Shown here: one piece after another, positions 1-64,000 of the stretch | Position numbering within the stretch: the stretch's first letter is position 1 | Layout of the letters: every line of letters begins with the position of its first letter | The notes under the pieces: model-generated | Told to the model about the DNA's origin: nothing | The model's input: only the letters and a program-made list of their open reading frames with translations | Database searches by the model: none | Translations under genes and position numbers: made by a program | Assembly: GCA_022661535.1 (NCBI GenBank) | Contig: JAKULF010000004.1 | Coordinates: forward strand, 1,240,001 to 1,304,000 | Length of the DNA: 64,000 nt | Reading direction: 5' to 3' | Source of the DNA: Eutypa lata | Taxonomy: Eukaryota > Ascomycota > Sordariomycetes > Xylariales > Diatrypaceae

Positions 1-1
1 G

Positions 2-643
2 CCACATGCGATTGAAATCCTCTGCGGCATCGGCGGGATACGACCAATTCTTGATTATCGTGCTCTCGACTCCGGAAAGGCGACATTTAAAAAGGACGAC
101 ACGGATGTCATGATCTTCCTGGACGAAGCCGAAGGCTCTTCGCTTCTTCACACCATACTCGAAGACATGGAGGACGCAGCAGGTATCCTCCAGATGATCG
201 GCGCATGCCGTGATTCATTTAATTTTCTGGCGCTGCGCCAGTCCGGCATTGAACCACAGAAAATAGATCTGCGTACGGTCCGACAGATGAGGCGAATGAT
301 GATAGACAACGAAGATCTCGAACATTATCATGGTGGTTTAGAGCTCGTCATGGCCCTCATTACGGCTATCTCCGGTGAACCAGTCGCGAGAGCTGACATT
401 CCAAACGGAGGTCTTAGTAATTTATATGCGCTCGCTACGCAGTTTCTATCTCTCGCCATGCTATCCTATTTTCAAGACCACAAAAGACCATCGCCGCGGC
501 CATTTTTCCTCCGTAAATGTCCGGAACGCATCACTCTTGCAGGCTGGAGCTCAAGCGAAGCAGGTGGCGATTGGCCTTGCATCACGGGATCATTCCATGA
601 AATGCTGGGCAATCCAGTCTTTGTGTTCGAATACGTCCCGTGA
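2..643 (+). CDS. 3' part of an unrecognised fungal gene (5' end outside window)
   Basis: The reading frame is open from base 2 to the TGA at 641-643, so the gene starts left of the window; the first in-frame ATG at 110 is not necessarily the start. About 213 residues are visible. The protein is mixed alpha/beta in character, with no membrane segment, signal peptide or catalytic motif I recognise. The segment is rich in acidic residues and Leu/Met near its start and ends in a hydrophobic FVFEY tail. No intron is needed. The downstream neighbour on the same strand is a truncated oxygenase fragment. I cannot assign a function. Codon usage and the long open frame support real coding sequence. Confidence 0.6.
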   Translation, partial: PHAIEILCGIGGIRPILDYRALDSGKATFKKDDTDVMIFLDEAEGSSLLHTILEDMEDAAGILQMIGACRDSFNFLALRQSGIEPQKIDLRTVRQMRRMMIDNEDLEHYHGGLELVMALITAISGEPVARADIPNGGLSNLYALATQFLSLAMLSYFQDHKRPSPRPFFLRKCPERITLAGWSSSEAGGDWPCITGSFHEMLGNPVFVFEYVP

Positions 644-1220
644 AATGACTGGGATTTATCGCTCAGTGGTCGTTAGTGTAAGCTGGACCTCTTAGTCTAT
701 CTAGAGAATTTCGTCGCTATTTGGAGGCCTGGTGAACTCGTAATTGATACGCAGACAAATCACATGTATTTGTTATGCGTTTGGAGGGAAGGGGGGATGG
801 GGATAATGGCAGTGCAATGGGGCTCAGTGCTAGCTATATTAGCTTTCCAAATGTTTTGTTGTTACGATTGTCTTCTCCTTTATCTTCATATGAAGCTACA
901 ACAGCTTGGTGCCTGTTGGAGACAGACACGCTCAAGCGGTATCGGCTTCAAATACTCCTCAATGGCAGTTTGGGGTTCTTTTATTCATGCAATACATTGT
1001 TAACTAAGTGACCCTATAATGTCAGGAATGCAGTTACCCCTTGAACACACAGACATAAGTTAGCTCTAATTCTAAACAGGAGACTTCATCGCTTGTTAAG
1101 AGTGTAGGTTAGAGAAATGCTTGTTGTAAACCACATTTGGTCTGCGGATCTAGGGGGGGAAAGGCATCAAGAGGGTTGCGTAGAAAGAGATGTCTGTGGG
1201 TGACCTAACCGGCCTTTACA
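644..1220. other. Intergenic; no gene seen
   Basis: Short overlapping open frames only, none with family resemblance. I looked here for the missing N-terminal part of the downstream oxygenase fragment and found none. The stretch ends in a plausible 3' splice site at about 1211-1220. Confidence 0.5.
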
Positions 1221-1712
1221 GGGTGCAAGGAAGCGTTTTCACTGGCATCGATAGTCAAGTTCGACCTAGGAAATGTCGAGGAACGGCTAGCGTGGGTGTT
1301 TGGCGCTGAGGAGGCCAAGAGCCTGATGCAGCGGCACGAGTGGATCAGCATCATCAATGTGTGGCGCTCCTATGGTGCAAACGCGGAGGTTCTACCCCTG
1401 GCTATGATCAAGCACAGCTCCGTACCCGACTTCGCCTATGAGACCTACACGCGTCGCGTCTACTCACGCAACGAACCTATGGTTAGCATCAAGGGATTCA
1501 AGGGCCACGAGACCAGCATGCTCTATGATCTTCGATTGGTCTACTGCTATGCCTCCAATCAGACTCCCGACGAGGTGCTTTTCTTCAACTCCTTCGATAC
1601 CGACACCATAAAAGTCGTTCCCCACGCTGGGATGTGGTGCAACAGCACCCAACCGGATTCCCCCGACAGGTGTTCAGTCAAAGTCCGCAGCTGGATTTTT
1701 CATGGTGAGTAG
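1221..1712 (+). pseudogene. C-terminal fragment of a CmcJ/DES-type (gibberellin-desaturase-like) oxygenase
   Basis: The frame reads without a stop from a 3' splice-like site (acceptor ending at 1220) to TAG at 1710-1712. The translation has the C-terminal pattern of the CmcJ / GA4-desaturase-like family: an I-I-N-V-W-R motif (about 1350-1367), then an L-A-M segment, then Y-x-T-Y-x-R-R, a tyrosine-rich Y-x-Y-x-S-N-Q-T-P-D-E-V-L-F segment, F-D-T-D, P-H-A, and a final V-K-V-R-S-W-I-F. Family members are usually about 300 residues; only about 160 are here, and nothing resembling the N-terminal half lies in the 580 bp upstream. I read it as a 5'-truncated remnant, though distant upstream exons cannot be excluded. 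Members act in fungal secondary metabolism, and it lies next to a P450. Confidence 0.6.
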
Positions 1713-2058
1713 ATTATGCCAGCAGGAAGTCACCGGAACACTACGATAGGAGAGATTTGGTCGATCAGTGGTAACTCGTGTACTTGTAGAGGTTTCTGTC
1801 TTGTCTATAGGATAGAAACGACAGAGACGTTTGCACAAGGTAGAATATAAGAATATCTCCTTATTTAACCTGACTTTGTTTTAACATACTACGGAATCCA
1901 TATCTCATTCCCATTATAGCTTGACAAGCTTTGGTCATAACCACTAGTTACCCCTGAATTTCCAGAGCCCAGAGAGGTTTCTTTTTAAATGTCCTTTGCT
2001 CAGTTTCACTTCCTAATCAACCAAAGAGTTCATTTCCGTAAAACAGTCTTAGAACCCC
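1713..2058. other. Intergenic between convergent oxygenase fragment and P450
   Basis: AT-leaning 3' flanking sequence between two convergent genes. No coding frame or RNA gene seen. Confidence 0.5.
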
Positions 2059-3993
2059 CTAATCTTCGCTAGACTCTGTGACTCGAACCCACATATTCTC
2101 GTCAATAAACTGGCTATAACTCCGAGAGTCCCATGGCTTCATGGGATTCACCAATTGAAAATCGAACGCTCGGATCAGCTGCAAGGGGGAAAATAGCACA
2201 CCTAGTCAGTCTACTCTGTGCTCTTACTCTACTGCCAAAGTTATGTTTCAGAACTATCACTTACCTCAAAGAAAACCTTGTTAAGCTCCATGAACGCCAC
2301 CGGCTTACCAGCACACATCCACCGCCCGTAGCCGAACACGAGCTCCACATTGCGCTCCATCTCGGCGCGGGCTTCATCGTCTATCTCGAGGAAGCGTTCG
2401 GGCCGGAAGACGTCGGCATCCGCGCCGAACAGTGCCGTGGAGCGCACAAGAGCCCCGGCGTTCATCCCGATTGCGGTCCCGCCGGGGATAAATTGCCCGT
2501 GTATCACGTCGCCTTCCGGCGGAACAGATTTGGGATAGAGACCTGGGGCTGGGGGACGCATACGGATGCCTTCGTAGATAACGGCCTGTGGAGACGTAAT
2601 AGTTAATTAGAGAGTAGGACAAGGGTTGTGAGTATAAATATTGGGTAATTAGGTATTTACCTGTAGATAGGGAATCTTCTTTGCTTCTTCAAAAGAAATC
2701 GGACTAGATGCTCCTCCATCCCGGACTACCTGCATGACTTCCTTTTTGAACCTTTGGTATACTTGTGGCGTGCTCATCAGATAGAGCATGGTTGAGCGGA
2801 TGACAGAGGACGTGTTTTCAAACCCGGCAATGATCATAAACAGGGCCTCAGTGGCACATTCTTGCCTGTCAAGTCCATGATTGATGAAGGCACCCTGACT
2901 CTCGTTAGCAATTTTCTATTAGGCACTGGAAGATGTGATAGGGCATACGAGAAAGTCCTTCTCCTGCTTGGCGTCAGGGTTGAACCGTTTGGCCACGACT
3001 TCCTCAGCAATACTACTGAAATTTAGCACCTTCTCAAATACTGAGAATTCCCGACGAGATACCATACCCCATAAGCTTTCCAAGACCCGAACCATCTGTT
3101 GGCTTCGGCCCGAAAAGCCTTAGATAGAGTCGCGAGAACAGAATATTCCGTATCCAGGGAATGTCAAGAGCGATGGCCAGCCCGGGCCACGTCTCCCTCA
3201 CGCCGGCAAGGAAACCGTACACGTCGGAATCGGTCTTCAGGTATCCGAACTCTTTCCCGAAAGCAGACCGGGTGATAGTATCCATGGTAAAGAAAGACGT
3301 GAGCTCCGCAAACTCGACTAGGTGCGTCTCTTTGGTTGTGGATATGTACTTGCGACGGAGCAGACTCAACAGCTCACGGATCTTACATCATATACTCGAG
3401 TTAGTAAGGTTTGATATCATAATCACCTCCGGTATATCTAAATAGTCGCTAGATCTGTCTAGAGGATATCCTAGGAGCATCAACTACCATTCACTAACCT
3501 GATCATCAATCCCCGGCTCCAGCGCCGGCGTTTCGCGGCCCCCATACGCCCCCGCGATCTTCGCCTTGAAGCGATCATGCGCATCTGCACCGAGGATCGT
3601 GAAGACATTATCGTGGTAGGGATCAAAGCGGGCAGCCAGGTACCAAGGGTCGCGGGCGTAGGCGCTGCGGACGCCGTTGACGCGGCGCAGGACCTCCGGG
3701 TCGTCGGTCGAAAGCTCGTTCGGCCCGACGCGGACCAGGGGCGCGTTGTTGTATCGCCGCGGCATGTCGCGGTACACCCAGAACTGGCGGCCGCCGGCCG
3801 CGGTGCGCGCGATCCATAGGTAGGAGATCGAGGCCAGGAACGGGCCGGGGATGTGGCGGAGGCGGTACCAGGATCTGAGGGTCGTGAGGGCTAGGTAGGC
3901 GACGGCGACAGCTGATATGAGGGGTAGGATCCAGAGGCTGCTGGTACTGCCGCTGAGGCTAGGTGATAACTGGTCTAGGCTTGGGAAGGCCAT
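2059..3993 (-). CDS. Cytochrome P450 monooxygenase, pisatin-demethylase/benzoate-hydroxylase-like
   Basis: Six exons on the minus strand: 3993-3499, 3381-3068, 3015-2949, 2894-2661, 2585-2265 and 2178-2059. They sum to 1551 nt, or 516 residues, a normal P450 length. Introns are 52-117 nt with GT-AG ends. The N-terminus has one membrane anchor (about residues 20-40) and a proline hinge (R-H-I-P-G-P), as in ER-bound microsomal P450s. The I-helix motif A-G-F-E-N-T-S lies near 315-321, the ExxR motif (E-G-I-R) at 375-378 just after an intron, and the haem loop F-G-Y-G-R-W-M-C-A-G places the axial Cys near 461. The overall pattern matches the pisatin demethylase-like group, where substrates are aromatic or terpenoid. 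No key residue is missing, so the gene looks intact. Beside it is a truncated DES-like oxygenase; the two may be leftovers of a secondary-metabolite locus. The substrate is unknown. Confidence 0.93.
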
Positions 3994-5135
3994 CGTGAAT
4001 GGTAATGAAAAGATATGTCGTACTACGGTAGTGGTCTATTGACCTGATTCTTAGAAGGTGAAGTCACGACTACTACCCCGATGGAAGATGCGGAGGTAGA
4101 ATCACTACTACTAATGGCCTATGCATCTATGATAACTACAATAATATGTCCTATGTTATATGTAGCATTAATATGTTGTGAAAGGGTTAGTCCTAACATC
4201 ATGTGATATCAGATCTGCGACTGCACGCTTGTTGTGCCCGCAAGTCAACACCATCATGCGGTAGTTCGTCCAATGCATGATTGGGAGATAAAGAGAGCAA
4301 TGGAGTGAATGGGGGCCATGATGCCCCGCGAGCCCATAATATTCGTCAGATATAAGTCTATCTATGGGTGGAGGATCCTCTCTGTGTGCTATTTCATTGC
4401 ACATGTCATGGGGTGTGTCACCTTGCATATAACCCCTGGCCAATGGAGGGTCCCTGATTAACTAGACGGCCGCTGAACCCGCTATTATTATATACTGAGC
4501 TGTCGACATAGATATAGTTGTAAAGGATTTAGGGAACGAAATTTTCGGTATGCTGTCTTATTTTTTTAGGCCGCCACCGGAGCTGGATGTGCCTTGAATA
4601 TAAGAGTTCTCCGAAGAAAACAGAGGTTTACCGTTGTAAGACGGTCACACAGTAGCACGTGTAACTCTAGAAGATAGACTATTAAAAAGCTCGAACAATT
4701 ACAGATTTCCGAGCTTCTACAACACGTAAAGGGGCTTTTGATAGCCATTTTACTATGACCTATGCTCTTGATACCCATATCCTCAGTAGTGTATGTCTTC
4801 GTGATCACCCAATGACTTGAAAACCCGAGACTGGCGAGTGTAACACCAAGCCCAGCCCTATAGAGTGGCCTACGAGGATGATCGGGTAAGACCCCAGGAG
4901 TGATGCAGCTGCAATTGTTACATACAATACCTGCATGTGGAGTATAACCTCAGTCCAGAGGTCGCGTATGAGTACGCCAATGGAATATGCCCTCGTCAAC
5001 TTTTGTTTTGAGATGGTGTGCTTGGGAGTAAGCGCATGACCAGGACTGAATAATACTCTACACCCAAGAGTCGCATGGCGACCTGTTAGAATGGTTGACG
5101 TCGCTGTCGAGTAAGACCTGGCAGACGATATGCCA
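3994..5135. other. Intergenic; no gene seen
   Basis: Upstream region of the P450 and 3' flank of the JmjC gene. Only short frames without family resemblance. The P450 promoter must lie in the first few hundred bases, but I see no specific operator. Confidence 0.5.
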
Positions 5136-6407
5136 TCACCTAAACCACCAGTTGACCGAAGCGTTCAGCGCACCCGCCCCATTACTCCTAATGCTATGCC
5201 ACCAACCATTCGGAATGAACATGGTATCGCCGGGTCTGAGCACCGTCTGCTGCATATCCAACTGTCCATCCTTATCCCCATCTCCATCTCCATCTCCAAC
5301 ACCATCGTCCCCCCAAACAGCCCTCTCCAAGGCCACCATCTCCCGCCCGCCCATCATCTCCGCGCCCCTGAACCTCGAATTCCCCTGCGATCCCAGCTCC
5401 CGCCTGACGCGCTCATACAGCATCTGGCCCTTCCCGGGCGGCAGGAGACGCACCCTCTTCTCGCCGAGCAGCTGGCAGAACAGATTCGGATTCGGGTCGC
5501 GGTGCAGCGGCGTGTACGTGGGCTCGAGGCCCAGCCACACGCTCGAGTCGTAGACGTCGCCCTTGCCGGCGCCGCGCACCAGCGCCGGCGTCGGCAGGTC
5601 CTCGGCCGCCAGGTCGCCCGGGAGGCTGCCCAGCGACGACTGCGCGATGTAGAGGCGCTGGAGGCGCTCGCGGGGGTACGCGCTGCGCGTGGCGTTGAAC
5701 TCGCAGGCGCGCGCGAGGAGGCCCAGCGGGGCGTAGAACTGGCGGAACTCCTGCTGCTGCAGGTCCGCTGGGTGCGGCGGCGAGGAGGACGCGTCCTCGG
5801 AGAGGGTGGACGGGTCCGCGAGCGCCGCGATCAGCGCCATCAGCGGCAGGTACGTTTCGTTGCTGTGGGCGATGAGCCAGGACCGGAACTCCGTCAGCGT
5901 GCTCCGGAGGGAGGGGTGCTGGCCCGGCACTGCTGTTGCCGAGGCCGACGGGTCCGTCAGCTCGTAGGGGAAGATGGTCTGGCTGTGCTTCGTGAGCCGT
6001 GGCGTGAAGGTGTGGTCGGTGCCGTGGGGGCCGCGCGGCTCGAACCATTTCGTCATCGCGGGGAGTTGGTGGGAATCTCGCATCACGAGCGGGAGCGCCG
6101 GGTCGAAGGTCTCGAGCCGGAATATGAAGAGGTTTACTGCGCCTTCTGTCGTACGGACCTCGGGGATTTTGTTAGGCGGCTGTCCGCCGCTATGTCCCTT
6201 GGGGGTTTCATTTCTGCCACTGCCACTGCCGCTGCTACTACCGCTATTACTAACGCTACCCCGAGAAGGAGAAGCGGCCTCGGTGGAATAGGCACCCCGG
6301 AAGATTTCGGCTAAGGAGAGTCTATGTACCGCGGGCCGGGCATGGCGGCGAGCTATTGAATTGCCGTTCCTTATCATGGCATTCCACCTCCCGACCAATG
6401 AATGCAT
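5136..6407 (-). CDS. JmjC/cupin-8 domain 2-oxoglutarate Fe(II) oxygenase
   Basis: Intronless frame of 423 residues from ATG at 6405-6407 to TGA at 5136-5138. The C-terminal half carries a JmjC-type cupin: the facial triad is H302-x-D304 (in T-P-L-H-R-D-P) and H404 (in I-P-N-G-W-W-H-S), and the sequence ends in the N-W-W-F strand typical of FIH/JMJD7-like hydroxylases. Such enzymes hydroxylate protein side chains using 2-oxoglutarate, Fe(II) and O2. The first 45 residues are rich in Arg and Ser with no acidic residue until about 34, like a mitochondrial presequence, so mitochondrial location is possible (inference). A Gly/Ser-rich linker (about 50-75) follows. A Gly-Asp repeat near 368-380, just before the last conserved strand, is encoded by a short hexamer repeat and may vary in length between strains. 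The target protein is unknown. Confidence 0.88.
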   Translation of the reverse strand: MHSLVGRWNAMIRNGNSIARRHARPAVHRLSLAEIFRGAYSTEAASPSRGSVSNSGSSSGSGSGRNETPKGHSGGQPPNKIPEVRTTEGAVNLFIFRLETFDPALPLVMRDSHQLPAMTKWFEPRGPHGTDHTFTPRLTKHSQTIFPYELTDPSASATAVPGQHPSLRSTLTEFRSWLIAHSNETYLPLMALIAALADPSTLSEDASSSPPHPADLQQQEFRQFYAPLGLLARACEFNATRSAYPRERLQRLYIAQSSLGSLPGDLAAEDLPTPALVRGAGKGDVYDSSVWLGLEPTYTPLHRDPNPNLFCQLLGEKRVRLLPPGKGQMLYERVRRELGSQGNSRFRGAEMMGGREMVALERAVWGDDGVGDGDGDGDKDGQLDMQQTVLRPGDTMFIPNGWWHSIRSNGAGALNASVNWWFR

Positions 6408-6765
6408 TGAAGTTGTGCACTACGTGGATGTTAGGTTATAATTTATAATTTATTGGTCTCTTTAATCATACATCATTTCATGGGAATTCTTTTAACATGT
6501 GAGATTGAATAAGTACGTAGTTACTTACATGTGCACGGACCATGAGGGGTTGAGTGAATCTTGACTGAGTTTTACAGACAATGGTTAATTAGAGGTAGAG
6601 ACTACTATTGCGTGCAACAATTACTGCAATCTTACAATATTATTACAGAGCTTTATGGTCAAGCTATACCAAAAAGCCAACCAAGTCCCTGCACAGAAAA
6701 AAGAAAGAAAAAAAGTAAATAGTGTTCTTGCACACTGAGGAACAAAAAAAAGAAGATAGGGACAC
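6408..6765. other. Intergenic; no gene seen
   Basis: AT-leaning upstream flank of the JmjC gene, running into purine-rich sequence next to the tRNA. No coding frame. Confidence 0.5.
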
Positions 6766-6772
6766 AAAAAAA
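6766..6772 (-). terminator. RNA polymerase III terminator of tRNA-Ala
   Basis: A run of seven A on the plus strand gives T7 on the minus strand, about 28 nt past the tRNA 3' end. This is a standard pol III stop signal. Confidence 0.6.
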
Positions 6773-6799
6773 TATAGTTCACTGGAAACTACTGACGAT

Positions 6800-6907
6800 G
6801 GACGCTGTGGGAATTGAACCCACGACCCTTCGCATACAATCTCAAGAATTTTACTTCTGTAAACTCGTAGATGCAAAGCGAATATCATACCCCTAGACCA
6901 AGCGCCC
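6800..6907 (-). tRNA. tRNA-Ala(UGC): tRNA-Ala (anticodon UGC) with 37-nt intron
   Basis: On the minus strand the acceptor stem GGGCGCT pairs with AGCGTCC, including a G3:U70 wobble, the classic alanine identity element. The D arm (GGTCTAGGGGTATG region), an anticodon stem TTCGC/GCGAA and a T arm with the GGTTCAATTCC box follow. The loop reads TTTGCA, then a 37-nt insert, then T, placing the intron one base 3' of anticodon TGC as expected for eukaryotic nuclear tRNAs. The mature tRNA is 71 nt plus added CCA. B-box and A-box promoter elements are internal. Confidence 0.93.
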
Positions 6908-9043
6908 TTCGATATTATTGCCGTTCGTTATAAGACCAAATATAGTCAGATTCTGTGTGGATGGTTAAGCCACAATAACAATTAGCCTAGCCACCCCAGC
7001 CTACTTATCCGCCAGGGCTTCGCTTATGTAGGTTAGGGGCCCACCCACTATGTACGAAGTAGTTAGCCGGGAATTCTACAGGCATATGGGTATATGTACA
7101 CACATACGGCTTTCCTTGGTTTCATGACTACCTACTATTGTGCATTTGACTACATGTTACCCGAATCTCATTCTATCTGTCTATAAGTATGCCTCGCGGT
7201 AGTATATTAGTTTGGTTCATTATCACGCTTTGGATGTGATAATAGAAGTGACCTATCTGTCATGTATATCAAAGCCCACCGGTATCTACATATAGAGATC
7301 GCATGGCGTTACGAAGTAGTTACACATACTGACTTGAAACCCCAGACAGACCCCCTCATCATATGTAATAACAAAACACAAAAGCAACATGCTGCACACT
7401 ACCTGACTACGTGGTAAACATTACAAGGGCTCATCTAATGAATTGCATACGGCGCTGCCGGATCGTGGGGCCGGCTCGCCAAGTCCACAGGAAACCGAAC
7501 CCAGGGACTCTTCTGCTCCCTTGGCGAGCGGTCAGTTGATTGATATACAGGGTCTTTTACTCTGTATGGTGAATTCGGAATATCTGGTAGCGAGGGATCT
7601 GCATTGATCAATATACACATATATTTACGTATATACAAAGAGGGCCGGTAACACTGATGGTTTGGAGATGCTAAAGTAGCTAGGTAGGCAGTATACATAC
7701 CATCATAACTAATCAAGGTTCTAGAATGGTCGTGCCGTGCCGCGTAGGCCGCGATATTGAGTTTGGCGTAGCAAAGTTAGTTATTAGTAGTTTGAGAAAG
7801 CTTGTTGTGAATTCTCAGCAGTGGGCTATTTGTGAGTGGTCTCATTGGCTCCTTAATATAATGGTCGTTACTGTTTACGGTACGGTACATACTATGGATA
7901 TATCGACTTTTTCTAGAGACGAACTAGCGTTCGTTAATCGGGAAAGTCCCGAATTCTTCAAAGTGTGGTTGGTGCTGACCGCTTTATTTTGGAGATTCCA
8001 ATGTTTACAACTAAAAGATTTAACTACATATGCTCGAGGTCCCTTTTTTTGGAGCGCCTCAAGCGGATGGATCTACGGCTATGTACATCGCTAATGTTGC
8101 TAAAGAGGTATTGTACATAACTTCTTCCTACCGATGTGCGTCCGATGTGCGGCAATCCCAAACATCGAGGAGTCAGTCAATCGGCCCGGGCAAGCGTGGA
8201 TTTAGTTGGAGATCTGGAGATCCAAAAGCATTGATATTTGACTAGCGGACGAGAAGCTCCAGAACTGTCACGATTCATGTTGTTGTCTCTTTTTTAAGAC
8301 GCCTTATGTAGAGCTGAGGGCTTTTATACTAGCAACACCTTGAGCGCTGTCTTTGCCATTGTATTCGACAAAGTATATTGGATAAGTGGCGGGCAACTCA
8401 TCGTCCGTACCTGCAGCTCTAGTTGGGGCAATTGCTTTACAGCGTTGTCGCTACGTCGGAGTCCAAAAGAAGATTCCAACTCCACGCAATGCAGCGATAT
8501 TTACAGCGCCCTCCCTATGTACTAAGCCGCGTGTGACTGATGGAGAATCCTAGAGCCTTGAAGCAGAACTCGTACGATGACAGATCAATAGAAAACTTCT
8601 TCGCGGTTTTGGAGAAGGTTGCGGTTGATCATGAGGACGGAAAGCTGTGGGGAATCGGGGCATGTTCCAGACTGCTGGCGTTCAATTTGCTCGGTCATTA
8701 AAAGTGAACTGCAAGGGTTTTTGCGGGGTTACAGCATGCCAAACGAGACCCTTAAATGCCTCTCAGGAACGAGGCAGGACCCTGATTTGCCTGATGGAGT
8801 GAATCTCTTGGAGGACAGAACGGAAAAGTGTCTGAATAAATTGCCCAGCTGCTATTATTGGCCAAGGGAACAGCTGAGTCGTATTGAACAGAATTTAAAT
8901 GTAACTCTAGAAACCAAAGGGGAAACATGCCCACCTCTGTTAATTTATCCGCCTCGGGTATGCGAACTTGGGGTAGTAGAATGTAACCCCCGGGCAATGA
9001 CTCCCTCGTGGTTTATCAACACACAGGACATCCCATACATATG

Positions 9044-9082
9044 CGTGTGTATGTGTGTATGTGTGTGTGTGTGAGTGCGTGT
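9044..9082. repeat. TG/TATG microsatellite
   Basis: Imperfect tandem TG with interspersed TATG units. Simple-sequence repeat in intergenic DNA. Confidence 0.85.
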
Positions 9083-9490
9083 GCGCAAGGCGTGGCATCG
9101 AGTAAGGAGAAACACAGGAAGCGGGGGAGGGGCGGGAAGAGCGGGCGGGAATGGAGGAACCTCAAACTTTACGGAGGTCGGAATACGTATAATGTGAGAA
9201 ATGACTGTTGGGAAAGATCTAATTGGTAGCCTAGTAACATTTCCTCCTGTGGCGCTGTATTTGTAAGGTACCGCGGGCCGTTCCAAATGCAGGCCATTCA
9301 TGTCAGCAGCTGAAGTCTTTATCCCATCCCCGCTTACGACATATTACCTACATGCCATGTTGAAAAAGTTGCTACGCTGGCAGTGCACAATTGGATCTGA
9401 CCCTTCTCTTCATGCCATTGACCCCCATGTTGGTGGCTGTACTCCGAGACAGGGGGAAGACAGACCGAAGAAAAGGGGAAGACAAAGAAG

Positions 9491-9512
9491 GTGATGGATG
9501 GATGGATGGGTG
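9491..9512. repeat. GATG tetranucleotide repeat
   Basis: About four GATG units in tandem, decaying into GAAT units. Confidence 0.75.
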
Positions 9513-11311
9513 AATGAATATTTGATGAGAGTTGGTTATTAATAGATTCCCAGTGTCTACTCCGAAATGACAGATAGTGGGGGAGGGGAAGGATTTGGGG
9601 GGGTAAGATGAATTAATTACATTGTAGAATTGAACTTCGGAAGTCGACGGAGTTCGTTGTCAGTCAATGTAGCAATTTAACAACGACATACTTTACACGT
9701 ATATCTATCTAGGTAGCCAGCAACCACGACGCGGAAGTTGGGGATAGTTCAATGTGTATTTTCCAGTGGCTGCATTAATGACTGATGTTTCTGATAATGC
9801 GCTGCGTCCCAAGGTGGCCGAGACACGTACATAAGGTTATTGGGCAAAAATACTGGGAACAGGGGACTGTAGAAGATAGGTAGGTACCTAAGGTTACGTA
9901 GATACCCATGAAAATGTGGAGTTGAAGTGACCCCCTTACCCGTATATACCGCTTCTCATTGCTCTGTTTTGTTCCACTGTTAGCATATGCTATGTAGTAC
10001 ATGTAGATTCTAGAGGATCCGTCTATGTGAGATATGAATCATTTCATCATTTTCGATCTGTTTCCCCATTCAGCTTGAGACGAGTTGCATCCAAGTTCGA
10101 CCGAAATAAACGTCTCTGTCTGTTCTATGTATTACTAACTCTTCTGCTATTCCTACTTTAGTTCCCTCCCTTTTATTCTCTTCTTCCCCAAATGCAATCT
10201 TTCTCCAGAAACAGAAACCTAGATATACACCCAGACACCATAACGAACGTCTCCTTACCTACGATACTGCGATAATACCCACAAACATCAAACGGTCCGA
10301 ACAGCAGCAACATGTGAATGAATGAGGCTATATACTACGTATCGTCCTAAGTCCAGACATGAATTAAAAGCGGTCTGTCACGCGACTGCCCAATCGTAGA
10401 GGGGTTTCCTAGCAAATGCCGGTGGATTTGTACACAAAAGATCGAGACCCAGCCAACCGAAATCCCAGACCGCATATAATTCAATTCCCCACTAGCCACG
10501 ACATACATACATACATCCACCTACTATCCACACACGTATACTACCTATGTATCACGATCCATTTCGATAAACGACCCACGAACCACGATCCGCCCAGAAA
10601 GAAAACTGCTGCCCAAGCTTTCGTCTCGCTTGTTTTCCCCTGCAGGTTAGGTCATTGCACTGGGCGAATTGAGGAACGGCCAATTTGATTTCACCGCATT
10701 GACAAGTGGTCGCCCGTCACAGGCCGATACCAAGAAAAGCTCTACAATGTATTAGGAAGGCTTGTCGAACATATCGAGCATATGACTCTTTTGCTTTTCC
10801 TTCTTTAACTAACGACTACTTTCACGATCTATCTTCTCTCTTGTCGATTTATGTTATGTCATATTCTTCTGAAGATCTGCAGGAACCCAGTGTCTATCAA
10901 TTGATAACTACAATTCATACATACCTAAGTTTGTTTCGTTCAGAGACAGCTACTTCTACGTATACCCGTCCTCATCGCTATCACATTAACCTCCGGTTTC
11001 TGAAACGGCGCGCTCCTCAAACCGATATTAACTATAATTGTTTACACTTGCGCCTACCTAGCAACTCTAGCTAAGGTAATTGATCTGAATAACCAAATAC
11101 GCCTATTGATTCACCCGGCGACCAATACCCGTCCGGTTGGGATAATTTTCAGTGGTCTTGTGGCTTCGATCTATACCAACCACTATCGACAACTACCTAC
11201 TCTAGGTCTAGTCTTACCAGTCTAGTCTGACTTTACCACACCAAAACCGAAACCTTCGAAGCTTTTCTGCTTAGATTCCTACCAATTACTTTACGGAAGT
11301 CTCAACCAACC

Positions 11312-13188
11312 ATGCTCACTATGTCGAGGTTACCGTCTGACTCGTTCCTGCCAACCGGCGGAATGCATTTCAGCCCTACTCCCAACGATCGATCGTTCTC
11401 CCACGTCTTCTCAACAGCATCAACATCAACAACATCATCAGCACAAACCAACGGTCGTTCAACTTCAGGCATATCACCATTATCCCTACCACACGCACTA
11501 GATCAAATATCATACCTCGACGAATTGGCTGTGTTACCGCATTCCAATCACCATCGATCACAACGGCGGGGTCAGTCCAGCACCCGAGACCAACAACGGC
11601 AAGCCAGTCTATCCCCTACCAAACAATTGGCAACTTCGGACAGCACCTCGCCTATCCACCCACTTTCTAGTCCATCACAATCCGTTTCGCCTGAACGATC
11701 CAGCGTTCCTGCACTTACTCACCAATTGAAGCGTGTGGTTCTTCAAAATCGGAGGTTGTTGGAAAACTGGGAGGCTGAGCGAACACATCTGGAGGCGAAC
11801 CGGGCCCGAGCAGAGGAGGTGTACAAGGAAGAGCGGGAGATTATGGACGAGGAACGGGTTATCTGGCAAGAGGAAAAGGCTCATATTGAAAATGAACTAC
11901 TGGAGTGGAAGAGGCGGGCTGAGGTAGCTGAATCCGAGCGAGATAACGCTCGCAAGGAGGTGGATGCCCTCCGCAAACAATGTGACATTTACCGCAGATT
12001 AGCAAGCAGTTCACCGAGCGGAAGGGCATCTGGTAGCTCCGCTGGGACTCCGGTAGCAACGGGAAGTGGCAGCTCTAGTAGTGCCGGAGATCGGTTAACC
12101 TCGGTACAGTTTAAGGACCCAGTAAGTGGTTTGTCTCCGTTGACGGGTCCCCCGTTCTCTGGCCATGGCAGAGGTACTACTATGCCTGAATCGAAACCAT
12201 TTGAACCCTTGGATCCCCGTATGCAATCCGCCTCTTCGACCGCCTCTCCGCAAAGCGCCGAGCAAGACCGGATCCCATCGATTAATATATCTGAAGTGAT
12301 TCCTGGTCTTGAAGGAATCCGGGTCAAGAGGCCTGCTCTCGAGAGATCCACCTTCACCGACGACACAGTATCATCTTCCTCTTCCAAAAGCGATTCGTCG
12401 AGTTCGAAATCTCGATCCAACCCAGCCCAGATGACTAAGCAGGCTCTTGAGGCACCGGAAACATCGAGACTCACACTACATGCTGGCCACACACCGAACC
12501 ATTCCATCTCTCTATCCCGCCTTCAGACTGTCGAGTCCACACGAGCTGCAAACACTGCCGATAGTTCCGGTGCTGCAACACCAACGCAGGAATTAGTTGA
12601 GCCTGCTTTAGGTAGTGAACAGCCTGCTCTGGAAGATGCGGGTGTACTCCCGGCTCCTGTTCTCGAGGATACGGAGCAGGATGGGGAGCCAATGGGTTAT
12701 ATGGATCCTAGCGAGGGTGACCGACCCCTGGAAGGTCCATTGCAACTAAGGAATCGCCCTGCTTCCGACGAGCCCTTTTTGAGGAGACTATCCGACAAAC
12801 TCGAAGACTTTATCCGAAGCAATGATACTACACCAACCGTACTGCGGGCAACAGGGGTAGTTTCGCCACCGGCGCAGAGCCCCCCACAACAAGCTGCTGA
12901 TGCCGGTATTGGTGGAGGTGGAGATATTGTTGAAGCAGCTCCTGCCGGCCTTCCAGACAATGATGATGGAGTCATCCCATTGAAACGTAAGCAGCTTCCA
13001 AATTTGTTCACCCATTGTTCCCATTAGACCAAGAAACTCTTCGAACCTTGTTGAATGTCAACTCTTGAGGAGGTTCTAGATGCCCCTCCTTAATTCATGA
13101 AACTTATCCAGCAGTAATGACTAACTTTGTCATTACAGTCAAGAGCACCAGTAACTTTGGTCTTCCTCTAGGCGAAGCTAAGAACTAG
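11312..13188 (+). CDS. Conserved fungal coiled-coil protein of unknown function
   Basis: Two exons: 11312-12986 and 13139-13188, joined by a 152-nt GT-AG intron (acceptor ...TTACAG). Total 1725 nt, 574 residues. Reading through the donor would give a short unrelated tail; splicing instead gives a C-terminus L-K-L-K-S-T-S-N-F-G-L-P-L-G-E-A-K-N, a compact motif that looks conserved. Layout: a Ser/Thr/Pro-rich disordered N-terminus (1-130), a long Glu/Arg-rich coiled coil (about 133-230), then a low-complexity Ser/Gly/Pro segment with a short motif I-N-I-S-E-V-I-P-G-L-E-G-I near 325. There are two possible start codons (11312 and 11321). No enzyme motif, signal peptide or membrane segment. The layout suggests a scaffold or signalling adaptor (inference); I do not recognise the gene. 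Confidence 0.85.
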
Positions 13189-16100
13189 GGAGAACTGGGG
13201 CATGAGCAACAACAGGTGGACTAGCAAAGGCCTTCCGGCAAGCAGACACCCGAACAGACGGAACTCGAGCAACCTACCTCAAACCCAGCTTCCAATCCAC
13301 CTTAAGCCATGATATGGCATTCATACTACCTCACAGACTTTGACGTGTCACACATGAGACTATCGCTTTGTCAGCACCGCAACTGATACGGAGCTACCAT
13401 TCGATACCAAGTCCGAACGAGATCGAAGCGCGCCACGTGAACGACAGGCATTTCTACTCGCCATAATTATATCCTTCTCTTTTTATCATGAAATTTTCAC
13501 CCCAGCGTTTGTTTTATTTGGAATAGGAATCTGGGAAGTGGGGGCTTATCTTGCTATTCTTTTATGATACTCCCAAGGCATGACATGTTATGATGGCGGC
13601 GAAAAGAAGATTCCTCTTGCACATAGCATCACACACTCTGAATACCCCTTTTTCCCCAAAACGTCTTTGATACCTTTTGCCTGTTTATAGCCCCTCGTGC
13701 ACGGAATTATCCTGCCACCTGTCTTCTCTTTCTTTTTGTTATCTCTGTCGACCGCATGGAGTTCGACGGAGTTGGGGATCCCCTACGAGACGCGATGAAA
13801 AGAAAATTGGCATTGGATTGGCGCATTCTAGACATCATCATTATCACTATATCCTGTACACAGGCGGACGGACTACTTACTCCCTTGCCTATTTTTTCTA
13901 CTCTTGTTATTTTAGCCTGTTCAGCCCAGCATTGGTGGCGGTCTATGTCAGTTTTTTTTATTAACCCACGAGGGGAAATGTATATGAAGGAAGAAGAAAA
14001 CAAAAAGAAATTGCGGCTCACGCCGGATCTTTGGACCATACATATAAGACGGTACAACCAAAAGAAAAACAAGAGATCACTCTTAACGCATCCGCCTATA
14101 TACGAGAACCGGATTGCTGCTATTACTACTGTATGCACATACAATAAACATAACAAAACGCACATTTTTACCTTGGGTGTTCATCACACACGCAGAGCGA
14201 ACGACGGGTGAGAAGAGGGGTTGGAGACTGGACTCCAGTGGATGATAGATACTGTACTTACTAGGTGTGTGTGTCACGGGTGATACTTACGGAAGAAGCC
14301 TAGGAGAAGAAAGAAAAAAGGTGCCTTGAGATCCTGAGGTTGTTCGTTATTGATCGATGATAATGACGGGCGGGCGGGTGTACGTACAGATTAGAAAAGA
14401 AATTATGAAAAACTTAACAGCGAGCAAGAATCATTCGATACGAAGAATTGTGAATATCGTGATACCTAGTTGAAGGTTTGCATAGTGAAGTCGTGTAGTT
14501 TATCGATGTGGCATATCTAAAGACAACTAGGGCTAATCAATCTATGATAAATCGAATATACGAGACTTTATAGGCCGTAGATAATACCTTCCGGAACTTC
14601 TTATACATGCATGGTAGGTATCTGCTCTGTTTGTAAAGTGAAATAGTATAATGTTTATGCTCTCTTTACCATCAGAGCAAACACCTCGTCTATTCCATTA
14701 TAGCAGCAAGTCTTGCCAAGGCCGTCTTGACAAAAGTCAAACGCAAACATACCACCGTACCACAGCAGTCATCACATGACTGATGTTCTATCCCCAGAGG
14801 GTTATTATTCCACCTTTTCTCGCTTGCCATGCTCTCCATTCCAGTCTTTTCCCTCCTGGGGCTCTTCGTCCTCTACGTTTACTGGAAAATTATGACAAGT
14901 TCCACCGCAATAGATGCTTCATGCCATATAACATCTGCCCAAGTTTCCCTTCCAATCCTCAGTAACCCCTATCCAATAAGCTATGTCTTACGGAATGGAT
15001 GGCGGTAAGGAGTGGCTGAACGTCATTGTAGGATGTGCTTAGGGAAGCGATAATAAAAGTAATTATTAACCTTTACAAACCGGGTACGTTCGATACGAGG
15101 AGAGTGTCTGTCGATTTTACGCGAAGAAAAAGAGAACGCATTTTATACATGCCCTATTTCACTTTACAGGAATATTGTTGCCCATGCCGAGGGGCGATGT
15201 CCGCATTAACATTAGCCGCGACTATCAGAGGGATGGATGTCGGAGAGGTTCCTGGAGGCAGATTTCAACCGTGCTGCGTTTGTCTTGCATATGGTTTACT
15301 TGTACATCTATTTAAAACCAACTCCCTCGAGACCAACTTGATGATATCTAACAAATGTAACTGCTCGCTACTTGACCCACCCATCTCTTAGCATTTGACC
15401 TGGGTTCGCAGAACACAAGATATTTATTCATCTTCGACTTTACCTGAGAAGTACACTATTATGGCGTTCCGTATTAAATGTCAGGTGACAAGGCGACGAG
15501 GCGGGTATTACGAAGCAGTAAGAGGCGTAATTGCCTGGTATTTTTGTTCCTATTCTGCCTTGGTTTCACTGCTTTTTTAGACCATGCGAACTGGTTGATA
15601 TGCTCGCCGTTACTTAATACATGAAGACGTAATTCCGCACCAATCATCCGGGGGGTGAGATTGACGTTTCGTCATCTCATCAGATTTCACTGCATATTTA
15701 GACCATACAAGCAGGTCAGTGGCCTACACCCTGAGCTACCTCCGTACTCTGCCCGTCCTTCTTCGGGATAGCAACAATACCTAACTCAAGCCGCCGAATT
15801 GAATTATTTGGCAACGCTTTGCTGCATTATAACACACACATGCTGTTCTTCTAATGCACTGCTAAATTACCATCCAACATCCCTTTCCTATCCCTGTAGT
15901 CATTCAACGGGTTGTTATAGACTCAAATCCCAGTGAAAGTGCGCCTTATCCCGGCCTTTCGATTTTCAACCTCCACGCCCTGGTGCAATTCAAAGCTACC
16001 CAATGACCCAAAGGATTTACTATCCAGAAAAGTCGGCCAACCAGAATAGTCCGGGACACACAGCCGGGATAGGCAGCAAAACTCCAGCCAAAGGCGCCTT

Positions 16101-17808
16101 GTGTAGGCTAAAAATGCAGTGAAAGCAACCTTATTTTCACATTCGGACGCTTTATTCATCCAATGATATTCGCTTTAGCGAGTGGAGCAAAGCGTTGGAT
16201 GGATTGATATGTAGGTGGTAATCTCGGGACCGATCTTGGCAGGTAAATTGTTCACTGTAGGTAAGTACCTAATTCATTGGCTGAAGTGGCTAATCAACCG
16301 GAGACTGAAAGCATTATATTACTTATATTACGGGTAACACACAGGCAGCTTGTATGGGACAGCATTTTATGCGTCTATGGTTCTTTTTACTTATTATATT
16401 ACAATGGGGTAGGATGTTGTAAGTTAATATGAACGTCATGGCATCTTGTCAAGTTTTGTAGGCAATGGCACATTCGTTGATAGACACCATAACATCATAC
16501 CCTTTACCCCTATTCAGTTTACTATGCAAGCTTTCAATTCTGTAAAGCCTTTAAACTTGGGTGTTTCATAATATACACCACGTACATAATCTTGATTATA
16601 GCTAGTTCGTAACTAGACAATGAGTATATGGAGGGAATTGAGAGTTTTCAATAATCTCTACTTATTCGGCTTTAGTTGCGAGCGAATAAAATAGCTTTTC
16701 CTAGTTCATAGATAACAGTGTGGCTGATTGGCATCTAGGACAATTGCTAAACAATCCAAGAATAAGAAATTATAATGTCTTGTGAGGGGAAGTGAAGTAT
16801 TATTCTTTGCAAGGTTTTCAGCATTCCTGGAAATCCTTCATCTGATTTGGAATTCACTATATAAATGTATAAACCACAGTCAATACTCGCTTTAAACCCT
16901 GCTGTCTTATCTTCTCTAGATTGCATATTGTTACTGCTGTCGCTATGATTTTAATACGTGCTGATTCCCCTGTCCAAATCGTGCTAGAATTTGCAATGAG
17001 TCGTCTAGGAATACCGCCAGAGATTTCAGGAAAGTATTTACCATAAAAGGGTGCTTGCGCCTCAGGTTCTCAAATATCAACAGCACTGCCATATTGACGG
17101 TCTTGCTGGTACCATATTAGAACCTTAAAACATCACTCTGCTTGTGTGATACAGACATTGTAGTAATGCGGGAAGAAGAATAAGGGGTTCACACGGGAGC
17201 ATAATGTGAAGTACTATTCTTCATTCTCAAGGCCATTCATGAAATTAAAAGAGGAAGTACTACGTACCAAATCTGCGTACAGAATCGTGGATAAAGCAGT
17301 GGAGAGGTGCTTTGATCTATCACGGGTTCCAGAACGGGTCTGTTGCACCATGGATAGGCAGGTAGGTAAGTTGTCGAGTAGATAGACGAGCCACCGATGA
17401 GTACATTGCAGCTGGTATTAAGAGAAATAAGAGGGGCGAGTAAATAGATTATATATTTATGGTAATTTAGAATCTAACCTTTGAGGGTTTTCCGGAGGGG
17501 TTGAGATGAGTTTGTTGATATAGACCCCGCATTCGGACATTATACTAATCTCCGAGTACCCCTGGGAGTAGGCTTCGAATATATTTCCAACTTTGCTCCT
17601 CCATAATGTGCTATATTTAACACTTCAAGCTCGCCCCTCTACAGCGTCTGACACTCTACTTCCCACTATGCTTAGTTTTGCCGCAAATTGCGATTTCAGT
17701 AAGGGGTAAGTTTGGTAGTCTTCTCTCTGTGTTTACTAGACTAGATATCCTTTGCCCCTTTACCATCCTTACTGTCGCCCTTAACGAGCACATATAGCTA
17801 CAAGTGTT
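13189..17808. other. 4.6-kb intergenic region; no supported gene
   Basis: The first several hundred bases are pyrimidine- and A-rich 3' flank of the coiled-coil gene. Frames of 60-150 codons around 13.7-14.2 kb and 15.0-15.6 kb overlap on both strands and lack motifs. 16.2-17.6 kb is AT-leaning with no coding signal. Confidence 0.5.
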
Positions 17809-17830
17809 CTCTCTCTCTCTCTCTCTCTCT
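17809..17830. repeat. (CT)11 microsatellite
   Basis: Uninterrupted CT dinucleotide run of 22 bp, just upstream of the coding-like stretch at 17.95 kb. Confidence 0.9.
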
Positions 17831-17946
17831 AAAACTATGGAACAAGTTATTCAGCCATTGGTGCTAACCGCGGACTGTTTCACGCAGTCACACGGGAACC
17901 CTGAGCGACATTCATCCTATGCAACCGTAATCTCGAAGCTGGTACT

Positions 17947-18240
17947 GAGGCAAAGACCTAGCTCAAGCAGGAGGGTATTATGGTGCGTCAATAGGCGATG
18001 GAAATCAACTAGATGGAGGAAAGGGCGCAGTGGTTGACCCCGAGACAAACCTTGCGGATTTTATCAACTACTATTCTGTTGCACTTGGTTTGCTGAAAAC
18101 GGCCGCCACTAGCTTCGCAGAGGGAGATTTGGGCTCGAAGATTGGCGCGGAGATCATCGTTCAGCTGATTGCCAATGATAAGGGCCAGTACGTAGGAGAC
18201 TATCATTTAGAGCCAAAGATAGCGAGACGAAACACGTCCT
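17947..18240 (+). pseudogene. Coding-like stretch of unknown family, probably a broken gene
   Basis: A stop-free frame starts just after a TGA at about 17944-17946 and runs past 18200. It translates into a plausible globular sequence: a Gly/Tyr-rich start, a D-G-N-Q-L-D-G-G-K-G turn, a conserved-looking V-D-P-E-T-N-L segment and an amphipathic A-T-S-F-A-E-G-D-L-G-S-K-I-G-A-E-I-I helix region, then degenerates after about 18230. The frame upstream (from ATG at 17837) is a different one and no good splice pair joins them. There is no ATG in the main frame. I therefore read it as a decayed gene or one exon of a gene I could not assemble. Family not recognised. Confidence 0.35.
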
Positions 18241-18600
18241 GTCGCTGGAATGTTATCACACTCATTTGTGATACGGCCATCCTCACAGCGAATATATCAA
18301 GTCGTTGATGGCATCTTGGTAGCAGAAAACCGCCTTATGACAGCCAAGGTGAGAAAAACACATTAAGGTCAGGGGAGAGGTTGCGTTTCTTGAGTTTCAC
18401 TCCGTAATATTAGAGCTGCTGATAATGTGTTGATATATTGGCATACATGTATATACCGCAACTAGAAAGGAGAAACGGGTTCCCGAACGCCTAAGCCCAG
18501 TACTCGCTTATTGCCTTTCCACCCAAGTTTCATTGAAGTTAATCCACTCACCAATAACCAGAAACATTCTAGATGCTAGGTAGGCACATACACATCCACA
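18241..18600. other. Intergenic; 3' flank of ISN1
   Basis: No coding frame or RNA gene seen between the degraded stretch and the ISN1 stop codon. Confidence 0.5.
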
Positions 18601-20369
18601 TCAAGAGATCTTCTTCTCCATAAACTCCGCCAGTTCATCCAGCAATTCCACCGTCTCCGAGGGGTTCGCAATCCAGGCAGTAGTACCGACAGCGCGGGCC
18701 TTGAAGTCGTTGCTGCCGGCACTGAGGAACTGGTCGCCGACATGTAGCGTATACTCACCACTAATGGGGGTGCCATGCTCATCGCCAAACCACTTCTGGC
18801 AAACGCTCACGCCCCAGCTCTTATCGCCGATATCCACAAAGACATCGCGGCCGCCGTTGAAGGCGCAGAAGGGCACGACCTGGTTGGTGAAATCACGGCC
18901 GCCGACGCTGATCTCGAGGATCTTCTGGACGACGAGGACGGTCTCCTCGAGGGACTCGCGCGGGATGCGCGTGGCGGGGTCGGTGGGGATGATGCCGACG
19001 GCGCGGTCCTTGCGCATCAGCGTGGCGGGGAGGTTCATGGTCTTGACGCAGTCGCGCAGGGCGGCCTCGGCGACGTCCAGCAGGGCCTCGATGGCGGCGT
19101 CGGACCAGGCCGCCATCTCGGGGGTGAGCCAGCGGTGGATGGGCACGGGGGCCAGCAGGTGCGGCGACGACGGGCTGAACTCGAACAGGTAGTTGGCCTC
19201 GCCGCCCATGATGACGACGTTCTGGCGCTGCTGTGGCGTCAGGTCCGCCGAGCCCGCCACCGCGTCCAGCAGCCCGTGCAGCCGCTCGTAGTACCGGTCC
19301 GCGGTCGTGTAGCCGGCCGCCGTCACGATGCCGATCCGCACGTTCTTGCGCAGCAGGTCCAGCATCCGCGCGATGACGGGGTTGTCGGGCTCCAGGCTCC
19401 GCCCGTCGTCGTAGAGCGTGACGTCCCCGTCGAACGTCGCCAGCCGCAGGTGCCCGTACGTCGTCACGGCCATCAGCTGCGCCGTGTTGAGGATCAGCCG
19501 CACGTCGTTGAACGACGGCGGCACGAACCGCCGCGACGAGATGTACCGCTTGCGGTCCTGGAACTTGAAGGCCGCCTCCAGCGGCAGCCGCGTGAAGAAG
19601 TTGCCGATGCTTGGCACCAGGAGCCGCAGCTTCGACGGCACCTTGTTGCCCGCCGTCTGGTGCGCGACTGTGATAGGAGGCGTTAGTGGAGGTTGGCATT
19701 GCGCTACCTACTATAGCGCACACGTTCTTCGAATGGCAGAGGCTTACTATGGTCATCGAGCATGAGTTCAACATCTCTGAATATCTCGGCATAGCGACGG
19801 TGGGCTTCTTCAGTTGCCTGAGTAACATTGTAGCGGGTTGTCTCGAATACCCCTGTTGGCTGAGAGTAGAGCACGAAGGGAACGGCGAGCAACCCCTTGA
19901 TCCATTCTACTTTACGTTAGTCTTTGCCTATGACATAAAGTCGAAAACCACGAAGTTATATTATTTTGAGGATGTTGTAGTACGCCAATAACTATTAATA
20001 ATTATAGGGGTATCCGGTGACAAAGCCCAGTCCAAAACCCACTCCTTATCGTCGTCGGCCTTAGACCCAATGCGGACCCCACTCGAGAACCCCACGATCT
20101 CAAACCGCAACAACGAAAGGAATGGAAGATGCGGTGAAAGGAGACGAGCAATATCTGTCGATATGGAGGGAAGAAATAAATGGCAACTAAGTAAATTACC
20201 TATGAATTGATCTCTCCTATGCGTCTTCAGAGCATCTGCAGTAGAAATCGGTTCGCATTAGTCTCAGCCATTCATCTGATGTTTAGTTGGTCGTTTGCCC
20301 CTTGTTCGGCAGGTTGTTAACGACGTCATATTGGCCAAACTCACATTCCACCCGGTACCGTGTCGTCAT
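18601..20369 (-). CDS. ISN1: IMP-specific 5'-nucleotidase
   Basis: Four exons on the minus strand: 20369-20345 (25 nt), 20235-20200 (36 nt), 19906-19748 and 19667-18601. Sum 1287 nt, 428 residues, close to the roughly 450 of the yeast protein. The enzyme dephosphorylates IMP to inosine in purine salvage in the cytosol. The first exon gives M-T-T-R-Y-R-V-E and the second completes Y-A-L-K-T-H-R-R-D-Q-F-I, the conserved ISN1 N-terminus; then E-W-I-K-G-L-L-A-V-P-F-V-L. The main exon has K-L-R-L-L-V-P-S-I-G-N-F-F-T-R-L-P-L-E and the HAD-like catalytic F-D-G-D-V-T-L-Y (aspartates near residues 153 and 155). Introns are 109, 293 and 80 nt, all GT-AG. The main exon is markedly GC-rich. Every family block is present, so the gene looks functional. 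Confidence 0.95.
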
Positions 20370-22526
20370 CGCAACTTAATTTCGGTGAGATGTTTAGGAA
20401 CTGCAAATTAGAAGAGGAAATCGTCTTGCGAGCAAAGTAGAGAGAAGAAAAGAAGAGTAGAAGAGCAGTAATATTACAATGGCTGAGTCAAGATCAGAAG
20501 TTGGTCGTTATAAATAAGTAAGAATGAGGAACAGGTCTAGAGCTCACTAGTTAGACGCTGCAGCGCTAACTAATAAAGTCCCGCCCGGAGCTACAGTGGG
20601 GGCTGGTATGCGTTATGGATTATTTAGGTTTAGCGTATCTCACTACACGGTGTACGTATCTGAGACTGTCGCTTTAGCTTCATCATTACCGCTTTCTTAT
20701 CGCGTCAGTCAGCATCATAAGCATTGGCATTTGCTGGCGTGCTTCTGGTCAGCGTTGCTTTTGACAGGTGGAGAATCAATAGGCCTAGGTACGTTTTAAG
20801 ATACTGTATAGAGATAAGACAGCTCGAATATAATGCAAGATAAGATAACTGCATCGTGCATGTATTATCCCCAGATCCGGCACCTCCCCTAGCTTAAGGC
20901 CCCCAGACTCCATTGTGTGTTCTTCCGTACCTTGCATAGCTACCCGAACGCAAGGTGGTATCCATCCCACCACACTGCAGTCCACTAGTGTATGTGGTCA
21001 GCTGAGGCTACACACGGCAGGTAGCCTAGACTGCCTATCAATCTATTGTACGCCTCAATGGCCACCTCCTAGCAGCACGGTTAGAGGACATAGGCTTTGA
21101 CTTGAGTGTCGGATGCCGACTAATTGGTTCTGGTGCTGCCATAAATATCTAGTCAACGGGATACAATATAAAACTGACGTGGTAGCAGTGGTTGGGATCG
21201 TGCGTCCGGATGTTACACAACATGGCTATGTGCGGGATCTAAGAGGTGACACCGTTAAGTTGGGACTAACTAACTACACAGCTATGGTTATGTATCATAT
21301 AGTCTGAGGTAGGTATCTAACAATAGATACATATGTTCTTGTTAATTAGTTGCTAGTGGACAATACCACTCTTAAGTGGGCGTCTCGGCTATTGGCAAAG
21401 TGGCGTAGATAGCTTCAGATCATGCTCCGTCGTTAACCTGATTAGAGAATGGTCGTCTTACAGTGTGACATTTACGTCGTCTGGTGACTACCAGATAGAA
21501 CGAGGCGAATACAACGTCCTACAGAATCCCCCTTTTCCTATTTAGTACATGATATAAGTATATCTAAGTATCTCCTTCGCTTAAGTCTACATGAAGTAGA
21601 AATAGTCACGCCAACATACATATTAGACCATAGCATACATTACTCACTATTTCAGTACACTTCAGCGTTTCGGCGCTTAAAGACAATTGTTGCGGGTGAC
21701 GTCTTGTCGCCGCGAGTTGGGTATTGCTTTTTCACTGTTACTTAGATCTCTTTTAATAGTCTCGAAGTTTGTAGCAACATAATTGGACGCGGCTAAGGTA
21801 TCCGAATTTCTTCTGCGACGTCTTCTTGTAATACGCCAGCCTAATTATTTTCACTCATTTAAGTAAAAGGGAAGTCTAAATATTGGGATGATTTACTTCT
21901 TAATCCATTAATTTGCTCTAATATATCCGCACTAATAAGATGCAATCTTAGTTAATGCTATTTTGAAGATACTCGCAAGTGTTTCCCAGAATTAGTATTA
22001 ATCATGTATCCTCGAGTCGTGGATGGTTCACAAGGTAAAAGTCTCTGTCTTTTGGCCCTTTATGTGATGGTTATACCATACCTAGAGTTAACTTTACATC
22101 ACACGCTCTTAACGCACGAAGGGATGCTATCATTATCATCCCTCTCCAAAAGGAAGTTGGAAGATAGATACTGAGTTCCTCTCGTCGTCTAATAATGATC
22201 AGGACGAATGTAAGACAGCCCCAGTGTTTGTAGATAGTTCTACTTTAAGCAGCTCTAACACTCACCATTTCTAATCATTGATTTTGGGAACTTGTTGAAC
22301 ACAGTAGGAATTGTAAGACAGTTGGCTACCAAACTACACAAAAAGAAAAGTAAATTAATGAATAGCTAACTTCTTCTGCGGAGCATTGCCGTCTGCTCGT
22401 ACTATAACTGCGGCAAGATTCAGTTGGCCGTGAAGCATGCTTCCAGTATCGTCACGCTAGAGCCTCTCATTCATGATTTAATAATAATCTGGCTTCTTGT
22501 CTCTCTAATACCCATAGATTCAATGC
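20370..22526. other. 2.2-kb intergenic region; no supported gene
   Basis: Presumed ISN1 promoter at its left end. Frames of 60-78 codons at 20.6, 20.9 and 21.1 kb show no motif. The rest, especially 21.3-22.4 kb, is AT-leaning with many stops in all frames and looks like decayed or non-coding sequence at the edge of the accessory island. Confidence 0.5.
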
Positions 22527-23040
22527 TTAGTCAAAGGTTCGAACTCGCCGCGGACCTTGTTCTTCCAAGCGTTCAAACAAGAGGGCCCAGAACCCTCCCT
22601 CCGGCTTGCTCGGGATCCCGACACTAACCCATCTCCTCTCCATCATGGTCGGTAGGGGCTGCCTGCCATCTTCTAGATCCTCGATCTCTCTCTCTTCATT
22701 ATCAGCGAGATTGGTCACGAATCCGTACCTATTGTAGCTATCGAACCGCTTGGCACCGAGTAGGAGAAGGCGTTGGCACTCCTCGTCCTCGACATTTTTG
22801 GTCGGGATCCCTGTACATGGGCGGGTTGATGGCATCGAAGCCTAAGAACTCGAAGTCTAGAGCCGTCGCGTACCAGAGAATTATGAACCCCCCACGCGAT
22901 GGCCATGCCAACACTGAGACGCTATTTTCGATAAAGGAGATACGATCTGTGGGCGGTAGTCTGTATCTTTCTGAAGGAGCAGCCTGGCCAAGATACTGCC
23001 GCTTATAGTTAGGGTTTCTTAGATGCTCCGGGGTCCTCAT
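22527..23040 (-). pseudogene. Small hypothetical protein gene with a one-base frameshift
   Basis: ATG at 23040 opens a frame that reads coherently to about residue 80 (ending M-Y-R-D-P-D-Q), after which coding character continues in the next frame (V-E-D-E-E-C-Q-R-L-L-L-L-G-A) to a stop at 22527. The switch falls in a run of five A near 22792-22796 (plus strand T5); with one base less the two halves join smoothly into about 170 residues. The composite resembles the many small fungal hypothetical proteins with a D-E-C-x-x-L-x-x-L-G-A segment and an aromatic W-V-S-V-G-x-P block. No function known. A homopolymer indel may be a real mutation or a sequencing error. Confidence 0.5.
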
Positions 23041-23424
23041 TGTGTTATTACATCAAGGCTAGCAAGGTTGCAAGTGGAAGCCCTGTGGGAGAGTGTAGCG
23101 TTTGGGTGGCGTGGTTATTACCAGTTAAAGATTAGAAAAACCGCCCAAAATAAATTTACACGGGATAGTATGTATGCTATAACAAGATAGTCGGTAGGTG
23201 TCGTTGGCCTTAAATACCTTAAATATAAACATGTGTTAGTACTACTCCACGTGATGAGGGGTAAAGAAGATTCTTCGCCCAAATTGAGCGCCCCGTATAG
23301 TTGATATTTGACATCCACAGATAGATAAAGTTTCCGCTTGGGGGCTACATGGATGTTGCAATTTTTGAGTTCTACAGGCTGGCCTGAGACTATCTGGACC
23401 TGTACGAATAGTGCTCGGCACGAA

Positions 23425-23758
23425 TCACCTCCTATCAACTGACCTCTTCTTCTTGGTTGTGGTGGTAGCAGTTTTTTCTTTAGACTTAGACTTGCCGCCA
23501 CCATACCCTCCTTCCACAGTAGTGACGGCGCCATTGTTACTATTTCCTCCTGCAGACGGAGTGCTATTTATTCTACCGCTGGTATGAGCTGGAGTGGTGC
23601 TGTTAGCATACGCAATTTGTGCATCACTAGGGAACATCACAAAGGTCGTTCCTAATAAAAACTAGTGTACAGGATTCTGTCGGCTTTCTGAAAGTCGGCG
23701 CTGGTGCCAAGGAATACAGGATATTGGGGGTTTAGGTCGGTAGCGTATGCTGCCCTCT
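23425..23758 (-). pseudogene. MAT1-2-1-type copy A: middle-exon fragment lacking exon 1 and HMG box
   Basis: Homologous to exon 2 of copies B, C and D. It starts after an acceptor-like CTAG at 23759-23762 and translates to N-P-Q-Y-P-V-F-L-G-T-S-A-D-F-Q-K-A-D-R-I-L-Y, matching copy B N-P-S-F-Q-D-R-V-Y-L-G-T-I-A-D-F-D-K-V-G-I. A TAG at 23654-23652 and a frameshift follow; coding similarity resumes at 23640 and reaches a Lys-rich linker (G-G-K-S-K-S-K-E-K-T, then K-K-K-R) matching copy B. The similarity ends there at a stop at 23425, and no HMG box follows. Exon 1 is also absent: the position it should occupy is covered by the gene at 23855 on the opposite strand. It is the most truncated of the four copies. 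Confidence 0.65.
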
Positions 23759-23854
23759 CTAGGTACCTACTTCAAACAGAGCGTATCGGGATGCCCCTCG
23801 ACTATTATACAAAATTCGCAACTTACAGATCCAAAAACCTAGTTCAAAGAAAGA

Positions 23855-24457
23855 ATGCCGAAACCTCACATAGTAGCAGAGGCGCGACTTCCCGCGGTCC
23901 TTTCGTTCACGGCCGGGCCGGATCCGGACCTTACCATCTCCCTCAGGCTGGTCGACGCGCAGACGCCCATCACTATTGCCAAAGACGCCCAACTCCAGGT
24001 TTTCATGGCGACAAACGCCGTTCTCATCCGCGAGGCGGCTAGCCAGCAGAACATTGCCTTGCCTACTCTCGACGTCAACATGAAGTCAGCACCGCCGCTG
24101 AGGCTGGTCCCCGAGGAGGCTGTTGCTGCCAAGTCCAAGTTCGTGACGCTGGAGCCTGGAGTGAGCTGCGATATCCTCCGGGTCCCCTTCCGGCCGCGGG
24201 GTGCCACGCGGAAGAGTGTCGAGGGCGCAAGGGCCGAGACGGCCCGGGACGGGTTCTTGTTTGCTCAGCTGGGGATGCATCTGCTAGAGCCGGGGCGCGA
24301 GTACACCGTGCAGGTCAAAAGCGGCGTGCGCATCTCGTCATGGATGGAGGGGAGGGTCGAGGATCTGATCCAAGAAGGACCGGGCGAGTGGCGGCCGCGC
24401 CCGGATGCGATTAACGTTTTGCCTGCCGAGGGGTTTCGTTTTAGGGTGGAGGATTAA
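23855..24457 (+). CDS. Hypothetical fungal protein, beta-rich
   Basis: Intronless frame of 200 residues from ATG at 23855 to TAA at 24455. The composition (alternating hydrophobic strands, many Pro/Thr/Val, no long helix or membrane segment) resembles a widespread family of small fungal proteins that open with a P-H-x-x-x-x-A-x-L-P motif followed by T-I-S-L-R-L strands. Function unknown. It is GC-rich and shows no RIP damage although it ends only about 400 bp before the AT-rich block. Its 5' end is divergent to copy A of the MAT1-2-1-type gene. Confidence 0.7.
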   Translation: MPKPHIVAEARLPAVLSFTAGPDPDLTISLRLVDAQTPITIAKDAQLQVFMATNAVLIREAASQQNIALPTLDVNMKSAPPLRLVPEEAVAAKSKFVTLEPGVSCDILRVPFRPRGATRKSVEGARAETARDGFLFAQLGMHLLEPGREYTVQVKSGVRISSWMEGRVEDLIQEGPGEWRPRPDAINVLPAEGFRFRVED

Positions 24458-24847
24458 AGGGGAGGGGGGTAACCTTAAATGAACCCGAATAATCGTGAAA
24501 CAGAACGAGATATGATAGGCAGGGCAACAGTTTCTCTAAAGATTGATCTCCGTATCTAGTATAGGTATATGAACATCACTAAATCTGCGGTGAGCTACCA
24601 CCTATATTACACCAAAGTAGGATCTGTCTTAAATATTGATGTTATATAAGAGCCGCCCTAATAAAACACCACTAGATTAAGCCCAGAATCAATAGGTTCA
24701 TCATGATATAGCTTTTAACCGCTACCCGAATTAGATACTTCCAAATGCAGCCTTCTATAGCCTTACATAGCAGCACCGTTTGAATCGAATAAGCGTGCAA
24801 CGTCTGTTAGCTTTAAATATATTATCTTTATATCTTTAAAGAGGTAG
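24458..24847. other. 3' flank leading into the AT-rich block
   Basis: Mid-GC, non-coding transition of about 390 bp. GC content falls sharply after about 24900. Confidence 0.5.
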
Positions 24848-24973
24848 TGTGGGTGGGTCACGTGATTCGGTCATTAGATAGGTCTTTTCATTATTTAACT
24901 TAATAAAGAAATATTTAAAAAATATAATTATAATTATATCTTTAGTTTTATTTTATTATTATAATATTTTTAT
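24848..24973 (+). repeat. Left direct terminal repeat of the AT-rich block
   Basis: Begins TGTGGGTGGGTCACGTG and corresponds base for base to 37735-37860. Its outer 60 bases keep many G and C that are A and T in the right copy. It opens with TG, as LTRs do. Confidence 0.65.
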
Positions 24974-27900
24974 TAATATATAAAAGTAAAATTTAAATAA
25001 TTAAATTTTACGAATTACTTTAAGAATTTATTTTATTATTTAAAAATTAAATAAAATATTTATATTTTAATTATTTTATAATTATTTAAAAAAATATTAA
25101 AATTATTATTTTTATTTTCGTATTAAATTTTTTAATTTTATACGATTTCTTTAATTAATTAAATTAATTTATATTTTAAATTAATTAAAAGTTATATTTA
25201 TTTATTTTTTTATTTTTTATTAAAAGATTTATTATTTTATAATAATTAAAAGTTATTTATATATTTAATTATTATAATTCGAAAAAATAAAAAAAAGTTA
25301 AAAATTTTTTTTTTAAAAAAATAAAACGTATTTATTATAAATAAAAATTAAATTTTTAATTTAAGTTTTTTTTAATTTTAATTTATATTATTTTAAGTTT
25401 ATATAATATTTTTTATTTTATTTATATATTAAATTAATATAATCGTTTTTAAAAACTTTTATTTATTTTATTTTTATTAAAATAATTTAATATTTTTTAT
25501 TTTTTAATTAAAGAAAATTATAATTATTAATTATTATAAATTAAATTATTAATTATTTAAATAATTATATAAATTATTATTTTTTTTATTATATATATTA
25601 TAATTTTCGTTATAAATTTTAAAATATTTAATTAAAGTTAAAAAGTTTATATAAATAATTAAAAAATACGAAAATATTTTAATTATTTTCGAATTAACGA
25701 TTTAATTTATTAACTTTTTAAAATTAATTTTTAAATTAATAATTTTATTAATTTTTATATTAACTTTTAATAATATTTTATTAATTTTTAAATTATTTAT
25801 AATTAAAATAAATTAATTTATATTTAAAAAAATTTTAAATTTTTTTTTAAAAAAATATATTAATAATTTAAAGTTATATATAAAGAAATTAAATTTTATA
25901 ATAAAAAAAATTAAAAAGATTAAGTTTTATTTTTTATTTAAAAATAATTTATAAAATAATATAAAGTTTTAATATTTATAACTTTTTAAATTTAAATAAA
26001 TAAAATATAATTTTTTAAAATTTAATTTTAATAAAAAACTTTTTATTTAAATAAAAATAAATAATATTAAATTTATTTTAAAAATTAATAATTTTAAATA
26101 TTAATTAAAAAAAAAGTTTTTTATTTTTATAAAATAAATTAATAAGTTTTTAAAAAAAATTAATAATTATTAATTATATAAAAAAATTAATAATTTTAAA
26201 TTTTAATTATTTTATTATTAAAGATTTTTAAATTTATATTTACTTTAAACGTTTAATATAACGAATAAATATATTAATTATTATAATAAATATATTAATT
26301 ATTATAATAAATATCTTTAATATAAATATTTTTAATAAATATATAAATATAATTAATTAATTAATAAAATAAATAAAATAACGATTAATAAAATTTAAAA
26401 TTTTTTAATTAAAAAAATATAATTTTTTTTTATTTAATAAATTTAATATAATTTTAATAATTATAAAAATAAAATATATTTTATTTTTATATATTATAAT
26501 TATAATTATAAAAAATACGTATTTTTTAATTATTTATATTTAAATTAATTATTTTAAATTATTCGTTAAATTTAAAATATTTATAATTATAATAAATTAA
26601 TTTTAAAGTTATTAAAATTTAAAAAAATATTAAAATTTATTAATATAAAAATTAATTATATAATTAAAAAAAAGTTATAAAAACCTTTTAATTTAAATAA
26701 ATATATAAATAATTTAAATAAAAAAATATTAAATATTATTAAAAAATTATTATTTTTTTATTATTAAATTTATATAAAAAACTTAATTTATAATATCTTT
26801 TTTATATATAAATATTAATAAAAATAAAAATATATTTCGGCGAAAATTTATTTTAAATTAACGATTTTTTTCGTTTAATTTATTAATTAAATTTTAATAT
26901 AATTTAATAAATCTTTATAAATTATTATTTAAATTTAAAAAAATTAATTCTTTTAATTTTAATTTTATAAATATAAATAATTTTATATAACGCTTAATAA
27001 ATATTAAATTTTATATATATAAAAAGATTATAAAATTATAAAAATAAAACGATATAATTTCGATTTATATATATAAAGATTATATTAAAAATTAAATTAA
27101 TATAAATAATTTATTTCGTATAACTTTTTTTTAATATTATATAAAAATAATTTTTAAATTAAAATTTAATTATAAAAACTTAATTTAATAAATAACTTAA
27201 ATTATTTATAAAAAAACGTAAATTTAAATTATTATTAAAATATTATTTTTTTATATTTATATTATATTTTATTTATATATATATTAATATAAATAAATTT
27301 AATTAAATTAATTAAATTAAAAATAATAATAATTAAATTTCTTTTTAATTTATTAATAAAAAAATAAACAATATATTTATATATAAATATTTTATTAATT
27401 ATAAACTTTTATTAAAATTAATTAAATTTAATATTATTATTAAATTAAAATTTAAAAAACTTAAATTTTAAAAAAAATATAAATTAAAAATACTCGATAA
27501 TAATATGTTTTTAATTAATTATTACGTAATTTTTTCCTTTATTATTAATAAAATTTATTTAATAATTAAAACTTTTATTATAAATATAAATAAATTTTAC
27601 GATTTATTATTAAATAAAAATTAATTATAATAAAATTTCGTTAATATTAATTTTAAAATTAAATATTTTATTTTTATTAAAATTAATAAATAATTTTATA
27701 TTTTTTTAATAAAACTTACGATTATAATTAATTTAATTTCGATAAAAAAAAATCGATTTATAAAAAAATAACTCGATTAACTTTTATAAAAAATATAAAT
27801 TCGAAATTATTTAATGTAAAAAATAATAATTTTTTAAATAATAACGATTTAAAGTTTAAAAAAAATTTAAATATTATCGTAAATTAATAAAAAAATTATT

Positions 27901-30900
27901 TAATATTATTAAATACGTTATTATATAAAATCGAAAACGTTAAATTTAATTAAAAAATTAAAAAAAGCTTAAAATAAAATTAAACTTTTATAAATTATAA
28001 CTTTATAACTTATAATATTATTATTTAAACTTAATTAAAACGAATTATATTTATTAAATTTATTATTATTATTTTAAATTCTTTTATATCGTTAATTTTT
28101 AATTTTTTAATTTAAAAAAAAATAAATCGTTATATTATTATCTTTATTACGTTTATTTTTATTAAACGAAGTTTATTAAAAACGAATTTATAAATTATAA
28201 ATTAAATTTTTAATTTATATTTAAAAATTAACGATTAAATTTAAATATTTATTTAAATATCTTTTTTTTATATATTAAAAAATAAATTTAATAAATTTTT
28301 TTTAATTATTTCTTTTTAATTTAAAATCGAAATTATTAATTAAAAAAACGTTAATAATTTTTTTTAATAATAATTTATTTTTACTTTTTATTTTTTATAT
28401 TATATATTATAATTTCGATTATTTTACTTAAAATTCGAAAATTTTACGTTAAATAAAATTAATAATAAATTTATTTATTATATTATTATATTTTTTATAA
28501 ATATAATTAATAATTAAAATAAAATTAATTTAATTTTAAACGATATTAATAATAAAATATTAACTTTTAATATTATATTATATAATAAAAGCTTTAAAAA
28601 AAGTTTTAAACTTTATTTAAAAAACGAAAAAAAAATATTACGTATAATTAATATAAATTTAAATTTATATAAATTAAAATTATAAATTTATTTTTATAAA
28701 TTTATTATTAAATTTTTTATTATAACTTTTTAATTTCGAATTATAATTTAAATAAATTTAAAACGATTAATTATAAATTAAAAATTATAATAAAACTTTT
28801 TATTAAATAATTTTTAATTTATAATTAACGATTAATTTAATAAATTCGAAATTATTATTAAATTAATAATAAATATATTAAAAAATAAGTTTTAATTAAA
28901 TAATTATATTATACTTAATACGATTATTTTATCGAATCGTTTAATAATATTCGAAATATAAATTTAATTAAATATTATATTATTATTAATAAAAACATTA
29001 AATTTTTTTAATTAAAATAATTTAAATATATTTTTAATAAAAAAGAATTTATTAATAAAGTTTATTTTTAAACAAAAAAATTAAATAAATAAAATATATA
29101 TTTTTAATTTTTATTAAAAAGAATAAAAATTATTAAATCGTTTAAAATTATAAATTAATTAATTTCGTTATAATTAAACTTTAATAATTAATTTATAATT
29201 AAAATAATATATTTAATATATTATTTTAAAAGAAATATAAAATTTTTAATTAAAATAATATTTTTTATAAATATTAATTAATTAATATTTAAAAAATTAA
29301 TTAATTTAAAATTTTATTTATTAATTTTAATAATTTATAATTAAATATTTAAATGTTATAAAAAATAATTAAATTAATATATATATATTATATTTTAAAT
29401 AATTTAAAATTTAAAAAATAATTATTATTTAATAAAATAAAAACTTAAAAATTAATATTATTTATATTAATAAATTATTATTTTAATTAAGATAATTTTT
29501 TTAATATATTTATTAACAATTATAATATTTTTATTAAAAAGTTTAATAAAATATTTAATTTTTTTTATTATTATTATTTTCTTCGTTTAAATTTTATATT
29601 TATTAATATAATATTTAAAAAAAAAAGTTTTATTTATAAATTTAATTAAAGTTTTAAAATTTAAACTTTTTTAAAGAAAAATTTAATTATTAAATAAATA
29701 TTAAAATCGATTTAAAAATTAATTTTTAATTAAAAATTATTTTAAAAATTAAAAAAAAATTAAAAAAATTATTTTATTTAATTTTATATTTACGTATTTA
29801 TATATTTAATTATATAAATTTTATTAAAATTTTTAAAAACGTTTATATCAAGTTTATTTAAAAAAAAACTTCTTTTAAAAAAGAATTAATATAACGAAAA
29901 ATTATTTTAAAACTTTTTTTTTAAAAAAAAACTTAAAAATAAATATTTATTATTATATATTATAAAATTTAAAAACGAAATATAAAAAATTTAAATATTA
30001 ATTAATAATATTATTTAACGATTAATATATCGTTAATAAAAACGAAATTTATTTTAATTAATTAATAAAAATCATTATAATAAATACGTTAATATTTTTA
30101 ATTAATATTTTAATATTTTTTTATTTAAATTTTTAAATATAAAAATTAAATATATTATTAAAAAAAAAAGCTTTAAAAATTATTAAATATTTAATTAAAT
30201 ATAAATAAATAATAATTAAATTATTTTATTTTATTATATTATATATTAATTATATAAACTTTTTTAAATGTTTAATATAAAATTAAATATATATAAAAAA
30301 TTTTTTATTTAAATTAAAAAATTAAATAAATATTAATTTATTATTTATTATAAATTAAATATTATTAAAATTATTAAAATTATAAATAAATTTTCGAAAT
30401 TAATTAAATTTATACGAAAATAATAAATTTTTAAATATTTTTATTTAAAAAAAGCATTTTAAAAATATTAACTTTATAATATAATTATAATAACGATAAT
30501 AAAATAACTTATTATATAATTATATAATATAAATTATAAAAAAAAATAACTTATATAATATATTAATATTTTAATCGTTATAAACGAAAAAAAATTATAA
30601 AAAAACGCTTAAAGATTTATTAACTTTACGAATAATTATAAAGTAATTTTTAAAGCTTTATAAATTATTAATATATAAATTAACTTTATAAATCGTATTT
30701 AAAAAATAAACGTAATAAAAATAACGCGAAAACGAAATATAAATTTTAAAATAATTTAAAATAAATAATAAATTATAAATAATATTAAAACTTTATAAAT
30801 AAAAATTAATAAACGTATTAAAAAAATATTATAAACGTAATATTAAAAATTAATAAATAATTTAATTTATTTATAATAACTTTAAAAAGTAAAATATAAA

Positions 30901-32005
30901 CGTTATAACGTTAAATTAAAAAATTAAATAAAATACGTAAAAGTATATATAACGCGAAAATAACGAAAATTAAACGATAAATATATAATAAAACCGCTTA
31001 AACGCTTTTATTATTTTTATTTTTATTATTATTATTATTATTATCGTTTTTATTATTATTTTCTTTAAAAAAAACAAAAACGTTATAATTATAAAACTTA
31101 TTTATTAAATAAATATTTAAATAATTTATAATAAAAACTTAAAATATAAACGTTAATAAAGTAATAACGTTATAAGTTAATTATAAAAATAAATTAAATA
31201 ATTTTTAATACTTTTAAAAGTAATAATAATATAAACGTTAAAATTTTAAAAGAAAAAATTAATATTTTAAAAAAGCATAAAAGCGAACGTAACGAAAGCG
31301 ACGTAAATACGCAAAGCATTAACGACGAAATAATCGCGTAAAAGTTAAAAAGCGTAATTTTTAACTTTAACGAAAATAACGATAATTTAAAAAAAAACAT
31401 AACGTTAAAGATATAATAACGTAATTATAACGAAATAAAATATATTTTAACGTTTTTATTATTATAAACGATAACGATCGTTTTAAAAGTAATAATTATT
31501 TATATAATAAAAAAATTAATTAAAAATTAAATATATATTAATAAAATCGTAACGAAAAAGTAATAAAAACGTAACGTAATATATATAAAAACAAATATAA
31601 CGTAAATTAACGTAATTTTAATAATTATTATTAATATTAATTTAATTATAACATTTATAATTAAAATTAATAATTAATTAAATAACGTAATTATAATAAT
31701 ATAATTAATAAATATCGTTTTTTTAAAAAAAATAATATTTTTTTTTATAATTATTATTATAATTAATATTATAATTACTTTATTATTAATATAAATTAAT
31801 TATATATATAAATAATAAAAAATTTAATAAATTAATTTTTTTATTATAATCGCTTTTAATAATAATAACTTCGTCGTTATAAATATATTTAATAATAAAA
31901 TTTAAAAACTTATTAAAAGTTAAAATAATAATAAAACTTATTTTAAATATTAAAATAATATATTATCGTAATATAAATATAATAAAATAATAATAATTAT
32001 TTATT

Positions 32006-32007
32006 AA

Positions 32008-32046
<39 letters not shown>
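32006..32046. repeat. TTA trinucleotide microsatellite
   Basis: About a dozen TTA units inside the AT block, followed by looser TAA/TTA sequence to about 32075. Confidence 0.7.
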
Positions 32047-32047
<1 letters not shown>

Positions 32048-33410
32048 ATAATAATTATTATTATTATTATAATTATTTTTTAAATATAATATTAATATAA
32101 TTTAAAGAAAAATAACGTTATAATTACGAAAAAGCTTATTTATTAAAAATAATAAAAAAAAACGAAAATTTATAATTAATTAACGTTTATATTACTTTAA
32201 TTAAAATAACCGTTATTTTAATAATTATAATTATTATACATCGAAAATCTTTATTAAAATTTAATAATATATTAACTTAATAAAGTTTAAATAATAAAAA
32301 ATTATTATACGTAATAATATAATTATTAATAAATAACGATAAAATATTTATTATTTATATTATTATTAAAAAAAAAAAGTTTATAATAATTAATTTTTTT
32401 TAAATAAATATTATAATTATTAATATAATTATTTATAAAAAAAATAAAGTTATTTAAATATATAAAAAACGATATTATCGTTATAAATAAATAATTTCGC
32501 GTTATAAAAGCCGCGTTTATATTATAAACGTATTTATATATAATTTTTTAATTATTTAATTATATTTTTAATATATTAATATATCGTTTTTTAAATTTTT
32601 TTAAATAATTAAAAGTTATAATAAAGTTAAAAAATAAACATTATTACTTCGAAAGAATAACGTATTTATTTATTAACTTAAGTAATTTTTAATAAATAAA
32701 TTTTTTTTTATTTTATTTAAATTTTTATAATAATTATTATATATTAATTAAATAAATAAACATTTAATAAACTAACGATATAACTTTATAATTATCGCTT
32801 TATAAATGTAATAATTAAATAATATATAAATTTTATTCGTTTTAATAATTTATTATATAAAATATATATTATAAATTTATTATATATTATATATTTTATA
32901 TAAATAAATTATTAATATAAAAATAATAATAATAATAATTATTATTAAATTTAATATTAAAAAATTTCTTTTTATTATATTAATTATAAAATAAATTTAA
33001 AAACTTTTTTTTAATTAATTTAATTTTTAATTAATTTATATATTATTATTTTTTTCGAATTATTAAATAATAATAATTTTATAATTAATATAATAAAAAT
33101 TAAATAAATTTTTAAATTATTTATAAAATTATATATAAAAATAAAATAATATAACGATTTAATTTATTATTTAATTTTAAAATTTAAATTTATTAAATAA
33201 TTTATTATTAATTAATAACGTTTATTTATTAAAAATATAATTAAATATTATATTATTAATAACTTTTTATTTTAATTAAAAAATAATAATAATATAATAA
33301 AATATATTTTATTTAATAAAATTAATTTAACTTTTTTATAAATATATAATAATTATTTTAAAAAATTTAATTTATAACTTTTAATAATTTATATAATATT
33401 TAAATATTAT

Positions 33411-33937
33411 AACGATATAAAATATAAAAGTTGCTTTTAATCGTTATATTATTAAAAGTAAATACGTTATTAACTTAAAGATTAATCGCTTTATATTACT
33501 TTATATAATACATTTATAAAATATTATTTAATATTATAATAATAAATTCTTTTTTAAAATAAATTACTTTTAATTTATCTTTAAAATATATTAAATAAAA
33601 TCCTTTATTTAAAGTTATTTAAGTTTAAATAACTTTAAAATTATACGTCGAATAAAGCTTTATTTTCGAAAAGTACTTTACGTTATTTTATTACGTTATT
33701 AAAATGTTATTATATATATCGTATTATTAATAAATTATAAAAAAATAATAAGTTTAATTAAGATTTAAACGTATAACTTATAAAAAGAAAGTTAATAAAT
33801 TATAACGATATAAAATATAAAAGTTATTTTTAATCGTTATATTATTAAAAGTAAATACGTTATTAACTCGAAAATTAATCGCTTTATATCATTTTATATA
33901 ATATATTTACGAAATGTTATTTAATACCGTAATAAAT
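33411..33937 (+). repeat. TRIM-like element, copy 1 (527 bp with 135-bp terminal direct repeats)
   Basis: Bases 33411-33545 recur at 33803-33937 with few changes (both begin AACGATATAAAATATAAAAG), enclosing about 257 bp of unique sequence with no coding capacity. The whole unit recurs at about 35203-35697. Short terminal direct repeats, a very short interior and multiple copies fit a terminal-repeat retrotransposon in miniature; RIP-eroded. Confidence 0.55.
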
Positions 33938-35202
33938 ATTATTAAATATTATTAACGTTATTATATATATAATAAAATCAAATTAAAATTTTTTTTAATT
34001 ATTAAAATAAATAAATAATTTCGATAAAATTATAAAACTTAATTAATATAAATTTTATAAGCTTTTTCGTTTTCGTTAAAATAAATAAAAATAAATATAT
34101 ATTAATAATAATTAATTATTTTTACTTAATTTATATTTAAAATAATAATTAATAAAATATTTTAATTTAACGTTTTTAAATTTTAAAAATTTTTATATAA
34201 TATTTTCGAATATTTTTAATAAATATATATTAATAATAATAATTATTTTAAATACTTTTTAATTAAAGCATTTTTTAATTATTAAAAATTAAAGTTTATT
34301 TATAATTTAATTTATTTAAAATAATATTACGAAATAATTAAAAAAATAATTAAATTAATTATTATTTAATTATATAAATAAATATTTAATATTAAATATA
34401 AAAAATTAAATTAATAATTTAATATTTTATTTAAAATATTTATTAAAATTAATTTATAAATAATAAAAGATTATAATTTATCGCTTTTATAAGTTTTATT
34501 TAATTAAAAAATAAAATTTATAATTAAGATTTTAAATTATAATTATTTAATAATTATTATTAATAAATTCGAAAAAAAAATATTAATTAATAAAAAAAAT
34601 ATAAATTAATAATATAAGAATTTTTAATAAATAAAAATATATATTAAAATTTAAATATTATATATAAATATAAAAAGAAAAATTAAATATAAAAATACAT
34701 TAAAAATTAAAATTAACGAAAACGATAATTTTAAAAAAATAAATTTAAATTTAATATAAACGATAATTTTAAAACTTTAAAATTATTATTTATTTAAATT
34801 AAATTATTAAAAATATATTAAGTTATATTTAATATTTTAATAAAAATTATTAATTTTATTAAAAAAAATAAACTTTATAAAATTTATATTAATAATTTTA
34901 AACATTTTAAATAAAATATTTTATTTAATATTATATATTAATAAAAACGATTAATTTAAATATTTCGTATTTAAATATAAAAAAAATTAATTTTAAGTTT
35001 TAAATTAAAAAATTAAAAAATAATTTTTAATTAAAAAATAAAAACGATAAATAAAAAATTAAAATAACGAATATTAAGATTTTTTAATTATATTTTTTTA
35101 TATTATTATTATTTTTTTATAATTATTTTATTAATTTTTAATTAATATTATTAAAAAGAATTAAAAAAATAAATAATTAATATATAAAAGATATTTTTTA
35201 AA

Positions 35203-35697
35203 AACTATTTAATTATATTATTAAAAATAAATACGTTATTAACTTAAAAATTAATCGCTTTATATTATTTTATATAATATATTTATAAAATATTATTTAA
35301 TATTATAATAATAAGTTTTTTTTTAAAATAAATTACTTTTAATTTATCTTTAAAATGTATTAAATAAGATTTTTTATTTAAAGTTATTTAAGTTTAAATA
35401 ACTTTAAAATTATACGTCGAATAAAGCTTTATTTTTAAAAAGTATTTTACGTTATTTTATTACGTTATTAAAATATTATTATATATATCGCATTATTAAT
35501 AAATTATAAAAAATAACAAGCTTAATTAAAATTTAAACATATAATTTATAAAAAAAATTAATAAATTATAATAATTTAAAATATAAAAATTATTTAATTA
35601 TATTATTAAAAATAAATACATTATTAATTCGAAAATTAATCGCTTTATATTATTTTATATAATAAATTTACGAAATATTACTTAATATCGTAATAAA
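35203..35697 (+). repeat. TRIM-like element, copy 2 (left repeat shortened)
   Basis: Matches copy 1 along its length, including the internal segment with TTATACGTCGAATAAAGC. Right terminal repeat at about 35567-35697; the left repeat lacks its first ~35 bases. Differences from copy 1 are mainly C/T and G/A plus small indels. Confidence 0.55.
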
Positions 35698-37734
35698 TTA
35701 TATACTTTTTTATATTATTATTAATGCGTTTATTTTATTAATTTTATTTAATAATTAATTTATTTTTAATAATCTTTTTAATAATTTTATTTTTTATAAT
35801 TTATTTTTTAATTAATTTTTTTTAATTTTATTTTTTTAATAATTAATTTTTAATTTTTTAAATATTTAACTTTTAAATAATTAATATTAATTATTTAAAT
35901 TATAAAAATTAAAATTTATAAAATCTTTATTATTTTAACGATTTTATTATTTAAAATGCTTTTTAAAAAATAAATATTAACGTTTATAAAATTAAAAAAA
36001 ATTAATATCGTAATTTTTATTATTAAAATAAATAAAATTTATTTAAATAATAAAAAACGAATTTAAATTATTATTACGCTTATTAATTAAAAGAAATTAT
36101 ATATATTAAAGTTTATATTTTATTTATATTAATATTTTAAATTAATTAAAAAAAAATTAATAATAATTTTTATTATATTTTTAATATAAATTAATTAATT
36201 ATATTTTATATTATTTATTTTAAAACTTTAAATAAAAAATTATTATTTTTTAAAAAAAATTATTTAATTAATTATATTAAAAGTATTTTTTAAATTAAAT
36301 TTAAAAAAATTTAAAATTTTATAATTTAAATTAAACGAAATAATTTAATAATTTATATCGATTTTTATTTAATTATTTTTAATTTAAATAAAAAAACGAT
36401 AATAATTAAATAAAAATTAAATAATTATATATTATAATTTAATTAAATAATTTATATAATTAAAATTATTAATAATTATATAAATTATAATAAAAAATAA
36501 TATTTATAAATATAATTTTCGATAAATTTTTATAAAAAATTATTTTTATATTAAAATAATATTTTTTTAATATATTTTTTTTTATGAATTAAAAAGTTTA
36601 TTAATACGTATAATTATATATATTATATTCGAAATTTAAAAATATAAAAATTATTTAAATATTTTTTATTTTTAAACGATAAAAAATTATTATTTAACGA
36701 TAATATAAATAATTTAATTAATAAAATAAAAAGATTTATAAAAAAGATTTATATTTATATTATTATTTTAAACGATAAATATAAAAAAAAGATTTTTTAA
36801 TTATTTAAAAATATTAATATTTTAATATATAAATATAAAATGTTAAAAGATTAAATAATTTCGTTTAATTTATATATAAATTAAATATTAAATAAAATTA
36901 AAAAGTTAATTAACGATATTATTATTTTATATAAAAAAAGTTAAAGTTTTAAAAATTAATAAATTATTAAAAAGATATTTAATAATTTTATTATTATAAA
37001 ATATAAAAAATTAAATATTTTATTTCGCGAATATTTTATTAATTATAAAAAGTTTATAATTATTTATTAAAATCTTTAAATAAATACGTTATATAAAAAA
37101 ATATTAAATTAAAAAATATTTATAAATTAATAAAAAATTATTAATAAAAATTATTTAAATAAATTAAATTTAATTAATAAAAATATTATTAATTTTATTA
37201 TTTAATTTAAAAAATAAAAAAAGAAATTTATTATATTAAAAAAAATCATTAATATTAAAAAATTTTTTATTAAAATTTAATTAATTAAAACGTTTATTTT
37301 TTATAATTAAAATAAAATCGTTAAAATTATTAAAAAACGAATTAAAAATTTTAATAAAAAAATAAATTTTTTAATTATTAAAAAAATTATATTAATATTA
37401 AATATTATAATTAATATTTATTATATTAAAAAATCGATTTCGTTTTTACTTTTACGTAAAAAAATCGTAATAACTTTTATAAAACATTTAAATTTTTACG
37501 ATTTTTCGTTAATTATTAATAAATTAAACATTATTAACTTTTAATTTTTATAAAAATTAATTAAAATAAAATTTTAAAAATAATAATAAATTTAAATAAT
37601 ATTAAATTATTAAAATTATTTAAAATTAATATAAATTATAAAAATTATATATATTATATAATTAATAAAAGTTTTTAATTTTTAATTTTTTTATTTTATC
37701 GATATAATAATCGTCGACGAATAATTTAATTAAA

Positions 37735-37860
37735 TATAAATAAATTACGTAATTTAATTATTAAATAAATTTTTTTATTATTTAATTTAATAAAAAAATA
37801 TTTAAAAAATATAATTATAATTATATCTTTATTTTTATTTTATTATTATAATACTTTTAA
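37735..37860 (+). repeat. Right direct terminal repeat of the AT-rich block
   Basis: Counterpart of 24848-24973. The inner part is fully converted to A/T except one CpG (ACGT), while its outermost bases keep a C that is T in the left copy, so mutation fades outward at both ends of the block. Confidence 0.65.
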
Positions 37861-38234
37861 TGGTTATTATATTAAAAATATACTTATTTAATAAGGTCAC
37901 CTGAACTTGAGGAGCAATCACGTGGTGGTGCCCCTTTTGGGGTTGTTGGTCTGTCATACGAAGTAAAGACTACCGTTTCCGGATCCTAAAACATTCAGTC
38001 CTGGGGCCTTATGTGTCACGTAGGCATCATTTATACTTATGCAATGTCTCTAGTGACGTCACTAGATTCTATCGCCGTCTGCCTATAGCTCCCAACCACA
38101 TGTATGCGCCTAGCTGACAACCTTAGGGTCTAGATTAATTACTCTGATGAGATATATTTCTTCCTTAATTTATCAATCTTTTATATGCATTAGCAGATAG
38201 GTCTACTAATAGGCTTCTCGCCCTCTTCCGACTG
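37861..38234. other. Right flank of AT-rich block; no gene seen
   Basis: GC content returns to normal within about 60 bp. No coding frame or RNA gene recognised. Confidence 0.45.
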
Positions 38235-38444
38235 CTACCCTTGCTCACATATGGCGCTCGTAAAAACATGCAGGACTACGCCCCTGACTTTTCCCAAGAC
38301 GAATTTCCATCCTTCCAACTTCCTCCCAAACACAACATCAGGCTGAGAGACAGCGGGCGGCGTGTTAGTAAATAGCCCGACGACCTTCCCTGGTTTAACG
38401 GACCAGCTGGCAGTAATGGGGTCTCGAAAGTCAAGGAACTTCCG
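38235..38444 (-). pseudogene. Degraded coding-like fragment of unknown family
   Basis: On the minus strand a frame is open from just after a TAG (38447-38445) to the stop at 38235. It reads as a plausible C-terminal domain: R-D-P-I-T-A-S-W-S-V-K-P-G-K, then N-T-P-P-A-V-S-Q-P-D-V-V-F-G, then W-K-F-V-L-G-K-V-R-G-V-V-L. No start codon or upstream exon can be joined. Family not recognised. Confidence 0.35.
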
Positions 38445-38591
38445 CTATGGTCATAAACCTGGCGATGGTGTGTCAGGTAGCTGTGGAATAAACGCAGGGT
38501 ATCCCAAACAATATTGATATGCACGAATGTATGATGAAGCCTCTAGATTCTGTATCTAGTTATAAGAAAGCGAAGTGTTTGATATATAGAG

Positions 38592-38822
38592 TTATAGCAT
38601 AAGCTTGGGGAAAAGCATAAGCTCCGGCACGAGCTGCCGACTCATATCATCTGCCCCCTTGAAAAATAAACAGCGTTCGTCCTCGAGCCCTTGCCCCAAT
38701 TCCCGAATGATCCTCCAGACCTCCGTTGCAGAATTAGTGGATGATTCTAATAAGAAGAATCCCCTCTCTGTAGACGAGTTGAAGATAAAAAGGGAAGGGG
38801 CGGCCTTGTCGCCTAGACCCAT
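38592..38822 (-). pseudogene. Open frame of 76 codons, probable gene fragment
   Basis: ATG at 38822 to stop at 38592. The middle reads like real protein (S-L-F-I-F-N-S-S-T-E-R-G-F, then A-T-E-V-W-R-I-I-R-E-L-G), but no recognised domain is present. It may belong with the scrap at 38235-38444 as parts of one decayed gene; I found no splice pair joining them. Confidence 0.3.
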
Positions 38823-39011
38823 ACCAGATCTGAATAAACAACCTGTTATTGCCTCCTAACATGACGAGACTCGCGATTTTGCCGATTGGAAAATTGTGGA
38901 TGTAATTTCCAACTCAAACTTCGAGTTTCGGCTACCAAAACTACCGCGATGGGCCCTCAAAGAGAGGCGGTTCATGCTCCAGCGGCGGCCTTTATTCTCG
39001 CCATTATCCGC

Positions 39012-39221
39012 CTAGCCTTTGGTGGGCTTGTTAATAATTTCGTCAGCGACTTGGTCTAAGGCTCTTTGGATATCTTCGTCCACCCGGATCTTGGCGTTCT
39101 GACCGTTTTGGATCTCCAGAGGAGCATCATTAATTATGGTATCGTATGGCGATATCGACGACCTGGATTCTCCGCTCCGAAAGACCACCGGTTTGCGGGT
39201 TATAAGCCTTAAACATCGCAA
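39012..39221 (-). pseudogene. Open frame fragment, unrecognised
   Basis: A 69-codon frame ending with an acidic, helix-like tail (I-R-V-D-E-D-I-Q-R-A-L-D-Q-V-A-D-E-I-I) before a TAG. The same frame stays open for about 50 codons beyond the TAG, so that stop may be a recent mutation. It lies downstream of copy B and is not similar to it. Confidence 0.25.
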
Positions 39222-39598
39222 GCTAGGTGCCGCTCCTCAAGAATGTAGCCTACCAAATTTCACTAATAAACTTAAGGTCGCGGTCGCTGATAACCTTGCA
39301 TAGGAGACCCCACTCGAACAGTTGGGGAGCCCTAAGAATAAGCTCAGCCCAGTTCTCTGCAATATATGTAATAGTGATGGGAAGAAAAATGGGATAGGGT
39401 CTAGATGGTTGTTGTATTACATATCTTTCATGCTAGCTAGAAAAGGCAATGGAATGGGCTACCGCCCTACTTATGCGTTTGCCTCCGCCACAGCTACCAC
39501 TCGGCATCTTGCCCAAATTAACCGAGAATCCGAGCATCCCAGTTCACGTTCAATGACTCAGTTGTGATACGGTGAATAGTCTATATAGTGCCACCATA
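39222..39598. other. 3' flank of copy B; no gene seen
   Basis: Mixed sequence with an unsupported 81-codon plus-strand frame at 39322. Nothing else recognised. Confidence 0.4.
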
Positions 39599-40995
39599 TT
39601 AGTTTCCGTTGGGCATCGCAAATGACTCTTCATGCTGGCCGATGCCCCAAAAGTCCACCTCATCGTTTTCACCCCTAAAATCTTGTCCGAGGTTGAAGCC
39701 TCCATCATATTCACCAATAGGGTTGTAAATAACCTCGCCGTTATTCTCGAAGATATCCATGCCTTTGTTCTCAAAGACAGCCGCGGCATTGTCCTCCAAG
39801 ATAGCCTTGCTGTTATGGTCCTTATCGTGGCTTGTTGTAACCGGAGCCACTTCTGAGGCAAGGCTGAGGGTGGCGGCAGGACCGGCAGCGGGAATGTCCT
39901 TCTTGCCGCCATTTCGACGGTGAATCTGGTCGGGACGCCGACGCTGGAACCCGTAGGTTGGGTGTTCCTCGTGAAACTTTCGGTCTTCCTCGGCTGCCCG
40001 GCGAATCCATATAGCCCGTTCGTGGGCAGGGAGACAGCGCCATCTTCTCCCAATTACCTTAGCTATAGCGAGAGAAAGAAAATAGATAATAAAAGTTAGC
40101 GTTGCTGGTTATATATTGAGAGGTAAATACAATGGAAAAAGGTAAGAAAAGATTAAGAAATTAGTGATAGGATAGCGATCTATGTTAAGTAGGTAGGAAT
40201 ATATGGCACTCACAGCGCTCCTTGAATGGCATCTCGGCATCAATCATCGGTTGTTCGATAGACATTCTGAATAGGATAAAGCTATTCAGAGGGCGTGCGT
40301 GGGATGCCCGATGCTGGTGCCCTTGACCTCCTCTTCTTGGTTGAAGTAGTACCTGTTGTCTTTTCTTTGGACTTACCGCCAGTGGGATCCTAACCCACAG
40401 CGGTGACGTCGTTATTGTTGCCGTTGATAGTAGAAGCACCATTGTCACGTTTGGCATGTTTATTCTCAGGGGTCATAACTGCAGGCTCATGGTAAAGAGC
40501 CGCATGTAAGACAATGCCGACTTTGTCGAAGTCGGCAATAGTACCTAGGTAAACTCGGTCTTGAAAGCTTGGATTGGTAGCAAAAGTTGCAATGCCTTGC
40601 TGGGCTTGGCTAGAATTTAGTTGTTAGTTAATACAACATATTTCTTTTATGTAATGGATGTGCTGGAGAGGGTTGGAAAACTTTGTCAACTCTGTATTGA
40701 TTGCTCATCACTGGTGACATTATAGTAAATAAGGTGTTACGAAGGGTGAAGTAATATATATGTACAAATAAGAGGACTTGGAAAGATGCTGAGAGAAAAT
40801 TAAATAAATCTAAAATATTTACCTCATGAAGCTACAGATTCTAGCCTTTTCATCTAGACTCCAATTGTTATACCAGATACTGGGGATTACAACGATTTTA
40901 TTAAACATGCTGAGCTGGATTTTCAGCATGTTCCACGCGTCGACCATACGGTCCATACCCCAAGGGTCCGTTACCCCTTGGTTAATGGCGTTCAT
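39599..40995 (-). pseudogene. MAT1-2-1: MAT1-2-1-type HMG-box gene, copy B (frameshift and premature stop)
   Basis: Three exons on the minus strand: 40995-40823 (173 nt, exactly as in copy C), 40609-40214 and 40062-39599; introns 213 and 151 nt. Exon 1 encodes the N-terminal domain with an I-Q-L-x(8)-V-V-I-P core. Exon 2 has R-V-Y-L-G-T-I-A-D-F-D-K-V-G-I and a Lys-rich linker. The HMG box (I-P-R ... L-N-S-F-I-L-F-R-M ...) is split by an intron inside a Ser codon, the conserved MATA_HMG position, and continues S-K-V-I-G-R-R-W ... E-R-A-I-W-I-R-R-A-A-E-E-D-R-K-F-H-E-E-H-P-T-Y-G-F-Q-R-R-R. A 143-residue acidic tail follows. Defects: a TAG at 40392-40390 in the linker and a 4-bp tandem duplication (ACGC) near 40290-40300 that shifts frame inside the HMG box. 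MAT1-2-1 is a nuclear sex-determining transcription factor. Divergent to copy C. Confidence 0.75.
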
Positions 40996-42792
40996 GTTGA
41001 CCTAGGAGTCAATCGTTGTGTCTAATTGACGAATCCGTAGGTAAAACGAATGAGGATACGGGTAGTGGATGGACGATGTGAGTAGAGGATGATACAAGTA
41101 GGAGAATTGATTGAGGCAGATAGAATAGATTGGTATTATAATGAAGGTGAAGATAGGATGAAGAGTAATAAAAGGTAAAAAGAAGTGAGAAGGGTTTGGT
41201 TGGACCTAAGCAGGAAGTCATACGCAAGGAAAAGAAAGTGGGAAATTAATATTGTGCTTGGTGGGTGGAATGTCGTTGCCTGCGTAAAGTTTTACGGTGG
41301 GGGACAAGGAATCACTACAGTGGAAGAAATGTAGCTGGAAAATGAAGGTGTCGATGGCCTTGATAGGTGCCCTGTATGTTGACCTCCTGGTATGAATGGC
41401 AGGGTCATCACGATACATACAGGGCACGTACCGCCAACGACACCTAGGCTTCGATTACCTGACCAATTACTGATCTGATTTAAGGCTAATCTGCTTTTGG
41501 CTTTGATATGACATGTATTTTATAGGTAATAATCTGTTGTGATGCAGTACACAACAGCTCCAATTTAGCTGATTTAGGTCTCTAGATCAACCTGTTTATA
41601 AGCATATTGTTATTACCCCTGGATTTTATGTAATAAAGATACACGTGTTCTTGATTAGATAATTAGTTCTTATGGCACGTATTTGAATCACAAAGTATTT
41701 GATAGGCATTGATTGGGAACTTTAGCCTTATTTACTAGTATTTCATATATTGATATTGCTACATTGGCAACCTACGATAGATACGCTCCCAGATCTGAAG
41801 AAATAGGAATGTTCTTTACTTCTCTATATCTATTCTTCTCTACCTACTAGTAGTGGGTAATCTCAGCACAACTGATACTGTAATTTGTATATGGCGTTAT
41901 AGGACGTGTTCTTTAGTAGTCAACTCATTTTCTTCCTCTTCTTGTCTAGTGAGGCACAACAAGCAATCTGAACGTAAATACCTTTTAGAGAATTAATACA
42001 ACATGAGTCATGCAATCGATTGTAGAGTAGAAGCGGCACAAACGCAGAAACACATTATGGTAATTAGAGGTCCGGCCATACCCCCAGAAGAAATCAAGCA
42101 ACGAAGAGGTGAAAGGAGAGCAAACGCGGTAACGAATATGAAGGACTATTTAAGCACCCAAGGATAAAATGGAACTTCACTTGTGGTGTATGTATAAACT
42201 TGACACGCATAGGTGGTCAATGGCTTTGGGAGTGACCTAATCATCTATAAAATGCCACCGGCAGAACAGGTTTTATAGCATGTGATAACCTGCATAACAC
42301 TAGCATACGCATCATCTGCGTACAAATTTTCTATTTTCCCTCAGGTATCAGTTTTATTCCTTGATCTAATTCCACTAAAGTCTTCTGCCTATGCCGGTTT
42401 AGGAGATAATGTTGACCATAACCGCCGACGATGTTATCAAATGTACTAACCATACCCTTCTGCCGTTGCGAAGGGTAATAATAAATGGCTTACCGGTTTT
42501 GGGAAATACAATAGGCTTATCATTGATTCTAGCTTTTGCTAATCATGTAGCTAGAGTGCTGGTTTCTAAGGATTCCTTGACCTGCACTTTTCTATTTCTA
42601 CTACTACTGCCACCACCTTTCCATCCCACCACCAACATTACCTATTCATACTTTCATCCATTCATCAACAAGACTTTCATCCATCAATATTCCATCTATT
42701 GATACTTCAGCCATCAATACTTTCATCTCTACGAATTGATTATACTTCGTTCTATTGATCAGCATTCATCAATCATCACGCCAACTGCTAAC
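40996..42792. other. 1.8-kb divergent intergenic region between copies B and C
   Basis: Shared upstream region of two head-to-head MAT1-2-1-type copies. Mid-to-low GC. Short frames at 41009-41427 (-) and 42409-42702 (+) have no motif. Pyrimidine-rich CCATCA/CTTTCATCCATC sequence directly precedes the copy C start, as in a fungal core promoter or 5' UTR. Confidence 0.45.
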
Positions 42793-44220
42793 ATGGACAA
42801 CGTACGAGGTATCGACCATGACGCCGAAGCTCTTAGGCACATGGCTGAAACCTGGAGTGTACTTCAGACCCAAATTAGCAACTCTAACCGCATCATTTCC
42901 ATCCCCAATGGTTGGTTTGAGAGTTGGACGCAATTTGGTAAAAAATTCATTCGGCGTTGCATGAAGTAAGATATTCATGTTTCCTTGAGCTTAACTACCC
43001 ATCCTGTGCTTTTACTAGTGGTCTTTTTTCGTGTGGTTCACCCTTCTCCTGCCCTTATTCAAAGTCAAATATGTCCCTGTCATCATGATATCCCGAAACA
43101 AACCCTACCAAGACTTCACTCATCAAATTCAGATTTCCATATCAAATGTGTGGGTCCTCTAATTCTTGTAGCGTTCTAAAGCTAATATCAAACTTTATCG
43201 TCCCTAAATTACCTCTCTTCTATATATAAATAATTGCCTAGTTACTAACCAAAACCTTTAGCACCGCTATTCGCAGTGACAACAATGTCATCTATGCTAT
43301 TGACGCCTTATTCAGAGACCGCATCTACCTAGGTGCGCTCGAAGACTTCAACCGTATCGGAGTCACATTATTGCCTCTCCTGGATCAATGGACCTTTGCC
43401 ATTGCTCCTCAGAACGGTCGCATGGTTTCCGACAACGGTCATCCTAATCCAACTCATGCGAATGATCCTCTTCTACCGGTAGGAGTAGATAGCCCGGCTC
43501 ATGCTATTGCACCAGAGAACAACTACAACGCCATCTCTTTCGCAGCCCAGGAGGACGCTCCTCTTCTATCAGCAGGGACAAACAACCCAGCCCACAGTCT
43601 CGTACAAGGTCACGACAACGATGCCGCTACCGCTACCCAGGATTAGGTATCCGACGGTCGCGGTAACGCATTGGATGGTTCTCGCAGGAAGAGCCGAGCC
43701 AAGAAGCCAGCAAATGGCATTCCCCGTCCTCGCAATTCCTTCATAATCTACCGAGAACACGTGAAGCCGGATATCAAGGCGAGAAACCCGAAGATTTCGT
43801 TTATAGAGCTTTGTAAGTTTACTATTACACCATATAAAAATCATCTACCTACATGGGACTATCTAATGTCAAATTCCATTTTCTGTTGTCTCGTACCTTA
43901 CCTCTTTACCTCCTTACCCTATTTCCTCACCTCGTTCTTTTCCTCACTGTAACCTAAGGTATATTCGAGACTACCGCTAACTTTATCATTTAATCTTTCT
44001 CCTGATTATAGCTCGAGAGGCTGGAAGAATGTGGGCATTAGAGAGTCAACATGTGGTGGATGAATTTCGCGGCCGCGCGGCAGAAGAGAAGCGCCTGTTT
44101 CGCTTAGCTCATCCCAACTACATTTATCAGCCGAGGAAATCTAACCAGATCAAGCGGAGAGATACTGCCGCAAAGAAGGCGGCCGCTGCGAAGAATCGCC
44201 ACGGTAACATCGGAGAATGA
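42793..44220 (+). CDS. MAT1-2-1: MAT1-2-1-type HMG-box transcription factor, copy C (most complete; in-frame TAG in linker)
   Basis: Three exons: 42793-42965, 43262-43812 and 44012-44220, sum 933 nt (310 codons plus stop). Exon 1 carries the N-terminal domain with W-S-V-L-Q-T-Q-I ... I-I-S-I-P, laid out as in Neurospora mat a-1. Exon 2 carries D-R-I-Y-L-G-A-L-E-D-F-N-R-I-G-V-T-L-L and a Pro/Ala/Asn-rich linker, then the basic start of the HMG box (R-R-K-S-R-A-K-K ... I-P-R-P-R-N-S-F-I-I-Y-R-E-H). The last intron (199 nt) splits a Ser codon (T|CT) inside the box, the conserved MATA_HMG site, and exon 3 completes it with G-R-M-W-A-L ... E-E-K-R-L-F-R-L-A-H-P-N-Y-I-Y-Q-P-R-K. A single TAG at 43647-43649 interrupts an otherwise continuous frame; it could be removed by a 45-nt in-frame intron (43605-43649), read through, or be a true lesion. 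Role by homology: mating-type control. Confidence 0.72.
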
Positions 44221-45403
44221 ACCCAGATTAGGGGTATATCAGAGGTGGTGGTCGCGAAAAGAAATCCGGCTACCAAAAATGCAGATTCAGCACTGTTTGT
44301 GCTTATGGGATTTCCTATGTATCACAGATTGCCCTAGCGGGCATAGCTTTCTAGTCTTTCGTAGTGTGGGCTATGTATAATTAAAGTCCTCTCTTTTCCT
44401 TAAGCTGCTGCCATGAAGCTGCTGAGTGTTCAGAGCCTCTAGGATATTATAAATCTTCCTCCTACTGCACATTCCCAGCCCTTCAACTTACCCACCGTCC
44501 ACCGCGGGGTGGTTTACCTTGGCTCAGGAAATCAGCAGATTATAGCGTAGACCAATTCATGCAAAATAGATGACTCTGAAATAGTCAGCTTACCAATTTT
44601 AAGTAGATATTCTAAAACGCATATCCAGAAAATATTTAGACGCCTTGTGCATTGAACAAGATTAAACATAGGAACACCTTGAAAAGGGTACCCGTAGCAA
44701 CAGGTTCCTGGCAATAAGATTAAGCTTCATATATGCCCAGTATTATAATAGGCTACTAGTACCTTTATAGTACCTTTATAAGAGGTGGGAGACGAAGGAT
44801 AATTCTTCTGTACATCCTGTAGGTTGTTTTATTTTTGTGCCTACTACCCGATCTTATATTATTTATTTGCATTTGCTACAATAATTTATTTCCCTCCATT
44901 GTCGAAACTTTTTATTTAGATAATCCCTCTGGTAACTAACGGTAAATTCATGTAAAATGCTCCAGTAGACTAATTTCCCCGTGGCTATGGATATTCGTGA
45001 TAGCCTCACATACCCTAGTACTACGGTTGCCACCACTACCATTGCCACCGTTGGCAACAGCATTGACATGAACGATGGAATATGATGGGTGCCTTGTTTC
45101 CTACAGGGTTTGCGAACTTGGTAATACCCATAGTAGCAATATCAAGTTCACTTATGCCGTTAACCTGCCGAACGTTCAGTTCTAAAAGCCCTACACCACT
45201 ACACGCCTTAACTAAGCATACATATCCATTCTACAACACTGTACACATCCCAAATCTGTATCCCTCTTCATCCTCATTCACCTTCATCAGAACCCCATTC
45301 AGTCAATATTTACCCTCTTTACTTATCATTGATCTATCTACAGCAACTATCTATCTTTCAGATTAATTAGAATTAATCAATTTGTACCACTGCCACCGTC
45401 GTC
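44221..45403. other. Intergenic between copies C and D
   Basis: About 1.2 kb, mid-to-low GC; unsupported short frames at 44532 (-), 44863 (-) and 45082 (+). Presumed 3' flank of copy C and promoter of copy D. Confidence 0.45.
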
Positions 45404-45540
45404 ATGGATTCAGCATTCGTTCCCGACCCCTCAGTTGAGGAAGCCATCCAAACCATGAAAGGGATCTGGGATATTCTCAAAGCCCAGATCAACGAGTTTA
45501 AGAGAATTGCCGCAATTCCTCATAGGTGGTTCGAGACATA

Positions 45541-45646
45541 AGGCAAACCCCCCCCTCACGGACCACCCCCCTCACGGCCCACTTACACAAATATGTTTAA
45601 AAATAAATAACAAATCGAATAAAATCCCTAAAAATAAGCGGTTTAA
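45541..45646 (+). repeat. Left terminal inverted repeat
   Basis: Pairs with 46921-47025. The first 45 bp are nearly perfect and C-rich, with an internal direct repeat CCCCCCTCACGG; the rest is AT-rich with transition differences (e.g. ACACAAATATG versus ATACAAATATA). Confidence 0.85.
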
Positions 45647-46920
45647 AGATTTAAATAACTTAATAAATCTTGTATATAGAAATGATTTGATAAGAAATTT
45701 AATTTTTAAAGTTAAATTTATATTAATATTTATATAAAATATATATTATAATATATATTATATTATAATTAATTAAATAAATTATATTATTTATATTTTA
45801 TTAAATATATTAATTATATTATGGAGTAAAGACGTTATATACGTATTATAATTATAAATGTACGTATAATAAAAAATTAAAATTAAAACTTTACGTTTTT
45901 ATATATATAAATTAATAAACTTTAAAAGTAAATTAAATATTAAAATTAAATTATAAGGTATAATATTATTATAACTTTAAGTTTATGTTAATTAAACATT
46001 TATAAATAAAATGTAATATAATATATAATGATAATTATTTTATTTTATTATTAAAATTAATTTTTAAATTATATTATATATATTTCTTAAATATGTTTCG
46101 TTTATATTAAATATTTAAAATATATTATAATACGTATAATATGAAATAAAAATTATATTAATTATAAATATAATATTATAATAATAACATAAAAAAGCTT
46201 ATATTTTTAACATTTTTATTTAATTAATTATATTAAAAAACGTTAAAGGAATTTCGAAAAAATAAGTGCATTTTTAAAAGTGGATAAATATCCATTTAAT
46301 ATATATTAAACATTTTAACATTTTAAATCGTAATTAATTAAATAAAATATATATAAATATATTTCCTTTTTAAATATAAACTGTAATATTAATATTAAAA
46401 TATAAAAATAATAAATAATATATTATTATAAAGCTTTATATATTTAACGTTATTTTAAAAGTTTAACTTTTTATTAATATATTATATATAATATTTATTT
46501 AAACGTTAAAAATTAATATAATTAATTAAAGTTTAAAAGAAATTTACTTTAATTACAAAAGTGATTTAATCTTATAATGCATTTACCCGTATATTTATAT
46601 GTAATTTTCTTAATTTGTTATTAAAGTTTAAAATTTAAGTTAAAATATTTTAAAAATTAAAAATTAAAAATTATTTTTTATAATTTTTAATTATTTTTAA
46701 TTAATTATTTTAATATTCGTTATATTATTATATAACGGTATAAAACGTAAAATCAACATATTATATTTAAAACGTATTTTATTTAATTAAATATATAATA
46801 TAATATTTATTTATATATTTTATATATATATATATATATAAATATCTTTTTTATTAATTAAAAAAGTATTTTTTTAAAAAAGTTTTTTCGTTAATGGATA
46901 TAATAATAAACTTAATACCG

Positions 46921-47025
46921 TTAACCGTTTATTTTTCTGAATTTTATTCGATTTGTTATTTATTTTTAAATATATTTGTATAAGTGGGCTGTGAGGGGGG
47001 TGGTCCGTGAGGGGGGGGTTTGCCT
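46921..47025 (-). repeat. Right terminal inverted repeat
   Basis: Reverse complement of the left repeat; ends ...GGGGTTTGCCT followed by the TA duplication. Confidence 0.85.
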
Positions 47026-47591
47026 TAGACACAATTCGATGAGGAAATCATCTGGACCCTCATGGGGTAAGATATTCAGATTCCCTTTACCTTTTCCTCA
47101 TTTCAATGCCCGGTTTACTTCTATTCAACAGAATTTATCACATGTATTACAAACGACACCCTTCTAGCATCTGTTTCTTTTCCCTCTGATGAGTATCAAA
47201 TCAAACTGTATTACTACGATAGCCCAAACTAAACCCTCCCTGAGTATCCCATACCATATAACTATCCTCAGACTTGATCAACCAATGGACATCTTTCCAA
47301 CTTTACCAGGTCAACTATGTTTTATATAGACAGGGTTTATCTTGGAGCAGAAGACGACTTAAAGAGTGTCGGCTTTATGATTTCCCAATACAACACGGTC
47401 GTTGATGACAATACCATCGCCAGTGTCTTCGCAGCCAGCAAGGTCGCGCCACTAACGATTGCTTCCCAGGGCTAGGTGCCTGATGGAAACAATCTGCTAG
47501 ATAACTTGTAGTGAACGGCCAGCTAACCCCTTGTCATATAGTTAGGGCCCATTCATCCTCCCCCGCGAGCTCAAAGGTAAAGGGTAACCTC

Positions 47592-50500
47592 AACGTAAAA
47601 TCGTGCCGAACTGGTTCCCCATCACCAATCCCGAATCGTCCGAAATTGTACCGTCACGTATGTACTGGTTGTCATGCCATGTATTGGTGGTCATACCGCA
47701 TCCGACAGATGCAGCCGATAAGATGAAAAAGACCGAGGAACTTCAATTGAGCGAGTAAGGGAAAAAAAGAAAAACCGAGTCCGAAAGAATGAAAAGTCGC
47801 AGGACTGTCGGTCCCGTTCTCGAGGGTACCATTCTTGCCAGTCGCCCATCATGTACATGTCAGTAATTAATAGATAAAAGCGATGTCCTATTTTCTAGGT
47901 TTTCTGGCTGGTCCCGGACCAGCTGGGACAGCTAAATAAAGAGCAACACGGTCGTATCTACTACTCGGCCTCTTGCCCACATATTGGCGAAACCGAGCTC
48001 TCGTCAACGTCAATTCCCATTGCTCACAATATTATGAATCCCATCCCGAACTATCCCTAATCATCCCAAGCCAACCCGCCGCCCGTCCCAAGCCATATGG
48101 CAAAGTCTTAAAGGAAGCTCTGGAGGAATAGGGAAGAGTGGAGGAGTAAATTGGGGGAGGGTGAGAGGTGTTTTCTACCTAATTACAGTTTTTGCTTTTT
48201 TTGCTTTTCCCCTTTTTCCCTATGTATACATTTCTTAATTTTTTTCTTTTTCTGGCGGTTCCTGTTAGTTATGTGTAATAAATGTTAGAAATGTACATAA
48301 GACTTTCTATTGCTGCAATAATACTCTTGCTATTTATCCCTTCGTTATCTACACAATCACTGGCTACCACCCGCCAGCTCTCTGTCATACCTGTGTACGT
48401 ATATTTATTATTATTAAGAGCTTTGAAGCCATTTACGTTTCAAGTTGGCTTTAGTAGCTAGGGGCCAATGATGCCCGCCGTTCCGTCTGCACTACATTAG
48501 CTGAGGACTTACGATAGCTTGGGCTAGAGGGTTATTCGCTGCATTGTTTCGCTACAATGCATCATTATGGAGGATCGTGTCTTCTAGTCTGCTTATCACT
48601 AGAGAACATGTTTGAACCCTTTGTGTTTGCAATGAGCATTCAACAGCTGTATAGTCCGGCGTGGGATTGCATCTCCCAATCTACAGATTTATGGATGTTC
48701 AAAGAAGACGGGCTCTTTCTAGATACTTTAGAATATAGTAGGACGCATTTAGAGCTTTAAGACACAAGGTAAGTCATAGGATACCCAGCGGACTCAGACG
48801 ATAGTACCATCAAGCTCGTCAGGTTTGCTCTCAAGAGCAAGATAGGAGATGGTATAGTATACTCTTAATTAGGATTGTTACATACCCAACATAGTGTTTT
48901 TAGAACCTGAAGTCTATTAGTTGCGTCCTGCTGAGCTAACAACTACTAGGTTTCCTATTCAAGACAAGTTGCATCGGTATAGCTATATTACACCTCTTTA
49001 GTCGATGATGTGTATTGATCTTATCTACTTGACGTCCTCAACTTGATTTGATCCTCTGGTTCTAGAGGTTGCAGTTCCCATGCTAGATAACGACATCAAC
49101 CAAGATGATAATGGCATCCTGATACTGCAAGGCACAACATGGGACTATACAGCTTGCCGCTCGGGAATGTCAGTCTCGATAGCAAAACTGTCCTTGATGT
49201 TGATTCTAATTTTTCAAGGCTTGTCCTTAATAGTAGGGAGAACTTAAGAATGGCAATAATTGATTACAATCTCCCCTGAACTTCGAGCGTGACAAGCCTA
49301 AAGCATCCTTGGTGGATCATCTCATAATTGATTCAAACGAGAAGCTTTGGGACATCTAGGTATTAAGTGCTCTCTGCCAGTTAGCTGCTGCAAGCAGGAT
49401 GCGGATATCGTAACCTTCTATTCCATCTCCTTTCTCACTTTCAACAGCGAGGATGAAGGAATCCCGAATGAATGTGAAGAAGGCGGAACGATTAGTATGA
49501 AGTTTATACTCCACTTCCCTACGTGGCGCGATTCTACCTATTAGTCAGATCCATCCCTTCTCTTCCTACTTTAACTTAAAGTCTGATGGGTAAACAGGTA
49601 GGGTAACTACTTGGTCAAGCAGGATCTTCTTCCTACTTGTAACTATTTACGTGGAGATATCTAAGTAAACTCTAGTTATTTTGTTTACGTTATAAACACA
49701 AATATTTCCCCTTCTCTTATATAAAATAACATCCATCAGAAGACATCTTCTGAGATGTCTCGTGCCATCATCATGAGAAGGACGACAAGTATACACGCAA
49801 GCAGCACCAGCGTGGGGAGTCTATCGCCAGCTGACCTCCTTCAGCCGCATTCAACAGTAGGATCAAACGTGCTATGATTGGCCTTTAATTCACAAGCGGG
49901 TGGATGGAAAGGAATAACAAAACTTGCAAAAAAAGTACAGACTACAGTGTTCCAGTCAACGCAAAGCTCCTTCCCATGTATAGAGATAAGGGCTTAGAGA
50001 AGACCGAAACATCATATCACAAACTTCCGAGATAAGTTTCTTCCGCCCTGCAAGCTTACTAAGATACCCCTCTATTATAGAATAAGGGGCCCCTAACTAT
50101 AACCCCCGCCTCTTTTCCCCCCTTTCACACTAATACTACGTATTTTTATATGTAACAACCTAATCAACCGGCTATCGCTCACAATACCCATCAAATAATC
50201 ATAATGTGTTGGTGGTATTCCTAGCCAGTTTACTCCTTGGACATACCCGAATCCTCAACAGACAATCTCGTGCTCACGAAAGTACTTAATTACCCCTATT
50301 ATACACACACAAGCCTATGAAATACACACATTCACAAGAGCATAGCATAAGACGACACAGCATAATTCAAACTTAATTCACCACCCTTCCCTGCTTACCT
50401 GCCTCACTCCCCCCTTTCCCCCTATCTACCTACCTACCTACCTACATACCCACAACCCCTTTCAGTAGAGCGCGACCCCCATATTCAGATTCCAGGGAAA

Positions 50501-51401
50501 TCCTTAAGGGCAGCCCCCACCAAGAAAAAAAAAGTATAAATAAAAGGGATAAAGCAATATTCAACCATCCATTCATTCGTTCATTCATTGTTTGCAGTAT
50601 AGTTTGGTTTGGTTTGGTTTGATTTAGTTTCGTTGATTGATTGATTGATTGGTAAGTTTGGTTTGTTTTGTTTGCACTCTCTAAAATCTTTTTCCGACGT
50701 ACTAACTAAACGTTTCGCGCGTGGGTGGGGTAGGTGGATGGATGGGTTGTGTAAAGGTTGAGGGGGATGGGGTTTGGGTTTGGGTTTGGGGATATCTTGC
50801 TTTCCTTTATCTCATCTCATGTCATCACATAGTAATTGGGCCCTCTTCTCTCCCTGTCTCCCTCTCTCGCTCCTTCTGCCTCTGCCCTTCCATCTCCGTG
50901 GTTCATTCCCCTCAATGTCATGACAGCTACTAACCTTGTTCCTTTCTTAGGCTAGCTAGCTAGCCCGGTTTCTCCCATGTATAAGAAAGGGACTAGGTAG
51001 GTAGAACAAGCGACAGACACCACATAGTCCTCCCAAATACATCCGCGTACGTGATAAAACATATATGCTGGGGGGAATAGTAAACTAGAATCGCCGTAAT
51101 AAACCCCAATCCTCCGAAATAAGCCACGTCTTACTTAGGCCATGGCTCTCCCATTCCCATTTACCTTTACCCGCTATGCCTTTAATAGGGTATCCTGCTT
51201 CCCAACACCCCAACCGGGGCATCTCTTGTACGGGTATCACCAATACCGAAGTCTGCGCCTGCTCTCGATAATGTCTGACTAGATTGGTCCAGCGTAGACA
51301 CCTCATCTCTTCATGTTTACACATAAAATTCGTACTCCGCTGTAATGGCGTCCTGTTAACAAGCCCCTCAAACTCTGCTAATTGTAACTAGGTCAAGCCC
51401 C
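47592..51401. other. 3.8-kb intergenic region; no supported gene
   Basis: Unsupported short frames at 48557, 49347, 50721 and 51085 only. 48.9-50.4 kb is mid-to-low GC without coding signal. 50.43-50.80 kb holds a cluster of simple repeats. This side adjoins the 3' end of NMD5. Confidence 0.5.
50427..50790. repeat. Cluster of simple repeats (CTAC, ATTC, TTTGG, GATT, GGGTTT)
   Basis: In order: CTAC units at about 50427-50449, CATTCATT at 50570-50589, GGTTT at 50604-50622, GATT at 50633-50651 and three TTTGGG units at about 50772-50790. Low-complexity intergenic DNA; the TTTGGG units are too few to suggest telomeric origin. Confidence 0.7.
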
Positions 51402-54400
51402 CTAGCTGGCACCGCCGTTGGGAGCAGCAGGAGACCCTTGCGGGTTTTGAGCAGCCTGAGCGGCTTGTTGAAGAGCATTCTGAGTAAGAATATCGGCCTG
51501 GTTTACAGCCCCCTGGATGATATTCTGCTCGTCTGGCGAGAGATTTTGAGCAAGGCTCTGGTAAAATGGCGGGTTTTCTTGTTGCAGTTCTATAGACAGT
51601 ACATATTAGCAATCGCCTTTTCTCAAGGTGGTATGGGTTGATGATAACTTACTCATAAGAACACCTTTGAATAGTGCATATGGCTCAATCTTATCGAGCG
51701 GCGACTCCAACAAGACATTGTCTTCGCCGAGTTCATCGTCAGAATGGTCATCCACGTCTCGGTACGAATTCTCGAGCGACCTGAACTTCTGGGCCTCTTC
51801 ATTCAAGAATTCGAGATACGCGGTACTTCCATCGCGAGCCTCCTGCTGCTCCTCCTCAACCGCGGCCTCCTCGGCATTCCAGTTGGCATCATCTTCGGCC
51901 CACTCATCCTCATCCTCATAATCATACGCATTGGGGTCAAAAGTGAAGTCGTCCTTTAGCGCCTCCTCTCGATTCTTCAAGGCATTCGGCAAAGTCTTGA
52001 AGAGCACAGTAATTCCCGACAAGAGTCTCGGCCAGCCTTGCGAGACACTTGAGGGAACCTGGTCCGCGTTTAGGCTCAATAAAGACACGATAGCAACGAT
52101 ACATAGCTTCTTGTCATGAACTCGCGAGAAATGGTCCATGTTGCCGAACCAAAGACTGAAGAACTTATTCGTCCACCCCTTGCTCTCGAGGACGGCAAGT
52201 GTTAGAAGCGGGTTGTAGTAAATAGCGTTGATAACCATCTCCATCAAGTGTATCTTATATGACTTGACCTTGACTTCTGATCCATTCAGCACAATCATGG
52301 CCATGGTTACGAATCCGGTGACGCATTGATCGATGTGGCCACGCAGGCTGAGCATCATAGCCTCAGCCAGCTTGCATGCACAGATACGGTCCACACCTCC
52401 CACCTTAGGGTCCTGGAACATATCATGCACCATGCCGTATAAGGCCTGGACATACTCCGGCTTCTGAATGAGATGGCCGGCACCAAACTGGACAAAGTTG
52501 TCGAGGGCAGGGAGCATATCCTCGAGGTACAACTCAGCTCCAGATTTGAAAGTTGCGTGAATGAGCTCGAAGGCTTGCCACATGGTAGCAGAGATACTCT
52601 TGGCAGCAAATGTGCAACTGTCAATGATCTCAAAGACCTCGTTATACAGATCTAAGTCGAGTTCTAAACGTCAGCATGACCCTAGGAAAAAGTGCAAATC
52701 GTCGCTTACCATAGAGCTTGTTTTCCAAGGTTACTTGGATGACGGGCATGAGAACAGCTTCGATATGCAACAGAACATCGGGGGTATTCTCCAAAGTAAG
52801 AATGAGAGTTCCAATGGTCTGAAGCACACCCAACGCCGTTATGCTCTTATCATCCAAATAATCACCGTAGTCCCCATCATCACCCGCCCGAGCTTCGTTC
52901 TTATCCAACAATTCGCGCACAATGCGTAGGTACGTGTCTCTTAGCTGTTCGCTGAGGGCAACGGCGAAGGGCGTAAGCTCTGTAGCAAACACTTCCACGA
53001 AGTCCTCCATGACATTGGCAAGAGCGTCAATATCGCATTCATTGGCCAATTTCAACAGCTGTTGCATGATAGTAGGGATGCTCTGCTGCATGCTGATCCG
53101 GATAGCATCATGTCTGATCAGGGGCTGTAGAGCCAGGGCTGCCGTGACTCGGACGGGGAGATCTGTGTCGGCCATACAATCCAGGATATGCCTATATATC
53201 ACGAGAAGGTTGTTCTGATCCTTGAAATTCAGTTGCTCGAATTTCTCGATGGTGTCGCAAGCGCGGGCTCGAAGGTAACCCTGGGTGCTCTTGAAGTCTG
53301 GGAAGACATAGCGGACGAGGAAATACTCGACTTGGTCGGCGATAGGGCTCTTCTTTCCGAGAAGAACCGGCGCCAAGGTACCAATCATCCTTAGAGCTCC
53401 CTCTTTCGCAATATGGTTCTTCTTGTCTTCGGGAGCCTGCTCATGGTCGTTTACGACACTGTTGATGAACCCAAGAAGCTCGAAAGTCTGCTTTCTCCGA
53501 ACCTTGGTCAAAGTAACTAGAAAGTTAGTGGCAGCAACATCAGGAGCCGAAACTTCCTCGTAGAAATTAAGCCTCCGATGCAGGTATTCCTCGGGCTCGT
53601 CCTGAAACTTCTCAACATCTTCCTCGCTAAGACAGAGCACCGGGAAGACTAGATGGGTGACAAGGTTGGTAAGGTGTGGCTTGAGATGGTTCCACATCGA
53701 CTTCGGACGGCAGCATTCGTCGAGGAAAACAAGCGTGTATGATAGACACGGCTTGCTGAGCCACGACGTCTTTGAAACCCATTTCTCGATTTCTGCGAGG
53801 TAGTGCTTAAGGATCTCGGGGGCAATAGTAGTCTCGAAGTCCTTGGCATACTGCACGGCTTCATTATCTTTAGTAGTGACAGCAGTAGGGTTACCGTGTC
53901 TTCACATGTGTTAGTACAAAGTTTGCATGACCGGAATATTCAGGGGTTGGGCAAAGGGTTCTGTCTTCGCTCACCTAATCCACAGCCTGTTAAGATTAAA
54001 GTATGCCCATTTCTTAGCTTTCCACCAATGATGGCGCTCCCTCTCGTCAATGTCATCAAGCATGGCCGATGCTGGCATAGACTTGGAAACGGTATTTAAA
54101 AAGATGGTACACCAGCCAATGTTAACCTGGTGCTGGCGCAGAAAGCTTTGCAGTTCGAGCTAGGAGGATCGTTAGCGACCAAAGCTACCGGTAAGAAACG
54201 ACGTTCCGGCCGTGGATGGAGACATACCCATGTGGCATGCTTGTAGGCCTTCAAGGCGATATGCAGCATCTCTCCAGCCTCGTCGCTTTCCTGGTTGACC
54301 AGCTCATTACATATTTGTAGCAGTCTCGGGAAGCTCGCCTCGACAACCTTATCGAACTCGACCCTCCCATTATCTTGAGCGCCCTTAAATCGAAACGCGC

Positions 54401-55208
54401 GGCATGTGACAAGGAGACATTGCAAGCCGGCTAGAACGGAGGGCGGATCGTTCGCATGTAACAAGCGTAGAGTAACGTCCATAAAACTCGGCCATTTCCC
54501 GGGGAAGTCAAAATGGAGAATCCGCTGGATCATCTGCAGGAGTTGTTGTCTCGCCGGGCCATGGGATTGGGCCAATATGGGAAGTATACGATCGCGGAAG
54601 CGTTCCTTTTCATCTTCGGCTATCAAGGGTTCGTCCGGATAATGGTCGGTCTTGGACCAGCCGCGACTCGTTCTGTTCTTGAGATAGATGACGGCTATAG
54701 AGAAAAGTTGGGTTGAGTCAGCAAGGCACGCCACGGATAGATTAGGGAAAGAGGTTAGGTGACGACGTATATGGAAAAGCTTTTTAGGTGATAGGCGGAT
54801 GCGAAGACAGATTGGTTTAGATCAGAGGGGAGGCCAGATAACAAACAGAACGGAAGGTTGTCGGCGATGGGGAAGGGGGGAAAACACATACTTGATAGCC
54901 GCACGGAATCGTCAGCCTCGGCTGTCAGGATGTCAAGAAGTACGTCAACAAAACCTGCATGCCCCTCGGCCTGTTTACATTCAAGAATCAAGTTAGCTTA
55001 GAGACTCCCCACGTTCTAATGCAGTTCGTTCCTATGGAAACATTATAGATTGTTTGCTCCGAAGAGCAGAAAACGGCGTTTAAAAAAAGGACAAAGTAGA
55101 TAAGAAAGGCAGGCATACACTCTTGAGCTCAAGCTCGGCCTGCCGTCGCACGTTCGCGTCAGCCGACAAGGTGCCGACAATGCGACTGCGAATAGCTTCG
55201 GCATTCAT
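51402..55208 (-). CDS. NMD5: Importin-beta family karyopherin (NMD5/SXM1, importin-7/8 type)
   Basis: Seven exons on the minus strand: 55208-55119, 54970-54892, 54694-54228, 54159-53975, 53899-52710, 52663-51653 and 51589-51402. Sum 3210 nt, 1069 residues, close to yeast Nmd5 (about 1050). All introns are GT-AG, 46-197 nt or so. The N-terminus (M-N-A-E-A-I-R-S-R-I-V-G-T-L-S-A-D, then V-R-L-S-T-V-I-Y-L-K-N) is the RanGTP-binding importin-N domain; the body is helical repeats with W-A-Y-F-N-L-N-R-L-W. Residues about 915-945 form the acidic loop (D-Y-E-D-E-D-E-W) characteristic of Nmd5/Sxm1/importin-7. The tail is Ala/Gln-rich. The protein carries cargo such as TFIIS, Hog1 and ribosomal or La proteins into the nucleus. 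No lesion seen; this is ordinary housekeeping sequence to the right of the accessory island. Confidence 0.95.
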
Positions 55209-58206
55209 CTTTTTGGCACTTCTTTTCCCTTTTTTATCAACCGATCAATCGTATCATAGATGACGTCCTCGACGAACCGGAAGTCGAAGGGAAACCCGTA
55301 TAATCAGAGACGTGAGTTACGATACGAAAGGAAAGGGGATAGGAAAATAGAAGAAAATCGGGCGTGGGGGAGGGGGGAATGAAACAGCATGTACCCGTCG
55401 ACTTAATGTCAAAAGTCGAGACGAGTTTTAATAAATAAAAAGAGAGGATATAGAAAAACACCTAACGAAGATGTTCTTGTTTTTTCCCCTCGAAGCAGAA
55501 ACTAGAATAATGAAATTCTTGTCGTAGACAATAACGTGGTATGTAGTTAGTAATTGTGGTACTTAGTCGTAGCAAATGTTGTTATTGTTGTTGTTTGGGG
55601 TTCGTCGACGACTCTGTGCGTCGCTCAAGAGTGCGATTGATTCGTGTGGCTTGCCGTGTTGTGCTGTGTTGTGTGGGCAAGTCGTCAGTCAGTCAGGTCG
55701 TGTACGAATACTTTGATAAAAAAATTATTATGGCGAAATCCTTACTAACAAAACCAGCTGCCAGGCCTGACTGAATGGCGGGGCAGAAGAGTCTTTACCT
55801 AATTAGATTCAAATTACATGCCACATCCTCCACTACAGGTATGTAGCTATCACATTAGCAGGGTTATTAGCTTATGTAGGCTAGGTATGTACCTATGTAG
55901 GTATGCTGGTAGGTAGCTGTTAGGTATGTATTTCACCTAAATAGCTGCTCACATACAGGCTAGTAGGTCAGCTAGGTACCTAAATGTCATGTCATTATGC
56001 CACTGCACTTAATTCTGTGGGTACATAAAAGAACCCTTAGGATAAGAACATCAGTCAATAATAGGTAGGTAGTAGTGGGGAGGGGTTTCCTCTCCGTGGG
56101 TACAATGCAGATGACATACAATCTATGATGCCCTTTTTATTTTTATCCTGCTACCTACATACATCAAGGTAGGTACATAAGTATCAACCCTTTTACGTCT
56201 CGTTTCTAATTGGTATGTATAAAGGCACATACGACATAACTAAAGGGCTGGCTGTTATATGTAATATGAAGGGACTGAGGGGCTGTACACGCACATACAT
56301 GTATGTAATGTGTATGTGCAGCCGCTATCTACGAAGTACAGAAGGGACAATAGGGCATAATAGTGTGTGTGTATGTATGTAGTTATGTGTGTACGTACCT
56401 CAACTAATGTGTGCACAACATTGAATGTCCAGTAGTTATGCTGAGCATTGAATGATGATGTGTACCTGAACATAATACCAAACTCAGGGAATGTGGTTTA
56501 AAGTACCGGGTATCCCATATACTCCGGAATACGAAAGGATTCGATTCTTTGTAAGCTAGCCAGGCCAATTTCCAATCATTCATTATTCATTAACCATAGA
56601 CCGTAAACCCATCATGGTCTATCGTATAACTAGAGGCGGTGTACTAGAGTTATACATATGTCAACGTGACGACTGTCTATGTATGTAGGCTCCTCCCTGC
56701 ATCCATGCTGTGTAGTAGTTATGTATGTAGTAACTCGTGGTAAAACATAGAATGCACTCGTCGACTAATAGGAATCAGCCGCCGAATGCAACTCGGGGCT
56801 CCTTGAGAGGCTCGTTGGGAATCCAGAGAAGCTACCTACCTAGGGTGCAGTGTAAGGGCATGGCATGGCCGTTGTTGCATTAGGGATTCGACAGGTCGGT
56901 CGGTTGGTCCTTCTGGTACATATACGTCACATTACATACATCATACCTCAGCACCTCAGCATTGATTCCTAGGAGGTCTGTGATAGGTAACTTTGTAAGC
57001 TGCAGTGGATTCCATGGCATGTTGAAGAATTAAGAAGCGCAACCTTAACTATGTGATGAAGAAGAACACACTAAAGAATAGATATCACATATTGCACATA
57101 TAATAATAGTAAACTCCAGTTTACTTGAATTCAACAGAAACCCCATCTTCACGGGTAGTTATTCCGGACCCTTCGAGACCGAGACTGTTGGTAGGAAAAA
57201 ATTAATTAATTGCCTATAATCTTGCGGTGGGTGGGTACGAAGTGTGCTCTAGAGGCCTCTAGATAGCTGATAGATAAACGAATGGATGTATGTATGGCAT
57301 TTATTAAAGGGTAAAGAGGTAAGCTATGCTGGTTCATGTCAGCTACAGGCGGCAATTAGATGCTTGTTAACAGACAGATAATATATTCTAAATCAATTCA
57401 TTGCTCGGTGAATAAATGTAAAGTAACATTGTTCAGGAACAGCTGAGTGGTGCTTCGACGACTCAAAGGAATCCTCCTTATATGCGCGAACTTATATACA
57501 GGATGTAAGGCCGGAGATAGAATCCCACCAGGCACTATGTATGCCTTCCTTCCCCTTCTACGAGGTAGCATTGAATATAGTGAAGTCGGAAGAGAACATC
57601 TCCATTTCTCCGCCCGCTCGTTGGTATCGGCGATTAATCTCCAGGTGGCGTCAGGGATCAAAAGTTATCGATCGCGACCTAATGCTAGGTACTTTCCCTG
57701 ATGTTTCACCACAGAAAGATATCGTAATTCCAGCTCCATGAGTTCACTGGATAATATAGCACGTGGGAAAGTATGCGTGTGTGTCCCGTTCCATCTAACT
57801 AACGATGCAGCATGATGAGTGATCGATCAGGGGTGAAGTACGATGTTCAACCGTTCTCGATTTCTCGGCTCCTACCTAACGTATACCTATAGTAATGAGA
57901 TCTACCGGTTAATTTGATAATCATGTACAAATGCTTAGATCAATTGAAAGTCATACATGAGATGGAATATTCCGATAACGATAGCTACCTAGGTACTTAC
58001 CTATGATAGGAGATAAAGCTGATACACAATCGCGACAAGCAGGATTTCAACCCCGCCATATGCATACCCACCCTATTTACGTATGTACGAAGTACCGCCC
58101 TAAGGAACAGAACACCCCCGGCACGGCAGCATGCTTGATGGTGGTGGTGGCTAGCTGAACATCAAGGGTCCGGGCTCGAGGGACAGACAGCCCGACAACG
58201 TGGGGA

Positions 58207-58226
58207 ATCCATCCATCCATCCATCG
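58207..58226. repeat. ATCC tetranucleotide repeat
   Basis: About four ATCC units in tandem. Confidence 0.7.
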
Positions 58227-59060
58227 TCGACGACGATCATGGAGAGCCTCAATCAAGCCCGATAAAAGACTAAACATCATACCGTGCGCAGCAGATATCA
58301 AGACTATAACTTACTTATATAAAGAGAACGCCGGAAAAGTCCATTTGCATGCGAAAGTACCCCTATTGCTCGAGATCAAACGTATCGACCTCCCTATAGA
58401 ATAAACAGCAATACGACCTCTTAAATAACTGCGTCATGTTCCAGCCACAGCTGCAGCCAATGTGTCGTCCTTTTAAGTAATGGGTAATTCAGCCGAGGGC
58501 GCCTGCCAGGCTGCAATAGCACATGTTTCAACATGACAGACACTCTCGCGCGGGTATTGGTGTCAATGCATTGAATAAGTGTGAGAGGTCAGAGTGCTCT
58601 CAGGACCCCGTGACTTACAAAGTGGTTCGTAGCCGTGGTGGCTGTATCTACAAAGTCCATCACGGTCCATCTTCTCAACCCCTTTCTACGAAGTTCAGCG
58701 AAACGCCTCCCCCTCAAAGATTAGGGCATAACTATGTCTCTCGACGCAACCTACCTATCTAGAGACACACAAAAGAGGCTACCTAGCTAATCTTCGGAAG
58801 CACACCCTTCCCCGGGAAAGCTTCCCGGACAAACAATCAATCCACCAACCGATCGATGCGCCAAACAGCGTGAGACATGCGGCTGAGCAAATATTCCGGG
58901 CTGCCCAGATTATGTAGAACACCATTCCTTCCTACCACTTCTGCCCTGTTAATTTGAAACTAATAAATCCCCGAGGGAACTTCCATGTTGTATTGTGCGT
59001 CTATTCCAACGATTGGGGTAACGAGACAGGTAGGTATTACGACATGATCAAAGCGCTAGT

Positions 59061-59085
59061 AGTATGTATGTATGTATGTGTGTGC
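59061..59085. repeat. TATG/TG microsatellite
   Basis: TATG units passing into TG units in intergenic DNA. Confidence 0.7.
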
Positions 59086-60372
59086 ATATAACAGAGAGCG
59101 AAAGGTCCCCCTTGTGTCTCTGCATTGTATTGCGGTGGTGGTACAACTAACTTAAGTACTTATAAAGATGCAGGAAGGCTTGCGAGACCGTTCCGTACGT
59201 ACGTAATGTAATTATGACGATGGATGGAATGTTCCTGTGTACTTGGGTAGATATGAAGAAAGACCCGAGGATATGTTGAACTCTCCCGGCTACAGGTGCA
59301 TATGTGAGCCTACATAGGTTGGTGTTACTTGGTGTTGAACTTATGCTAGGAAGCGTGTTTCCAAGTTCACATGATAACTTCATCGCACCGACGTCGTACG
59401 GGAGATCCCCCAATCATGCTTCGTATCAGATGCTTCACAACTGGTTGCTGAGTGGTAGGTATCCCTATGTTCGAGTGCTCAAGTCCTCTTAGGACGCGTA
59501 ATCCATTTCAGCAACTACATAGTAAAAGGTACTCATATTCAGTCTTCCCAGAAAAAGTCCCATAGTGCCATATATTCACCAACCCCTTTCTTTTGAAATA
59601 CATTGGACTAAGTTTGCGTTACGACATTTTTTGGTCATTGACTGTGTGACCTCAGCTTCGCGAACGTCAAGTCTGCGCATAGATGAGGGTGAATAAAACG
59701 AGGGGCGAACAAGCGTAGGTGTTGCTCACTATGATCCGATAGCGTAATAGGGGATAACACCCCGTTCAATTGTTTTGTATATCTAGGTAAATACGTGAGT
59801 AGGTAGGTATGTGGAATTTTGCTACGTGTTGTACAAATATCAGTGAACTACCTACTTAAGTAGTCAGTCATCCACGACATCAGCTTAGCCCAAGGCTCCA
59901 ATGCAAATGAGCAAGTGAGTAGTCGGGTAAGGAGAGCACTTCCCTTACGCACATTGGATAATAGAGAGAAAACAGGAAGGCCAGAAGAGGAGTCTGGACA
60001 CCAGGAACATGAGACAAAAGAACCGTAATGAATTGATCAATCACCCTTCTTCTGTTCCAACCAATTCATCCGTCACCCTCCCGCCCTCTTTCCTCAGGAT
60101 AATTGATGATACAATGCTCTTTCTGAAACTGCTAGTAGTGACTTGTTTGATGGTTAATGATATCAACTAAATCTAGTAAGAGACATCTTAAATGAACACT
60201 ACTCCGGCCTAGAAGAGTGCCCCCTAGTAGAGTGACATCTACATGTTCACAATATAGCATCACTGAAACACTCATCGTAGATCCATCCATACATTCATTA
60301 ATTAGCCGTGTTCTTCACACGATTGAGTAGCCACAGGTAGTTCTGGCTACCTATTAATGTCCTCTTCCGCCC

Positions 60373-60403
60373 AAGTCCAGTCCAGTCCAGTCCAGTCCAA
60401 TCC
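60373..60403. repeat. AGTCC pentanucleotide repeat
   Basis: Five perfect AGTCC units then a variant AATCC. A related CCTGC-rich run lies near 60550-60572. Confidence 0.85.
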
Positions 60404-62660
60404 AGTAGTAACACATGGATAGACTAGACCAGTTTCTCCCCACTCCAAACCAGACACAGAATTCCCAGCACGACGTAGTTCTCCCATTTCCTCCCTTCCC
60501 GATCCAAAGTGTCCGTTACGCAAACAATACTCCCATCCGAGCCCGCATCTGCCCTGCCCTGTCCTGCCCTGCCAGTCAAATCCGCTATCCAACTAACTCG
60601 CCGTACGTCCCAATGGCTAAAAAGAGGCCTAGAGTACCCGTCATCTGATAAGCCAGGTCTATCCAGCACCAGTTAGACAGACAATCTGCTGCAATTAGCT
60701 TCCCGGCCTTCGCGCACACATTATGACAACAAATTTAACCACGTCCAACGGCTAGCTGGCTGGCTGCCGAGCTTCCACGGTGGAAGTGGTACGATTAAGA
60801 GAACGACGTCGAGGTGGTAGTGAAAGAGGAACGGGGAAAAACTTGACTAACAGGTCTACTAACGAAGAGGGGCGAACATGGGATGTTCGCTTCTCAGGCA
60901 AAAGCTTTCCTCCTTGAATCCTCTGGTATATTTTGTCCCTGGAAATATGTGTACGTCCTTGGTCTGAATTGATTCTGAAATTCCTTGGGTAGAGTTGTCC
61001 CCGACATTAGAACTTCATCAAATCCTAGGAAGGTCCTTGGAAAAGAGTCCAACGGGCAGAAGTCCGGAGTGAGGCCAGACCAGAGTATCGCGTTAAAACG
61101 AAACTAGAACTCGGTTCTTAATGATAGACCATCTAGTCAAAACAACAAATCCATCCTTGCTGGAAAGCTAAGCAGATGAAACAAAGTTGCTAAGTGCGCT
61201 GCTTTGGAAAAAGCATCCTAGGTAGGCTGTTTAACCGCTAGAGCCAAGTTGGATATACGGGCTTGCTGCGTTGTTAGTGGTCTCAAGATCTTGAGCCATG
61301 GTCTGGGATGTTTCTGGAGGACAGGACACGATACCCTTGGTAGATTACAAAAGAGACATGCTGGGTTCGCATTGTGCTCCTATAAGGATGCACGTAGCAA
61401 CTGGCTAGCTGTATTTAAAGCAGACGCTCTCAACATAGTCTGAGGATGGACATCTTACCACTTTCGAGGTCAGAGACTGTTTTCTCTTAGACATTATGTG
61501 CTCCTGGAGTTTATGTATTTGATGTGTCGCGCCATACATAGTATGGGAATGGTGGAGTGGTGGACATCCATGTAGGCTCCGCTCCAGAACCGTGTGGCAG
61601 AATCCTGTGGCTTTGACCTTGGGCAGACTCTAGGTAGAAACCAGGAAGAGCAGGTTGCATAATCCTGGAGAAATCCTTGGGGGTAGAGTATTCCAGTGGA
61701 GATCCAAGTGGGAGAAGCTGAAAGGTTCGTTATCTGTTTGTTAGTCTTGTCAAGAGCATTAGAGCAAGGATCCACGGAAGGAATACCAGGCTGAAGATAG
61801 ATGAAATAGGTGTAAAAATCCTTCGCAGAGGTTCACTTATATATACACTCCGCCTACTACTCACCTTGCTGTCCGAATCCCGAGCCCTATCTATTAGTAA
61901 AATCATTCAACCGTCTCACCATTGTATCTATTCCCAAACCGCAACCGGCCATGGCACCAGAAAACCAGGAAATTTGATCAAAACAAGTAGCCTCCCACCT
62001 TTTGGCTGGGGCTCCGGACAGCAAGATGGTAAGGGATTCATGATGATGAATAATCTCAAAAGAGTAGCAGTACCAAGTAAAATAAAAAAAGAGTCGTTCT
62101 TTTCTGAAAACAATAATCCCTCTGGTATAGAGAAAAGCAGCGGGGATCCGTCGCTGCGGGAAACGCATGGCAGGAAACAAAAATTCATCAAGCGATTTGG
62201 GGCCATCCAGATGCAAGTCGTGATAATAAAATCCCATTCAAATGCGCCAAGTCCGTACTGAGAGAAACCCAGGCAAGAAACCATAAGAGCGGAGACGTCG
62301 TGAGATTCAGGTCGCCCCAGGGTCCATATTAGGTTAGGTAGGCACAGAAATTCGTGCCGAAGCTGAGAGAAACCATGGTATTATCGAAGAGTCGCAAACT
62401 TGCAACTCTGCAAGAATCAGGGTCCACGACTCTAGATTAGTCAGGTCTATCCATTTGGTTTGGAAGAAACAAGAGAGTCCAGGGAAAAAAACCATGACGG
62501 CTGTAGTAGAGGGCCCCAAATAAAAATCCAGTGGAATTAAAGTGAACAATCATCAAGCATCACAGGCAAGACGGGATCGTCTTTGCACATCATAGGCTCC
62601 TCTGTCACGTAGGTGGTGGTGTGGCCAGCACAGGTGGTGGTGGTGGTGTTGTAGAGCGGC

Positions 62661-64000
62661 TTATCGGCCGCTGCGGTGGCGATGTCCGTGTCTCGATTCG
62701 GTGTGTCTGTCGACCCTGTCAACGCTATCCCGATCCCGTTCGCGGTGTGTATGTGTGCGTGATGATGATGATGTTCCACTAGGAGGCATTTGTGTGGTAG
62801 TTGCCGTAGTTGGCGTGCGGGACGGGGCAGGGGTTGTCTCATACTGTGGCTCTTGGCTGTAGGATGTCGTGCCTGCTGCAGATCCTAGATGATTAGACTT
62901 ACATCTCAGATTAAACACAAACTACCTGCGACCGGAAATGTACGCACCGCGACCGAAGAAGGCATCTTGCGGTTGAACTGGGTATTGAGAAGTAGTCGCT
63001 GAAGCGCCCTGTGGGTAGTAGCTGCTAGATCCCGACTGTGGGTATGCACTCGCCGGTGCAGGGGGTCCTGAAGTGGCATAAGCAGTCCTACTAGGAGCCA
63101 TGGTAGAAACGGGTACTCTAGGATCTCTCATGTCCCGCGAATCCCGGGATGATGAGAATTGATCTCCTGATACATATTGGTCTCCTCCTGGAGTAGTCCG
63201 GACATTGACATAATTTGCGCCAGTAATGTACGGGGGCTCCTGCTGGGCGGACAGACCTGTGGGATGTTGACCTGTATACGCAACATTTCCAGACTGCGGC
63301 ACTGCATACTGGGCAGATTGATTACTGTACCCTGGTTGACCAGCAAAGCCACCTTGCGGCGTGGGCTGCTGGGCGTAGTAGGCGGCGCTAGCGGCACCGT
63401 TGTAGCCTGGACTACCCGTCCCAGGGTATCTCGGACCATCACCATATGCGGGGTTATCTGAGAATCCGGGCTGTCCTGCTTCGGTCGGTCCATAGTACTG
63501 TCGGGATGAATGCGTCTCCGAGTTACGGTACTGGACTGTAGGGGAGTTAGAAGGTCTATATACGGCGTTCGAGTCTCTCGAGGCAATAATACCTCCACCG
63601 GTATTGCTCCGTGCGGATTGTTGCCGCCTCTCCTGCTCCCATCGCGCAGAGTCTGCCTTTAAATCATCAATCATGGCCTTAAGTACACCGTCCAGTTAGC
63701 GACGATAAACCCTCGAAGTTGGTCGGTCGGAGCGACATTAATGGCAATGTATTACGTACTGTTGTTAGATTCCGATAGGCGTTGATGAAGTAGCCCTGAA
63801 TCAGTTGGCCACTCTGAGGGTTCTGTGGAGAAGAGAAAGCGTCAGCGATGAGAAACGACCAATGCTAAAAGAAGAGCCCGACAGGAAGGGAAATCGTACC
63901 TCGTAGGTGCCGGGCCTAACAAGAGCATCGTTTCCAAGGTATCGACAAATATCGGCCGTGATAACTTCTCGGTCAATGCCGTCCCTTGGAACGAAATACT
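62661..64000 (-). CDS. 3' part of a Gln/Tyr/Ser/Pro-rich regulator-like protein (RfeF-like)
   Basis: Partial gene entering from the right edge. Exons seen: 64000-63900, 63822-63760, 63677-62948 and 62875-62661 (stop TAA); introns GT-AG, 77, 82 and 72 nt. The phase is consistent throughout and gives 368 residues. The first part is a compact conserved domain: D-G-I-D-R-E-V-I-T-A-D-I-C-R-Y-L-G, then P-G-T-Y-E, Q-G-Y-F-I-N-A-Y-R-N-L-T-T and D-D-L-K-A-D-S-A-R-W-E-x-E-R-R. The rest is disordered and rich in Gln, Tyr, Ser, Gly and Pro, ending in an Arg/His/Asp/Ser-rich tail (H-R-E-R-D-R-D-S). From memory this resembles fungal proteins annotated as RfeF/RfeD-type transcription regulators; I could not verify the name. 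The donor for the last intron (GTGCGT) was chosen because it keeps the Arg-rich tail in frame. Confidence 0.75.

What the first reader, a model, noticed from the sequence alone, without database searches (positions are those of the whole stretch)
23425..47591. Cluster of four MAT1-2-1-type HMG-box gene copies in different stages of decay
Copies A (23.4-23.8 kb, -), B (39.6-41.0 kb, -), C (42.8-44.2 kb, +) and D (45.4-47.6 kb, +) share protein similarity, an exon-1 boundary at the same codon (173 nt in B and C, 176 in D, each ending ATG xx|GTAA), and in B and C an intron in a Ser codon inside the HMG box, the known position in MAT1-2-1. The standard view is one MAT1-2-1 per idiomorph. Here there are several diverged paralogues, B and C head to head, C and D in tandem. 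They could be a duplicated mating-type locus, or a little-known expanded family of MATA_HMG genes. The protein divergence is large, so the duplications look old rather than recent.
Basis: partly seen in the sequence, partly recalled or inferred. Interest (0 to 1): 0.9.

Follow-up and report, generated by a model that had tools for sequence, protein, structure and literature searches.

The report
Stop-gated family of mating-type regulators
A Eutypa-like fungus carries at least fifteen diverged copies of a mating-type-like regulator gene, twelve of which have the same in-frame UAG stop in an RNA hairpin just before the DNA-binding part, a stop that is likely removed by RNA editing during sexual development.

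Summary
The paralogue cluster is real, but its most striking feature was missed. The window's copies belong to a genome-wide family of at least 15 MAT1-2-1-type HMG-box genes on six contigs. Twelve of 15 carry an in-frame TAG between the N-terminal part and the HMG box; nine of these twelve otherwise read as complete three-exon genes (one is open to the end of the stretch read). In 12 of 12 the A of the UAG lies unpaired in a hairpin loop; 11 of 12 close a 7-nt N-U-A-G-N-N-N loop directly, like a tRNA anticodon loop. The stem covaries and exceeds codon shuffles (0 of 20,000). Eleven of eleven homologous proteins found end at the same residue, one of them Eutypa lata UCREL1_4345. Known sexual-stage A-to-I editing in Sordariomycetes favours UAG in hairpin loops. 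Best reading: UAG-to-UGG editing likely switches on HMG proteins during sex. There is no RNA evidence, and one published base preference (+3) is met by only 5 of 12. No MAT gene was detected near SLA2 and APN2, in line with reports that Xylariales lack canonical MAT regions.

The parts
39599..40995 (-). Copy B: MAT1-2-1-type HMG-box gene, three exons (40823-40995, 40214-40609, 39599-40062), with a frameshift in the first half of the HMG box
   Evidence: second intron read by eye
40375..40405 (-). Hairpin of copy B with the in-frame TAG (40390-40392) in its loop
42793..44220 (+). Copy C: MAT1-2-1-type gene, three exons (42793-42965, 43262-43812, 44012-44220); open but for one in-frame TAG; 310 codons
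43631..43661 (+). Hairpin of copy C with the in-frame TAG (43644-43646) in its loop
45404..47475 (+). Copy D, broken: exon 1 (45404-45540 and 47028-47066, split by an insert) and the start of exon 2 (about 47314-47475); HMG box not found
   Evidence: exon 1 end counted
45541..47025 (.). Insert in exon 1 of D: inverted termini (84 of 90 bases alike), TA on both sides, 13% GC; looks like a mutated terminal-inverted-repeat transposon
   Evidence: borders read
47460..47490 (+). Hairpin of copy D with the in-frame TAG (47473-47475) in its loop
23430..23760 (-). Copy A: possible short relic resembling the exon 2 and linker of copy B; no in-frame TAG hairpin and no HMG box seen
   Evidence: weak similarity, partly by inspection

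Best explanation
The window holds part of a family of at least 15 MAT1-2-1-type HMG-box genes, and the in-frame UAG that separates the N-terminal part from the HMG box in twelve of them is likely an A-to-I RNA editing site that would be read as UGG (Trp) in sexual tissue. Shown here: the family, the three-exon models, the TAG in 12 of 15 copies, the hairpin, its covariation, and related proteins that end at the same residue. Inferred: in vegetative cells translation would stop at the UAG and give a protein of 148-232 aa without DNA-binding domain; in fruiting tissue the Tad2-Tad3 deaminase with Ame1 would take the hairpin as a mimic of a tRNA anticodon arm and deaminate the A at the place of A34, so that the transcription factor of 287-496 aa can be made. 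That the TAG came from an ancestral TGG (Trp) by a G-to-A change, of the kind that repeat-induced point mutation makes, is a guess.
For: Of 13 in-frame stops examined in the linker, 12 are TAG; the 13th (C10:5651k, a decayed copy) is a TGA without such a hairpin and was left out. The A of the UAG is unpaired with P 1.00 in 12 of 12 folds of 83 nt. Consecutive pairs closing the 7-nt loop: 51 in sum over 12 copies, codon-shuffle mean 8.1, sd 3.7, maximum 28 in 20,000. Four or more pairs in 8 of 12 copies, against 36 of 1491 TAGs in the non-AT-rich part of the window, family sites included. Covariation score 0.50 against 0.21 shuffled (0 of 500) and 0.08-0.19 slid; RNAalifold draws the stem unprompted, with two-sided changes in 7 of 8 pairs. 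After the TAG: 1938 codons in nine models without a stop, shuffled mean 86, minimum 58. Pfam HMG_box in 9 of 9 models. Eleven of eleven homologous exon-2 proteins end at the same residue, among them E. lata UCREL1_4345, identical over 175 residues to copy C12:108k before its TAG. The class is Sordariomycetes. Published fungal editing strongly favours U before the A and hairpin loops and often turns UAG to UGG (PMC11156358, parts 1 and 2 of 3 read). Two DUF726 (Ame1-family) genes are present.
Against: No RNA was available: editing itself is unseen. The published preference for A or G at +3 is met by only 5 of 12 sites. Three of 15 copies lack the site (C12:105k, C10:5651k, relic A), all decayed. 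Three of the twelve TAG copies are broken otherwise (B frameshift; D insert and no HMG box; C21:713k a second in-frame stop and no exon 1 found). In copy 8b the first closing pair is a mismatch, and 21b has only 2 pairs; in 21c and 12b the U of the UAG is drawn paired. The linker around the TAG does not align as protein, so the sites are matched by frame, place and hairpin. In one search, 'pairs with a change on both sides' was reached by 86 of 500 shuffles and 'further pair types' by 20. The nine models were built with open frames in view, which favours the count. DUF726 genes also occur in Leotiomycetes, where editing has not been found (PMC11087585). No known edited gene was found as a positive control: of 141 kinase matches I read 5, none convincing.
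Confidence: 0.8

Rival explanations
1. Translational read-through: ribosomes pass the UAG at some rate, without editing, aided by the hairpin.
For: Same TAG, same frame on both sides in nine copies, open frame after it.
Against: The hairpin encloses the stop and sets the A where A34 lies in an anticodon loop; the read-through signals I know lie downstream of the stop (recalled).
Confidence: 0.08
2. An intron covers the TAG and is spliced out, so that no stop exists in the mRNA.
For: TAG is also a common 3' splice site; GT..AG choices that keep the frame exist in all ten copies tested. CHE1 homologues got such introns from gene finders, wrongly according to PMC11169179 (passages).
Against: The modelled introns have the same phases in the copies tested (intron 1 in ten, intron 2 in nine) and scores of 5.7-9.0; the best intron over the TAG scores 1-5, with no shared donor (a simple score of my own). 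A splice site does not explain a loop-placed, covarying TAG, nor why no copy has CAG.
Confidence: 0.06
3. All copies are pseudogenes that share an old nonsense mutation.
For: A, B, D, C10:5651k, C12:105k and C21:713k are broken.
Against: No stop in 1938 codons after the TAG in nine models; 12 invariant residues in and at the HMG box; exon 3 open and 64-68% identical in two relatives; covarying stem.
Confidence: 0.05
4. The TAG is the true end of an N-terminal protein, and the HMG part is translated separately.
For: The public E. lata protein ends at the TAG. In 3 of 9 models an in-frame ATG lies between TAG and HMG box.
Against: In 6 of 9 models the first in-frame ATG after the TAG is already inside the HMG box; frame kept across the TAG in nine of nine.
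Confidence: 0.03

Closest known systems
CHE1 of Fusarium (PMC11169179, passages read)
   Same: A transcription factor whose DNA-binding domain lies behind a conserved in-frame TAG, predicted in a hairpin loop and edited to TGG; annotations often end at the stop.
   Different: One zinc-finger gene in closely related Fusarium species, edited in hyphae; here an HMG-box family with 12 such stops in one genome, editing not yet seen.
PUK1 and about 70 other premature-stop-correction genes of F. graminearum (PMC4817773, passages; PMC11156358, parts 1-2 of 3)
   Same: In-frame UAG to UGG editing needed for a full-length protein in perithecia; U before the A, hairpin loops.
   Different: What I read names no mating-type-like family with a shared site; the full gene lists were not seen.
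MAT1-2-1 of Sordariomycetes
   Different: At least 15 dispersed copies, away from APN2 and SLA2, with a stop before the HMG box; the N-terminal motif matches MAT a-1 only weakly (1.6 bits).
Putative MAT1-2-1 of Eutypa lata (PMC9007359, passages read)
   Same: MAT1-2-1 homologue unlinked to sla2 and apn2, in all 40 isolates.
   Different: The passages speak of one gene and of no stop; which copy it is cannot be told here.

Membership tests
MAT1-2-1 (mating-type HMG protein) | HMG box of the MATA type | tested here: inconclusive
   Pfam HMG_box in 9 of 9 models; the family profile gives recalled N. crassa MAT a-1 81.7 bits and three other HMG proteins of this genome 70.4, 33.8 and 21.4. The cd01389 model was not available and the reference sequence is from memory.
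MAT1-2-1 (mating-type HMG protein) | Intron in a Ser codon inside the HMG box | tested here: met
   Phase-1 intron in the Ser codon in nine of nine models tested; that this is the MAT1-2-1 position is recalled
MAT1-2-1 (mating-type HMG protein) | Lies at the MAT locus, next to APN2 and SLA2 | tested here: not met
   SLA2 C5:3.533 Mb, APN2 C5:3.558 Mb; no HMG match there; about 12 kb between them was not read
MAT1-2-1 (mating-type HMG protein) | Present in one mating type only, sets sexual identity | not testable with these tools
   one genome, no crosses
Premature-stop-correction (A-to-I edited) genes | In-frame UAG with its A in a hairpin loop | tested here: met
   12 of 15 copies
Premature-stop-correction (A-to-I edited) genes | A or G at +1 and +3 of the edited A | tested here: inconclusive
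   +1 is the G of UAG in 12 of 12; +3 is A or G in 5 of 12
Premature-stop-correction (A-to-I edited) genes | Coding sequence kept after the stop | tested here: met
   nine of the twelve TAG copies
Premature-stop-correction (A-to-I edited) genes | A-to-G change in cDNA of sexual tissue | not testable with these tools
   no RNA data
Genomes with mRNA editing machinery | Ame1 of the Sordariomycete type | tested here: inconclusive
   two DUF726 genes; the residues that set Ame1 apart were not checked

The most novel reading that the evidence does not exclude
In these Xylariales the missing mating-type locus has been replaced by a dispersed family of MAT1-2-1-type regulators, each locked by a UAG that only sexual-stage, anticodon-mimic editing opens: sex regulators gated by RNA editing instead of by locus identity.
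Probability: 0.3. Interest if true: 0.95.

Novelty: new variant of a known kind. Interest (0 to 1): 0.85.

Why it matters
Xylariales were reported to lack canonical mating-type regions (as cited in PMC7407469 and PMC9007359; the source paper was not held). A family hidden by a stop codon, at which annotation cuts off the HMG box in at least one case, may explain part of that gap, and turns the question of how these fungi control sex into a test at twelve known positions. Twelve diverged copies of one site in one genome are also a natural experiment on what the fungal editing enzyme needs from its RNA.

Tried and rejected
Duplicated MAT locus: not supported. A GRF zinc-ribbon search for APN2 gave other genes; Exo_endo_phos gave a gene I name APN2 from recalled features. 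The alpha-box search PF04769 found nothing but rang in no control genome either, so absence of MAT1-1-1 is not shown. Intron over the TAG: tested, disfavoured. PUK1-like control: 141 kinase matches, 5 read; in the best (C8:3.249 Mb) the frame before the TAG suggests a GTGAGT-type donor, probably an intron. A TAG in a DUF726 match lies where the frame changes, probably an intron. Structure prediction was not run. Literature: the listings show no paper on an edited stop in MAT1-2-1 or on editing in Eutypa. Of the five papers I saw passages of all five; none of those passages reports an edited stop in MAT1-2-1. The one paper speaks of CRISPR RNA editing in grapevine (passages). PMC5381528 holds none of the terms HMG, MAT1 or mating type in its main text. 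Two relevant papers were not held, and most subscription journals are missing, so prior print cannot be excluded.

Full report
What is there. The window is part of a 54.5-Mb fungal assembly (G000:C5). Its APC5 protein has one unnamed record at 100%; the nearest named ones are Monosporascus, Diatrype stigma and Biscogniauxia at 80-81%, and none of the 120 listed of 766 is named Eutypa. One family protein is identical over 175 residues to UCREL1_4345 of Eutypa lata. So the fungus is Eutypa lata or a near relative: Sordariomycetes, Xylariales, Diatrypaceae.

The family. Searches with the HMG box and with exon-1, exon-2 and HMG pieces give, with relic A, at least 15 copies on six contigs: C5 (window A-D), C8 (2), C11 (2, head to head), C12 (2), C21 (4) and C10 (1). 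Exon 1 was matched in 13 places (weakest E 0.06). Each search scores only its best candidates, so 15 is a lower bound. Ten copies compared in conserved blocks are 30-46% identical; the tree has one fully supported inner branch, which groups the two C11 copies with window C (97/96). The duplications look old.

Gene structure. I modelled introns in ten copies. Intron 1 is phase 2 in ten of ten, with a GTAAG donor in seven. Intron 2, tested in nine, is phase 1 in the Ser codon of the HMG box in nine of nine. Nine copies give a protein of 287-496 codons, open apart from one TAG at codon 149-233. Copy C8:1781k is open to the end of the stretch read, so its 440 codons are a minimum; for C11:60k I took the second-ranked acceptor. 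Nine of nine hit Pfam HMG_box. Invariant columns lie on both sides of the TAG.

The stop. Thirteen copies had an in-frame stop in the linker. Twelve are TAG; the thirteenth, in the decayed C10 copy, is TGA and was dropped from later counts. In C12:105k and relic A I saw none. Of the twelve, nine are the models above, B has a frameshift, D an insert and no HMG box, and C21:713k a second in-frame stop and no exon 1 found. The base before the stop is T or C in 12 of 12, after G and a purine in 11 of 12; the base after it is G in 9 of 12.

The hairpin. In 12 of 12 the A of the UAG is in a hairpin loop; in two the U is drawn paired. Read as a 7-nt loop N-U-A-G-N-N-N, the register of a tRNA anticodon loop with U33 and A34 (the comparison is mine), the closing stem has 0-8 consecutive pairs, mean 4.25; the zero is copy 8b, a mismatch followed by three pairs. 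Other TAGs of the same regions have 0.63 on average (n = 732). Shuffling codons on either side did not reach the observed sum in 20,000 trials, and arms joined from different copies give 2.3 on average. The covariation score, the share of paired cells and the cells changed on both sides exceed all 500 shuffles, and all slid pairings score lower; two other measures were reached by 86 and 20 of 500. RNAalifold draws the same stem on its own.

Relatives. Two protein searches gave eleven exon-2 proteins (P0002; ten). Eleven of eleven end at the residue before the TAG. Several are identical or nearly so and may be the same species; P0135 and P0136 are only 74-75% identical to their nearest copy. 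The query itself ended at the stop, and candidates were limited to about 61-194 residues, so longer proteins with an open site could have been missed. The kind of stop in the relatives cannot be seen from protein. Exon 3 of one copy is found in two relatives, open, with 68% and 64% identity.

Mechanism. Fungal A-to-I mRNA editing is done in sexual tissue by Tad2-Tad3 with Ame1. It favours U before the A, A or G at +1 and +3, and hairpin loops, like A34 of tRNA, and it corrects in-frame UAG to UGG in about 70 genes of F. graminearum (PMC11087585, passages; PMC11156358; PMC4817773, passages). The family meets the demands for U, +1 and loop at all twelve sites, and that for +3 at five of twelve. 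I conclude that the UAG is likely an editing site that makes the HMG protein a product of sexual development. Editing, its timing and the role of the proteins are inferred. The nearest known case is CHE1, a zinc-finger factor cut off by a conserved, edited TAG (PMC11169179, passages).

Origin. TGG to TAG is a G-to-A change of the kind made by repeat-induced point mutation (recalled), which the AT-rich block of the window suggests is strong here (7% GC in 24.9-38.2 kb). N. crassa MAT a-1 as I recall it has a Trp in the linker before its HMG box. Both are leads only.

Mating-type locus. SLA2 (named from its I/LWEQ domain) is at C5:3.533 Mb with APC5 nearby, APN2 at C5:3.558 Mb. No HMG box was found there. 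About 12 kb between them was not read, and the alpha-box search is not conclusive. [quoted passage not shown] lata is unlinked to sla2 and apn2 in 40 isolates (PMC7407469, passages; PMC9007359, passages).

Verdict. The cluster is confirmed as a piece of a larger family. What is new is the shared stop in an anticodon-like hairpin in twelve of its copies: a new variant of premature-stop correction, if RNA bears it out.

Noticed in passing
window 24900-38200: AT block with about 7% GC (4-9% in 2-kb steps within it), next to normal DNA; looks like repeats hit by repeat-induced point mutation.
   Followed up: partly
window 45541-47025: AT-rich insert (13% GC) with inverted termini (84 of 90 alike) and TA at both borders, inside exon 1 of copy D.
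   Followed up: partly
L027 (C10:5650277-5653408) and L032 (C12:103757-106858): Two further family copies with exon 1 and exon 2 but no recognised second half of the HMG box and no TAG hairpin.
   Followed up: partly
L043 (C21:727177-730329): A well-preserved copy outside the window; its exon 3 has relatives P0003 and P0005.
   Followed up: partly
P0133: Eutypa lata UCREL1_4345, a 175-aa hypothetical protein, ends exactly at the TAG of this family: the annotation probably misses the HMG box.
   Followed up: yes
L062 (C11:1.672 Mb), L063/L064 (C9:2.184 Mb): Two DUF726 genes, the family of the editing cofactor Ame1; which one would be Ame1 was not settled.
   Followed up: no
window 23843-24457: Open frame of 204 aa on the plus strand beside relic A, near the edge of the AT block; not identified.
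   Followed up: no
window 6799-6907: tRNA match of 109 bases (Rfam, 49.6 bits), the only Rfam match of the window at gathering scores.
   Followed up: no
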